A stretch of 64,000 bases of DNA from Antilocapra americana (Eukaryota; Chordata; Mammalia; Artiodactyla; Antilocapridae), in the NCBI GenBank assembly GCA_007570785.1, contig ML664159.1, forward strand, positions 5,951,376 to 6,015,375, written 5' to 3'. A program made the translations under genes and the position numbers. Shown here piece by piece: positions 1-64,000 of the stretch. The notes below the pieces were generated by a model. That model ran no database searches, was not told where the DNA came from, and worked only from the letters and a program-made list of their open reading frames with translations. The number at the start of each line of letters is the position of its first letter. Positions within the stretch are counted from its first letter, which is position 1.

Positions 1-1677
1 GATAAACCAGTGCAATTTTATAAGGCTGCAGTTATAAGACAATAAAATGCCCTGATAAAGACACAAAAGTCAGCCAGTCACCCAGATATTTTGGCTACAG
101 GAGGGCAGAAAACACTGGAAAATTTCTGGCTTTTTGTTCATTTGTAACTCACTGAAGATTTTTCTCCTATTCAATGACAAATTGGACTAATAAGCTGTTA
201 TGATCCATTTCACTGCCAAAAAATGTCACAAATCCTTATTCGGCTTTATGTGGCAGCAAGTCAAGCATCTAGCGAAGTCAAAAGCAGATAAAAACAAAAC
301 GACAAACAACTACCCATTCTAGAGGATCTGTGAGACAGTCAGATTTCCAAGCCTTCCTTTGATGGAAGAGGCTATGATTGTTTCCTTATCACAGCAGAAG
401 CTCGTACTATCAATAGGCAGAAGTGCCTATATGCAAATAAGGAGATTTCCACATGTGGGCCTCAGTGATTTACATAATTTCAACATATTCAAGAAAAAGA
501 AATTTGATATTGAAACTGGCTAGTCTATTGGCTTGCAGCTCTTGCATCCAAACTGGTGGGGGCGTTCAGAAAGCTCACCCTCCAAACCTGACAGCATCCT
601 GAGAGGTCACCCCAGACTTTAACTTTTCATATAAGCTTTTGGGGTAGCTGACACACTTTTATATTCTTTAAGGAACAAAAAGTCCAAAGAGAATTCCAAA
701 TAAAATCCTCTCTCTGACTTGCTTCTGAGAAGTAACACATTTGTTAATCATGGTAACAATACATATTAATAATAATCCAAGTTGTGAATTGGCTTGACCT
801 TGGGTCTAACAATATGCTAAGTCAAGCCACAAAAAAAGAAGTGCTTCAAAACAAAGGAAGGAACCCTGTGGTTTTCTGCACCGAGACCAGAAACAACTCC
901 CTTTAGCTCTCTGTTCCCATCTTTGCAGCTGGAGGCTCACTAGTGCCACCAAGTGGAGCACCGCATCAACACCACAGAAAGTCTGGAAGGCTCAAGGCTT
1001 CCAGTTAGGTCTCCAGTTAAGGACATTATCAATGGACATGAGCTTGAACAGCCTCCAGAAGACAGTGAAAGACAGGGAAGCTTGGCATGTGGCCACTCAT
1101 GGGGTCTGCAACAGTCAGACACGGCTGAGCAACTGAACCACAAAGGACATTATCTACTCTTGCCTGAGTCTCACTGTCTGAACCTGGAGCTTTTATATGC
1201 ATTATCTTGCTTCATTCTCACAACAGACCTAGGACACTGGGAGTTTCGCATCCATTTGACAGATGAGAATATAGAGGCTTTAGGCGAGGTAAGGAATTTG
1301 CTTAGTCACAGATATATTGTACAACACAGGGAATATAGCCAATCTTTTATAACTGTAAATAGAATATAACCTATAAAAATTGTGAAACACTATATTGTAC
1401 ACCTGTACCTCACTGTATATCAAGTATACCTCAGTTGAAACAAAAAACAAATCTGTTTGGTCACAAACCCAGCCAGCACTTGAGATGGTATTCAAATGCT
1501 CCCTCTGATGCCACACGTCAATCACCTTTACTTAGATTATGACCCATGTGCTGGAGCATGTGCACAGTATTCTGAACCTGAGCTTAGACATGACCAACAC
1601 ATTCTAGAGCATAAACTTGCTATTTGCAAAGACACAGCTTGACCCCAAGTAAATGACCAAGATAATTTTCTGCTTAC
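1..1677. other. Sequence downstream of the death-domain exon; no confident terminal exon
   Basis: This is the left end of the window, downstream of exon 16 on the minus strand, so it is intron or 3' flank of the FIIND-death-domain gene. Apart from an L1 3' remnant at about 1305-1455 I see no coding exon and no AATAAA signal on the minus strand. Exon 16 ends in phase 1 at a good donor, so at least one more exon must follow. It is probably beyond position 1. Confidence 0.6.
1305..1455 (+). repeat. L1 3'-end remnant
   Basis: The text around the phrases TATTGTACAACACAGGGAAT and TATATTGTACACCTGTACCT, followed by an A-rich end, matches the style of artiodactyl L1 3' untranslated tails. Similar tails occur at 46490-46745 and 55200-55420. 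The short open frames across it have no coding meaning. Confidence 0.6.
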
Positions 1678-1950
1678 CTCTCAGTACATCTTGGACTTCA
1701 ACCGAATCAACATTTTTTAAGCAATTATATAAATTCTGAGCTGTGGCATTACTCTGCTCCTTTTCTTGCCACTTCTTCAACATCTTAAACTTACTGATCG
1801 TAACATCGTCTTCCTTCTCCCGGATAGCGTCGATTTCGCTAATATTCAGCTCCAGGTTGGCAATGGCAATCTTTAACCAATCCTTCCCCAGCTTCTCAGC
1901 AAGGTTAAACAACTGAGTGTCTGTTAACAGGGTTTTAGTCTTCACCCCAT
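1678..1950 (-). CDS. Exon 16: death domain
   Basis: This 273-nt exon enters in phase 1 (acceptor TTTTAG before 1950) and leaves in phase 1 (donor AG|GTAAGC at 1678/1677). It encodes residues 416-506. The death-domain pattern is clear: [17 protein letters not shown], then a helix with [14 protein letters not shown], then [11 protein letters not shown] and an Asn-Ala-Thr before LYNCLKN. Trp440 and Trp476 fall at the two usual tryptophan positions. The pattern is not that of a CARD, which lacks the LG..W signature. Death domains bind other death domains such as FADD, PIDD, CRADD or MyD88; the partner cannot be told here. The exon is not the last, because it ends at a splice donor with no stop. 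Confidence 0.88.
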
Positions 1951-4900
1951 CTAAAAGCACACGAAGAATTCAGTAGTTCCTCTCAACACTTCATTTATAG
2001 TCACTGACAATGAAAATTCTCTTTATATAAAAAAGGAAACCATGATTTGAAACTTTAACTGCTTTTAAAATAAATTTAAGTGCCAAAAAATCCCTGCTCT
2101 CCAAACTATCTGAAGAACTGAAGGGGCTGAACTGGGGGATAATGCTCACCAGGATAATTCAATGATTCAGGGAATGAAATTGTTTTACAAAGCTGCACAA
2201 ATTAGGCTGGAGGAAAAAGAAAATCAGGCATCAAAAATAATTTATGTGGCTCAAAAAAAAGCTATACAACACTTCCCCTTGCCCATCTCTGCATCTTCAC
2301 ATACAAAGTGCTACCTTCAGTGGTCACTAAAGAGGGCAGCAAGAGATAGGAACTGCAGTCTCCATTCTGCCATCTCCTGGCATTAGGGGGAAGAGCATAT
2401 TCCACAGAAAAGTCATAGTACAGTCATTTTACAGTTAATAAAAGCAAGTAATATCAGTATCTGTTGTTCACTAAGAAACCATGTCATCATTCTAGAAGGG
2501 ATTATGTTTACCGATGCAAACCAGTGCCCCACTACAAAATACCAGCCCCAGTGGGGTTTTCTATGTTCACACTTTTCAGATGGTTGTGCTACAATGCAGC
2601 AAAGCTCACCAGGTGTAGAGCCTCGTTAAGGATCCTCCAAGCCTTACAAACCCTCGAGGTGCCGTGAGAAGAGGGTGAGAGGAAGAATCCTTCCTGCCCC
2701 TCCTCCAGAACCATAACAGATCGCTCATCTAGAGCCAACAGTCTAACGAAGGGAACCTAACATTTGTATTGAACCCTAACCCACTTAATTCAAGAATGGT
2801 TTCTAAAGGATGGCCACTGCCCCCTGGTGGTCTGCTAATGCATGTGGCTTGTGTTCCTCTATCAAAACTGCTACAAGAGAAACCACACACATCCATCAAA
2901 GATGCAAGTTCTCAAGATCATCCCCAAACCTACTGTGTCAGATTCTGTATCTAAATTTTAACAAGACCTCAAAGTGACTCAGAGTTAAGAGATAACTATA
3001 TTTTAAACAGCAATATGGTGATATGCTGAACCTCAAACTATCAGGAAGAGTCAGTATCTCAAAAAATGTTGTGAAAATACCTAAACAAAAATAAATCATT
3101 ATTAATTTATTTGCTACTACATTGTCAACTCTAAAAAGGCTGGCAATCCTTAATTTTCTAGGTAGTATTTGATCATTTTATTCTATGGCTAGCTACTTGT
3201 TCTTGAAGCTAATTTTAAATAGCCAAATAAGTGCAGAGAAGGAAAAAATTTTCCTATGTGTCCCATTCAGTTATAAGTGAATAATTTTTGAGGATCTAAT
3301 ATACAGCATGATGACTACAGTTAATAATAAATACTATGCTGTACTCCTGAGATTTGCTAAGAGAAGGTCTTATCAGTTCTACCACCAAAAACAAAAAAGG
3401 TGGCTATGTGAGGTGATAGATGTGCTAATTAATTCGACTGGTAAATATTTCACAATGTATGCGTACGTCGAAGCATCCCATTGTGTACTTATATACAATT
3501 TTTATTTGTCAACTGTATCTCAATAAAACTGAAAGAAATATGTATCCCAATTTGGTTAGGTTTTAGAAATAATTCCACAGCCTCGTTTATTTTGATGTTC
3601 ATTTAATAGAAATAATAAACAATTCTCTAGTGACATACAGTAAAATCAGACATACACCATCCTCTTCAACTCCAAGCAAATAACATCTTATTTTAGTCTA
3701 CAGAGTTTATCTGCTTTTAGATTCACACCTTCTTACAATAATAAAAGATATTTTGATGAAAGGGTTCATCTACATGAGGCCCCCAAAGCCTTAAGACCTT
3801 GTCTTGTGTAATATGAGTCTGGGTTTTTTAACTCCAGTTTGTGAATTCTGGTTGGACTTGAATTTTGAGGTACATACTCCATCTCCTGGCTCCTTGGAGT
3901 ACTGTTGTTAAGCACTTAAATCTCTACTGTATTTTCACTGCTATCAAGCCTTGATCTGTGCCCTTTAAATGGAAGAAATTAACCTGACCTTTATCTCTAA
4001 TAATTGAGCTGGTGGCTCCCTCCCTGCAAATATAGTAAATAACTGTGAAGCCAGTGAGTGCACACAGGGACTATTCACTTCTTCAGTGAACGCTCATTAT
4101 CTTCTACATTAGTGGCTGCAGGCTCAGTGCTATAGGAAACGCACAATGGGCAGGCCCTGGCCACTGACCCTACAGGCTGCAAGACCTTCCCTTGGCCCCC
4201 AGTTCTACCTTCACCAAGTGCAGGGGAGGAGTGGGCAGTCAAGGTGGAAAAGTAGGCTGGGGCAGACCACCTAGGACCTTTATCCAGGCCTGAGAAGCTT
4301 GGACACAGGGGGAAGGTAGCTGGGAGAGCAGGCACACCCAGGATATGACTCTAGGAAGACTGACCCAAGAAGAACATGTGTCAGATGAATGTCCTGGAGG
4401 AGACCAGAGGAAATGACTGATAGCCACCGAGGACATTTTTACAAACCTGAACTGTCAATCTGCTTCATTCTTTTATCATAGATCATCTCATCGGGTAAGC
4501 TGCTACTCATTTTCCGTCGCCTGTTACCTTTAAAAAAACAACAACAAATTGGCTTTCCCTTATGGTTTTATTATCCACCCATCTTCAAGCTGGACTTTTT
4601 AAAAATCATCATTCTGACAGAACAAATTAAAAAAGGATTCAAAGCTCATTCAGATGATTAAGAGTTATGGAACACTTAAGAGATCTTGAACGTTACTGGA
4701 TTTGCAAAGCAGAATTAAAATTCTAGTGAATGGAAGGAAGAGACGAGTTTAATGTCCACTTACAAGCACTTACCACTTGCGCTGCTTTTTGAAATGTTCT
4801 GTTTCTGATGCTGCTGAACCCAGTCACCTGTTAAGGTACAATAAGCAGCAGTTGGAAAGGTGGTATGAAATTGGAATTAAAGCATCGACGTGTGAAAGCA

Positions 4901-7900
4901 TGTGAAGCTCTAGGGTTTTGGTAATCTCTCTTAAATTCAAATGTGGGTTTTCACTTGGTATGTATGCAAACACCCTGAGCTTGAACTCTTTCCAGAATGT
5001 CTGGTGGGACCAGCGTTTCCCATATTTCAGTCATCTGCACACTGCTGGCATGGTATCTGCCACACCCAGAGGCCAAGAGAAATGTCATTCCTTCCGTATT
5101 TCCCTAAATCTGAAACTACAGTAAACAGAACATTGGCATCATGTGCCCTATGGAGAAGGAAGCCATAAACACTTTCAAAAAATAAATAACATCTTTAAAT
5201 TTTAAGTGAATTTATTTGTACCCTACTCCAGTATTCTTGACTGGAGAATTCCATGGACAGAGGAGTCTGGTGGGCTACAGCCCATGCGGTCGCAAAGTCG
5301 GACACGGCTAAGTGACTAACACACACACATAAAAGAATCTCATCTATGTATTATCATCATGCATTCTTGGTGGGTTCTTTGCAGAAACTTCATTATGATT
5401 TGACACTACCTGCCCCATGAGTTCAGCCCGGCTCTAACAGATGCCTATGTGTTGGGCAGGCCTTCCACAGGTCCCTTGAGAGAAGACGTCTTGTGAGTGA
5501 TGGGCAATTTCTGTTCATCATTAGGATAGGCCTCCCCAAAATAATAGAAACCAGAACCATCTTATATGGCAGAATATTATTAAGTAAGTTTTAAAAAGAA
5601 GTCTTAAAAAGTGGTCTTTAAAACCGCCAAGAGACTTCGTCTGGAAGAACATGTTATTCAGGTTGCTACATGTTAAATACCTTTATTACTGTGGCATTTT
5701 CTATCATTAAAAAGTAACATCTTTCAGGTTCATTTATTGAGCAAATTAAATAGTACAATCCCCAATAAAGTAACTAGAGTTTGGGTAAAAGGGCCTGTTT
5801 CAAACTGGCTAATTTAAGGGTATAATATTGAGAACAGGAGTCACATCTATAGAAGAGCTTCCGGCTTAAACTAGGACAGAATCCCAAATGGATTAGATTG
5901 GGTTTTGTTTCTGGAGTATAAAGCCTCAATAGCAAATATGGGCTCCGTGCACCCACTGAGTGTGGGGATTTGACGGTGGGGGCCTGAGAACCAGAGCCGG
6001 CACTTCGGTCCCAAGAACTGGGGCCTCTGCTTCTCTTAATCGAATTTTTTGATGTTATGGTGATGGGACAGACGAGTATTCTATTTGCTTTCCACCCGAG
6101 CCACTCCCCTCAACCCTCCACAACCCCCCATCTGCCAAACAGAGTTTTAATTCAAGATACAAGATACTCACACTCTCTCAGTTTTGCCTTCCATACAATT
6201 TCCTCGGAATCCATTTCAACCAAGAGCAGTTTAAACTCCACTGGTTGCTCCAGATACACTTCAATATAGCTTTTCAATTTTAAAAGTGAACCATCCACAA
6301 ATTCAATTTCCTTAAAAAAAAAAGTGGTTTTCTTAAATTTAAAAGTTGCATTAATTAACAACATAAAATGTCAGATAAGGAATAAAGGCTATGAGAAGGG
6401 TTAGAACTTAAGTGGACGCCTGTTGAAATTCTGACCTTGTAAATCCACTCCTTAACCATACCTCCTCTCACTCTCCCACTTTCAGCCCCTCCTTACTCTT
6501 ACTCAGAACTGTATTTCTACCTCATTGAAGCTTCTATGAAGCCCTTGTTTTCTAAAGTGTAACTTTTCAGCCCTTTCCTAACTTCCCCCATTTCATGTTC
6601 CCCATATGAACCTGTGCTCAACCAACAGCCACCCTCTCCTGGGTGCTTTAAGCTCCTCACCGCCTTTCTTAGGTCATTCTCTGATCTGTCCAGCTGATTT
6701 CACATTTACAGAACTATGTACAGTGTTCTGTCCACATTCCCTCATTGAACACCACCTGCCCCCAACAAATCCTTTTATCACTATTTTATGAATAAAGGAT
6801 GCCAGAGAAGTGAATGAATTTGCCCAAGTCCACATCTAAGTGGAGCTGGAATCGGAATCCATGCCTGTGACTCCAAAGTCTGAGCTCTTCACCACTATTC
6901 AGACTGTCTCCTGCCTTCCAGCGCCTCTGCGTCTCTCCAGACTGGCTAGCAAGAAATACATCTTTAAAAAAACATCAGCGAACTGCACTGGGTGTCACCA
7001 TCACAAACCAACGCCCTTGATCTGTTCCTCTTCCTTTCTGTTCCAAGTCACTAGTATCATCCTCCCAACATTCCGAGGGTCAGTCACCGAGGCCTACAAA
7101 GCCGAGACAGCGCCTCCCCTGGCCCCACTCTCCTAAACCCCTCCAGGTTCATTTCCCCAGAACTCTCCTGGGGCTCAGCCCAGCTGCACAGTCCCGTACC
7201 CTCCCTAGGCACCTGGGGCCACCTCCCCCAGGACAGCCTGGGAGAGCCAACATCACCCATGAGAAAGCCTTCCTGGAAACCCACTGCACTTGGTCCTCAT
7301 CTCTAAAGGAACATCACATTATATTGAAATTATTTCTCTACATGCATGGAGCATTTCCCTCACTACACTGGCGTCTTTGAGGGAAAAGACTGTGACTTAC
7401 TTATTTGTTAATTCTTAGCTCTTATCAGGCTGGCTGGTAACAGGCACATCTGATGTCAGTTAAGCACATCATTAATGGTGTAAAACTAATAAGAGCACCT
7501 TACATTTACACAAGAGTTTTACAACTCTCAGGAGTGCCCCAAACCATGACTTTGTATGATCCTTACAGCAACCTTGGGAGATTATCTCCATTTTATAAGC
7601 CAGAAATTTGGTTAAGAGAGAGCACACAGTTAGTGACAGACTATGCACTCAGTGACTAACTATGCAGTAGAATGCAGACTATTCAAAGCCCTCTAGCTAT
7701 CAACATCTTTTATAAGAAACAACTCCTGGGATCCCCTCGGTCTCTCTCTGGGAACGTCCACCCATTCAATATGTACTCTTCCCTCTCCTAGTGGTTCTTA
7801 ACCTTGGCAGCACATTACAGTCAGTCACCTTGGGAGCTTTAACAAGCCCAATGCCTGGGCCATTCCCGGACCAATTAAGTCAGCATCTCTGGGGGTGGGA

Positions 7901-10900
7901 CCCAAGCCACCAAATTTTTAAAGCTCCCCAGGGAAATCCATTACGCTGCACAGGCCACTCAAAGCACACCCTTCTCATTTAGTTCCACTGTCCAGACAAG
8001 GCTGCAGTCTGATTCTTGTGATTCTCTTGATGTGCCATCTGCTGGGACCTGATCGGTATGGAAGGGACGAAAATCAGCCTCTCAGATCCCAGTAGGGAGA
8101 TGGTAGCTTCAGGAGCCAAGGCAGTCGGGGCCGTGGGCGAGCTCTCCTCACAAGTGTGGCCTGGGCAGAGTGCCCACCTGCTCTGCACACTGGTTTCCTC
8201 CGCCGTGTTACTGTATGGCTCAAACGGTTCAAAGCATGTGCAGAGATGCTTTGAAATTGAAAAGGAAGGAAGACGGTCCTGATCAACCTGACTGCTTCGA
8301 CGGGGCACAAGGCCCTGATAATACCAACATAATAAAACAATGCAACATGGACCACTGCAATTGGCTCTCTTGCCTCCCACTTTTAATTTAATGGAATCAA
8401 AACATGTTTTTAACTTTTTATAAACTGTAAAACAGACAAAGGAGGTAGACAAGAGGAATTTCCATGCAGATGTCCAGACTAGATAAGCTATGGCATACAC
8501 CCAGGGCACACAATGAAAATAAACTTTAAAAATAACTAAGTCATTTCCGAGCAGCCAAAATCACTTACAAGTGTCGTGATGTGTACAGTGAATGCTTCAA
8601 ATCTAACAATTTATTCCCATAACTACTTTTCAAATGCCTTCCAGTAGGAAAAGCCCAATATCCTTTGTTAGCAACTCTTTTCCATTAACCTTTAATGCTC
8701 TGCATGACTTAAACTTGTTTTGTATTCCTTTGAAGCTAAAATTATTTGAATAACTTAATTTAAAATGCAAGAAAACTGAAAACCTTTTCAAAGGGAAAGA
8801 GAAATGAAGAGTCTATTTTTTTGATGACTGCAGTTGAACCCTGAAATTCAATAGCATCTTTGGAATAAACTGCAAGTTTAATAAAACAACTGCCTTCTTA
8901 GACACTGAGAAATAAAAAAGGAGAACAAACTGCATTATTTTTCAATATCTTCCAAATGCTGTATCTAAGAAATCTACATGCTCCCCCCACTGCTACTCCA
9001 AGTTGATTTTTTTACAGTATCTACCTCTGGGGTGATCTCAGCTTCTGGCTCACTGATCAGCCTGTACTTCTTCCCATTCTGCAGCAACTTCTGGCAAACC
9101 GGAGGCTTGTCGATTTTCATGAATTTCTTAGAGGAGTGCTTTACAGACTTGGAAATATCCTAAAGGCGGAAATAGGTTTGGGTTTTGAAATCCATCAGCA
9201 ACAACTGTGACAGTCGAAGTCAAGAGCTGGGCAGTGCATGTGCCAGCTGTATTATTTTCGTGTTCTCCTACAGAAATGAGGGCCAGGGAGGATGCCCCAC
9301 AGTGATCACAACGGGGAAAAGGCCCAGAAGTTGAGGCACCTTTGTTCTACGCATCTCTCACATAGTCAAACATCTTCCCACGAAAGCACTACAGCCAAAA
9401 GTGTCTCTTATACCCTGTGTGGCACCACCAATTTGCTTTTGAAGGGTCTGAGAACATTACATGAGCACTTGCCTTACACACGGGTACTAATTCCATGCCC
9501 GACATGTGAACAGAGAGCACCTCTTTTACTGGAAGTGGTTCCTGCTGACTCAAAGTCTGTCTCTGTCCCGCACTTGATATGTTCCCATCCTTGCTGTCAC
9601 AACTCTCTGATGTGGCCCTAGAGGGGACACCGATTTTACATGTATTGTTCCAACGCCCCCCAAGAGGTGAATATAATCTCTGGCCCAAGCTCCCTCGGTA
9701 AAGCAGCTGTATGGCTGAATATGAAATTTAGGTTTCTTGAGACAGAGTTCAAGGAAATCTTTTTCTACACAGGAAAAAAAAAAAAAAATCAACTGGAAAA
9801 GGTATGAAACACCAGCCAGGAAGGATATCCTGCCTTCCCCATGTCACACTCTCCATTGTCCTGATTGCAGCCTTCTCCGCACCTGCTGATGTAATCAGCT
9901 CCTGACCCCAGCTTCCCAGGAAGTCTGGATAATGCTCTTTCAACAGTTAACTGAATTTACTTTTAAAATATAAGGTTCATTAAATAATAGTGCTTTTTCC
10001 AAATCTAGGCTAATTCTACTTTATATGTATGTGTGTTCAGTCGCTCAGTCATACCTAACTCTTTGTGACCCCATGGACTATAGTCCACCAAGCTCCTCTG
10101 TCCATGGGATTTTCTAAGCAAGAATACTGGAGTGGGTTGCCATTTCCTCCTCCAGGAATCATACTTTAGGTGCAGTTATTTTTATACCACTTTGAAGACT
10201 ACTTTCCCAACTGAAAGTATTATCTTTAGTGAGATTACAGGAAGCATATTTTACTTTCTTAGGAGGAAACAAAAAAATCTATTACTTAAAGTTTTTACAC
10301 TTTAATACATATTGCTAGTTATAATCTGCATAACATTTTTAAAGCATGCAAATACTACAACCTAAAACCACTGGGAATGGGTAGCTTGATATAAATTCTG
10401 TAACTCAAATTATAATTCACAAAGTAGTATACTTTATCACAGCTGTGTGGATCACAATAAACTGTGGAAAATTCTGAAAGAGATGGGAATACCAGACCAC
10501 CTGACCTGCCTCTTGAGAAACCTGTATGCAGGTCAGGAAGCAACAGTTAGAACTGGACATGGAACAACAGACTGGTTTCAAATAGGAAAAGGAGTATGTC
10601 AAGGCTGTATATTGTCACCCTGCTGCTGCTGCTGCTAAGTCACTTCAGTCGTGTCCCACTCTGTGCAACCCCACAGACGGCAGCCCACCAGGCTCCCCTG
10701 TCCCCGGGATTCTCCAGGCAAGAACACTGGAGTGGGTTGCCATTTCCTTCTCTAGTCACCCTGCTTATTTAACTTATATGCAGAGTACATCATGAGAAAG
10801 GCTGGGCTGGAGGAAGCACAAGCTGGAATCAAGATTTCTGGGAGAAATATCAATAACCTCAGATATGCAGATGACACCATCCTTATGGCAGAAAGTGAAG

Positions 10901-13569
10901 AAGAACTAAACAGCCTCTTGATGAAAGTGAAAGAGGAGAGTGAAAAAATTGGCTTAAAGCTCAACATTCAGAAAACTAAGATTATGGCATCCGGTCCCAT
11001 CACTTCATGGCAAATAGATGGGGAAAGAGTGGAAACAGTAGCTGACTTTATTTTTGGGGGCTCCAAAATCACTGCAGATGGTGATTGCAGCCATGAAATT
11101 ATGAGAGGCTTAATCCTTGGAAGGAAAGTTATGACCAACCCAGACAGCATATTAAAAAGCAGAGACATTACTTTGTCAACAAAGGTCTGTCTAGTTAAGG
11201 TATGGTTTTTCCAGTGGTCATGAATGGATGTGAGAGTTGGACTATAAAGAAGGCTGAGCACTGAAGAACTGATGCTTTTGAACTGTGGTGTTGGAGAAGA
11301 CTCTTGAGAGTCCCTTGGACTGCAAGGAGATCCAACCAGTCCTTCCTAAAGGAGATCAGTCCTGAGTGTTCATTGGAAGGACTGATGTTGAAGCTGAAAC
11401 TCCAACACTTTGGCCACCTGATGTGAAGAACTGACTCATTTGAAAAAACCCTGATGCTGGGAAAGATTGAGGGCAGGAGAAGAGGATGATGGAGGATGAG
11501 ATGGTTGGATGGCATCACCGACTCAATGGACATAGGTTTGGGGAAACTCTGGGAGTTGGTGATGGACAGGGAGGCCTGGCATGCTGTGGTTCATGGGGTA
11601 GCAAAGAGTCAGACACGACTGAGCAACTGAACTGAACGCTTTTCTTTTTTTCACATCTGTCAATCCCTGATTTTGAATCCGAAAGGATAATTTTGAGTCA
11701 CTGCTTTATCTTTTGTCAGTGCTCCACTCACCCCTAAGTCACTGTAACTGTATTGACAGTGGGTCAGGGTATAAAAGGAGATTCAATCCTCTGTTCTCAA
11801 TGATATAGTTCAGAAAACTGGCTAAACAACACAGATTTATTCTGCATTCTGGAGAACGGGTTCCATTATGAATATCCAAACCCTTCCCCTCAGGTCATTC
11901 TACCTTAAACATACTGGGTGCTTTGTGAATATTTGCTGCTACAAAACCCAGAATGTTGAACCCATGAACCAAACATCAGCTTTTATCCAAAAAATTGCTC
12001 CGGAATGAGTTACCCATGAGGTGTATCTTACTGGCAGAGCTTTAAGCCAAGGAGGAATCGCCACCCTCCCTACATTTGACCCAAAGACTCGAAAAAGCCC
12101 CCCAGTGTATCCAGAGCAGGAACCTAGCCAACTATAGAATCCCAGTCACCTGGGAATACTGAGCAGGGCAGGCTCTGAGTCTGCAGATCTGGACGGTGCG
12201 GTGCTGAGATTTGGTATTTTAAGAAGCACCCTACTGATGGCAACAGCAGCTCCTGGTTCCTTGGTCCCCAAATCACATGTTCAGAAGCAAGTCTGTAGAG
12301 AATAGATGGCCTTGGCTGTTCTCTAGGGAACCCTCTCCAAGGCCAGGCCTGCTTGATTGTGCCACACCCATCTCTAGAGGTCTATTTTCCTCTCTGCTCT
12401 CCTCCTGACACTGTTTACATGTATAAACACCCATGCTCCATGGATCTGAGGACCGGGCAGTGATCTTATAACTTCTGTGAGTGAGCATGACATCAGACCC
12501 ACCGTGGGGAGACAATTAAATCAACAGAGACACCCAGATCTTAAATGAACAGACATTGTATAAAGTCTGAACACAAAGCATTCAACATTTAGTATTTACT
12601 TCCATTGACTTTACCTTGATGAAGGATTCATTATTGGTTGCTACATACACTCGAAAAGACAAGGACGGGTTGTGGTCGATGGCTTTGTACAGAATCACCG
12701 CCCCGTGGTGGAATACCGTCTCTTCACTTTGAATAACAGGTCCCACAGGAGAAAGAGAGCTCACACGCCATTTGACATGGGTTGCAGAATGGTCCACAGT
12801 ATATTCTAATGAGGCCCCGGTACTTTTCACATGTAAGACTTTGAACGTCATGTTTCCATCTCGGTCTGTTAACACATGAAGGTGAATTAGAGTTCTGGGC
12901 ACTGGATGCGTTGTGCACATACTCTCACACGTCCACACACCCACATGCCAATTAAACTTTTAGCAAACAAGTACTCACGACCCAAGCAGAGGGAATGTGG
13001 AAACTGAATGGAGGTAAGACAGAGCGGGTCACATTTAACATCAAACAAGGGTCCACCGACGGCCCAGGGCTTCACAACCAGGTCTGAGTATTTGCTCCAG
13101 GACAAGACGCAATACTTGATATCAACTTTCCTATTAACCTCAAATATCAGGCCAGTCTCCGTGCACTGGTAAGTTCCCTCTCCATCCACTTTCAGCCTGC
13201 ATTGGACAGATAAGAACACCTGTCAAGTCCTGATGTTTGTTTAGGAGAGCATTTCTTGAAAAAAAAAAAATTTTAACTCATTTTTTTTGTTGTTGTTTAA
13301 ATTCACTCAAAAGTACCGAGGGAACTCCATAACATTTTGAAGCAGCATCACAATCAAAGGAAACAATCTAAGGCCTTTCCTGGTGGCTTGGAGGTAAAGA
13401 ATTCTCCTGCCAATGCAGGAGACACAGGTCTGATTTCTGAACCAGGAAGATCCCACCAACCTCGGAGCAACTAAGCCCGTGTGCCACAGGAAAGTGGCCC
13501 TGACTCCTCACAACTAGAGAAAAGCCCGCACAGCAACAAAGACTCAGCACAGCCAAAACAAATAAAATC

Positions 13570-13600
<31 letters not shown>

Positions 13601-16600
13601 AAACAATCCAAGAAAGTACATAAAATGTGTGAAGTTAAGTTATGCTGTTTTTTGTTTCCCCAACTTGGGGTTATTTTTACATAGACAGATAAATTACTAA
13701 TGGTATCATGTCTCCTGTATTCCCAATGACTCACAAAAACTGTCCTCGGGAAAGAAGCCTGGGGGTCACCAGTTCATTGTGTTTCTGGAGAAAAAGCACA
13801 GATATGAAATATAAGTAAATGTCATTTTCTTAAATAAAGCAAATTAAAGGATCATCCCTTATAATTAAAAACATACTTACATTTTCAGCATTACAATGTT
13901 CACAGTGAGATTGGATTTTATTAGACTCTAAATGATAGAGAAAAAAATTTTACTTACAGGAATGTGACTGGCATTTTCAGACAAAAATTTCTTGACAAAT
14001 ATATATATGACCATATTACAAAATTCAAAGATATAGGCCCCCTCAGCAAAAATGAGACTATTTTGGAGAATGTTTAAGTTCATACCTGAATTAAAATGCT
14101 GTGTGGGCAATTCTTTATCCTCCCATTCTTCAACTGTAAAAGATATTGTCACACATGTTTTGGCATAAGTCAGTCACAGGGTAAATCAGTTAACCCCCAC
14201 CACCCACACCCAGCTTCACAACCAGTAGGAACTTTGTGCTAAATCACTTCAGTCGTGTCTGACTCTTTGTGACCCTACGGACTGAGGCCTGCCAGGTTTG
14301 CTTTCCATGGGATTCTCCAGGCAAGAATACTGGAGTGGGCTGCCACTTCCTGCTCTAGAAGATTGTCCCGACCCAGGGACTGAACCTGTGTCTCCTGCAT
14401 TGCAGGCGGACTCATTGCCGTTGAGCCACCAGGCAAGCCCAACAGGAACCTTAAACGTATATTAAACATCTCTGAGTGGATTCGGTGATACATGATACAT
14501 TCTGTTTGTGAGTCTCGCTGTAGGAATAAGGCAACAGTCCCCAAACTTTTTGGCACACCAGGGACTGGTTTCACAGAAGACAATTTTTCCATGGACTGGG
14601 GGACAGTGTTGGGGGGGGAGTGTTTTGGGATTATTCAAGTGCATTACATTTATTGTGCACTTCATTTCTATTTTTATGACATTGTGATATATAATGAAAT
14701 AATTATACAACACATCACATGGCAGAATCAGATCATCAGGCATTAAAATCTCATAAGGAGTGGGCAACCTAGCTCCATGGGCAGTTAGTTCACAGTAGGG
14801 TCTGTATTCCCATTAGAATCCTGTCCCACTGCTGATCTGACAGGAGGTGGCACTCAGGCGGTAATGCAAGCGATGGGGAGTGGCTGTAAATACAGATGGA
14901 GCTTCGCTCACTAGCTCACCGCTCACCCCCTGCTGTGTGGCCCGGCTCCTAAATTGTACCAGACAGTGGCCTAGGAGTTGGGGACCCCTGGTATAAAGCA
15001 GGAAAATAAACTTGAATGTGAAAGTTTCCATGCACCCCACTTTGGCACATTAAGGCTTTAGCTGATCTTTTGACGCTGAAGCACAGTGCTCTCATCTGCC
15101 TCGTCTCACGCCACAGGCACGGGGCGAACAGGACACGTTAGAGAAGACAGAGGGCAGGGGCACTGCCTCCCTCTTACCCTGAGCAGACGCTTCCTCGGTG
15201 GAAGACTCTCCTAGCTCCCCATCTGTGGAGACAAAAAGGGCTCAGGGCACAAGTGGTCATGAACGAGCTCTTCACCAGTCACTCCTCAGCTAGACCAGTG
15301 TCTCAGCTGGACAGCTACAGCCCCAGGGAAGAGTCCCTCAGAGCGGCCAGAAGTCGGGAACGAGGCTGGAGTTGTTATCCCCAAGACGGAGCCTGTCTGG
15401 CATCAGCCCTTCGGGTTAGTATAGTTAGAGGTTAGCGGAGCAGTAAGAGAGGAACTGATGTCTGATTTTAGTGACGTTTAAGCTAGAAGTGTCTTGTGAG
15501 AGTCTCTGATTTAGCATGTGGACTCTCTCCATCGGCGCCCCACTGCTCCTCTCTGGGCAGCCTCCCTGCATGCACTGCCCCCAGTCACTCTGAACCACTC
15601 TCTGCACCAAAGCACGCTCCCGCCTCAGGCCCTTTGTCTCCCAGGCTGAATGTTCACACTGCTCTCCCAGTCACATCCCTGCCGTCTCTGCTCAAATGTC
15701 ACCTGATCAGAGAGGCTTTCCTGGCGTCCCACCCTCTCCCACAGCAGTGCCTGCCTGACACATCTCTTCCCCTTTTCATTTTCCTCAGGGCACTGCTCAC
15801 CACCGAGCACACGATAAGCTCAGCGTTTCTGCTTCCAGTCTCTCTCCCCACTAGAATGTAAGTTTCACAAGGACTGTAATCCCAGGGCCTGGGAAGTGTT
15901 TATTTTCTGAATGGCGAGAATCCCAGAATACAAAGATATATTAAGAAAGGGAACAGTGGTGAATTTTCCTATTATCTACATCGGCTACTAGTGGCTACTA
16001 GTTGAGTTTAGCCTCTTTAGTTACGTACGAAATCTTTGTCTGTTACTTTCCTCATCTGTTAAATGAGAATTAACATAACGCCACTCTCCAGAAAGACAGA
16101 AAATTAAATTATAGGTAGGGATTAAGCCTGGCACTCAGCAAGCAGTCAGTGAGTGCTGTTATTTTGCTATGGTGATGTGTGAAACTCAAAAACATTAATA
16201 ATTCTGAAGCAGAAAATAACCTTTCACTTGTGAGACAACCTAATACATTGACTACTTGGTTTTATATTTGAAGCATCTGAACAACCTCTGGGAGGACGAG
16301 CCCCATTAGTAAGACAGGCATCCTGAGCACTTGTGGAAGGTCCAGGCCACCACCAATGCCCAGAAGGAGTGGACCCCCTCTCCGCGCCCCCAGGACCCTA
16401 GTCGTGGCTACACAAGCCACCTGCTCTCAGGACATTACAAAGTCCTGCACCAGAAAATCGTTCCATCCTATTCCACAGTCGCTATCCTAAAAAGCATCAT
16501 AAAATTCTAAATATTTCATGACTGTCATCTACACTGCATTTCAGCCACATCCCATGTTTGTGTGTCCTGCTGTCTGCCTGGGGAGCTGAGAAAACGAAAG

Positions 16601-19600
16601 CTGTTAGAGAAGCCTAACCACTGCCCAGCAGAGCCTCCCACCGAGTCTTCCCAGCCACAGCAGAGAAACGGATGCACTCCTCTCCAGCACAGAACCCTCG
16701 GCTGCTCTTTAATCCATGCGATTCAGGCAACTTCAGAGCTCAGAGTGGAAGGTGTATCCCATCGGAAGGATGATGGGTTGGCCTACACGGCCAGTCAGCC
16801 CGCCCACAGAGAAGCAAGCATCCCAGGTGGCCTATTTGGTCCTCCTCTGTGACCTGAGAATGGAGGTGAATGGGGGTATCTTTTTGACCTCTTCCCCAAG
16901 GTGGAGGATAAAAGGTCTTTTAACAAAGAGAATAAACTTGGGGAAAGGCAGGGCTCTGTGGATAGCCCTGGACAGCCAGGTGTCTCATAGCTAAGGGCCA
17001 GGTCCAGCGACTCCCTGACCTACATGTGCCTGTCTGGCGGCACTGACTCCAGCCTCCCGTCCAAATCCAAGCCTATCTTGAGCCTCACAGACTCCAAATG
17101 CCTCCCCCCTGGTTGCCACCCTGACGAGGCCCTGGGCCAAGCCTGGCAGCCAGGACCCTGGGGGCCCTGCCTCTGGATCCCGTGTCTCTATGGCCATTTA
17201 CTCAGTTATTAACCAGGGACAACAAAGAACAGATCCCAAGACACAGCCTTCTGACTTCATTTCTATTCTAGTCCAATCCATGGAGGCTGGACTTCTGACT
17301 GCATTTAATTGGATGAAGTAATCCTTATTATGTGTAAGGAGGATTGGAAGTAGGAAGGCTGGTATACATTATTCCTTACGGGTATCAGATGGTGACATCT
17401 ATTCCACGGAGTGTGATACAGAAATAACTACAGGTTCTTATCTATACACAGCATGACTGCAAGGAGCTTACAATTACCTTCATGGATTCCCCACTGGGAA
17501 ACTGCAGAGAAAATGAGATTAAATACAGAAGGACTTCTGAGTGAAAAGACTTCATTTATTTTAAAATATGAAGAACTCCCCTGACTGCTTTGTTATAGTA
17601 TTTGTGTTCATTAGCAGATTATATTCTAAAGAACTGGGGCGGGGTCGGGGGGGTGGATCCTACAGTATAACAAAACCAGTTGAAATAAAAGCTTAGTCAT
17701 GCAACTTAAGTTTTTTACAAAACTTTAGACCAAAAGCAAATTATATTTAGAATATATGTCTTTACAGTGGTTTCATGATTCAAGTTGTTCATAAACAGTC
17801 AGAACAGCAAGCCAGAAACTTAAAACCACAAATGGTACCACATTTTCAGCAGTGAACAGTCTACTCTGCGATTAACTGTGAGCAGGGCCCACCAAGGGAG
17901 GAAGCAGAAGCTGTGGCTGTAGATTTGGGGCAGTCCCTCAATCTCTTCTCCTCTGGGAACCTCAAAACAAAGCCAGTCATGCAGAGTCTCGGCATCAGTG
18001 CAGACCAGGATCATAGCCCTTGTATTCCAAGTGTACTGAGCTCAAATTTTCAAAATGCTTATTCATTTCCCAGTGTTAAGCCCAATCTGACACAGAAAAA
18101 GATCACGAACAAGCAACTTGCAACTTAAAAACTTCAAAGCCTATCCTTCTTTCTTCCTTTCAGCAACAAAAACGAAAGTCAGAGGAAGGAAGGATATACT
18201 CACTTGTTTTTTCTGGTTTTGCCTCCTCATTATCTACAAAAAAAAAAGGTTGAAATTCATATGACAACTAAGAATAAAAAGCACACAAGCTAATGGAAGA
18301 AAAGGTAAAGTGTTTGCCTCACCAATAGCAACCATTTCCTGTCTTTCTTCCTCAGCTCATCCTGTTTTGCCACTTTACTTGCCAACTAGAAATTATTTAC
18401 CATGAAAGTACTTTTCGGCGCTTCACCAAAAGGACACTTGTAATTACTATGCCCTCAAGCTATACCAGTGATATGGGCTTTACATTAAAATAAAAATAAA
18501 GGTATCCATGTATAACTAGAATTCTGTTATTAAAGAAAAACATACACAGATAACTCACCAGATTCAGCTTCAGAACCGCTCTCAGAACTGCTGTCCTCAC
18601 CTTAAAAAAAAAAGGATACACAGGAGAAGCACACAATGAATTAAAAAAGCAGGAACTATTTTTTTAATTATACATATAACAAAACAGACCCAAACTCAAC
18701 TAATTCCTTCCTTTTACCCCATTCTCAGTGAGGACCAAACTAGTCTGGTTTTCATAAAAGAAGGCTTATCCTTCTTTAGAGCTGGATGAAATATACTTTA
18801 ATTACTTAAATTTGAGCCCAAATCATACTTTGGCTGTAATAACCACTTTATCTGGGTGTCACCCAAGTCTCACCCAGCCTGACCTGCCCCTACTACTCCC
18901 ATCTTGCCTCTGCACTTGTGCATCTAGAAGGTTCCATGCACAAATTCAATGATACAACAGTGCAGAATTCTGTAACGCAAAATGCCATTTCCCTGAAGCA
19001 CAGGACAGTCTGTCTGATTCAACTACTTCTAGAAAGAGTGACCCCAAGAATGTTCCCTCCCTTTCCTCACCCCCAACTCAGCCGCTCTGTCCACTGCAAT
19101 CAAGCTTCTGTTTCCACAGTTAGCCTGGAATTCTTTCCCCAATGTCCCCAAAGGCCCACTAACCCCTGACCCACAGGACAGATCCATAGTTCCCACAGGC
19201 AAAGGCGTCTACCAGCCCTTCCTGTCCGCACAGCTCTCCCATCCATCCCGGTGCTCTACCTACCTCTGCGTGTCCTCCATCTGCCCTACTGTGTGTGCCT
19301 GGTGCTCAGTCACATCCGCCTGTTTGCCACCCCATGGACCACAGCCTGCCAGGCTCCTCTGTCCATAGGGATTCTCCAGGCAATAATACTGGAGCGGGTT
19401 GCCATGCCCTCCTCGAGGGATCTTCCCACCCAGGGACCAAACCCCGCTCTCCTGCACTCCAGGCGGATTCTTTACCATCAGAGCCACCAGAGAAGCCCAC
19501 ACAACACAATACCCAGGCCCCACTTCCCACCCACACCCAGCCTTCTTTCTACCTTGAGAGCCCTGCAAAGACCCATCACCTACTCCCAAAGCGGATTCCA

Positions 19601-21025
19601 ACCCCCACCTCCAAGGGCGCCCTGACCTGCCCTGACAGACCAGACAAGCACCAAGGCCCCTCTCTCTCCCTCACCCACCCCCTTCAACTGCTCCTCCTGC
19701 TTCACCCTGCTTGGCATCCCCTGAGTAAGTATGTGGAAAGCTATTAACATGATTCTCAGATCTTCCCTCGATATACACACACTAACAACCAAAGCCAAGG
19801 ACAGGCAATAGCTATATGGAGGAAAGAAAAGATTTGAGAATAAAGATGAGAACAATCATACAGCAGCTGAGAGCAGCTTTTCTGGGGCATTCACTATGCG
19901 CCAGGCACTATACATGTATTCATTAATGTATTCACGTATTTACATGTATTCATTAATACATTTATGTATTTATTTTGCATGTATATATTTACTTACATTT
20001 ATCTAAGAGCTTTATATATGTTAACACACTAGCCCTCACAACTGCCCGATGAGGTAGGCTGAGGTCAGTTAATTTCCTCATGTGAGACCACCACCACACC
20101 CCCCACAACCCCCTGTTCCCCCAGGGAGTCCGAAGCTAAGATATCAACTTAGGTAGTCCAGCTTGAACTTGCATTCTTAACCATGCTGTTTCACTTGCAA
20201 ACATGCTTCTTGGTGCTTGCGCAGTTTAACATCCAGGAGCTGGTGGTGGACAGGATGAGTGGATGAAGGGGGGCAGGGGGCAGGTTCCTACATGAGACGA
20301 TGCCTGAGGGGAAGGCGAGGCGCTGCAAACAGCTGCTGGGAAATAAGAGTGATAAGACTCGGCCTTGGTCCTCCAGGGCTCAAAGCACAGAGCAGCGGTT
20401 CTCAACCTTGGCTGTGCACTGTTACCACCCAGGGAGCTTTCCACACACATACCCATGCCTGGGATTCTGCCCTTCCTTGGGGGCTACTGATTAACTAATC
20501 TGGGGTAGCATTTTTGGTAAAGGTCCCCAGATAACTGCAATGTACAGCCAGGGCTGAGAACCATGGACTAAAACCAACCCACTGTAATCACTTCCTCGTT
20601 TCCCAAGCTGTACCCCAGAGTGATTACCACTCCTTCCTCCAAGTCCTCAGACACGCCACTCCCATTGCCTAGATATCCCTTCCCCAGGCCCCACGTCCAG
20701 ACCCCAAGGTATCCATGAGAATCCAGCCCAAAGTCACTTCTGCTGACCGACTCCCTCTGCCCCACCAAGTCAGATGACCCATGCCTCTCTCCGATCTGTC
20801 CGTCTACCCCTCTGTCAAGCAGTGGCTGCTTGTTGAGCTGTTGGTGCATGAGCCCCGGAGGACTGAGGCCATGTCTCACCACCCTGATACCCCCACACTC
20901 ACCCCTATAGATGCTCCATGAATGACGAATGTGCGGACGAACAAATGCTTTGGCCAGCTTTAAAGAACCAAGCAGCCCCTACCATGTCTTTATTCTGCCA
21001 GTTCCCTCTAGCAGTCTGGGACTTC

Positions 21026-21075
<50 letters not shown>

Positions 21076-24000
21076 GTCTGGGACTTCTGCGTGTGTGTGT
21101 GTGTGTGTGCATGCGCGCTAAGTCGTGTCCAACTCTTTGAGACACCATGGACTGTAGCCCACCAGGCTCCTCAGTCCATGGAATTCTCCAGGCAAGAATA
21201 GAGGAGTGGGTTGCTGTGCCCTCCTCTAGGGGATCTTCCTGACCCAGGGATCGAACCTGTCTCTCTTATGTCTCCCGCATTGGCAGGCAGGTTCTTTACC
21301 ACTAGCGCCACCTAGGAAGCCCCTAAGGCCTCTTCAGGGATGTAATTCTGCCTGGACCAGCCCCAGGAGGCCCACTTTCTGCTCCAAGTCCCTGGGAAGT
21401 GGAGTCTGGGACCATCCCTTCAATTCACCTTCCCTCTGGTTTGGGGCCTAGGACTCCTGATTCTATTTCTGCTTCCCTGCCCTGCAAGCCCCCTCAAGCC
21501 CCTAGGACCATTTTTCTGTCTCATGGCACATATTTGAGAACTAAATAAGATGTCTGTGAAGAGTGACCAGCCTGGGGCCTCGTAAACAGTAGTCACGATT
21601 TTTAAGGGGGTAGCGATTTTTACTAGCAGGTCACACTTGTAAACTCTAGTGACAGGCCAGCCCAAGCCTGCTACCACCAGCACTAAAGCCTCCCCATGTT
21701 TGCATAGGTTAGAGCTCCAGCAGCAGGATCCGTTTGGGGAAGCTAGCATGCAAACAGCTCCCAACTCTGAGTTTCTTTTCTCTCATTTTCTCATCCTGAT
21801 GAGTTTTACCTTCACCACAGCCAGCTGTCCTGAATGCCAGCCTAGATGCAGACAAAACCTACACCCCTTTCTTTGACCCATTTCATTCCATTAAAAATAG
21901 GCTAAACTTTTAAAAACAAACCTTAAAAAAAAATTGAAAGGAAGGACAGAAAGGTGAGAAAGGGAACAGAGGGAATGTGAGAGCAGGCAAACTGAAATCC
22001 CAAGTGCCATGCCTTATCCGGTCTAGAAGTGAAGGTGCGGAGTCCTAACCACCGGACTGCCAGGGAATTCCCACCTACACTTCCTGACCAGCCTCCCTTC
22101 ATCCAGCTGAGAAGGCTTCACCCCACTCTGACCTGAAGTGTCTCTTCCCTCACTCAAGAATCTGAAGTATCTACTATACTCTGCATTCAAACATTTTTAA
22201 CTCTCAATTTCAGACACTGTCGCCAGCAGCAGGCTTTCTCCTCCTTTCTTAGCCAGAGGTCCTTGCACAGTCTCCTTCTAATCTTCATTTTGATTGCATA
22301 TTACGAAAGCATCGTTCTCCTACTTTTTTATTTGACATTAAAACCAAAGGTTACTTAGCATAACTTTAGGGATCATTCTTCTTTAGTCACTAGGAACAAG
22401 GAAACCTCATAAAGATAACTGATGTAATCATCAAACCAGTACAAAATTACCTTGATGAAAAAGGGCAAAATACACTTAATCTTCCAGCTATAAAGATAAA
22501 AATTCCCATCTGGCAACAAGATTGCCAGGTGGCTCTGTTTTCAGAAATGACAAGGGCAAGGAAACAAGTTAGAGGGACAACTTTTGCTACTTGTCCGTCC
22601 TAAAATATATTCTGTTGCACATAAACCTAATCACAGGAATAAATCAAGCAAGCAAAAACCACAGTCCCAGAAAATGGTTCAGGACACACGGCCCTGGGCA
22701 CAGAAATGATTGAGCTTAAGTTGTTTCAATAAAACATGAATTTTTTTCTGGATGACAAGCTTTGGATTTTTTCCTTCTGATATAACTTTTTCAATTTTCT
22801 ATAACAACCTTATTGAGATCTAATTCACACACTACATAATTCAAAGTGTACAACTCAATGGCTTTTCATATAGTCACAGTTCACTGGTGGCTTTGAGGGT
22901 AAAGAATCTGCCTGCAATGTGGGAGAACTGGGTTTGATCCCTGGGTTGGGAAGATCCCCTGGAGGAGGACATGGCAACCCACTCCAGTATTCTTGCCTGG
23001 AGAAGCACCATGGACAGAGGAGCCTGGTGGGCTACAGTCCGTGGGTTTGCAAAGAGTCGGACACGACTGAGCAACTAAGCAACAACAACCATACATCCAT
23101 CACAACCACCAATTTTTCATTTTCAACATCCCCTAAAATCCCCTGTACATTTTAATTATCACTTCCAACCTCCCCATCCCCCCTAGACCTAGATAACCAA
23201 TACTCTATTTCCTGCCTGAATAGATATGCCTACTCTGGACATTTCATGTAAATGGAATTACACAACAGATGGGCTTTTGTACCTGGCATTTCTTACTGAG
23301 CATGTTTCCAAGGTTCCCCGTGTTGTAGCACGTATCACCACTTCGTTCTTTTTTATGGCTGAGTAATATTCCACTGCATGTTATTATAATATTTAATTGT
23401 GTCCCCCCCACACAGAAACTTCATGTTTTAAGTCCTAACCCACAGTACCTTAGAATATGACCTTATGTGGAGATACAGTCTTCACAGAAGCATTTATCTT
23501 TAAGTAAAATGAGGTCATCAGGGTGGACACTAATTCAAGATGACTGGTGTCCTTACAAAAAGGGGAAATTTAGACCCAGAGACACACCACAAGGAGAACA
23601 TCATGAGATCATGATGATGGCTACCTACAAAGCCAGGAAAGAGATCTGGAACAGACCTTCCCTCCTAGTCCTCCGAGAGAACCAACCCTGCCAACATCCT
23701 GACTCAAACATATAGCCCCCAGGATGTGAGACAACATACTTCTGCTGGTTAAGCTCCCCAGTCTAGGCACTTTCTTACAGCAGTCGCAGTAAACAAACAC
23801 AAATGGGTACACCACATTTACTTTTTGTGTTTAAAACTTGATGGACTTTTGGGTTGTTTCCAACTTTTGAATATCATGAATAATGCTGCTGGGAACATTC
23901 ATGCACAAGGTTTTTTGTAGAGAGATGGTTCTATTTCTCTTGGCTATATACACGGGAGAGAAACTGCTGGGTCAAATGGCAATTATATTTAACTATTTGA

Positions 24001-27000
24001 GGACTACCAAACTGTTTTCCCAGGTGGCTGTGTCAATCAACATTCCTACCAGCAGTGTGGGTGAGTGTGGGTGTTCAATCGTGTCTAAGTCTCTGTGACC
24101 CTATGGACTGTAGCCCACCAGGCTCCTCTGGTGGTCTTTTCCAGCCAAGAATACTACAGTGGGCTGCCATTTCCTCCTCCAGGGGATCTTCCCAACCCAG
24201 GGATTGAACCCACATCTCCTGCATCTCCTACATTGCAGGTGGATTCTTTGTTACTGAGCCACTGGGGAAGCCCTCTACCAGCAGTGTATGAGGGTTCCAA
24301 TTTCTCCACATCCTTGACAATACTTGCTATTATCTTTTTCATTGTAGCTACCCTAGAGGCTGTCAAGTGGCATCTTTCTGTGGGTTTGAATTGTATTTCC
24401 CTGAAATAATATTGAGCATCTTTCATGTGCTTATTGGCCATCTGTACATCCACTCTGGAGAAAAGATTTTGTAATGCAAAGGTCCTATGCAGTCTAGCCC
24501 CCACCTGTCTCTACAGACACACTTTGGCCCTCCTACCCTTCCTCTAAGTCTCTGATTCCAGTCATCTGACCTTCTTCAGTCTCTGCAAACAAGCACTGTG
24601 CACGTTCCCACATGGGGACACTTACACTTGCAAGTCTTCTGAACTCAGATAACTCTTGTCCCCACCTTTGCCCTGTTACCGCAATGCATCCTTCAGAGTT
24701 CAAGTCAACCATCACCTCCTCAGGGAAACCTCCCAGGACTATCCCAGCCAAGTATCCACTACCTAGCTTGGCTCGCAGAGGACCCTGTATTAGGTCAGTG
24801 AAACCAATCTAGAAAATGGCCCAGTTGCCTCACCAGATAAATTCTCAGTTTCATTAAATACAGCTTCATCACCGAATTTTAAGTTACTAATTTCACTAGG
24901 CTAGGTAACCATGAAAGTTTAAAACTTAATCAGCTCTTTCAAGTAAAAAGATGAAAGTTCCTATCTTTCATGCAGATTGCTTGAAGTAAAACAGAAAAAT
25001 AAATTGCTATTTATCTTGCGATGAATTGGTTATTTTATAAAAATTTCATTTGGGCATTTACCAATGTTAATCATATCTCTTACCTGATTTAGAGTCCCCT
25101 GAAGTATCTAGGTTGGGGCTGGAGCAATCTAAATTTTGAGAAAGAAATCAAGCTTAGTAGAATAAATACAAGAATAAAATAGAAAATTGTGTTCATTTTT
25201 GTAAAAATTTGCTAAAGCAAAAATAACAGAAGTATCCTCTTCTATAAACTGAATCACTTCTTTAAACCCAAAGCAGCTTAATGGTAAGCCAGGCCATATT
25301 CTCAAAGGAAAAAAGATTTAGACCAAGCAACCTTAAGCCTTTTCCAAGAGAGGGCAAAAAGAAAGCCAATAAACTTTATAATGACCTTTGGTTGCATCCC
25401 TGGCAACCTCTCAGTTCTGTGCCAAAGGAGTGGCACTGTCTCTTTGTTTGATCAACTTAGTCGCTCCCTAAAAACATCCCTGGTGATTAAGTAACTTGAC
25501 ACCAGGAAGGGAAAAAGAGCACCAGGTTTTAGATTTTGTAACTGAAGAGCAGACAATGGTGTTACTATACAAAAGACTCTGGAGTCCTTTCCCACTGAAC
25601 AGTCAATTCATGCAAACAACCATCACTGATTTAGTGAAATGACACAGAGAGGTTGGAGGTGAGGATCCAGGTAAGCTGGGACCAGACTAGGGAGGACCTC
25701 AAACGCAACTGAGAAGAATTGGCCTTGGGGGAATGGCTCTCCTACAGGGAATGACCTGGAGATGCAGAATGACATGAGTGCTTCAAGCTGAAATGGGCCT
25801 TGGTGTTCCCAAAGATTCTGGCGGACTTCGGGAGGAGGGGTACTGCTGTTCAGGATGCATCAGACTCCAGAGAGTCTAAAACTCTGCTACAGAGATTCAG
25901 CTATCAAGTGATAAGAGCCGAGGCCAGTGTAGGTGCATGGGAATGGAGATATTATAGTAAAGGAGAAGAAAGGGTAACTGTTGCAGAAGTTACCAACAAT
26001 ATCAACTAGAGCAAGAGTATTTCTGTGTAGGGAAGGACTGCCTCTTAGTTACCTCGCCCCTCATCTGTATTTATGCCACACTCAATTAGACGGCTCATGG
26101 AACAGGACCTAGCACTCTTCCATTTCATTTGTCTGGAACATTCACCCATGCCAGGCTGGTGAACAGAAAGGGTTTAATTACCGGTTGACTGCTTCCCCTC
26201 GGCACAGGCAGAGACTACTGTCCCTTCACTGACTTACTGTCCACCAGGTGATGGGCACTCTGCAGAAATTAGGAGAAAATCCAAGCCCTAGCCAACAGTA
26301 TGTGTGAGGACAAGGAAGGACCATGCGGTAGACAAATGAAATTAGGACAATATGAAAGTAAGGGAGACACCAGTACTTTGCTGGTCAGAGAGAGAAATTG
26401 AGAGAAGGGACTCAAGCCTCAGCAACCCCTAAACCTAGACCATGACCTTTTTTTAATAGAGGTTTTACTTGACCCAGTCTCAGGGATAGAATTAGGTATT
26501 GCTATTTTCATTAAGTATCTGTAATTGATGATAACACTCAAGTATTAAAGAAAATATCTACTCGTGCATAGAACAATTGTAGAATTCCATTGACAATGCT
26601 TCTTTATTCTTACACTACTGAATTTAAAATAAGGTTAAAAAGAACATTAGAGCCAGAGTTTAAAAGGAAAGAGATGTAAGAGCATTTGTTTTTATTCGTA
26701 AGTTATAAAAACCACAAAGGTATGAATTCTTTACATTTCATTGTTTTGAATATATGTTGAAAAATAAAGAAAATTCTGAAAAACTATTATCCCATCATCC
26801 TAACCTATTGATTATTTCAACACATTTCTGTAAGTTGGTGACTGCATGAATGTAATGAGGCAATTGCAGCCAATAAATAAAAGGAATAAAGAAATCATTT
26901 TCTAAAAATGCAAATTTCCACACAGCGCAGCTTAAGTTTTTGATTACTCAATGTTGACTTGGAGTTCATACCTTTTTCTTCTGAAGAGGCATTGTGATCA

Positions 27001-30000
27001 TCACTAAAACAAGAAAAGAAAAACAGTTTTATAAACAGATACTAATTTTATACAAATAACTAGGAAAGTCTTCAAAATGATCATACTATGTTTCTCTAGA
27101 AATGTTGGCAGGTGGAATAACTCTCTCCCTCCTCAAGGCTCTTCTTGCCCCCTCTCTCCCCACTCCAGCCAGACTCAAAACCACAGGGATAGAGGTGACT
27201 TTGGAGTGTGCAGGTGAAGCCCTGCAGGTCCGCTCACACCCCAGGTACCACCAGCACCAGGCAGCAGCAGCAGCACCACGAAGGGTCACTGCGCTGAATC
27301 CCCACACCCCAGGCCCCAGCCCATCCACCCACCTCGCCCTGCCCTGCCGGCCTCCAGTCCCTCCTGGTTCCTACAGAGGGCTGCTTGCCTGCTCACTCCA
27401 AGGTCTTCTCACCAGCCTCTCTAGCCTCCTCCCTCAGATAGACTACTTCCGGGAAATGAAGGGCCTGGGCAGCTCCATTTAATTAACTGCTCCTCCCACT
27501 GCCTGATCTGGGGTTTGCCTTCCCACCCCAGCTCTGCCCTGCTCAGTCTCACCGGAGGTCTCAAGGGAGAGCTCCCCATCTCCACTTCCCACTCCCCATC
27601 CTCTCCCAGACTCAAAGCCACCTGCCTTCTGCTCCTTCCCACGTACGGAAACCACCGAGGACCCTGCCCAACAAACCCAAGGGGCCACTCTGTCCTCAGG
27701 GACCACCTCTCTTTAGATGAAGCAGGTGACAGGCTCCGCTGCAGCTTCCAGTGCCCCTCTCCTGGTCTCCTCCCTCCTCTCCTCTTGGGGGCCCCTCCCG
27801 CCTCCAGGTGCTCCATCTCCCAGCTCCATCAGCTCCTGGGGATTTGCTTTGTCCCAAGACCACCTCAGTGCGCCCTCCACATACTGCCTCAGGCCCGCCT
27901 TCAGGCCAAAGCTTCAGATCCTAGGTCTCCGACCCCTTCCCAGGCCTCCTCCCTGAGTTCCAGGTACTTAGGGCCTGAGGGTCACTTCAGCACTTTACTT
28001 ACAGTCAGCACTAGCTAGTCCTTGCCTTCTCCTCTCCAAGAAAACCTGCTCCTCCTGACCTGTCTCCACAGAGAATCACCAGGTCACCTAATTGGAACTC
28101 TTGCTCCCTCTTTCCTGGCAAGCAGCACAATCAGACTCCTCCCACGCGTCCTTCCCCCATCTCTCACACTTCTCCCCTCCTCACCCACACCGCTTCTGCC
28201 TGCCTGCAAGCTCTCTGTCTCACTGGTTCTCACACTCTCTCACAATGACTGTCTCACTCTCTCGGTCTTCTCTGCAGGACCTTATCATGTCTTTGCCTTT
28301 CTGTGGCTTCTTACTACTTCCTGGCCTGAGCTCCCTGGCCCCACACACATGAAACCCCCTCACCCTGCTCCCCTGTCCCCCACCCTTCATGCTCCCCCAG
28401 ACGGAATGTACTTCAGTGTCCCAAGCACACCCTGCATAACACACACATACACACCACCCTCCGTAGCCTCCCCAGAAGAGTCCCTGCCAGGAGCCTTGCA
28501 GGTGCACAGCTCAGCTATGCGTGCCCCATGGACAGGTAGAGTTTGTGCACAGAAGTGACAGCCCTGCCCTCTGCCATGATGCCCAAACTGCTCCTTATCC
28601 CCTAGGAACAGCATTTCACAGGGTGTGGACTGAAGACATTAGAATTCTCAGAGTGCCTTCTAAAAACCATTTTTCTGGGCCCATTAAATCAGAATCTTCG
28701 ATGAATAAATGAAAAACCAGGAAGAAAACAACAATGGTGTTATTTGCAGTGATGGGTGTTTAAAATCTTCCTGGATTTTCTCATTGAATCATCCCAATAA
28801 GCCTATGAAGGCCATTTGACAAATGCAGAGACTGGAGCTCAGAGAGGTACGTGACTTCCTTGAGGTCACACAGCTAACAAACAGCAAAGGAGCACTTGAC
28901 CCTAGGCACTTAGGACTTAAAAGCCCCGGGAACCATGTCTCCCTTCACTCCCCACCACTTCACCCACCGACCCCGATCCTGGCAGTGACAGTAAACTGAG
29001 GAAGAAAAGAACAAAGCAGCAGACCGACTGCTAGTCCCTTCCTTTCTCTTCTTCAGTCAAGTTAGTCAGGAGCCTCCAGATTTTGAAAATCTCCTTGACT
29101 CAAGGGTTTTTGTGATAAACATTCCCAAGTATTTGGTATTTCCCAAGCTTCATATCCTAGGAAAACTGTGCATTTTCATTTTCAGACCCAAGTCCTCTTA
29201 TTTTTTAATCCTAACCTCCAGCTCAGAAGGTCAGAAGGGTGGTAAGCCTGAAATTAGGAAATGCTTCAAGACATTAAGAAAGACTAAAACATGGTTCCCA
29301 GTGAAATGCATAGAAGAACAAGCCAGCCATTGCATCGTTTCTCTCCAGACTCATACCCTTATAATGCAATCATTATGCCCTTTAATTTAAAAGTAATTAT
29401 GAGAACATGTAATGGGATTGGATGCCATGATCTTAGTTTTTAAATGCTGAATTTTAAGCCAGCTTTTTCACTCTCCTCTTTTACTTTCATCAAGAGGCTC
29501 TTTAGTTCTTTGCTTTCTGCCATAAGGGTGGTGTCATCTGCATATCTGAGGTTATTGCTATTTCTCCCAGCAATCGTGATTCCAGCTTGTGCTTCATCCA
29601 GCCCAGCATTTTGCACGATGTACTCTGCATATAAGTTAAATAAGCAGGGTGACAATATACAGCCTTGATGTATTTTCCTTTCCCAATCTGGAACGAGTCT
29701 GTTGTTCCATGTCCAGTTCTAACTATTGTTTCTTAGCCTGCATACAGATTTCTCAGGAGGCAGGTAAGGTGGTCTGGTATTCCCATCTCTTGAAGAATTT
29801 TCCCGTTAGTTGTGATCTACACAGTCAAAGGCAGAAGTAGAAGTTTTTCTGGAACTCTCTTGCTTTTTCAATGATCCAACGGATGTTGGCAATTTGATCT
29901 CTGATTCCTCTGCCTTTTCTAAATCCAGCATGAACTCCTGGAAGTTCAGAGTTCATGTACTGTTGAAGCCTGCCACTTCATGGCAAATAGATGGGGAAAC

Positions 30001-33000
30001 AATGGAAACAGTGACGGACTTTATTTTTGAGGGCTCTAAAATCACTGCAGATGGTGACTGCAGCCATGAAATTAAAAGGTGCTTGTTCCTTGGAAGAAAA
30101 GCTATGACCAACCTAGACAGCATATTCAAAAGCAGAGACATTACTTTGCCAACAAAGGTTCATCTAGTCAAAGCTATGCTTTTTCCAGCAGTCATGTATG
30201 GATGTGAGAATTGAACTATAAAGAAAACTAAGCACTGAAAAATGATGTTTTTGAACTGTGGTATTGGAGAAGACTTTTGAAAGTTCCTTGGACTGCAAGG
30301 AAATCAAACTAGTCAATCCTAAAGGAAATCAATCCTGAATATTCAGGAAGGACTGATGCTGATTCCAAAACTTTGGCCACCTGATGTGAAGAGCTGACTC
30401 ACTGGAAAAGACCCTGATACTGGGAAAGATTGAAGGCTGGAGGAAAAGGGGACGATAGAGGATGGGATGGTTAGATGACATCACCAACTCGATGGACATG
30501 ATTTTGAGCAAGCTCCGGAGTTGGTGATGGAATGGGAAGCCTGGTGTGCTACAGTCTGTGGGGCTGCAAAGAGTTGGACATGACTGAGTGACTGAATTGG
30601 ACTGATGAGAATATGTATTAAGAGTTAGATGTTCTTATTGTACAAAATATGTCTGCTTAAAATAGTGACCAATTTCTCCTGACTGTCTCTTTCACAGTCC
30701 CCTTTCTACAGCTGTTTATCTTTAATTCCAGATGTGTATGCATATGCATATATATCAGAACTTCTGCTGAAAAACAGAAAACCTTCATGGAAAACCTTTA
30801 TTTTTACCATGCAGTGAGGTTGCAGGGTAGAGGGTCAGCTCTCTGTACCAAAACACTGACACAGTTATGGGGGAAGGGGCCTAGCCCGAGGTGAAGGAGC
30901 CACCCACTGGGCAACACCAAAGTCACAGCCCGGGGGAGGACGCAACCCAGGGGACCCACAGAGCCCTTGCACTGTGTAGGAATCTGCTTTAGAGGGAGCA
31001 GAATCTGCTACCCTAAAATATGTCTCTTTGGCATATTAATTATTTTAAGCTAGTTATTCTCTAAGAAACAGCAGGCAAAGGAAAACCACTGAAAACCCAT
31101 CAGGAGTTAGCCTTTAGGGAGAAACATTAACATTTGTATGGGAAATCTCCATGTGTAAGGGTGTCCAACCTGCATCTTATCAGAGCAAGGGCAGGGACTG
31201 AAGTCTCAGGACAACCTCACGAGGGTTTACAGTGCTCTTCCTGGGGACCTCTCAGACCCACTCTCCCCACATATTTTGGAGAGTTACTCACATTTTCCTT
31301 GGTATCTCCCATGTATGGCTGCTGTCAAGTCGTGTGCGACTCTTTTGCAACCTCATGGACTGTAGCCCGCCAGACTCCTCTGGCCATGGGATTCTCCAGG
31401 CAAGAATTCTGGAGATACTCCATTTCCTCCTCCAGGGGATCTTCCCAACCCAGGGATGGAACGAACTCAGGTCTCTTGGGTCTCCTGCACTGGCACGTGA
31501 ATTCTTTACCACTAGCACCACTTGGGAAGCCCCTCTTTCATGTACACCAGTTATTAAAGCTTTTGTCTGATTTTCTCCTGTTAATCTGAAACATGTCAAT
31601 TTCACCCTTAGACCAGAAGAACCCAGAAGGGTGGAGGAAGATTTTCTTCCTCTCTGACACGCTACATGGATGCTAGTGCCCCACATCTTTCTTCTTCCTT
31701 TCTGCTTTTCCATGTGGATTGTTAAAAGGAAAACTACAGTAATCATGGAGAGAGAGGACTCATTCCAAATGTTCCCAGTGTAATTTAGGGGCTGAAGATC
31801 AGTAGGGAATGGAAGTGGACATTTACTTAGTATCACTTAAAATTCCTTACATTTTCATCCCGACTCAATTGTGATGACTAGGTGTAATGTCAACGCTGCC
31901 TTACGCCTACCAGCTCCCAGGCCCTGCCTAGCACAGGTCTCTTTTCCTTAGTGGGAGGAGAAAAACACTCCATCTTGGCACTGTAAAATCCAACCAGAGG
32001 GAGCCTTTCTCCCACCTCTGCACCTGGGCCTGACTGCAGCCTGGACAGGTAGATAGTAGGCGCCAGAAGGGCTTCAATCAAATCTGGCTCCATGAGTAAT
32101 AATTCTCCACTTGAAGATTTTAATAATCCTTAAAGTGAAAATAAAACCATAATTGTTGTTGTTGTTCAGTCACCAAGTTGTGTCCAACTCTTCACAATCC
32201 CATGGACTGCAGCACGCCATATAGTATATATATAATTATATATAAATATAATTATTAACATAATAATTATATTTAAACCATACTATAATAGCTAATTTTT
32301 TTTTTTTAATATTTACTGTGTGCCTGAACTCAAGCCAAGGACCTGGCAGGCATCAATGGGCTCCTTGCAACAAACTTTTTAGTGCCTGATGCTAAACTAG
32401 TATCATCCCCATTTCACAGATGAAGAAATGAGGCTTGGGTAACTTATCCACAAACCCAGTCCATCTGACTGCAGAGCCTGAGCTTTTAACAATACATTTC
32501 ACAACAAAAAGCCTAAAATTCTGCCAAGCAGGTAACGACAAAACACTTGATACTTTCTAGTCTCTGTTCCTAAGGTGCCACTGTCTGTAAAGGTAATTCT
32601 CAAATAGAGCCACCTTGCAGTAAATAATAAAAAGTTATTAGGCATAATTAAACCCATAGTGGGGCTTCCCCAATGGCTCAGCAGGTAAAGAATCAACCTG
32701 CAATGCAGGAGCCTCAAGAGATACAGGTTCAGTCCCTGGGTCAGGAAGATATCCTGGAGGAGGGCACAGCAACCCGCTCCAATTCTCTTGCCTGGAGAAG
32801 CCCAGGGACAGAGGAGTCTGGTGGGCTACGTAGCATAGGGTCACAAAGAGTCAGACACGACTGAAGTGACTGAGCATGCATGCCCACAAACCTATAAGGA
32901 GGCCCAATTCCTCCTCCAACTCTTCACCAGAATGAAATCAACTAGTGTTTTACTTCGTCCAGCCCCTATCAACCTTCAGAAAATAGGTCAAAAAAAGTTA

Positions 33001-36000
33001 AACGGGTTAAGAAAGTGGAAAAGAGTTTACATTAGTCACAAACTAAAGTTAATCTGCATAATCATAACATAGTCATACTTCCCAGAGAATAAACTTGATG
33101 AAAATACTATTCTCTATAATACAGATCTCTTTTCATCAACTGAAATCAACTCACAGTTGCTGTGATAAGCAGAGGGGATGCAAAAGGCACATCTGACACA
33201 GGAACCTGGTCGCAGAAGAGAAGACAGATCAGGAGATAAAATGTATGTGATGTGGGAAGAGCACAATAAAAGCAATATAAGCTATTATTTTAGCCCAGAG
33301 CAGGCTGTGGTGAACTGGGAAGAATGCAGCTCTCATGCTAGGAACACAGGCATGAAACTTAAGACCACTGAAACCTCAATGCTAAGGTCAGCTTTTGCAT
33401 CTTCAGAGAAAACTACCACCCCTCAAACAGGATCCTCTCACTGTTAGACTCAGAAAAAAAATTGAAACAGAAAGGAGCCTATAGAGATCTTCCAGTCTAG
33501 ATGCACTAGAGGGAGAGATGCACTCTAGGAGAGGTGAAACTAATAAACACCCAAGATCACACAGCAAGTTAGAAGCAGAGACAATCTTACAACCTGTCTC
33601 AGGTCTCCTAGTTTACCCATCAATTCATCCATTTAACAAACACAGATGGACTATGTGCCAGGCATGTGAATAAAGCAACTGGCGCTGTGGCTTCAACAGC
33701 CCATCAGTCTGATGGGGAAGACTGTCTACTTGAATCTGAGAAAGGAAGCACTGTCTAAGATTGAAGAATTGGGGGTTGGGGGGGTGGGGGGGGCAGCTTC
33801 CTGAGGAAGTGACATTTAAACTCAGCCACAAAGGACAAGCAGGAATAGACAAGAGAAGAATTGGGGGCAGGGGGAGTAGAGGTCGCACAACTTCTGTCTG
33901 AGGCAGGAAGGAACTGATCAAGATCCAGGAACATGAGGAGGGCGAGTGTGATCAGAGGGAGAAAGAGAGGAGATGAGGAAAGCCAGGGAGGTGGAGAAAC
34001 TCCAACTCTGTAACCAAGCCAATAGCAACCTCAGGATGCTGAATGGAGATCATCTATCTGGTCCACCGAGTGGTCTCTAAATCTTCCCTCTTGGGAAAAT
34101 CTGAAGTTTGAGCGCAAAGGAGGAAGTCAACAATGCAGGGTTCCAGAATCTGCTGTCGTCAGCATCCCTCATGGGGAATGGCTGACCCTGTGCAACCCTG
34201 ACAGCCTACAGGCTCAGACACTGCCTGCGTTGAGTCCAAAAGGTCCAAGCATTTCCCCAAAGAAAATCTCAGTCTCCAGGCCACAAAAGCCAGGCCTCCC
34301 TGCCCAAGAAGTTGTAGTACCAGATGACAAACACCCCTCAGGAGGCTCGGAAACTTTAAAGCATACTCCAAGGAAACTGTCTTCACAGACTTGAGGTCTG
34401 GAAGCCAACTACACAGCCCCTTGCACAGGGACAGAACGATTTCCTGAACTCCAAGCCCTCTGGGACCAGGCTGGGGCAGGGGAGAGAGGATCAGGGACTC
34501 CATAGGGGAAAGTGGCAGACAGGTGGGGGAAGGCGGAGGAGAGATGTGGGCATCATGAGCCACCAGCTGTCAGTTTTCCAAGGGACACTTCCCAAGCTGG
34601 GCAGGTTTCCCATCATCACCCAGTTTCCTTTATTCTAAGCATCCCATGACCACCACCTATAATCAGCTCACCTGGGATGTAAGCCATCCCATCACTTTTT
34701 TCTTCTATGTTCAAGGTCCCGGAATGAGAGCACAGCCTTAAATGCTTTGGAAAATATTTAGTGCCAGCAAAGGTGAAAATCCCACAGGCCTAGCTCTCCA
34801 GGCTGGCTCCTTCATCTATTCCCTCCCTTCCTTTTCTTCAGTTACACAAGTAGGAAAAAAAAAAAAAAAAGTGGTCAAACAGGTAGGTTTTTGGATATCA
34901 ATAAGGCTAAAGGGTTCACACATCATTAGTTGTAACAGGCAAAACCTGGAAACAACTGCCAGGTTGTTCATCAAGAGAAAAATGGATGAACAAAATGTGA
35001 TACCATCATAAAATGGAGTCCTGTAAGCCAGGAGAATGAAAAACTGCTCACACACAACTGAGAGGATGAATCTCACAAACATAACAGCACAAAAGAAGTC
35101 AGACACAAAAGGGCATATGCTGTATGATCCTATTTTTATAAAGTTTACAAACTAGCAAAACTATCTCTGGTCCCTTTGGGATGGAGGGATAGGAAAGTAG
35201 GAAGAAAAGGAAGGGGGCTTTTAGGATGCCATGTTCTATTTCCTGACCCGGGTGGTAGTTACACAGATGTGTTCACTTGGTGATAATTTATCAGCTGTAC
35301 ACTTTAGATGCTATGTTTTCTGTATGACTGTACATACACACACTTCAAGGAAGGGTTTTCAGCATCTTGGGATAGGAAAAGTACATAGGACTTTAGCTTT
35401 GCAGGCCACATTTATGAATGGAGAATGACCCTGCGTGGTGGGGGGCAAAGTGAAGAGATGACTGCATTTAGGATATGGCCCTATGCTCACCCCAATTGTG
35501 GGGTGGCAGGAATTAGGGTGAACAGTTTCAAGGTTTACTTCCTTCTTTCTCCTATAACTAACTGTCAATGAAATCTCTGCATAATGTACTCCAAAGGGAA
35601 GTAGGACCAGGAGGAAAAACAGTTGGAACTGAGCTGGATTAAAGGAGAAGGGAGGCTACTGGAACACTTTTATCAGTGAGGGTACAAGGGGGGGAGCAGG
35701 AAGAAGAGGGAAAACAACGAAATCATAAGTGCCCAGGGCAGGCAAGAAGGAGAGCTGGCCTGACTGGGAATGGATGGGGTGGGGTGATTCCCATTACTCA
35801 GCCCAGCTGAAGGGGATCCCTTCTCTACTCCCCTCCCTGAGCCCTGCTCTGATGCACACCTAAATTAATGGCTTTATTGTGCTGCTCAAGAGATGCAAGA
35901 GACACAGATTCAATCTCTGGATAGTGAAGATCCCCTGGAGCAGGAAATGGCAACCCACTCCAGTATTCCTGCCTGGAAAATTCCATGGACAGAGGGGCCT

Positions 36001-38651
36001 GTCAGGCTACAGTCCACGGGGCTGCAAACAGTCAGACGCAACTGCGCACGCATGCACGCTGCACTGTGTAAGTCGTTTGTAACTCCTGGGAACTAAAGAA
36101 CAAGAGAAGTGTGTGTGTGTGTGTACAGCAAAGGGTTCCACATCCTCAGCATCTAACACATTGTTTGGTGTATAGTGTGCGCTATTTAAAAAAAAAAAAA
36201 AGGCTCATTGGATAAATGACAGAAACAATGTGGTAATTAGATATAAAGTTGCTGTTGCTGAGTCACTACGCCATATCCGACTGTTTTTCGACCCCATGGA
36301 CTGTAGCCCACCAGGTTCCTCTGTCCATGGGATTTTCCAGGCAAGAGTACTGGAGTGGGGTGCCATTTCCTCCTCCAGGGGATTCTCCTGGACCAGGGAT
36401 TGAACCCACACCTCCTGCACGGGCAGGCAGATTCTTTACCACTGAGCCATCTGGGAAGTCACTAGATATAGAGACCTCCTTAGCATTTAAAAATCAGTAA
36501 TAACATTTTAAATGGCCAAAAATGTGAGAATGGCTAAGTGTCAGGGTGGCATCCTGTGCGGCTACTAAAATTACAAGGAACAGTAGCCAACACCTGTAGG
36601 GTGCTTTACAGTTCACTGACAATTGCACCTCCCCCCTGTTTGACACACAACTGTACAGACTTGGCTGCCACACTGAAATGTGTAAATGACTCATTAGTAA
36701 GTTTTCCTGAGGAGACCAGAAAGATCAGTGATTGCAGGCTAGCAAGTTTTTACCTGAAGAGGTAGGGGGGACCCACATTTCAGAGTAATGGGGTCACAAA
36801 GAGTCGGACACGACTGAGCGACTGAACTAAGCTAGGAAGGAGTAGGTAGAAGTTGAGTTAGCTCTGCTTTGTGTAAATAACCGTGCATGCTAATTTCACA
36901 CACTGCGTTTCCATTCACTTCCCTTTTCTTTTGGAACAAAACTACTTTTGCTGTATTTGACTGATTCAAAATTCACTTTAACAACCATTTGCAAGTATTC
37001 CTGCTAACTGACCACCTCTAAGGAGGTGTTTTTGATGACCCAAGTGGACCCAGTTCTTGTCCTACTGGGGTTTTATTAATGCTAATGTCAAGAAATTCAA
37101 CAGCATAACTTAGCCACAACAAAGCTTTCCAAATTGTCTTCCTGATTGCAACAGTGTTTTAAAGAACAGAGGAGGAAAAAAAAAAAAAATCACACATAAA
37201 ACAAAGGAAAAAAGTCCTTCCCTCTTTCCTAAAAGAATATGAGCTGTTCAACGAATAGGAAACACTGAAGTCGTGAACACTTTAAAGCTCTGTATTCTCT
37301 AGCTGATCATGCAGAAACTGTTATGTGGCAGGGACTGTCCCAAAAGCAAGTTCTCTGCAGAGTCTGAATCTTTGCCCAGCGTTTCTGCACTGCTTTGGGC
37401 GGGCTTCCTGCATGTGCTTACAGCAATGAGAGGATTACCTAAAGGATACATTTCACAAACAAGCCGTCACGTGTCTTGTGCTGAAACTGCATCCAATGCC
37501 AAAAGTCTGCTCCTGCAGATGAGAGCTCTGGAGAACTCGACCGCTACAGCCCAAACCAGCTCTGAATATACATTCTCACGTGAAAAGAGCCTGCCTTTAA
37601 AGGTCTGTGGGACGCTGATGGCAAACAGAGGCATTGGCTACCTTTACAGTAATAGTAGATATCCTAAAAGCAATGTTGATCTCGTGCCTTCTGTGCTAAA
37701 GACACTATTAGGGCCCCAAGGGAGGGTAGAAAGGATGGACTGGAGCAGGGGAGTGATGGGGTTGTTCCACGCATGGGCAAAAGGGGATTACGGAAATAAT
37801 GCCGCTCTCGGCTCAAACCATTTGAAAGTCAAGAGGCCAAAGCGCCGGTGGTGTTGAGAAAAACTTCCCAAGTCCTCCCCGACCCGAGCGCAGAGGGCGC
37901 AGGGGATCCGGAGAGCTGAAGCTCGAGAGCTGGGAGCAGACGAGGACAGCAGAAGCCGGCCCGGGGGGCGGGAAGTCAGCGCGGAGGCGGGAAGGGCGCG
38001 AGTCCACTCGCGCTGGGAGCAAAGGGGATGCCACAGGGCGATCTGCCCCCTCCACACCGGCCCGCCGCCCGCAGCCGCTGCCGCCGGGTGGACGTGAACA
38101 AACCGGGCCCACCTGCCACCGCCTCCGCGCTGCCGCGGCCGAGGGCCCGGGTGGCGGGCGCCGGCCAGGGGCGACGGCAGGGGGCAGCAGCGCCGCCGGA
38201 GCCCCGCCTCCGGGCCGCGAGCCCGGGGCCTCGCAGCCGCGCGCCACCGCCTCCCGCGCGAGCACCTGCGCGCGACCGCGGCGCCGCCCGCCCGGCCCAG
38301 GTGCAGCCGCCCGGGCCCCGGCGGGCGGGTAGGGGAGCGGAGTCCCGGCTGGAGGGCGAGTCGCCACCCCCACGCTCCGTGCCCGCGCCAGGCAGGCGCC
38401 GCCACCGAAGGGTGCTTTGTTTGTGCAGCTCGAGCCGGGATGCCGAGGCTCCCGCCCCGTCCGGAAAACGGGAAGAGCAGAGCCCGCGGTGGAGGGTGCT
38501 GAAGACCGCAGAGCCCCTTCTCCACGCGGCGAGGTCGGGGCCCGCCGCACCCCACCCCCGCCCTCCCAAAGCCCGACCCCCGCCCCCCGACCCCCGCCCA
38601 GCCCCGCGGCTGCGCTCACCTGCTGTCCGCGACCCCTGCGTCTCGGCTCAT
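1678..38651 (-). CDS. FIIND (ZU5-UPA) plus death domain protein; 16 coding exons, 3' end outside the window
   Basis: Exons join in this order (minus strand): 38651-38620, 27003-26972, 25128-25084, 18600-18559, 18233-18204, 17501-17478, 15222-15178, 14133-14086, 13927-13881, 13219-12979, 12865-12615, 9159-9025, 6310-6172, 4827-4774, 4527-4447, 1950-1678. All are flanked by AG and GT, the total is 1519 nt, and the frame is open for 506 codons with every phase matching. Residues 1-115 are acidic and Ser-rich, with no recognisable fold. Residues 116-372 resemble the FIIND of CARD8 and NLRP1, with motifs [37 protein letters not shown] and [14 protein letters not shown]. Residues 420-500 are a death domain with Trp440 and Trp476. 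In the known family, FIIND autoproteolysis leaves a C-terminal UPA-effector fragment held by the N-terminus until that part is degraded; the effector there is a CARD. No signal peptide or membrane segment is seen, so the protein is probably cytosolic. Intact phases and no stops argue against a pseudogene. The last exon(s) were not found. Confidence 0.85.
1951..4446 (-). other. Intron 15
   Basis: This is non-coding sequence between exons 15 and 16. It holds an L1 3' remnant at about 3290-3540. The rest is AT-rich single-copy-looking sequence in which I recognise nothing. Confidence 0.7.
3290..3540 (+). repeat. L1 3' untranslated remnant
   Basis: The series ATGACTACAGTTAATAATAA, GTGAGGTGATAGATGTG, AAATATTTCACAATGTATGC and CATTGTGTACTTATATACAA, ending near AATAAAACTGAAAGAAAT, is a typical mammalian L1 3' tail in the plus direction. 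The 72-codon frame across it is incidental. Confidence 0.65.
4447..4527 (-). CDS. Exon 15: basic linker before the death domain
   Basis: This 81-nt exon is phase 1 to phase 1, with acceptor TTTTTTTAAAG before 4527 and donor CAG|GTTTGT at 4447/4446. It encodes residues 389-415 with motifs [17 protein letters not shown] and KQIDSS. The Arg-Lys run gives the linker a basic patch. The exon is divisible by three, so it could be skipped without shifting frame. It was recognised by splice sites and phase alone, which makes it less certain than the domain exons. Confidence 0.72.
4774..4827 (-). CDS. Exon 14: end of the UPA region and linker
   Basis: This 54-nt exon is phase 1 to phase 1, with acceptor TTAACAG before 4827 and donor GTG|GTAAGT at 4774/4773. 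It encodes residues 371-388, reading [18 protein letters not shown]. It follows the UPA sheet (WKAKLRE in exon 13) directly and starts the polar linker to the death domain. The acceptor and donor are both close to consensus. Confidence 0.75.
4828..6171 (-). other. Intron 13
   Basis: This is the interval between exons 13 and 14. It contains one truncated SINE at about 5221-5330. I see no other feature in it. Confidence 0.65.
5221..5330 (+). repeat. 5'-truncated Bov-tA/BOV-A2-type SINE
   Basis: The 3' half of the ruminant SINE is present: ACTCCAGTATTCTTGACTGG, GACAGAGGAGTCTGGTGGGC and CGCAAAGTCGGACACGGC, ending in a short ACACAC run. The tRNA-like 5' half is missing. Confidence 0.85.
6172..6310 (-). 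CDS. Exon 13: C-terminal half of the UPA subdomain
   Basis: This 139-nt exon starts in phase 0 after TTTTTTTTTTAAG and ends in phase 1 at T|GTGAGT. It encodes residues 325-370: [18 protein letters not shown], then [19 protein letters not shown] and VWKAKLRE. A hydrophobic strand pattern ending in a Trp-x-Ala motif is usual at the end of the UPA part of FIIND proteins. The downstream UPA strands are what multimerises in NLRP1 and CARD8, so this exon belongs to the presumed active fragment. Confidence 0.85.
7445..7660 (+). repeat. Ancient MIR/L2-like remnant
   Basis: The run CTTACAGCAACCTTGGGAGA, then ATCTCCATTTTATAAGCCAG and later AGAGCACACAGTTAGTGACA, follows the order of a MIR element core. 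Divergence is high and family assignment is tentative. Confidence 0.4.
7790..7945. mobile_element. MER5-like (hAT-Charlie) DNA transposon remnant
   Basis: TGGTTCTTAACCTTGGCAGC at the left, CATCTCTGGGGGTGGGACCC in the middle and AAAGCTCCCCAGG at the right match the layout of MER5A-type non-autonomous elements. The right end is truncated. Confidence 0.65.
9025..9159 (-). CDS. Exon 12: middle of the UPA subdomain
   Basis: This 135-nt exon is phase 0 to phase 0, with acceptor CGCCTTTAG before 9159 and donor GAG|GTAGAT at 9025/9024. It encodes residues 280-324, with [15 protein letters not shown], then NGKKYRL and [10 protein letters not shown]. The pattern of I-[DR]-K-P-P, a strand, and then E-x-E-I-x-P-E matches the same stretch of CARD8 and NLRP1, and it separates this gene from ankyrin or UNC5 ZU5-UPA proteins. 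It is divisible by three but structurally essential to the sheet. Confidence 0.88.
10029..10156 (-). repeat. Bov-tA-type SINE fragment
   Basis: GTGTGTTCAGTCGCTCAGTC, TTTGTGACCCCATGGACTAT and CTGGAGTGGGTTGCCATTTC are the ruminant SINE tail and body read in reverse. The tRNA-like part is absent. Confidence 0.85.
10441..11636 (+). mobile_element. BovB (RTE-type) LINE fragment, 5' truncated, decayed
   Basis: The translation gives the BovB reverse transcriptase: [15 protein letters not shown] from 10440, the catalytic box YADD near 10864, and [13 protein letters not shown] after it. The copy reaches the 3' end near 11636, where the tail GAGCAACTGAACTGAAC lies. The frame is broken by a SINE insertion at 10625-10754 and by frameshifts after about 11215. 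It has no function left and is a passenger in intron 11. Confidence 0.92.
10625..10754 (-). repeat. SINE inserted into the BovB copy, with target-site duplication
   Basis: A ruminant SINE body, starting with a (GCT) run, interrupts the BovB reverse transcriptase frame. The 11-base duplication GTCACCCTGCT flanks it at 10614-10624 and 10755-10765. It is therefore younger than the BovB copy. Confidence 0.9.
12615..12865 (-). CDS. Exon 11: FIIND autoproteolysis region (His207, Ser234) and first UPA strands
   Basis: This 251-nt exon starts in phase 1 (acceptor TGTTAACAG before 12865) and ends in phase 0 at ATCAAG|GTAAAG. It encodes residues 196-279. The stretch [16 protein letters not shown] gives His207 and Glu216, and [13 protein letters not shown] gives Leu233-Ser234-Pro235. 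As I recall them, human NLRP1 uses His1186 and Ser1213 and CARD8 His270 and Ser297, both 27 apart; the spacing here is also 27. The residue before the Ser is Phe in those proteins and Leu here. The exon goes on with [15 protein letters not shown] and [10 protein letters not shown], the matching UPA strands. Whether the protein cuts itself cannot be decided from sequence. Confidence 0.88.
12979..13219 (-). CDS. Exon 10: ZU5 subdomain of the FIIND
   Basis: This 241-nt exon starts in phase 0 after TTGACAG and ends in phase 1 at C|GTGAGT. It encodes residues 116-195. Clear FIIND landmarks are [16 protein letters not shown], then [22 protein letters not shown] and [10 protein letters not shown]. 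The VGGPLFDV motif is nearly identical to CARD8 and is the strongest single clue to the family. An AG nearer the body (before 13191) would put the frame out of phase with exon 9, so I chose 13219. Confidence 0.9.
13220..13880 (-). other. Intron 9
   Basis: This short intron contains one complete-looking tRNA-type SINE with a TA microsatellite at its end (13369-13600). Nothing else is recognised. Confidence 0.7.
13369..13600 (+). repeat. CHR-type tRNA SINE ending in (TA)n, with target-site duplication
   Basis: The body begins AGGCCTTTCCTGGTGGCTTG and ends AGCCAAAACAAATAAAA followed by a TA run of about 30 bases. The 8-base duplication AAACAATC flanks it at 13361-13368 and 13601-13608. The 87- and 67-codon frames across it are artefacts. 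Confidence 0.85.
13881..13927 (-). CDS. Exon 9: last N-terminal region exon, Cys/His pair
   Basis: This 47-nt exon changes phase from 1 to 0 and joins the acidic region to the FIIND. It encodes residues 100-115, [16 protein letters not shown]. CxxC (Cys108 and Cys111) with His107 and His110 nearby might bind metal, but one such group alone is weak evidence. The acceptor TTTAG before 13927 is the one that keeps phase; a second AG two bases further in (before 13925) would break it. The donor is AAT|GTAAGT. Confidence 0.75.
14086..14133 (-). CDS. Exon 8: acidic N-terminal exon
   Basis: This 48-nt exon, phase 1 to phase 1, encodes residues 84-99, [16 protein letters not shown]. The acceptor is TTTTACAG before 14133 and the donor is CAG|GTATGA. 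The exon can be skipped in frame. It contains a bulky His-Phe pair in an otherwise acidic stretch. Confidence 0.75.
14236..14440 (-). repeat. BOV-A2-type SINE
   Basis: This is a nearly full-length ruminant tRNA-Glu-derived SINE in reverse, from AAATCACTTCAGTCGTGTCT to GTTGAGCCACCAGGCAAGCC. AGGAAC occurs on both sides (14227 and 14443) and fits an imperfect target duplication. Confidence 0.88.
14530..14993. mobile_element. hAT-like non-autonomous DNA transposon remnant
   Basis: The left end reads CAGTCCCCAAACTTTTTGGC and the right end GTTGGGGACCCCTG, which are imperfect inverted repeats of each other. The interior includes CATCAGGCATTAAAATCTCA and GATCTGACAGGAGGTGGCAC, a widespread old mammalian element. 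Exact family name not certain. Confidence 0.65.
15178..15222 (-). CDS. Exon 7: acidic N-terminal exon
   Basis: This 45-nt exon, phase 1 to phase 1, encodes residues 69-83, [15 protein letters not shown]. The acceptor TTGTCTCCACAG and donor AGG|GTAAGA are both strong. It has a one-in-three acidic content and no predicted fold. Confidence 0.78.
15223..17477 (-). other. Intron 6
   Basis: I see no exon in these 2.2 kb. There is a tentative MIR-like core at about 16010-16170 (TTTCCTCATCTGTTAAATGA and GCCTGGCACTCAGCAAGCAG). Open frames at 15250-15860 and 16560-17210 on both strands look like chance frames in GC-richer DNA. Confidence 0.6.
17478..17501 (-). CDS. Exon 6: 24-nt micro-exon
   Basis: This exon, phase 1 to phase 1, encodes only residues 61-68, ISQWGIHE. 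The acceptor TTTTCTCTGCAG and donor AAG|GTAATT are good. It is the least acidic of the N-terminal exons and contains a Trp. Its small size means it may be alternatively spliced. Confidence 0.7.
18204..18233 (-). CDS. Exon 5: acidic N-terminal micro-exon
   Basis: This 30-nt exon, phase 1 to phase 1, encodes residues 51-60, [10 protein letters not shown]. The acceptor is a T-run followed by GTAG, and the donor is CAA|GTGAGT. It can be skipped in frame. Confidence 0.75.
18559..18600 (-). CDS. Exon 4: Ser/Glu-rich N-terminal micro-exon
   Basis: This 42-nt exon, phase 1 to phase 1, encodes residues 37-50, [14 protein letters not shown]. The acceptor is TTTTTTTTTTAAG and the donor is CTG|GTGAGT. 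The S-x-x-E and S-x-E pattern is a strong casein kinase 2-type phosphorylation context, by pattern only. Confidence 0.8.
19291..19498 (-). repeat. BOV-A2-type SINE
   Basis: This is a full-length ruminant SINE in reverse, from GTGTGTGCCTGGTGCTCAGT to ATCAGAGCCACCAGAGAAGC. The overlapping frames of 76-150 codons on both strands run through it and are not genes. Confidence 0.85.
20393..20570. mobile_element. MER5-like DNA transposon with both ends
   Basis: The left end AGCGGTTCTCAACCTTGGCT and the right end CAGCCAGGGCTGAGAACCAT are inverted repeats of each other. The size of about 180 bp and the internal CAGGGAGCTTTCCACAC fit MER5A. Confidence 0.75.
21013..21112 (+). repeat. (GT)n microsatellite with 62-bp-period duplication of its flank
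   Basis: AGTCTGGGACTTCTGCGTGT occurs at 21013 and again at 21075, each followed by a long GT run. The unit of flank plus GT run has been duplicated in tandem. Confidence 0.9.
21110..21323 (-). repeat. BOV-A2-type SINE
   Basis: This ruminant SINE in reverse runs from GCGCTAAGTCGTGTCCAACT to AGCGCCACCTAGGAAGCCCC and directly follows the GT microsatellite. Confidence 0.88.
22030..22072 (-). repeat. CHR-type SINE 5'-end fragment
   Basis: GTGCGGAGTCCTAACCACCG followed by GGACTGCCAGGGAATTCC is the reverse of the tRNA-like head of CHR SINEs. The rest of the element is absent. Confidence 0.55.
22880..23090 (+). repeat. BOV-A2-type SINE inside the L1 remnant
   Basis: A full-length plus-strand SINE, from TCACTGGTGGCTTTGAGGGT to ACACGACTGAGCAACTAAGC with an (ACA) tail. 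It splits the L1 3' sequence. Confidence 0.9.
23392..23800 (+). mobile_element. MLT1-like (ERVL-MaLR) solo LTR
   Basis: The order GTCCCCCCCACACAGAAACT, CCCACAGTACCTTAGAATAT, GACTGGTGTCCTTACAAAAA, GAACCAACCCTGCCAACATC and AAGCTCCCCAGTCTAGGCAC follows MaLR LTRs of the MLT1 type. It sits inside the reverse L1 remnant. Confidence 0.65.
24059..24274 (-). repeat. BOV-A2-type SINE with 13-bp target duplication
   Basis: A ruminant SINE in reverse is flanked by CTACCAGCAGTGT at 24046-24058 and 24275-24287, a perfect duplication of L1 target sequence. Confidence 0.93.
25084..25128 (-). CDS. Exon 3: N-terminal exon, Ser/Asp-rich
   Basis: This 45-nt exon, phase 1 to phase 1, encodes residues 22-36, [15 protein letters not shown]. 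The acceptor is CAAAATTTAG and the donor is CAG|GTAAGA. It is skippable in frame. Confidence 0.75.
25129..26971 (-). other. Intron 2
   Basis: I recognise no repeat or exon in these 1.8 kb. The sequence is AT-rich and mostly looks single-copy. Confidence 0.55.
26972..27003 (-). CDS. Exon 2: acidic N-terminal micro-exon
   Basis: This 32-nt exon starts in phase 2 after TTTTCTTGTTTTAG and ends in phase 1 at AAAAG|GTATGA. With the two bases from exon 1 it encodes residues 11-21, [11 protein letters not shown]. The entry phase matches exon 1 and, by coincidence or not, the candidate exon at 63027-63232. Confidence 0.78.
27100..28560 (+). other. C/T-rich intronic stretch with chance open frames
   Basis: The plus strand is strongly pyrimidine-rich with recurrent CTCC and CCCT. 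Stops are scarce in consequence, giving back-to-back frames of 126, 167 and 178 codons. Their translations are low-complexity Pro/Ser/Leu with no domain. I regard it as non-coding. Confidence 0.65.
28790..28930 (+). repeat. MIR-like remnant
   Basis: CATTTGACAAATGCAGAGAC, GAGCTCAGAGAGGTACGTGA and GAGGTCACACAGCTAACAAA follow the MIR core order. Confidence 0.65.
29414..30604 (+). mobile_element. BovB copy with 5' inversion (twin priming)
   Basis: The left half (about 29414-29960) encodes BovB reverse transcriptase on the minus strand, including [16 protein letters not shown]. The right half (about 29965-30604) continues the same element on the plus strand from [18 protein letters not shown] to the 3' tail. 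The two halves abut in the element at about the MAS/TSWQ position. An imperfect 15-base duplication, ATGAGAACATGTAAT at 29399-29413 and ATGAGAATATGTATT at 30605-30619, brackets the whole, so both halves came in one event. Confidence 0.85.
31318..31533 (-). repeat. BOV-A2-type SINE
   Basis: A ruminant SINE in reverse, from GGCTGCTGTCAAGTCGTGTG to AGCACCACTTGGGAAGCCCC. CATGTA appears just outside both ends. Confidence 0.87.
32155..32220 (-). repeat. BovB 3'-tail fragment followed by AT-rich microsatellite
   Basis: A GTT run, GTTCAGTCACCAAGTTGTGT and CCCATGGACTGCAGCACGCC form the reverse of the BovB 3' end. An AT-rich run (ATATAT, TAATTATAT) follows to about 32300. Confidence 0.75.
32330..32480 (+). 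repeat. MIR-like remnant
   Basis: ATCCCCATTTCACAGATGAA, then GAAATGAGGCTTGGGTAACT, keep the MIR core order. Confidence 0.6.
32661..32882 (+). repeat. BOV-A2-type SINE
   Basis: A full-length plus-strand copy, from GGGGCTTCCCCAATGGCTCA to GACACGACTGAAGTGACTGA. Confidence 0.9.
34905..35350 (+). repeat. Old L1 3' remnant
   Basis: CTGGAAACAACTGCCAGGTT, AGAGGATGAATCTCACAAAC, GCTGTATGATCCTATTTTTA and GGTGGTAGTTACACAGATGT are the standard landmarks of older mammalian L1 3' ends. Confidence 0.7.
35880..36058 (+). repeat. Bov-tA/BOV-A2-type SINE
   Basis: Plus-strand SINE missing the first bases, from AGAGATGCAAGAGACACAGA through CCCTGGAGCAGGAAATGGCA to CAGACGCAACTGCGCAC. Confidence 0.87.
36250..36462 (-). 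repeat. BOV-A2-type SINE with target duplication
   Basis: Reverse-strand copy flanked by TAGATATA at 36238-36245 and 36463-36470. Confidence 0.9.
36787..36832 (+). repeat. SINE/BovB 3'-tail fragment
   Basis: GGGGTCACAAAGAGTCGGAC and ACGACTGAGCGACTGAAC are the shared 3' tail of BovB and the Bov-tA SINEs; nothing upstream of it is kept. Confidence 0.75.
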
Positions 38652-39060
38652 CGTCGTTAGGCGTCTGGGAGCGGGCGCCAAGCGCGCCCGGGGCTCGGCG
38701 CTCGAGTCGCGCCCGGGCGCCTGCAGGAGGGGTTCGCGTGCGGCGCGCTGCCCTGCGCTCCCGGAGGCGGCGGACGCTGCCGGGGGGAGGGACGAGGGCG
38801 AGAGAGAGCCACCGGGGGAGGGGACTGGGCGGGAGGGGGCGCCGGGCGCGCTGCTGCAGCCGCAGCCGCAGCCGGAGGCCGCCCGGGCTCCCGAACCGAA
38901 ACGCACGCCCGCCGGCGGCCCCGCGCGTGCACGCCGGCGGGCACACTCTCACACGTGCGCACCCCGGCCGCTCGGTGGCTGCTTACCGCCCTGCGGGAGC
39001 TAGGTTTGGCGACGCTAATGCCGGGGCTTCTGTGAAAGAGCAGGGCCAGCGCCATTCTGC
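37850..39060 (-). promoter_or_regulatory. CpG-island promoter of the FIIND-death-domain gene
   Basis: GC content and CpG density rise sharply here compared with both flanks. The island encloses the first coding exon (38620-38651). GC-box motifs GGGCGG occur upstream of the ATG (for example at 38827) and within intron 1 (for example near 38325). I see no TATA box. The region upstream of the ATG to about 39060 is the likely core promoter and 5' untranslated region. Islands of this kind are often active in many tissues and can fire both ways, but I found no plus-strand exon to support a second gene. Confidence 0.8.
38620..38651 (-). CDS. Exon 1: start codon exon
   Basis: The ATG at 38651 has A at position -3 and is the first ATG in this frame within the island, although the frame stays open upstream with only GTG triplets. 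The exon encodes [10 protein letters not shown] plus two bases (phase 2) and ends at AGCAG|GTGAGC, a strong donor. The phase fits exon 2 exactly. The transcription start is not known, so the 5' untranslated end is not drawn. Confidence 0.8.
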
Positions 39061-40720
39061 AGGGAGCTCATATCACCCCGATTGGGGTTTTTCACGAGAC
39101 AACCCGCCTCCCTCGAAGAATTCCCAGATTCTCTTCCTAGGGTCTGAAAGCCCCTCGAAATTCATTTTCAGATTTTACATCTAAACCCAAGGGTCTAGAA
39201 TGAGGGACCGCAGCTTTCATATGGTTAAACAGCCTTGTGACCCCCGCCCCTCCACCCTAAACTGTAAGGGTGGATGGTTTCCCAGCTTTGCTGCACATTT
39301 GGTCACCCAGGGAGTTTTTAAAATCTCGATGCTCCGAGTGGTATCCCAGAAGAATTAGATTAGTGCAGTGGGATCCAGTCACTCACATGTCTTAAAGATC
39401 CAGGTGATTCCAATATTCAGAAAAGTATAGGAACCACTACTTAGACTGCCAGTGGTCCTCGTGGTACCCTGTTTTCTTTTACCCCGTTTCTCAGCGTGAT
39501 CCTTTGCTTGTCTATTTTCCACGCAGTGGTGGGTGTCACACAGCATCAAACCCAGGTCTGACTCACAGTAAGTGCAGAGCACACCTCTACTGCAGAAAGG
39601 AAGCAAAGGCAGAGTCCAGGATGGGCCCTCTGCCTTGCAGCCCCCTCGTTGCTCTTTCTGAAATTCTCCACAGGCTGAAATACCCGTGACCTCTTGGAAA
39701 TGACTTCATGTCATGCCTGAAGCTGGGGAAGAAAAGGTGTCATTGCACTTGAAGGGACATCTGTCTTTTAGTTTCCTCCAAATGTCTCCACCTCAGAACA
39801 CCCCCATCTGTCTCACTGTGACTCAGAGGTCCAGTGCTGACAGTGTGGGAGAGCAAAATAACAGTCATGGCTCACCGACTGGAACACCAGTTGAGTCCAG
39901 CACTCTGACTGCGTGGTTTATACCTGGGAAAGAGATTATTGCCTTTGTACTATCACTGGGCCTTAGTGTTCTTCTGTTGAATGTAAACATGAACAAGTTC
40001 TCAAAACATCAGCATCAGACAGACCCCTCTGTGACCACGATGTATGAAGACAAGAGCAAGACTCCCTAATCATGTCTCAACACAGACAAAATATGAACAT
40101 CATCCAAGGCATAGTGGACACACAGCCATTCTGGCTAGTTAGAGCCTCTTTGCCAATTATAGCCTTAGTCTCCCTCTGGTCTGCCTTTCTATGAATAAGA
40201 TTTACAAAGATATACATTTGTAGAATGAACTCTGGTTTCCTGAGCAGCCCTGCAATCAGCTAACCAAAAAACAAATCCTTTCATAATATTTTCTAAAACC
40301 TTCTCGCTGACACACCTCCAGGGTTTCCCATGGTATGCATTTCCCTCAGTGCAATGAGTAATAAATTCAACTCTTTAAGCGACAGGAAATATTCCTAGTG
40401 TTCTTTGGCAAAGGAGCATTAAAAAATATCTCAGTCATCACAATAACAGCACAAGGTAACTATTATACCCTCTTCACCTATAAGCTAACTGGGGTTCATA
40501 CAGCTTGTATAACAAACTCACATAGGGCTGCCCGGCTGTCAGTGGAGAGGCAGGCTTCATGTTCACATGGGTTTGAGGGGAGCCAGGCTGGCATGCTACC
40601 TTCTCACAGTAACTCTGACTTCCAGATGAGCCTGAGTTCAGTCCTTTTCTAGCCATGGGCATTTGAGCAAGTCATTTAACTCTTGAGTTCACCTTCCTCG
40701 CAAAAGGGAAAAAAAAAGTA
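39061..40720. other. Upstream flank; MER5-like remnant
   Basis: Beyond the CpG island lies a MER5-like element at about 39285-39435 (TTCCCAGCTTTGCTGCACAT, AGATCCAGGTGATTCCAATA) and a MIR-like core on the minus strand at about 40600-40700. No exon is seen. Confidence 0.6.
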
Positions 40721-40729
40721 GACTAGAAA

Positions 40730-40855
40730 TAGATATTTTTTATTTAGATATACACCATTTTATTAGTTTCAGATGTACAATATAATGATTTGGTAGGTAT
40801 ATATATGTGAAATGCTCACCATAATAAGCCTAGTTCTTAACCATCACCACACCGA
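40730..40855 (-). repeat. L1 3'-end fragment
   Basis: TATACACCATTTTATTAGTT, TCAGATGTACAATATAATGA and AAATGCTCACCATAATAAGC correspond to an L1 tail read in reverse. Confidence 0.55.
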
Positions 40856-40894
40856 GTTAACAAAAATTTTGTTCTTATGCCAAGAACTTTCAAG

Positions 40895-41330
40895 ATATAA
40901 TCTCCAGTAGTCATGTATGGATGTGACAGCTGGACCATTAGGAAGGCTGAGCAATGAGGAATTGATGCTTTTGAACTGTGGTGCTGGAGAAGATTCTTGA
41001 GAGTCCCTTGGACTGCAAGGAGATCAAACCAGTCAGTCCTAAAGGAAATCAACCTTGAATATTCATTAGAGGGACTGATATTGAAGTTCCAATACTTTGG
41101 CCACCTGATGCAAAGAGCCAACTCACTGGAAAAGACCCTAATGCTGGGAAAGATTGAAAGTAAAAGGAGAAGCGTGGGGCAGAGGATGAGATGGTTGGAT
41201 TGCATCACTGACTCAATGGACATGAATTTAAGCAAACTTGAGGAGATAGTTTTGGACAGGGGAGCCTGGCAGACTACAGTCCCCGGGGTGACAGAGAACT
41301 GGACACGACTTAGTAACTGAACAACAACTC
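40895..41330 (+). mobile_element. BovB 3' fragment
   Basis: The BovB 3' coding end is visible, with [40 protein letters not shown] and RMRWLDCITDSMDMNLS in the plus frames. It reaches the 3' tail at about 41325. Confidence 0.92.
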
Positions 41331-41859
41331 CAGCAAATCCTTTCTTCTTTACGTCATTCTGTCCCCTCATCTGGCAAAGCCTGTGACATTTATGATAAAA
41401 CAGACTTCAGGAACTCAAGAACAATGCATGTAAAAAGGACAAAATATTTTGGCCTTTTGTTTCTGTCATAATTTCTAAACTAGTAAGGAGTCAGGAGTTC
41501 ATTGTTGTTCATCAAAATCCTTAGGTTGGAGTAACCATCGTGGTGGGTGATAGGATAGAATATCATTTTAATTATTCAAATCTAAGTGTATTTTCTGACA
41601 TTGTGAAGACCTAAAAAACAAATGAGTTCAATGTAAAAAAAAATACTTAATGTAAAGAAGGAACAGAGGAATAAGGAAGACATTAGGCAGAAAGCAAAAC
41701 GTATATGACAGATGTGATCTAACCCTATCAATAAAAACTTAAATGTAGAAAAAAAAGATATAATCTCTAAGCAACTTTCAAATATATACTACAGTATTAT
41801 TAACTATAAAGATGTGTATAGTACTGGTGTATTTTTCATAAACTCCCCAGATGGCTTGA
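41331..41859. other. AT-rich flank with no recognised feature
   Basis: I see no exon or identifiable repeat here. Confidence 0.5.
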
Positions 41860-42265
41860 CACAGCACCTGTTGGCAGACCCTGGTTTTGGAAGTTACCTT
41901 GCATCTGCCAGATCTGAAGTCCCCTTTTCCAAATGTTACTATGTCACTTGATTCTTCTCACCTTCCAGAAGTTTTTTGGCTTCCAGGAGGCCCATATAAT
42001 ATGATAAGCAAATGAACTAAAGCCTGAAGAAACCATGTGAGTGAGCTTTTATTGGATCCTTCAGCCTCACCTGAGTCTTTGGACCATCACAGCCCTGGTG
42101 GACAGCTTGCCTACAATCTTATGACAGACCTTGAGCCACAACCACCTAGCTAAGCCATTTACAGATTCCTGACCCACACAAACTCTGAAATAATAAATAT
42201 TTGTTGTTTTAAGCTGTTATATTTGGGGGTAATTCGTTATGCAGCAAAAAAGTAATACAAAGGAA
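41860..42265 (+). mobile_element. MLT1-type (MaLR) solo LTR
   Basis: The right half carries CAGCCTCACCTGAGTCTTTG, AGACCTTGAGCCACAACCAC, AGATTCCTGACCCACACAAA and AATAATAAATATTTGTTGTT, in the order of MLT1 LTR 3' halves with the AATAAA signal. The left boundary is approximate. Confidence 0.65.
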
Positions 42266-43449
42266 ATAAGATCCCATAGTTTGTGCGGTTAGAATCACAC
42301 TGCACTTTAAGGTACGTTTAACCATATTCACTCTGCAAGAGCGGGAGAGAAAACAATTTACAGTGTCAACAATTCTGCCTGTTACTCCAGTGAAATGAGA
42401 GGATGAGTTGAGAGAAGTGGGTCTGGCTTCATTAGTCAGTCTCTGATTCACTCCTGGGTATCTCTCACAGAGATGAAAGTCTTGATGCTGGCTATGTGGC
42501 CTATATTTTTAAATATCCATGTTTTGCACAAAGTGGAAAGAATGAGGTTATTTCACTGACTTAGTTTCTACATATAATGTAATCAAAATGACACTTGAAA
42601 CCCCTTAACTCATCAGGACCTGAGCCTAGAACATCCCCAAATCAACAATAGCACTGACTTTAGACCAGTGTAAGAGGAGACACAACCCCAGGACCCTCAC
42701 TTCAGAGGACAGCTCTCATCCAATCACACTTCCCATGGGCTAAGGAGTCCCTGAGGCCCAAGGGATGGACGGGCCCTTCCATAGCCTTTGTCCAGTCTCC
42801 ACTTCTAAACCAAGCTCAGAGGAAGAGAGATCCCACATTCCTCTCCAAATGCCCTAAGTTCACTTCCAGGGCCCACAATAGGCCTTTCCCCAGTACAACC
42901 TTCACCAGCTCCAACTCTCCAAGGCTGGGACATAGCAGGGCCAGGGGAGACCAGATGTAGCTGTTTAAAGGGATGTGGATGGAGATTGTCTGTGCAAGCC
43001 TAGTGGTCCACACATGTACAGAGCCCCTCGCCACACAGGCCAGCAGCAGAAAACCAAGAACAAGGGCCACGGACCACAAGCTGGCTCTCCAAATGCTGCC
43101 TCTTGCTGGGGTACGACTCTGACAGCTCTCACTTGACCTGTCCCCCCTGTTAGTTATTCATTTGGCAGGAATATTTGTCAAAGCAGTAAGACAATATATT
43201 TCATGTAACAAATATTTCATGTTTGCTTGACTTATAACTTACATGTTTAGACATATTACACATGGATGTCCATTTGTACTCTAGCCCCAGGTCCCACGAA
43301 TGACTGGGATGACCTGGCCCAGAACTAACTTCTTCACCTTTATTTTCTTTCACTTTTTTAGTTTTGGCCTATTTTTGCCTGAGAGAGTGGAATCCAAGGC
43401 ATTATTTGAGTGGGGAGGAGGGCAATGAGATAATTCTTCTGCTTTTATT
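42266..43449. other. Unassigned upstream flank
   Basis: No exon or nameable repeat is apparent in these 1.2 kb. A minus frame of 87 codons at 42816-43079 starts like a signal peptide but has no supporting context. Confidence 0.45.
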
Positions 43450-43578
43450 TAAGCAGTGGTCCAGTGGTCCAGTGGTTAAGACTCTGTGCTTCCACTGCAA
43501 AGGGTGCAGGTTTGATCCCTGGTGGAGGAACTAACATCCTGCATGCTGCTCATGACACAGCCAAATAAATAAAAAATA
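43450..43578 (+). repeat. CHR-type tRNA SINE
   Basis: CCAGTGGTTAAGACTCTGTG, GGGTGCAGGTTTGATCCCTG and CAGCCAAATAAATAAAAAAT are the head, B box and tail of this artiodactyl SINE family. Confidence 0.85.
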
Positions 43579-45549
43579 GAAGTATGATGCTTTCAAAATT
43601 TTAAGAATAAATAAATATATTGGTGTATGATTTTGCCTAACACATTTGGTTAAATCCACAAAGATGATCTGTTTTCTCTCTCTGAGGCCCAAATGGGGCT
43701 TGTTCTTTGGGGTCTCTCTAGGGAAGGTCCATGCTTGGATTTTTGTGTGTAGTTATTGTTTAATCCTTTGCTAGGATAATTACTCATCTCAGATGGAAAT
43801 GTCCCTTCCAGACCATTTTCCTTACATCTTCATATGTTTATTGGACATAATATTACTATACAGTTATTTATGCTATAATCTTCTCAAAAATAGTTGGAAA
43901 GTATAATTATTAAAAGGGTACCATTTATAACTTCAGCTAAAAATATAAAATATTTATAAAGTTTAAAAGGAGCAAAACCCAGGTCAGTCCTCAGAGGGGC
44001 TCAGTGAGGACAGCCACCTTGGGGCCCAGGTCACAGTCTGCCACCCAGTTTAAGTGAGGCCAGGTAAAGAAGTAGCATTTTCAGTTTAATTAGTGAGCAT
44101 TTAAATGATGAGTAGAGGGGTATGCCTCTGAGAGGGAAGGCATCTTCAAAACATAGGCAAGAGGGTTCAGCTGTTGGGTGGCCCAAAAAATGACAGACCG
44201 CCCCTCCCTATGTATTTATTTTTAAGAAGAATGGTGGAGTCTAACTCCACCATCACCTGCCCGGACACCTTTAGCAAGTGCAGGGACATTTCACAGCCTG
44301 GATTTCCTCATCTTTAACACGACAGTTTCTATTGACTTTATAGTTGGCAAGGCATATATTTTCACTTGAGCTAACAGAGCAACTCCATGTGATAAATGAA
44401 CACAGTAGCGTTACCTCCATTTCACAGACTGGAAAAGAGACGCCCAGGGTGACCTGCCCGAGAGTGCTGAGACCACAGAGCTTCAGGCGCCCGTACTGTG
44501 ACCCCGGAACCACAGCCACATGAGCTTACATGTGTGAAAGTAAACTGAAAACTGTCACGCGTTCTCCCAATAAAAGGTGCTCGTTATTACTCTAGTAACA
44601 TTCCCCAACACACAGCTATCTGAACTGACTCACCCACCAAGATAGTGGTCCTAGGATCAGCAACCCCCTTTCTCTCCTTGTGTTGTGGTAAAACTGTTAC
44701 CAGGAAAGCTAATAATTAATATCAGTGATGATGTGCATATAAATGAGCAATAAAGGAAACCCCAGCAACCCAGATGGAAAATATTAATCACCCTTGCGCT
44801 GTTTCATTGTTCAGAGTCTTCTGCAGGAAGTAACTGAGAAAGCCTTTCATGTTTCTTTAGAACTATTTTGAAGAAATAAAATCATGACCATTTCAATTAT
44901 TTGTTATTTATCCTCATATTTTCCACATTCTTCGACAAGGTCCTATGACCAATCCAAGGAAGTTCAAAGGCAGCTAAAGGACCAGGATAATGATAAGACC
45001 AGGATTCAGGCCTTCTGTTCTCAAAATCAATGTTTATTTTGGGTTTCTCAAATAATGAATCTCTTCTATTTTTTTCTCTAGAAAGACACAATAATTTCCT
45101 TTCATCTGTCTCTTAACAGTAGGTCACAACCTACGTTTCTTTTATCATCTGTTATGAATTCCACTAATTCTCCTCCTTTCTTTGTCACTGATGTTACATT
45201 TAAGTGAAAGCCTTTTCAACAGAGTTCTAAATTGGGTGAGGTCTCAAGGTCAAATGACTTTGGCATAGCCTGCTCAAGGAAATAGATCTTCAGTTACAGT
45301 AGTAGAGAAAGGAATATTATTTTTTTATTTATTTTTATAATCCCTGCTCTGCAAATAGATGATGAAAAATACATATTAACACCATTCTATCTAAACCGAA
45401 ATATATTTATTCACATTTGTTTCCTTCCTTGCCTTTTTTGTGGGGAAAGGGGTTCTTTTCTATTTTGAATATGTATGTATTGATAATAACCGCCATTTGT
45501 GGTTGTGCCTATTGTATGCTAAAGATTATGCCAAGCATTTCAATATATT
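43579..45549. other. Upstream flank with a MIR-like core
   Basis: A MIR-like core is seen at about 44400-44520 (CCATTTCACAGACTGGAAAA and GTGACCTGCCCGAGAG). The rest is AT-rich and unassigned. Confidence 0.5.
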
Positions 45550-45552
45550 ATC

Positions 45553-45682
45553 TGGAAACTCCCTAGCAATTCAGAGGTTAGGACTCTGCACTTTCACTGC
45601 CAAGAGCATGGGTTCAGTCCCTGATGTGGGAACTAAGATCCCACGAGCCACTCAATGCAGCCAAAAATTAGTAAATAAAATA
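45553..45682 (+). repeat. CHR-type tRNA SINE
   Basis: AACTCCCTAGCAATTCAGAG, CATGGGTTCAGTCCCTGATG and CAATGCAGCCAAAAATTAGT mark a plus-strand copy. Confidence 0.83.
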
Positions 45683-45761
45683 TGTTATCTTAAATCCCTT
45701 TTGGTACTATCAACAATATTATCAACATTCTGCAGCTGATTATACAGTTGAAGGTTTACAA

Positions 45762-46000
45762 TAATGTTGGTGGTGGTGGTCGGTCCCGAAGTTGTGTCTG
45801 ACTCTTTGCAACCTCATGGACTGCAGCACGCCAGGCTTCCCTGGCCTTCACCATCTCCCGGAGTTTGCCCAAATTCATGTCCATTGCGTCAGTGACGCTA
45901 TCTTACCATCTCAATCTCTGTGACCCCCTTCTCCTTTTGCCTTCAATCTTTGCAGCACCGTGGTCTTGTCCAATGAATTGGCTCAATTTTCACAGCTCTT
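45762..46000 (-). mobile_element. BovB 3' fragment
   Basis: Reverse reading of the BovB end: GACTGCAGCACGCCAGGCTT, TTCATGTCCATTGCGTCAGT and CCTTCAATCTTTGCAGCACC, preceded by a GGT run. Confidence 0.88.
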
Positions 46001-46489
46001 TATACTACAGTTGGCAATAGTGCTGAGCTCTTTTGCATGCGTTGCCTTGCTTAGTCCCCACATCAGCCTTATGAAGTATTAACAGGCAGAGAGATGCCTC
46101 CAATCTCCCTCCTCAGGATGAGCAACCCAAGGCAGAACCTAACACAGGTGGCCCACTATCTCAACTGGCCTGAAACTCACCAGTTTTAGCTCAGAAAGTG
46201 CCATGTGCTGAGGAAACTCCTCGGGCAAAAACGGACAGCTGGTCATCCTCCTCCAGCAGAGGGCACCTTGTGAGCCCTGCCACACTGCTGTCTCATGACA
46301 GGCATTATAATTGCACCCCACCCCCTTCCTGTTCCCCTCCATTTCCTAGCAGAAGGGAGGATACTTCTCTGCTCCTGTGAAGTTAGGTGATGCCCATGTG
46401 ACTTGCTCAGTCCAATAAAACATGAATGGAAAAGATACTTGTGACTTCTGGGTAGAAGCATGTAAGCACCAATATGGGGAGGATGGGGG

Positions 46490-46750
46490 AGGGATAAATT
46501 AGGAATTTGGGACTAACAGATACACAGTACTGTATATATAAAATAGGTAAACGACAAGGACCTACCACAGAGCACAGGGAATCATACTCAATATTTTGTA
46601 ATAACCTACAAGGGAAAAGAATCTGAAAAAGAATAGATAGATGTTTATGTATAACAATCGCTTTGCTATACACTTGAAACTAACACGACATTGTAAATTA
46701 ACTATATTCCAACTAGATAATAATAAAATAAAAATTTAAAAATAAAATAA
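46490..46750 (+). repeat. L1 3' tail
   Basis: GGGATAAATTAGGAATTTGG, AAGGACCTACCACAGAGCAC and CTTTGCTATACACTTGAAAC, ending in an A-rich tail, form an artiodactyl L1 3' end. Confidence 0.8.
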
Positions 46751-46879
46751 AGAATCAGTATCTAGTTCTCCATATTTCCTTCCTCTTGCCCTGGCACTGG
46801 CAACATCTAGACCGTGTAGGCTCTGTCAACCTGAGCCCCTGAGTAAGGACTACACAGAGCAAAGCCCTTTGTGCCTATG

Positions 46880-47085
46880 TGCTCAGTGACTCAGTCTTGT
46901 CCAATTCTTTTGCAACCCCATGGATTCTTTTGCGAGCCCAGCCAGGCTCCCCTGCCCATGAGATTAGGAGTGGGTTGCCATTTCCTTCTCCAGGGGATCT
47001 TCCTGACCCAGGGATCAAACGTGTCTCTTCCATCTCCTGCATTGACAGGCAGATTCTTTACCACTGAGCCATCTGGGAATCCCTG
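46880..47085 (-). repeat. BOV-A2-type SINE
   Basis: Reverse-strand copy from TGCTCAGTGACTCAGTCTTG to CACTGAGCCATCTGGGAATC, with a small internal deletion. Confidence 0.87.
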
Positions 47086-47164
47086 TATATCTTCTTATGC
47101 ACCATAAACTTTGTATATCCTTTTGCTCTGCTAAAAAATAATAAAAGCTTAAGTAAAAAGGCAC

Positions 47165-47480
47165 CACAGTAACGAGAACCCAGCATGCGTGACAGCAAAA
47201 GGAACGCAGATGTATAGAATAGACTCGTGGACTCTGTGGATGAGGGTAAGGGTGGGATGATATGGGAGAATGGCATTGAAACATGTTAATTATCATATGT
47301 CTAATCAATCACCAGCCCAGGATTGATGCTCGGGGCTGGTGCATCGAGATTTCCCCGGGGGAGGGAGGAGGGAGGGAGGAGGGAGGGGGGTTCTGGAGGG
47401 GGAGCATATGTAAACCCATGTTGATATCATGTCATTGTATGGCAAAACTAATAAAAAATAAATTAATTAATTAAAAAGAC
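47165..47480 (+). repeat. Ruminant L1 3' untranslated tail
   Basis: GGGAGAATGGCATTGAAACA, GCTCGGGGCTGGTGCATCGA, the purine-rich GGGAGGAGGGAGGG stretch and GGCAAAACTAATAAAAAATA form the 3' end of the young bovid L1 family. Confidence 0.85.
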
Positions 47481-47562
47481 ACCACAGTATTACAAAAAGC
47501 ACTTACCCCCAGAGCTGAGGAAAACTGCCAGGGGACATGCTTCCAAAATTCCCTAATCCAAG

Positions 47563-48058
47563 GATTCCCACCCCGGCTGTGCCTTAGAATCACCCAGGGA
47601 TTGAAACATATGCTGCCCAGGCCATGCCCCAACTGTATTAATTTCCTGTGACTGCAACAAATCAGCAGAAACACAGAGGTTTCACACAACAGAAACTGAT
47701 TTCTCACAATTCTGGAGTCTGGAAGTTTGAAATCAAGGTGTCAGCAGCCTTTGAAGGCTCAAGTGGATTTTCCTTGTCTCCTTCAGCTTCCAGTGGCTCC
47801 AGATGTTCCTGGGCTGTGGCTTCATAACTGCATCCATCTTCACATGGTTCTTTCCTCTTCTTCAGGTCTCTCCTCTGTGAATGTCTCTTACAAGGATATT
47901 TGTTGGAATTATGCCTTACTGGATTAATCCAAGATGATCTCCTCACAGAATCCTCAGCTTCATTACATCTGTGAAGACCCGTTTTCCAAAGAAGGCTACA
48001 TTCACAGGTTCTAGAAAGTGAATATACCTTTTGGGGAGTAGCTGTTCAGCCTACTAAT
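47563..48058. mobile_element. MER5-like fragment followed by an unclassified LTR-like remnant
   Basis: At 47563-47640 TGCCTTAGAATCACCCAGGG resembles a MER5 end. From 47640, CTGATTTCTCACAATTCTGG and later AACTGCATCCATCTTCACAT follow a common degenerate mammalian repeat. Family assignment is tentative. Confidence 0.4.
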
Positions 48059-48134
48059 AATTTTTTTAATATTTATTTATTTGTTTTGTTTATGGCTGTG
48101 CTAGGTCTTCGTTGCTGTGCACCCCACTAATGAT

Positions 48135-49225
48135 TGCTATAGACTAGATGTTTCTGTCTTCCTAAAATTCATTTTTTGAAATCTAATCCCCAATGTGCAG
48201 TTATTTGGAGGTGGGGCCTTCGAAAGGTGATTGGGCTGTGAGGGTGAAGCCTTCATGAATGATATTACTGCCTTATAAAAGAAGCTTCAAAGAGCTTCCT
48301 CACCCTTTTCACCAGGTAAGGACTCAGCAGGATAGGCTATTTATAAAATAAAAAGTGGGTTCCCCAGTATGGAATTTTCTTTAAAAATTAGGAATAGAAC
48401 TACCATATGACTCAGCAACCCCACTACTGGGCAAATACCCTGAAGAAAACCATAATTTAAAGAGATGCATGTACCCCAATGTTCGTTGGAGCACTTTTTT
48501 TTACAATAGCTAGGACATGCAAGTAATCTAGATGTCCATGGACAGATGAATGGATACAGAAATTGTGGTACATACGTACGATGGAATACTACTCAACTAT
48601 AACAAAAAATGCATTTGAGTCAGTCCTAATGAGGTGGATGAACTCAGAGCCTATTGTACAGAGTGAGGTAGGTCAGAAAAAGAAAAACAAATAGTGTATA
48701 TTACCACATGTATATGGAATCTAGAAAGATGGTACTGATGAACCTATTTGCAGGGCAGCAATGGAGATGCAGATATAGAGAACAGACTTGTGGACACAGT
48801 GTGGGAGGGAGACAGCGGGGTGAACTGAGAGAGCAGCATGGTAATATATACATTGCCATATATAAATAGACAGCCAGTGGGAATTTGCTGTGTGACACAG
48901 GGAGCTCGGCCCAGTGCTCTGGACAACCTAAAGGGGTGGGGTGAGGTGGGAGATGGGAGGGGAGTTCAAGGGGACATGTGTATACCTGTGGCCAGTTCAT
49001 ATTGATGTATGGCACAAACCAGCACAAGCTTCTAAAGCAATTATCTTCCAATAAAAAATTTTAAGATATATACATAATTTTTTTAAAAACAAGTGGGTTC
49101 TCACCAGATGCCAAGTTGCTGGCACCTGGATCTTGGACTTCCCAGCCTCTAGAATGTTTCTGTTCTTTGTAAGTCACCCAGTCTATGGCATTTTGTTAAA
49201 GTAGCCCCAAAGGGCTAAAACAGAA
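48135..49225 (+). mobile_element. MaLR-like LTR split by an L1 insertion
   Basis: The LTR parts lie at 48135-48362 (ATCTAATCCCCAATGTGCAG, GATTGGGCTGTGAGGGTGAA) and 49091-49225 (GGATCTTGGACTTCCCAGCC, GTCACCCAGTCTATGGCATT). The interruption is the L1 at 48363-49090. Confidence 0.6.
48363..49090 (+). mobile_element. L1 3' fragment inserted in an LTR, with target duplication
   Basis: GACTCAGCAACCCCACTACT, TGGAATACTACTCAACTATA and AACCTAAAGGGGTGGGGTGA are L1 3' landmarks. AAGTGGGTTC flanks it at 48353-48362 and 49091-49100. Confidence 0.85.
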
Positions 49226-49244
49226 ATCAACCAATCAAATCAGG

Positions 49245-49437
49245 CTCTTTTTAAAATTTTTATTTATTTGTTTTGACTGCTCTGGGTCTTAGTTGTGGCT
49301 TGTGGGATCTTCACTGTGGCACTCGAAATCTTAGTTTCTGCATGCATGCAGGATCTAGTTCCCCAACCAGGGATTGAACCTGGGCCCCCTGGTACTGGGA
49401 GTGTGGAGTCTTATCCACTAAACCACCAGGGAAATCT
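49245..49437 (-). repeat. CHR-type tRNA SINE
   Basis: TTTTGACTGCTCTGGGTCTT, CCAACCAGGGATTGAACCTG and AAACCACCAGGGAAATCTCT mark a reverse copy. Confidence 0.83.
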
Positions 49438-49479
49438 CTAAATCAGTCTCCTTAGAAAGTGAATCTGGGCATTAGAATT

Positions 49480-49795
49480 TTAAAAAATTTATTTCCTTGT
49501 AATTGAAGGATAATTACTTTATAATATTGTGTTGGTTTTTGCCATACATCAACATGAATAAGCCACAGGTATTCCTATGTCCCCTCCCTCTTGAACCTCC
49601 CTCCTGACTCCCACCCCATCCCATCCCTCTCCGTTGTCAGAGAATACCAGTTTGAGCTGTATCTGTGTCATACAGCAAATCCCCACTGGCGATTTTACAT
49701 ACTGTAATGTATATGGATCTAAGCTATTCTCTCGGTTAGTCCCACCTCTGCTTCCCCAACTGTGTCCACAAGTCTAGTTTTTAAGGTTCAGAATC
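49480..49795 (-). repeat. L1 3' tail
   Basis: GGATAATTACTTTATAATAT, GAATACCAGTTTGAGCTGTA and AATGTATATGGATCTAAGCT are an artiodactyl L1 tail in reverse. Confidence 0.75.
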
Positions 49796-50426
49796 TGCTA
49801 ATAAAAGGAAGTATTTTTAATGGTTAAAGGTAAGGCTGTGAAGTCCAAGAGGCCTGGTTTCAAACACTGGCTCTATCATTCTCTTGCCATGTATCCTTGG
49901 GCAAGCTACACAAGCTCTGCTCTTTAGTTTCCTCATCTCTCAAAACAGAGATGGAATACCAGACACACTCCTGTCAGTTACAGAGATAAAGGTTACAAAT
50001 GGAAATCAGAAACTATAGATCCAATTCCCAGAGAGTTGGCTAACTGGATACCGAGGGGAAAAGAGCAAAATAATGAGAAACAAATTAAATGTATGATCCC
50101 TTGGTTATTTTTACCTGTAATTACCAAAAGGAAAGTAAAAGGAGCAGATCCTGGCACTGTGCCATGCTTGGATTTGCCCCAGTGGGTCAGAGCTATGGTT
50201 GCTGCCCTCGGGACTACCACCAAAGGGACAAATGATGCTGGCACCTCAGATAATACCTCTACAGTCCCTAAAGGAAGTAGTCCAGGTGGTGAAGGGAAGC
50301 GGTATCAAGGCTATGCAAAACCAAGGAACTGTACCCTTTGTCATAGGGTATAGTCTGAAGAAGTTATTTCATTTTGTAGATCAATATCATCAGCTTCCTG
50401 GAACTTTTCCTAAAATGGGTAACGTG

Positions 50427-50640
50427 CATATGTACTAAGTCACTTCAGTCATGTTTGACTTCTTGTGACTCTAGACCGTAGCCTGCCAGGCTCCTCTGTC
50501 CATGGGATTCTCCAGGCAAGAATACAGAAGTGAGTTGCCATGCCCTCCTCTAGGGAATTTCCCCTGACCCAGGAATCTCTTACGTCTCCTGCACTGGCAG
50601 GTGGTTCTTTGTCACTAGGGCCCCTAGGAAGCCCCTCTCC
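50427..50640 (-). repeat. BOV-A2-type SINE inside the ERV remnant
   Basis: Reverse copy from GTACTAAGTCACTTCAGTCA to TAGGGCCCCTAGGAAGCCCC. Confidence 0.87.
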
Positions 50641-52237
50641 GTTCAATGCGTGCTACCTAACTTAGGAGTGGTCTTCTCGGCTTTGAATGCTGCAGAGAAT
50701 AAGGGCACCTTTGATTGATACAGGACCCATAGCTTACTATTGAGCAATCGGAGGTGGCAATATATAATCCAAACAAACAGGAGGTTGTTTCTGAAGGGAC
50801 AGCTAAACTGAGGGACTGGATGAAAGCCACTGTATGGTTTACATTAACTGAGAATGTTAACTGATGACTCCTCTCCTTGAATGTTGAGTGGGACTCCCCA
50901 GATGAGGCAGCTCATATGCTGAATATGCAGTTCATACTAGACTGGCTTTATGATGACTGGGGTGTGCGTCCACATAACATACTCCTTACTTAGCTTATAA
51001 CAAATGCTGTGCCTAAGGGAGCCCTTTGGCACAGACACCCCATATAAACTTACTTCTGCGAAATCAAGCAACAGTCCAAGAAACCATATCAGAATTGTCA
51101 TCTTAGCTTCCCCTTAGTCTAAGAAAATGGAATCATTCACAAAAGCCTAGTGGAGGAAAGAGGGATAGTCAAGGGGTTAGTCCCACCAGGGTGGAAATAG
51201 TCATTAAGTTACTAAGAAAGGAAGAATATGGAGGACACCGATGGGGTCAAAACGTGAGGCCGTGCTGGAGGCTGAGTGGGCTGATGGCACTCCTGCTGGT
51301 GCCCCAACATGAAGGGCCCCTAAGCAAATCCATTTTGTTTACTCTAGTTTTAAAATTCTAGAGAAATTTTTAAAACTGGAAGGCAAAGACAGCATCGAAA
51401 AACCCAACTTTGTATCCTCGGGGGCTAGCACCAGCAAATTAATCTGGGTGAAGAAAAACAAAAAGTCAGGGTCCCTTGGCCTGATCCCTAGCTGGGGACC
51501 CAAGGTCATGTGCATATGTGTGAGTAAAGTGACCAGAAGGTGGACACAAAATATTCTGGATGGGTTCAAAATCTAAAGAAGGCCACGGTTAGCTTGGGCA
51601 CATATGGAGATGGAGCAGTGATGGGATTAAGGTGAAAGTTAGGATCAAAATCGGAATGTTTGAACAGACTTAATGTGAAGTGGTTGTGTTTCCTCCACTT
51701 GAATGTATTCCTGAGATGGATATTATGACTGATGGGGGGAACCCTTTCTGTATCTTGTACTGTAAAACTGACGGCATGTAAGTTTGCCTTTTGGCTCTCA
51801 TTATTTGAATTACTAAATGAGAACCCATAGATTTGCTTGCCCATACAGAGGTTGTTAACTTGACACAGTACTGGATGCCTAGTGGACACAGAACGATTTC
51901 CACTTTAATTAATGACATATTGGAAGTTGGAGTGCTGGTGCCAACAAATTCTCTGTGCACTAGCCCTGTGTGGCTCATGAAAAGAGTGGGTGGTTCATAG
52001 AGACTTCCAGTAGATTACGAAGGCTTGAATAAAGTAGTGTCATCTGTAGCTTTTTCCTTAACCACAGTCTAAAAAAGGAGCCAACTACAGTTTGCCTTCA
52101 TGTGAGAAGGATCACAATTCACATTTGCTATAAAGCCCCAGGGTTATTTGGACTTACCAGCTGACTGCCATAATTTGGATTGACAATATGCTGATATGTG
52201 TGTGTGGTAGATTTTAATTACCTTTTATATATGTATA

Positions 52238-52446
52238 TAGGGCTTCTCAGGTGGCTCAGTGGTAAAGAGTCTCCTTGCCAATGCAGGAGAGGCAGGAGGC
52301 ACAGCTTTGATCCCTGGGCGGGGAAGATCTCCTGGAGAAGGAAACGGCAACCCACTCCAGTATTCTTGCCTGGGACATCCCATGGACAGAAGAGCCTGGC
52401 GGACTACAGTCCATGGGGTCACAAAGAGTAGGACACGACTGAGCAC
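52238..52446 (+). repeat. BOV-A2-type SINE inside the ERV remnant
   Basis: Full-length plus copy from AGGGCTTCTCAGGTGGCTCA to GAGTAGGACACGACTGAGCA. It separates the reverse-transcriptase-like and integrase-like parts of the provirus. Confidence 0.92.
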
Positions 52447-54164
52447 GATTCAGCACAATTAAACAGGACATGTCAGTGTCCAGGAGGAGAATCTCTTTTC
52501 TAGATTCCACTGTGATAGAAACCAACAAGTGGGTATCTCAGGGCACTCTCTTAAGGTGTTCAGCTGGGTCTATGACATGAGTGGCTCTGGGGGAGATGCA
52601 GCAGTGCTGAGATGGGCCAACTGTCTATACAATCCTCCTTCACTTGAGAGGCACAAAGGGCCAACCAGAACTGTCCTGTCTGCCAACAAGACAGGGACTG
52701 CAGACGGCTGTGAGGTGTATTCCCGGAAAGAAGACACTCAAGTATAACTGGTAAGTAGAATATATGGGGCCACTGCCCAGTAGCCCCAGGAGATTACACA
52801 TAGGTCCTGACAGAAATAGACACTTCAATCTGGACTTTGCATACCCGGTGATAGATGTGAATGCTCACAACACCATGGAAAGAGGGGAGCAGAATATACA
52901 ATACCATTTTGGACCAGGAAATGAGTTACATTTCTTCAGACCAAGGAACACACTTTACAGCTCATCGTGTGTAGCAGTGCATAAAGAGATATCGCATTTA
53001 ATGGACGTATCATATTGCTTATCATCCTCAGAGCAGTGGTTTGGTAGAGAATTGGCAGGGACAACTGAAACATTTACTGCAAAAATTGTGGGAGATAAAG
53101 GCATGCAGAGCTGGTTTTATGTATTTTCCTGAGTATGTGCTCACACTCAATAGATTTCCTCTGCTTTTTTTGGAGGGGGATGGTTAAGGGAGGGAGCATA
53201 TGGAGGACGCTAGTACAACTATACAATTATTCCCCACATCACCTCAACTTTCCTAGTTCCTAACTGACTCAGTATTCTGGGACCATGAGTGCAACCATGG
53301 GTCATTGAAGCAGGATAAAGTAGGGGTGATCCTTAAGCAAGAAATTGTAACTATACCTTCTAAAACTTTATGCCAGAATTTCTAAGGGCCTCATGAGCTG
53401 CATCATGCCTTCCCTTTATCTAGCAAAATCTAAAGTGACAATGAGTGCAGCCATGTTACAGTGTGACCATACCCTATACGAACAGGGGTGGACTAAGGGG
53501 GAGGACTTGATAGGATGGTACTACTGCCAGAAATCTGGACCTGCACAGTGGCTGAACCTAATATCCCTTCAAAAGCTGGAAAAATTTGTGTTAAAATCAG
53601 AGACAAATGGACAGAAGGAGAAATAATAGCTGGGAGTAGAGGAATGAATAAATGGATTATGCAACAAGGGAAATCCAATATTGCATTGTTGTCTCTAGAG
53701 AGGCTCAGAGCAACAGAAGGATATTGTTTCTTAGCATGACTATATCAGATGTCTGAAAGAGTAAAGCTGTATGCTTGCCAAGACCACCCCAGCTTTTGGA
53801 ATCTGCAAACCTGAGTGGTATTGCTCTGGGAGACATTTTAGTCATACAATATAAGGATGAACCAAACTAATTATCCATGACTGAGTCGAACTCTAGTATG
53901 TTCCAGCATCTTTTGGCTTTTATTTTTTTTCCAGGTCACATCTACTAAAGAGAATATCAAAATAGAAATGTCCAAGAAACATCTCCCACTGGGCTATTGG
54001 GCCATATATTGTATAGCTTCTGGTGTGCTGTGTAACAATAAGCCTTGATGATCAAATGCTTATATTAATAAAAGTCTACAGCTCTAACAGTCAAATATAG
54101 TGGCACCATGCCCAACACACCACAGTGTACCATGCACAAACACATATTCCCCTTGATTTTGTGG

Positions 54165-54390
54165 ATGTGTGCATGCTCAGTTGCTTCAGTCATGTCTGAC
54201 TCTTTGCTATGCTATGGACTGTAGCCCACCCAGGCTTTTCTGCCCAGGGGACTCTCCAGGCAAGAATAAAATACTGGAGTGGGTTGCCATGTCTTCCCCA
54301 GGGAATCTTCCCAACCAGGGACCAAACCTGCGTCTGCCTGGTCTCCTGCATTGCAAGCAGATTCTTCACCCACTGAGCCACCTGGGAAGA
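54165..54390 (-). repeat. BOV-A2-type SINE
   Basis: Reverse copy from GTGCATGCTCAGTTGCTTCA to CCACTGAGCCACCTGGGAAG. Confidence 0.9.
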
Positions 54391-54452
54391 CACTTTTTAT
54401 GGGTGGGAAGCTGTAGAACAGAATAGAGAAAGACAATGAGTTTCTTTCTTCT

Positions 54453-54597
54453 TTAAAAAAAAATTTATTAATCATTTATTTGGCTGTGCCTGGTCTTAGT
54501 TGTGGCACGTGGGATCTAATTCCCTGATCAGGGATTGAACCTGGGCTCCCTGCATTGGGAGCTTGAAATCTTAGCCACTGGACCACCAGGGAAGTCC
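54453..54597 (-). repeat. CHR-type tRNA SINE
   Basis: ATTTGGCTGTGCCTGGTCTT, CTGATCAGGGATTGAACCTG and GGACCACCAGGGAAGTCC mark a reverse copy with its T-rich end at the left. Confidence 0.87.
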
Positions 54598-54944
54598 AAA
54601 CACTGAGTTTCTGATGGGAATAAAGCAGAGGGCTTCAGACAATTGATCTGAGTTCCCCTGGGGAACACCCCACTCCCTACATGAATAAGGCTGTGAGATG
54701 CCTAATGGCATAATCAAGACTAAACCGTGATGAGATGTGACAACCACTCATCCCACCCTAGTATGGGGACTCAGTCTTTTGAGTACAAAACACGTATCAT
54801 ATCTGCAGTTAGGCCATCAGTACACAGTGACGGCAACATGCATGGTGGATTCAACACTGACCTACAAGACAAAACAGGGCCTTAGGGGAGACAGGTACCA
54901 GTTTAGGCAGCATGCGATAAACCAATTTGCTTTCTCTCTCTTTA

Positions 54945-55425
54945 CTTTTTTTTTTTTTTTTTTCCCTTTTAAGAAATTTTTAATTTTGTATAGGAGTATA
55001 GTTGATTTGGTTCTCATACAGTGAAAAAATCTGTCTGCATTGTAGGAGACCCAGGTTTCAATCCTTGGATTGGGAAGATCCCCTGGAGAAAGGAATGGCT
55101 ACCCACTCCAGTATTCTCACCTGGAAAATCAGAGACAGAGGAGCCTGGTGGGTTACAGTCCACGGGGTCGCAAAGAGTCAGACACAACTAAGTGACTAAT
55201 GCTTTCACTTTTACTTTTCATTGTTGACTTACAATATTGTGTTAGTTTCAGGTGTACAGAAACATATCCATACTACTATATACATAAATAGTCAAAAGGA
55301 CCTACTGTATAGCAGAGCAAACTCTATTTGATATTCCATAATAACCAATATGGGGAAAGAAGCTGAAAAAGAATAGATATATGTGTATGTATAACTGAAT
55401 CACTTTGCTGTAAGCCAATTTGCTT
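54945..55425. repeat. L1 3' fragments around a SINE
   Basis: A T-run with AATTTTGTATAGGAGTATAG at the left and GTTGACTTACAATATTGTGT to TGTGTATGTATAACTGAATC at the right are L1 tail sequence. A truncated plus-strand SINE lies between at about 55015-55200 (GCATTGTAGGAGACCCAGGT to AGTCAGACACAACTAAGTGA). Confidence 0.7.
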
Positions 55426-55589
55426 TTAATGAGAAGCAGGATTTAGAGTAAAACAATAGAGTTTTATCACTAGCATGAAAGCTAGGCTATTTAAGCCCAT
55501 TATGTAGTACACAGGGACAAGGTCCATCCAAGTCCCTGAAAATTAAAATACACTTTCATTGAATGCCAACGGCAACTTCAAAATAAAAT

Positions 55590-55735
55590 CCAAGATTTCC
55601 CTGCTGAGCCAGAGTCTAAGACTGCACACTCCCAGTGCAGGAGGCTTGGGTTCAATCTCTCATCAGGGAACTAGATCCCAAGTGCTACAACTAAGACCCA
55701 GCTCAGCAAAATAAATAAATATTAAATAAATAAAA
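55590..55735 (+). repeat. CHR-type tRNA SINE
   Basis: AAGATTTCCCTGCTGAGCCA, GCTTGGGTTCAATCTCTCAT and an AATAAATAAATA tail mark a plus copy. Confidence 0.83.
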
Positions 55736-55794
55736 ATATTTATTAGAAAAAAATAACAAAATAAAAATCCCACTTTTTATTGGGCAAGTAACCA

Positions 55795-57985
55795 AAACAA
55801 TGTGCCCCTTAAGTTTACAAAATGAAACTCTATACAGTCAGCAAAAACAAGACCAGGAGGTGACTGTGGGTCAGATTATGAACTACATATTGCAAAATTC
55901 AGGCTTAAATTGAAGAAAGTAGAGAAAAATCACTAGACCATTCAGGAATGACCTAAATCAAATCCCTTACGATTATACAGTGGAAGTGCAAACAGATTCA
56001 AGGCATTAGATCTGAGAGAGTACCTGATGAACTGTGGACAGAGGTTTGTGACATTGTACAGGAGGCAGTGATCAAGACCGTCCCCAAGAAAAAGAAATGC
56101 AAAAAGGCAAAATGATTGTCTGAGGAGGCCTTACAAATAGCTATGAAAAGAAGAGAAGCTAAAGGCAAAGGAGAAAAAGAAAGATATACCCATTTGAATG
56201 CAGAGTTCCAAAGAATAGCAAGGAGAGATAAGAAAGCCTTCCTCAGTGATCAATGCAAAGAAATAGAGGAGAAAAATAGAATGGGAAAGACCAGAGATTT
56301 CTTCGAGAAAATCAGAGATACCAACAGAAAGATAGGCACAATTAAGGATAGAGAAGGTATGGCCCTAACAGAAGCAGAAGATGTTAAGAGGTGGCAAGAA
56401 AACAAAGAAGAATTATACAAAAAAATCTTCATGACCCAGATAATCACGATGGTGTGATCACTCACCTAAAGCCAGACATTCTGGAATGCGAAGTCAAGTG
56501 AGCCTTAGGAAGAAGCATCACTACGAACAAAGCTAGTGGAGGTGATGGAATTCCAGTTGAGCTATTTCAAAAGATGATGCTGTGAAAGTGCTGCACTCAA
56601 TATGCCAGCAAATTTGGAAAACTCAACAGTGGCCACAGGACTGAAAAAGGTCAATTTTCATTCCAGTCCCAAAGAAAGGCAAGGCCAAAGAATGCTCAAA
56701 CTGCTGCACAATTGCATTCATCTCACACGCTAGTAAACTAATACTCAAAATTCTCCAAGCCAGGGTTCAACAATACGTGAAACCGTGAGCTTCCAGATGT
56801 TCAAGCTGGTTATAAAAAAGGCAGAGGAACCAGAGATCAAATTGCCAACATCCTTTGGGTCATCCAAAAAGCAAGAGAGTTCCAGAAAAATGTCTACTTT
56901 TGCTTTATTGACTATGCCAAAGCCTTTGACTGTGTGGATCATAACAAACTGTGGAAAATTCTGAAAGAGATGGGAATAACAGACCACCTGACCTGCCTCT
57001 TGAGTAATCTGTATGAAGGTCAAGAAGCATCAGTTGGAACTGGACATGGAACAACAGAATGGTTCTTAAATCAGGAAAGGAGTATGTCAAGGCTGTATAT
57101 TGTCACCCTGCTTATTTAACTTCTATGCAGAGTACATCATGAGAAATGCTGGGCTGGATGAAGCACAAGCTGGAATCAAGATTGCTGGAAAAATATCAAT
57201 AGCTTCAGATATGCAGATGACATCACCCTTATGGGAGAAAGTGAAGAAGAACTAAAGAGCCTCTTGATGAAAGTAAAAGAGGAGAGTGAAAAAGTTGGCT
57301 TAAAACTCAACATTTAGAAAACTAAGATCATGGCATCTGGTCCCATCACATGAGAAATAGATGGGGAAACAATGGAAACAGTAACAGATTTTCTTCTCTT
57401 GGTCTCCAGAATCACTGCAGATGGTGGCTGAAGCCATGAAATGAAAAGACACTTGCTGTTTAGAAGAAAAGCTATGACTAACCTAGACAGCATATTAAAA
57501 AGCAGAGACATTACTTTGCCAACAAAGGTCCATCTAATCAAAACTATGGTTTTTCCAGTAGTCATGTATGGATGTGAGAGTTGAACTGAAGAGAAAGCTC
57601 AGTGCCGAAGAATTGATGCTTTTGAACTGTGGTGTTGGAGAAGACTCTTGAGAGTCCCTTGGACAGCAAGGAGATCCAATCAGTCCATCCTAAAGGAGAT
57701 CAGTCCTGGCTGTTCATTGGAAGGACTGATGCTGAAGCTGAAACTCCAATACTTTGGCCACCTGATGCAAAGAGCTGACTCACTGGAAAAGACCCCAATG
57801 CTGGAAAAGATTGAAGGTGAGAGAAGGGGATGACAGAGGATAAGATGGTTGGATGGCATCACTGACTCAATGGACATTACTTTGAGCAAGCTCCAGGACT
57901 TGGTGATAGACAGGGAGGCCAGGCGTGCTGCAGTCCATGGGGTCGCAGAGTCGGACACAACTAGTGACTGAAATGAACTGACTGA
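55795..57985 (+). mobile_element. BovB (RTE-type) LINE, 2.2 kb, decayed
   Basis: This is the longest BovB copy here. It starts within the endonuclease-to-RT linker region, with EKERYTHLNAEFQRIARRDK near 56170, then [15 protein letters not shown] near 56933, the palm region near 57200, and the C-terminal FELWCWRR and [12 protein letters not shown] region near 57620-57680. It ends in the usual 3' tail near 57985. Many frameshifts and stops break it. The full-length element would be over 3 kb, so it is 5' truncated. Confidence 0.92.
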
Positions 57986-58019
57986 TTGCTTTTAGAGTCT
58001 GTGCCAGGAATATGCTTAT

Positions 58020-58313
58020 AAATACTTTGCACTGGGTCTTCATTGCTGCAGGGGCTTTTCTCAGTTGCAGTCAGCAGGGGCTACTCTCTAGTTGCGGTAC
58101 ACGGGCTTCTCTTTGCAGCGCCTTCTCTTGGGCAGCACAGGCTCTAGGGTTTCTACAGCCCACGTGGCTGTGGCACGTGGGCTCTAGAGCACAGGCTCAA
58201 CAGTTGTGATGCACGGGCTTAGTTGGTCCACAGCATATGGGATCTTCCCAGACCAGGGATTGAACCTGTTTCCTACTTTGGCAGGCAGATTCTGAGCCAC
58301 GGGGGAAGCCTGC
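58020..58313 (-). repeat. Ruminant tRNA-type SINE, long variant
   Basis: CACTGGGTCTTCATTGCTGC, CACGTGGGCTCTAGAGCACA, GACCAGGGATTGAACCTGTT and GAGCCACGGGGGAAGCCTG show a reverse copy of a longer CHR/BOV-tA relative. Confidence 0.75.
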
Positions 58314-59754
58314 TTATACATACGTAAACATAATTGTGTGCAGTTTGATTGTTTTTGAGGGTAAGAATTTTATGTCAGCAACACTGAAGCTCCACGTGAA
58401 TCAGAGAAGATAACTTTCAGAAAATATAAAATGGCCTGTCTCCTATATTTCAGCTCCTAAAACTCTCCTTCATGGGCTTAAGGGTCCAACAAGTTCATCT
58501 TTAAGCAGGTTTAGGCTTCTGTACCTGTCCTCTGGATTCAGAAGACCCCAACCAATCTTGCCTCCCTCATTCCCTGAAGCTGCTGCTTAAGCTGCAGAGT
58601 TTTATAGGGTTGGGAGGAGGACAGGAAGCATTCCAAACCATGAAGTAAATGGTAAACAATGAAATATTTATGGCGCCAAAAAGAACCTGAGGGAGTCACA
58701 GAGGCTCACATTACGTAAAAGCCTTGTGGGTTTTGTAAAGTTGCTTAGCCATATGTTCAAGGATAATAAAACATAAGCACACTGCACAAGACTGCAATTA
58801 TGAAAGATACTAAAACTTGCAAACAATAAAGAAAAAATTAAATTGTGGGTCTTAAAAATATTTATTGTCACTTTCATCTGTTGGGAACTACATGCAGATG
58901 AATTGAAACGTTCATATTTGAAACCAAATGTCAAAAAAAAACACCCAAACTGCATACTTTAAGACAAAACTTCCAACATCTTATCCTTATTTTGACACTT
59001 ATCAACTTCTCATAAAAGAAAGAAAGAAGATAGATTTGACACTTTTGGAAAACATGTTCTTTTTAAAGAGTTTTAAAATATATTCTTTGAGGATTTTAAG
59101 TAGCTAGTTGAGAATAACATACTGCCACATTTAGCTTCTAGTAGACGTCTGAAAAATATTTTTATTTCTTTAGAAGTTTCAAAGCCAGATAATTTGGGGG
59201 TAATTGCTTAAGCATCTGGAAATATCAACTCATTTTGGTCTGACCTCTGGGAGATTCAAGCATACATTGAGAATCACATCAGCTTTTCCATTGTTCATGT
59301 AGCCATGCTTACATGGATAGAAAAAAATCACAGACAAAATGAAGGTAGTTTAATTTATAGGGGTAGATGAAGGGTTTACCGGTAATTTTTTTTTCCTTTT
59401 CCTCTGATTTATGTTACTGTGCTACTATTGCCATGATTTCACATCCACATTTCCACAAATGTTCCCTGCATGATGTTTCCTGTAGAGCCAAAAAGATTCG
59501 GTATTATACAAAAACAGTTGCGATATTAGCAGGTTCTTAATCAGGTTGGTGCAGATTCCCTCCAGAGACCAAGATGAGAGGCCACAATTTGAGGGATTGT
59601 AAGTTAAAAATAAAGACTCCCAGTTTAAAAAAAAAAAAAAAACACGCTGGATAAGGTTATACGAAAGTAACTTTCTAAAGGAGTATATGAACCATAGGAG
59701 GGAAAATCTAACTGTAGGTCAGAATTACCTTCAATCACCTTTAAAATTACCTGT
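58314..59754. other. Unassigned AT-rich flank
   Basis: I recognise no exon or repeat here. A poly(A) run sits at about 59627-59641. Confidence 0.5.
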
Positions 59755-60003
59755 TTAAAATATGGCTGCTCCAATTCCCAGGTCCTTTGATTCAGTAATT
59801 CTAGGGAAGAGGCCAGACATCTGTAATTTTTCATTTTTAAAAAACTATTTATTTGATTGTGCCAGGGTGTTTTTGTTTTGTTTTGTTTTTTGGTTGCCCT
59901 GTGTGGCATGTGGGATCACAGTTCCCCAACCAGGGATTGAACCCACACCCCCTGCATTGGAAGTCTTAGCCCACTGGATAACCAGGGAAGCCCCAGACAT
60001 GTA
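59755..60003 (-). repeat. CHR-type SINE inserted in a MER5-like element
   Basis: MER5-like sequence (TCCCAGGTCCTTTGATTCAG) is cut by a reverse SINE, from ATTTGATTGTGCCAGGGTGT to ACTGGATAACCAGGGAAGCC. CCAGACAT is present on both sides (59813-59820 and 59993-60000). Confidence 0.75.
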
Positions 60004-60294
60004 TATTCTTCAGCTGGCCATAGATTGCAGTCAGGAGGGAGAACCTCTGTCCCGTACAAAACAGACCAGTTCCTAAAAGCAGGGTGGGGGATTTACTTCT
60101 CATTTTATATCCAAACCTGTATTTGGCTTTTTTTTTAATCTGTGGTAATATTATTGTTACAAATACAGCTTAATTTGAAATCATGTGTTATAGAAATTTG
60201 TCCTTGCTAAACAAGCCCATAAACATCTTCCTTCTCTGTTCCTGCCAGAAGAGTTGGTAGACACCTTCTCAGCTTCACATGCAATATCCCTTGA

Positions 60295-60660
60295 AACATC
60301 AGCCCTTGGAACCAGGTTAAACATCAGAATCGTCTGAGAAAGTTTTCAAAATAGAGATTTCCACGCCCCTGTCCCAGGGAGATCTAATGCAGAACATCTC
60401 AGGTAGCATTGGGGCTTTGTTTTTTTTGTTTGTTTGTTTGTTTTGTAACATTTAAAAAAATGTATTTATTTGGCTGCACCAGGTCTTAGTTTCAGCACAT
60501 GGGATCTTCAGTTACAATATGAGAGCTCTTAGCTATTACACATGGGATCTAGTTCCCCTACCAGGGATCAAACCTGGGTCCCCTGCCCTGCATTAAGTCT
60601 TAGCCGCTGGACCAACAAGGAAGTCCCCAGGAATCTGTATTTTGAAAAGGTTATCCAGAA
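60295..60660. mobile_element. MER5-like element cut by a reverse CHR-type SINE
   Basis: CCTTGGAACCAGGTTAAACA and GGGAGATCTAATGCAGAACA match MER5A, and GGAATCTGTATTTTGAAAAG resumes it. The SINE, about 60420-60628, has TTATTTGGCTGCACCAGGTC and GGACCAACAAGGAAGTCCCC. Confidence 0.7.
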
Positions 60661-60999
60661 AGTTCTATAAGGTGTGGGATCTACTGCCTCAGGAAAGCTG
60701 GCAGACAAAGCAGGTCCCAGGTCAGCACCAACACCTTCAAACCTGGGGACTCAGGACAGGTTTGGCCATAGTTGGTCCACAGAAGGAGAGAGGAGGCTGG
60801 CAGATACTACCTGTCTTGTGGGAGGCAAAAAGGGGAGAGGACAGCCTTGAACCAATTCTCCTTCCCTCGGGTTTGCCAGGCTCTAGCCAAAACCTTGAGC
60901 TGAACAGTTTTGACTACATCTTTTATCCTTTCACAGGCTTGACCCCAAGTTACAAAATACAGTAAAATCCATTGCCTTTCAACCATTTTGATCCTTTGG

Positions 61000-61130
61000 G
61001 ACTTTTTTTTTTTTTTTTGAAGTATAGTTGATTTACAACGTTGCCTTAGTTTCTTGTGTATAACCAAGTGATTCAGATACCTAAATAAATAACAAATATT
61101 GAGATATATGTAAAATATATATACATTCTT
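61000..61130 (-). repeat. L1 3' tail
   Basis: A T-run, then GAAGTATAGTTGATTTACAA and TTGTGTATAACCAAGTGATT, is an L1 tail in reverse. Confidence 0.65.
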
Positions 61131-61159
61131 TTTCAGGTCTTTAGGACTTTTTTTTAAAT

Positions 61160-61347
61160 AAATAAATTGAACCCAGGTCTCCTACATTGCAGGCAGATTC
61201 TTTACCAGCTGAGCCACAAGGGAAGCCCAAGAATGTTGGAATGGGAAGCCTATCCCTTCTCCAGGGGATTTTCCCAACCCACGTATTGAACCGGGGTCTC
61301 CTGCATAGCAGATGGATTCTTTATTGGCTGAGCTACCAGGGAATCTA
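61160..61347 (-). repeat. Two adjoining SINE head fragments
   Basis: GCAGATTCTTTACCAGCTGA followed by GCCACAAGGGAAGCCC, and then CCAACCCACGTATTGAACCG with GCTGAGCTACCAGGGAATC, are two reverse tRNA-like heads side by side. Confidence 0.75.
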
Positions 61348-63026
61348 AAGTGAGAAGCAGAGCATACTAAATGGTAAGTTCTCGAAGGCAAGGGGCAGAG
61401 TCCACCGTCCAGTTTCCCAGCTCTGGTGGCACCTACTGTGAGTCATTTGTTCACAAACAGTCCAACAAGCTTCCTGGTTTTTATTTCTAGCTCTTCCTCT
61501 GAGTTCAGTGGGATAAGTCATCCCTTCAGGGTCTCAGGTTATTTTTTTGATCTTGTCAACAAGAATGTTTTCTGCAGAATTTTGAGGATAGGCCTTCCAT
61601 GAAAGTTGAAAGAAACTAGAAAACTTTGTTAAATACAACAGAATCAGTTCTGGACATAATCAAGGTAGAGTGAAGAATAAAACTAAAGCAGGATAGTTTT
61701 TCAAAATCCTAGAGAACTTGTGGAAATAGGACCTGAATGGTATTTATTTAAAGAGCTAGTGAATCTGTTCACAGTTGTAATGTGATACAAACATAAGTCA
61801 GAAGATAGTATCAAAGCTTAGGAGCATTTCTTCAAGCCAACCTTTAGAGACATGTTTACTAATTCAGACATGTTTGCATCTGCATGGATACGCTCAAACA
61901 AGATACGTAGATTAATATGTATGAAGGCAACACTTAAGTGACAGTTACTTTCGTTTTTGAAATGAAACCCTCCCCTCCTCTTTAAGCCACATGTTTTGGT
62001 TCTCAGTAACATTTTTTCCTTCAATTCCACTCACTTGGTTTAATTTTTTTTAAGTGCCTTTCTCCCCCAGCTTTCAGATAAATTATTTACCCTTCTGAAA
62101 ATGTTTTAAACATCAATCCAGCCAAAGCTGATGTAAGTGAACCCAGGGGTATTGACAGCACACAAACTGAAAGTTTTTTTTTTCCTAAATGGGACTACTG
62201 AAAAACAAAGAAAAAGTGATAGGAGAATAGACTTAATTTTCCTTTTCCGAGGAGGAGAAATGAGTCAAGACAAATTGAGGCATGATGAGATCTTCTGAGT
62301 TTTCATTTTCCACCTGGAGGCAATAAATAACATATTACAGATGCCTATTACAAATGGGCAAGTCGCTAACTTGCAAAAGTTAGCTGTTGAAAAGAAGAAT
62401 GTTAGGATATTCTATCAAAAAAAAAAAAAAGGAAGGAAATATTGCAACAAGATACAGTAAATATTTAGTGTAATTAAGTTAATATATAGGATTTAATTAA
62501 AGAAGGTTGAGAAGAAGTATCAGCATATCAGCATAAATTTTATTTTGAAAAATGTCTTGTCTTGTGGCAAATGACCAAAGATACAGATAACGAACTGTGG
62601 TTTTTCTCAAGTTCACAAAGCAAGAATAAAATTTTCCAGACCCCTTTACCCTAAGAGAAATGTAGAAATGGATACAGCTTTGGCCAAAAAGGGGATTGTA
62701 TACTGAGTTCCCACCTGTATTTACTAAAGTGCTCCAGGAGAACCAACAATAAACCTTTTACTGCTGTTTATCTCACCACAGCTGGATGCAAAGTAGCCCG
62801 AAAGACGGTAGAAAGCACAGTAGAAACAGGGCCAAACTTCTTCATGGAAGCAAGTGTGGGCAAAGTAATGAGCTGGGATCTGTTCCCACAAGAAATGTTT
62901 ATATTTTCATTAAATCAGTGACTTGAGCCAAAGAAATGCCTCCAGGGACTAGGAATCAGGATTCTTTTGAATGCTTCAGCTTATGATGAGCTATTAAAGA
63001 AAGAAAGTTGATACAGGAGAACTTAC
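61348..63026. other. Unassigned upstream flank
   Basis: AT-rich sequence with no repeat or exon I can support. Confidence 0.5.
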
Positions 63027-63232
63027 TTTAGTTTTCTACCTGCAGATTCCAGATCCTTGGTTTCAAAGTGAGAAGGGAACTTAGAATTCTCAGAATCTAA
63101 CTTTTCCTCCACCTTATTCTCTAGTTTCTGAACTTCCTGTCTGCCCTCAGAGCCACAAGTACCCTCTGCTGGCCAGAGCTCCAGTACTGCCCTGCAGCCC
63201 TCTTCGTGGCAACAGTTTTGGTCAGCAGGATC
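63027..63232 (-). CDS. Candidate coding exon of unknown gene
   Basis: A 206-nt open stretch is flanked by a good acceptor (TTTTTAATTTCATCTAAG before 63232) and a consensus donor (AAA|GTAAGT at 63027/63026); an alternative donor CAG|GTAGAA would end it at 63040. It reads from DPADQNCCHEEGCRAV through KLENKVEEKLDSENSKF to GRKLK, acidic in its second half with a small Cys cluster at the start. No repeat overlaps it. I do not recognise a family. Its end phase (2, if it begins in phase 0) would join exon 2 of the FIIND gene in frame. It could instead belong to a separate minus-strand gene lying to the right, or be a chance frame. Confidence 0.4.
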
Positions 63233-63407
63233 CTTAGATGAAATTAAAAACCCCTCAACAAGCCACCTATTTCCCTCTACACACACGCGCGCACACACAC
63301 ATACATCCTTACCCACAAAGGACACAAGCAAAAACAAATCCCTCATCTAAAGAGCAAAATGACAAGCAATTACTACATGGTGCATGGGCACAATGGAAAT
63401 ATGTAGC

Positions 63408-63687
63408 TTCTGCTGCTGCTGCTGCTGAGTCGCTTCAGTCGTGTCCGACTCTGTGCGACCCCATAGATGGCCGACCACCAGGCTCCGCCATCCCTGGGAT
63501 TCTCCAGGCAAGAACACTGCAGTGGGTTGCCATTTCCTTTTCCAATGCATGAAAGTGAAAAGTGAAAGTGAAGTCATTCAGTCGTGTCCGACTCTTCGCT
63601 ACGCCATGGACTGCAGCCTACCATGCTCCTCCGTCCATGGGAGTTTCCAGGCAAGAGTACTGGAGTGGGGTGCCAGTGCCTTCTCCA
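63408..63687 (-). repeat. BOV-A2 dimeric SINE with 12-bp target duplication
   Basis: Two SINE monomers in reverse, the second starting near 63565, follow a (GCT) run. GAAATATGTAGC flanks the unit at 63396-63407 and 63688-63699, so it is a single young insertion. Confidence 0.93.
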
Positions 63688-63699
63688 GAAATATGTAGC

Positions 63700-64000
63700 A
63701 TAACCATGAAAACACAGCATGAAAGACAAAAGCAATGCAGCACTGTGAGAGTGAAAGAACAGCAAACTTGGGGGGTAAGGAGCGGGTAGAGGCAGATAAA
63801 ATATTCTATTTATTTATAATGGAGAAACCTGACAAACACTACCTCAGCCAGAAGATCAAGGTCAACATCAATAGTGATGTCATGTTGATGGTAGGTACCC
63901 TTGATATGATGTGATGAAAATTATGCTATGTTACCTCTGTGGTCTATTCCCAAAACACATAATCCCAGTCTAGTCAACAGAAAAACATCAGCCAAATCCC
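63700..64000. other. Right-hand edge, no feature
   Basis: I see no exon or repeat in the last 300 bases. Confidence 0.5.

Follow-up and report, generated by a model that had tools for sequence, protein, structure and literature searches.

An old, unnamed tetrapod gene family that joins a FIIND (ZU5-UPA) module to a death domain

One gene of the window, the whole 64-kb stretch of Antilocapra americana DNA analysed here (within an 8.3 Mb contig of a 2.44 Gb assembly), joins a FIIND (ZU5-UPA) module to a death domain and almost certainly represents an old and unnamed family of tetrapods. The gene is intact and apparently single-copy. Sixteen of its exons lie on the minus strand from 38651 to 1678, with AG/GT borders, compatible phases and one stop-free open frame (Table 1). 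An earlier note on this DNA had given sixteen phase-compatible exons and a join of 506 residues; the borders and phases hold, and the numbers become 17 coding exons in total and a product of 513 residues. The CpG island over exon 1 is the probable promoter. The predicted protein of sheep (P0003) is identical to that of the window at 484 of 513 positions (94.3%), the protein of elk (P0001) at 477 of 496 and that of hippopotamus (P0004) at 461 of 513. The near-identity with sheep and elk excludes a chance origin of the exon chain.

Table 1. Exons of the FIIND–death-domain gene and the CpG island at its 5' end (window positions; exon 17 lies past the left edge of the window and is given in the coordinates of the flanking locus L033)
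Feature	Position	Strand	Remarks
Exon 1	38620..38651	-	start codon; donor score 11.8; inside CpG island
Exon 2	26972..27003	-	exon join
Exon 3	25084..25128	-	acidic N-terminus; 45 nt, phase 1-1
Exon 4	18559..18600	-	acidic N-terminus; 42 nt, phase 1-1
Exon 5	18204..18233	-	acidic N-terminus; 30 nt, phase 1-1
Exon 6	15178..15222	-	acidic N-terminus; 45 nt, phase 1-1; missing in 65/120 listed relatives (fragments counted)
Exon 7	14086..14133	-	48 nt, phase 1-1; weak acceptor (3.8); agrees with sheep P0003
Exon 8	13881..13927	-	carries CxxC motif HCEHC
Exon 9	13735..13784	-	exon join
Exon 10	12979..13196	-	first part of ZU5 (FIIND), VGGPLFDV
Exon 11	12615..12865	-	end of ZU5 with SL|SP site, start of UPA
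Exon 12	9025..9159	-	UPA, KIDKPP
Exon 13	6172..6310	-	end of UPA
Exon 14	4774..4827	-	linker between UPA and death domain
Exon 15	4447..4527	-	linker, bipartite basic motif RRRK-x12-KRMK; 81 nt, phase 1-1; missing in 5/120 listed relatives
Exon 16	1678..1950	-	death domain; coding sequence continues to exon 17
Exon 17 (GFLQET-stop)	L033:9871-9852	-	last coding exon; acceptor at window -129, i.e. 129 bases past the left edge
CpG island over exon 1	37880..39080	.	GC 0.778, CpG observed/expected 0.95 (whole window 0.439, 0.25)

The protein runs from an acidic N-terminus through ZU5-UPA and a linker (exons 14 and 15) to the death domain. For the Pfam query, exons 10-13 were joined straight to exon 16 (338 residues), without the linker exons, because a direct join of exons 13 and 16 had first been assumed. 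The phases of that direct join are compatible by chance, and the orthologues place exons 14 and 15 between. Exon 16 thus lies in the same protein as exons 10-13, as proposed earlier, with two linker exons intervening. FIIND (2.5e-36, 124.6 bits, cut-off 25.8, profile 11-128 of 131), UPA-FIIND (5.3e-25, 88.6 bits, cut-off 27, profile 1-116 of 117) and Death (9.3e-10) all scored above their cut-offs on the join, in agreement with the claim that a FIIND is joined to a death domain. The same search gave no C-terminal CARD at E up to 0.1. Leucine-rich repeats, already said to be absent, and a second ZU5 were not found within the translated exons of the 513-residue protein, which has one FIIND. The acidic N-terminus was there as described, as were the landmarks of the FIIND (13060 and 13159) and KIDKPP (9117). 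The FIIND has the same fold as those of NLRP1 and CARD8, and the death domain has the death-domain fold, resembling RIPK1, FADD and RAIDD. A structure alignment took in 61 of the 120 relatives listed below.

No part of the protein changes faster than the disordered acidic N-terminus: mean identity of the relatives to sheep is 46.8% there, 73.3% in ZU5 and 84.6% in UPA. Exons 3-7 (14086-25128, minus strand) are absent from 19, 19, 33, 65 and 27 of the 120 listed relatives, respectively, about ten of these 120 rows being incomplete at the N-terminus. They are in-frame cassettes, and splicing could vary the acidic N-terminus. Directly N-terminal of ZU5 lies the CxxC motif HCEHC, with the first Cys kept in 102 of 105 and the second in 95 of 107 relatives that have a letter there. 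The motif could bind metal or be redox-active.

A protein search with the same 338-residue join gave 364 matches, of which the best 120 (E <= 1e-120) appear to be relatives of the window gene, from caecilian to ruminants. The earlier note's suggestion to search vertebrate proteins thus showed that the family extends well beyond ruminants, on the best 120 of 364 matches. All three Pfam domains are annotated in 103 of the 120, and FIIND and UPA only in the remaining 17 (precomputed annotation). The listed mammals include even- and odd-toed ungulates, whales, carnivores, bats, pangolin, hedgehog, mole, shrew, sloth, armadillo, marsupials and echidna, with both microbats (Pipistrellus, Myotis) and megabats (Rousettus, Pteropus) among the bats; the other tetrapods are alligator, turtles, birds, lizards and a caecilian. 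No primate, rodent, lagomorph, tree shrew or afrotherian is among the 113 relatives with an organism name in the best 120 of the 364 matches, which are one third of them and in which each cluster displays one organism name. Because placental orthologues would be expected to outrank echidna, this absence suggests that the gene was lost in these groups. The idea that it was lost or unnoticed in primates therefore agrees with the listed relatives, loss itself being only suggested.

IL12A, which encodes the interleukin-12 subunit p35, has an exon on the plus strand at L033:35-178 (PDB 1f45, 3.2e-19), so that the window gene, on the minus strand, and IL12A are tail to tail. A coding scan of the 39-64 kb part of the window gave no clear neighbour gene. 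The syntenic place in human holds the lncRNA IL12A-AS1. This is an antisense transcript of IL12A (PMC5240112). Human IL12A-AS1 could be a remnant of the window gene.

The relatives are labelled 'CARD8(-like)', 'NLRP1a/b allele x-like', 'uncharacterized' and similar, in line with the earlier statement that no named gene has this layout. Records from dog, horse, microbats, birds and turtles mislabel orthologues of the window gene as CARD8 or NLRP1. The sequence is therefore already in the databases as misnamed predictions, and 'undescribed' holds in a narrower sense: we found no description of a FIIND–death-domain gene among the literature matches listed, including the available portions of PMC8564539, PMC8195603, PMC12436146 and PMC11182159. 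An alignment figure of PMC3210808 mentions 'death effector domain containing proteins', possibly an earlier glimpse of the gene. Six 'lgn' entries (P0042, P0046, P0104, P0108, P0112 and P0114) are on contigs of 1.4-2.5 kb, and P0042 (395 aa on 2,236 bases), P0046 (401 aa on 1,422), P0108 (516 aa on 2,489) and P0112 hold FIIND, UPA and Death together. Since such contigs are too short for genomic DNA with introns of this kind, we read these entries as assembled transcripts, or possibly intronless copies. The order ZU5-UPA-DD is known from PIDD1, UNC5 and ankyrins. What is new is that a conserved tetrapod gene pairs a FIIND-type module with a death domain; the individual parts were known.

The window gene is neither CARD8 nor NLRP1, and on sequence grounds it forms a third, slow-evolving FIIND lineage. 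Over ZU5-UPA, its protein is 94% identical to that of dog, 93% to fruit bat, 92% to armadillo, 82% to echidna, 71% to chicken and 65% to caecilian, and only 26-29% to NLRP1 and 24% to CARD8. In the same comparison, human and rat NLRP1 share 67%, less than ruminant and chicken do for the window family, and NLRP1 and CARD8 share 52-55%. The unrooted FIIND tree of 16 rows separates the window family (12 rows: the window protein and 12 relatives chosen among the 120, minus P0108) from NLRP1/CARD8 (4 rows, one of them joined by eye) with a support of 100/100. A separate third lineage follows from these identities and this split. The FIIND tree suggested in the earlier note thus places the protein among neither NLRP1 nor CARD8, and 'CARD8 relative' in a narrow sense fails because the protein is about equally far from both and separate from them. 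Orthology with CARD8 was rejected on the 24% identity, the split and the missing CARD. DTHD1 was set aside as the gene's identity by locus and names, not by sequence: the locus adjoins IL12A, and no listed relative is so named. DTHD1 maps elsewhere in human.

In the assembly itself, FIIND matches occur at two loci only among the 8 candidates scored, the window gene and one at G000:C2202:28583520-28586713. The latter aligns with NLRP1 (78% to the human protein across the joined pieces) and has an SFSP site. None of the 8 scored candidates was a CARD8 locus, so this ruminant may lack CARD8. CARD8 and NLRP1 are reportedly patchy in mammals, microbats being without CARD8 and megabats without NLRP1 (PMC10249858). 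A different arrangement occurs in the anole, where LOC100556846, 'Nlrp1-like' and near PYCARD, has PYD and FIIND without NACHT, LRR or CARD (PMC13076529, legend of Fig. 4).

The best explanation of the family is a conserved FIIND protein that probably cuts itself and acts via the death domain of its C-terminal fragment, perhaps in the nucleus. Self-cleavage is the first point to weigh. CARD8 cleavage depends on S295, F296, S297, H252, H270 and E279 (PMC3210808). With gap rows of the 120 left out, the equivalents in the relatives are Ser in 117/119 for S295, Ser in 119/119 for the nucleophile S297, His in 116/117 for H252, His in 119/119 for H270 and Glu in 119/119 for E279. P1, the equivalent of F296, is the one cleavage residue that differs: it is Leu in 118 of 119 rows and Phe in one. 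Across the 119 rows, the SF|S cleavage motif is thus replaced by SL|S. P2' is Pro in 119/119, as in NLRP1, and could be linked to DPP9 binding. Two points from PMC3210808 speak against cleavage here: F296H severely impaired that of CARD8, and UNC5b has Leu at the P1-equivalent place. The nucleophile and the histidines show no drift across relatives, which speaks for cleavage. So does the cut at His-Leu|Ser/Thr in GAIN domains of adhesion GPCRs. Overall, we consider it likely that the protein self-cleaves at SL|SP; with Leu in place of the cleavage-site Phe, release of a fragment is plausible rather than established.

The main rival takes the protein for an uncleaved, closed scaffold like UNC5B, in which the death domain would pack on ZU5 and signal by opening, with no autoproteolysis. 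The kept equivalents of H252, H270, E279 and S297 argue against it, as does Leu working at P1 in the GAIN domains. We hold it to be possible and on the unlikely side.

The second half of the preferred reading concerns the linker. Exon 15 encodes [KR][KR]R[KR]-x12-K[KR]-x-[KR], which has the layout of a bipartite nuclear localisation signal (NLS) and goes unmentioned in the earlier note. This strict pattern occurs in 111 of the 120 listed relatives and a looser one in 114, both chosen after inspection of the sequences; shuffled linkers had the motif in 5.6 cases on average and at most 13 (200 rounds). Each of the seven basic positions is K or R in 113-115 of the 115 rows that have exon 15. The exon is missing in deer P0002 and horse isoform P0032, among others, and horse P0033 retains it; its skipping would yield a form without the NLS-like motif. 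The motif has a better than even chance of driving nuclear import.

The death domain gives a hint in the same direction. A profile of 113 rows (of 121, chosen by length), run against 27 other loci of the same genome, several of them partial exons (ankyrin and PIDD1-like ones included), placed THOC1 first (50 bits), ahead of CRADD (33) and a locus read as RIPK1 (29); the partial exon read as PIDD1 (L026) scored 8.4 bits. A search with the window's own death domain alone gave ankyrins first. The group of FIIND–death-domain proteins with THOC1 appeared in 0 of 200 bootstraps of a death-domain tree of 16 of the 28 own-genome loci and 10 of the 113 relatives' rows, from which L019-L021, L024 and L026-L032 were left out (partial exons, the PIDD1-like L026 among them, a CRADD-like second copy and the query) and L022 fell below the length limit. 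THOC1 as sister death domain thus has the profile score for it and the tree against it. Given this tree, the ankyrins in the single-sequence search and the partial loci, a kinship with THOC1 is only a hint. THOC1/p84N5 is a nuclear death-domain protein, and nuclear localisation is reportedly required for apoptosis induction by p84N5, going by the title of a study that this review cites (PMC5095910). PIDD-CC, a self-cleaved fragment of the ZU5 family that carries a death domain, reportedly occurs in both nucleus and cytoplasm, and in the nucleolus after UV (PMC7785872). Among the genome's death domains, a second and closely similar CRADD-like one lies in one long open frame of 251 aa (L020, G000:C324:925697-925909) and is possibly an intronless CRADD copy.

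Beyond the gene model, the steps that we propose are drawn by analogy with NLRP1, CARD8 and PIDD1. The protein would cleave itself at SL|SP after synthesis, and its halves would stay together non-covalently. Degradation or unfolding of the acidic N-terminal part, as in NLRP1 and CARD8, would then free the UPA-linker-death-domain fragment. The bipartite motif would carry this fragment into the nucleus, or else the protein as a whole, and UPA and death domain would there nucleate a death-domain assembly in place of a caspase-1 inflammasome. The strong conservation of the FIIND makes internal stress a more likely trigger than a fast-changing pathogen protease. The complete chain from cleavage through release and import to assembly is rather unlikely as a whole. 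Its widest form, a tetrapod-wide Leu-Ser self-cleaving sensor with a nuclear UPA-death-domain assembly, as the nuclear counterpart of CARD8/NLRP1 lost in the human and mouse lineages, is a speculative proposal and slightly less probable still.

In a further reading, the protein is a cytosolic, inflammasome-like pathogen sensor whose N-terminus would serve as a protease tripwire and whose partner would be FADD, RIPK1 or CRADD. This reading agrees with the FIIND fold shared with NLRP1 and CARD8, with the N-terminus changing faster than ZU5 and UPA, and with a death-domain fold similar to RIPK1, FADD and RAIDD. The FIIND is conserved far beyond that of NLRP1, though, and the NLS-like motif fits poorly; the gene is present in listed microbats and megabats alike, unlike the patchy CARD8 and NLRP1 of bats (PMC10249858). 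We judge such a sensor doubtful. A CARD8 orthologue whose CARD exons were swapped for a death-domain exon would match the many CARD8 or CARD8-like database names and the lack of a third FIIND locus among the 8 scored candidates. It is very improbable: NLRP1 and CARD8 share 52-55%, against 24-29% with the window protein, the unrooted tree splits them at 100/100, and a late swap would hardly explain why echidna, birds and caecilian have this architecture too. A pseudogene or chance chain of exons, to which the weak acceptor of exon 7 (3.8) might point, is negligibly probable given 17 in-frame exons without a stop and the 94.3% identity to sheep over 513 residues.

Most of what is known about FIIND biology comes from NLRP1 and CARD8 of humans and rodents. 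If these lack the third, more conserved FIIND gene of livestock, dogs, bats, birds and reptiles, work on them could not have revealed it. Because the family evolves slowly and is separate from NLRP1 and CARD8, it may be an old form of FIIND signalling. It suggests that a FIIND need not drive caspase-1, and makes the window gene a test case for a FIIND fragment working via another death-fold domain. In many animals, the labels 'CARD8' and 'NLRP1' denote this other gene, which can distort surveys of inflammasome presence and absence.

Among known systems, the C-terminal FIIND-CARD part of NLRP1 shares with the window protein the ZU5-UPA fold, the catalytic His and Ser and the Ser-Pro at the cut; the window protein differs by a death domain instead of a CARD, the lack of NACHT and LRR, Leu instead of Phe at P1 and an identity of 26-29%. 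PIDD1, itself self-cleaved, likewise has ZU5-UPA followed by a death domain, whereas the window protein lacks the LRR and has one FIIND-type ZU5. PIDD1 has two ZU5. CARD8 has in common the size class, the FIIND and a disordered N-terminus (disorder of CARD8: PMC3210808), and is set apart by its CARD in place of the death domain, the window protein having Leu at P1, an NLS-like linker and 24% identity to it. UNC5B and the ankyrins share the domain order ZU5-UPA-DD, and UNC5b also the Leu at the P1-equivalent place (PMC3210808). THOC1/p84N5, nuclear and with the best-scoring death domain by profile, is without the FIIND that characterises the window protein.
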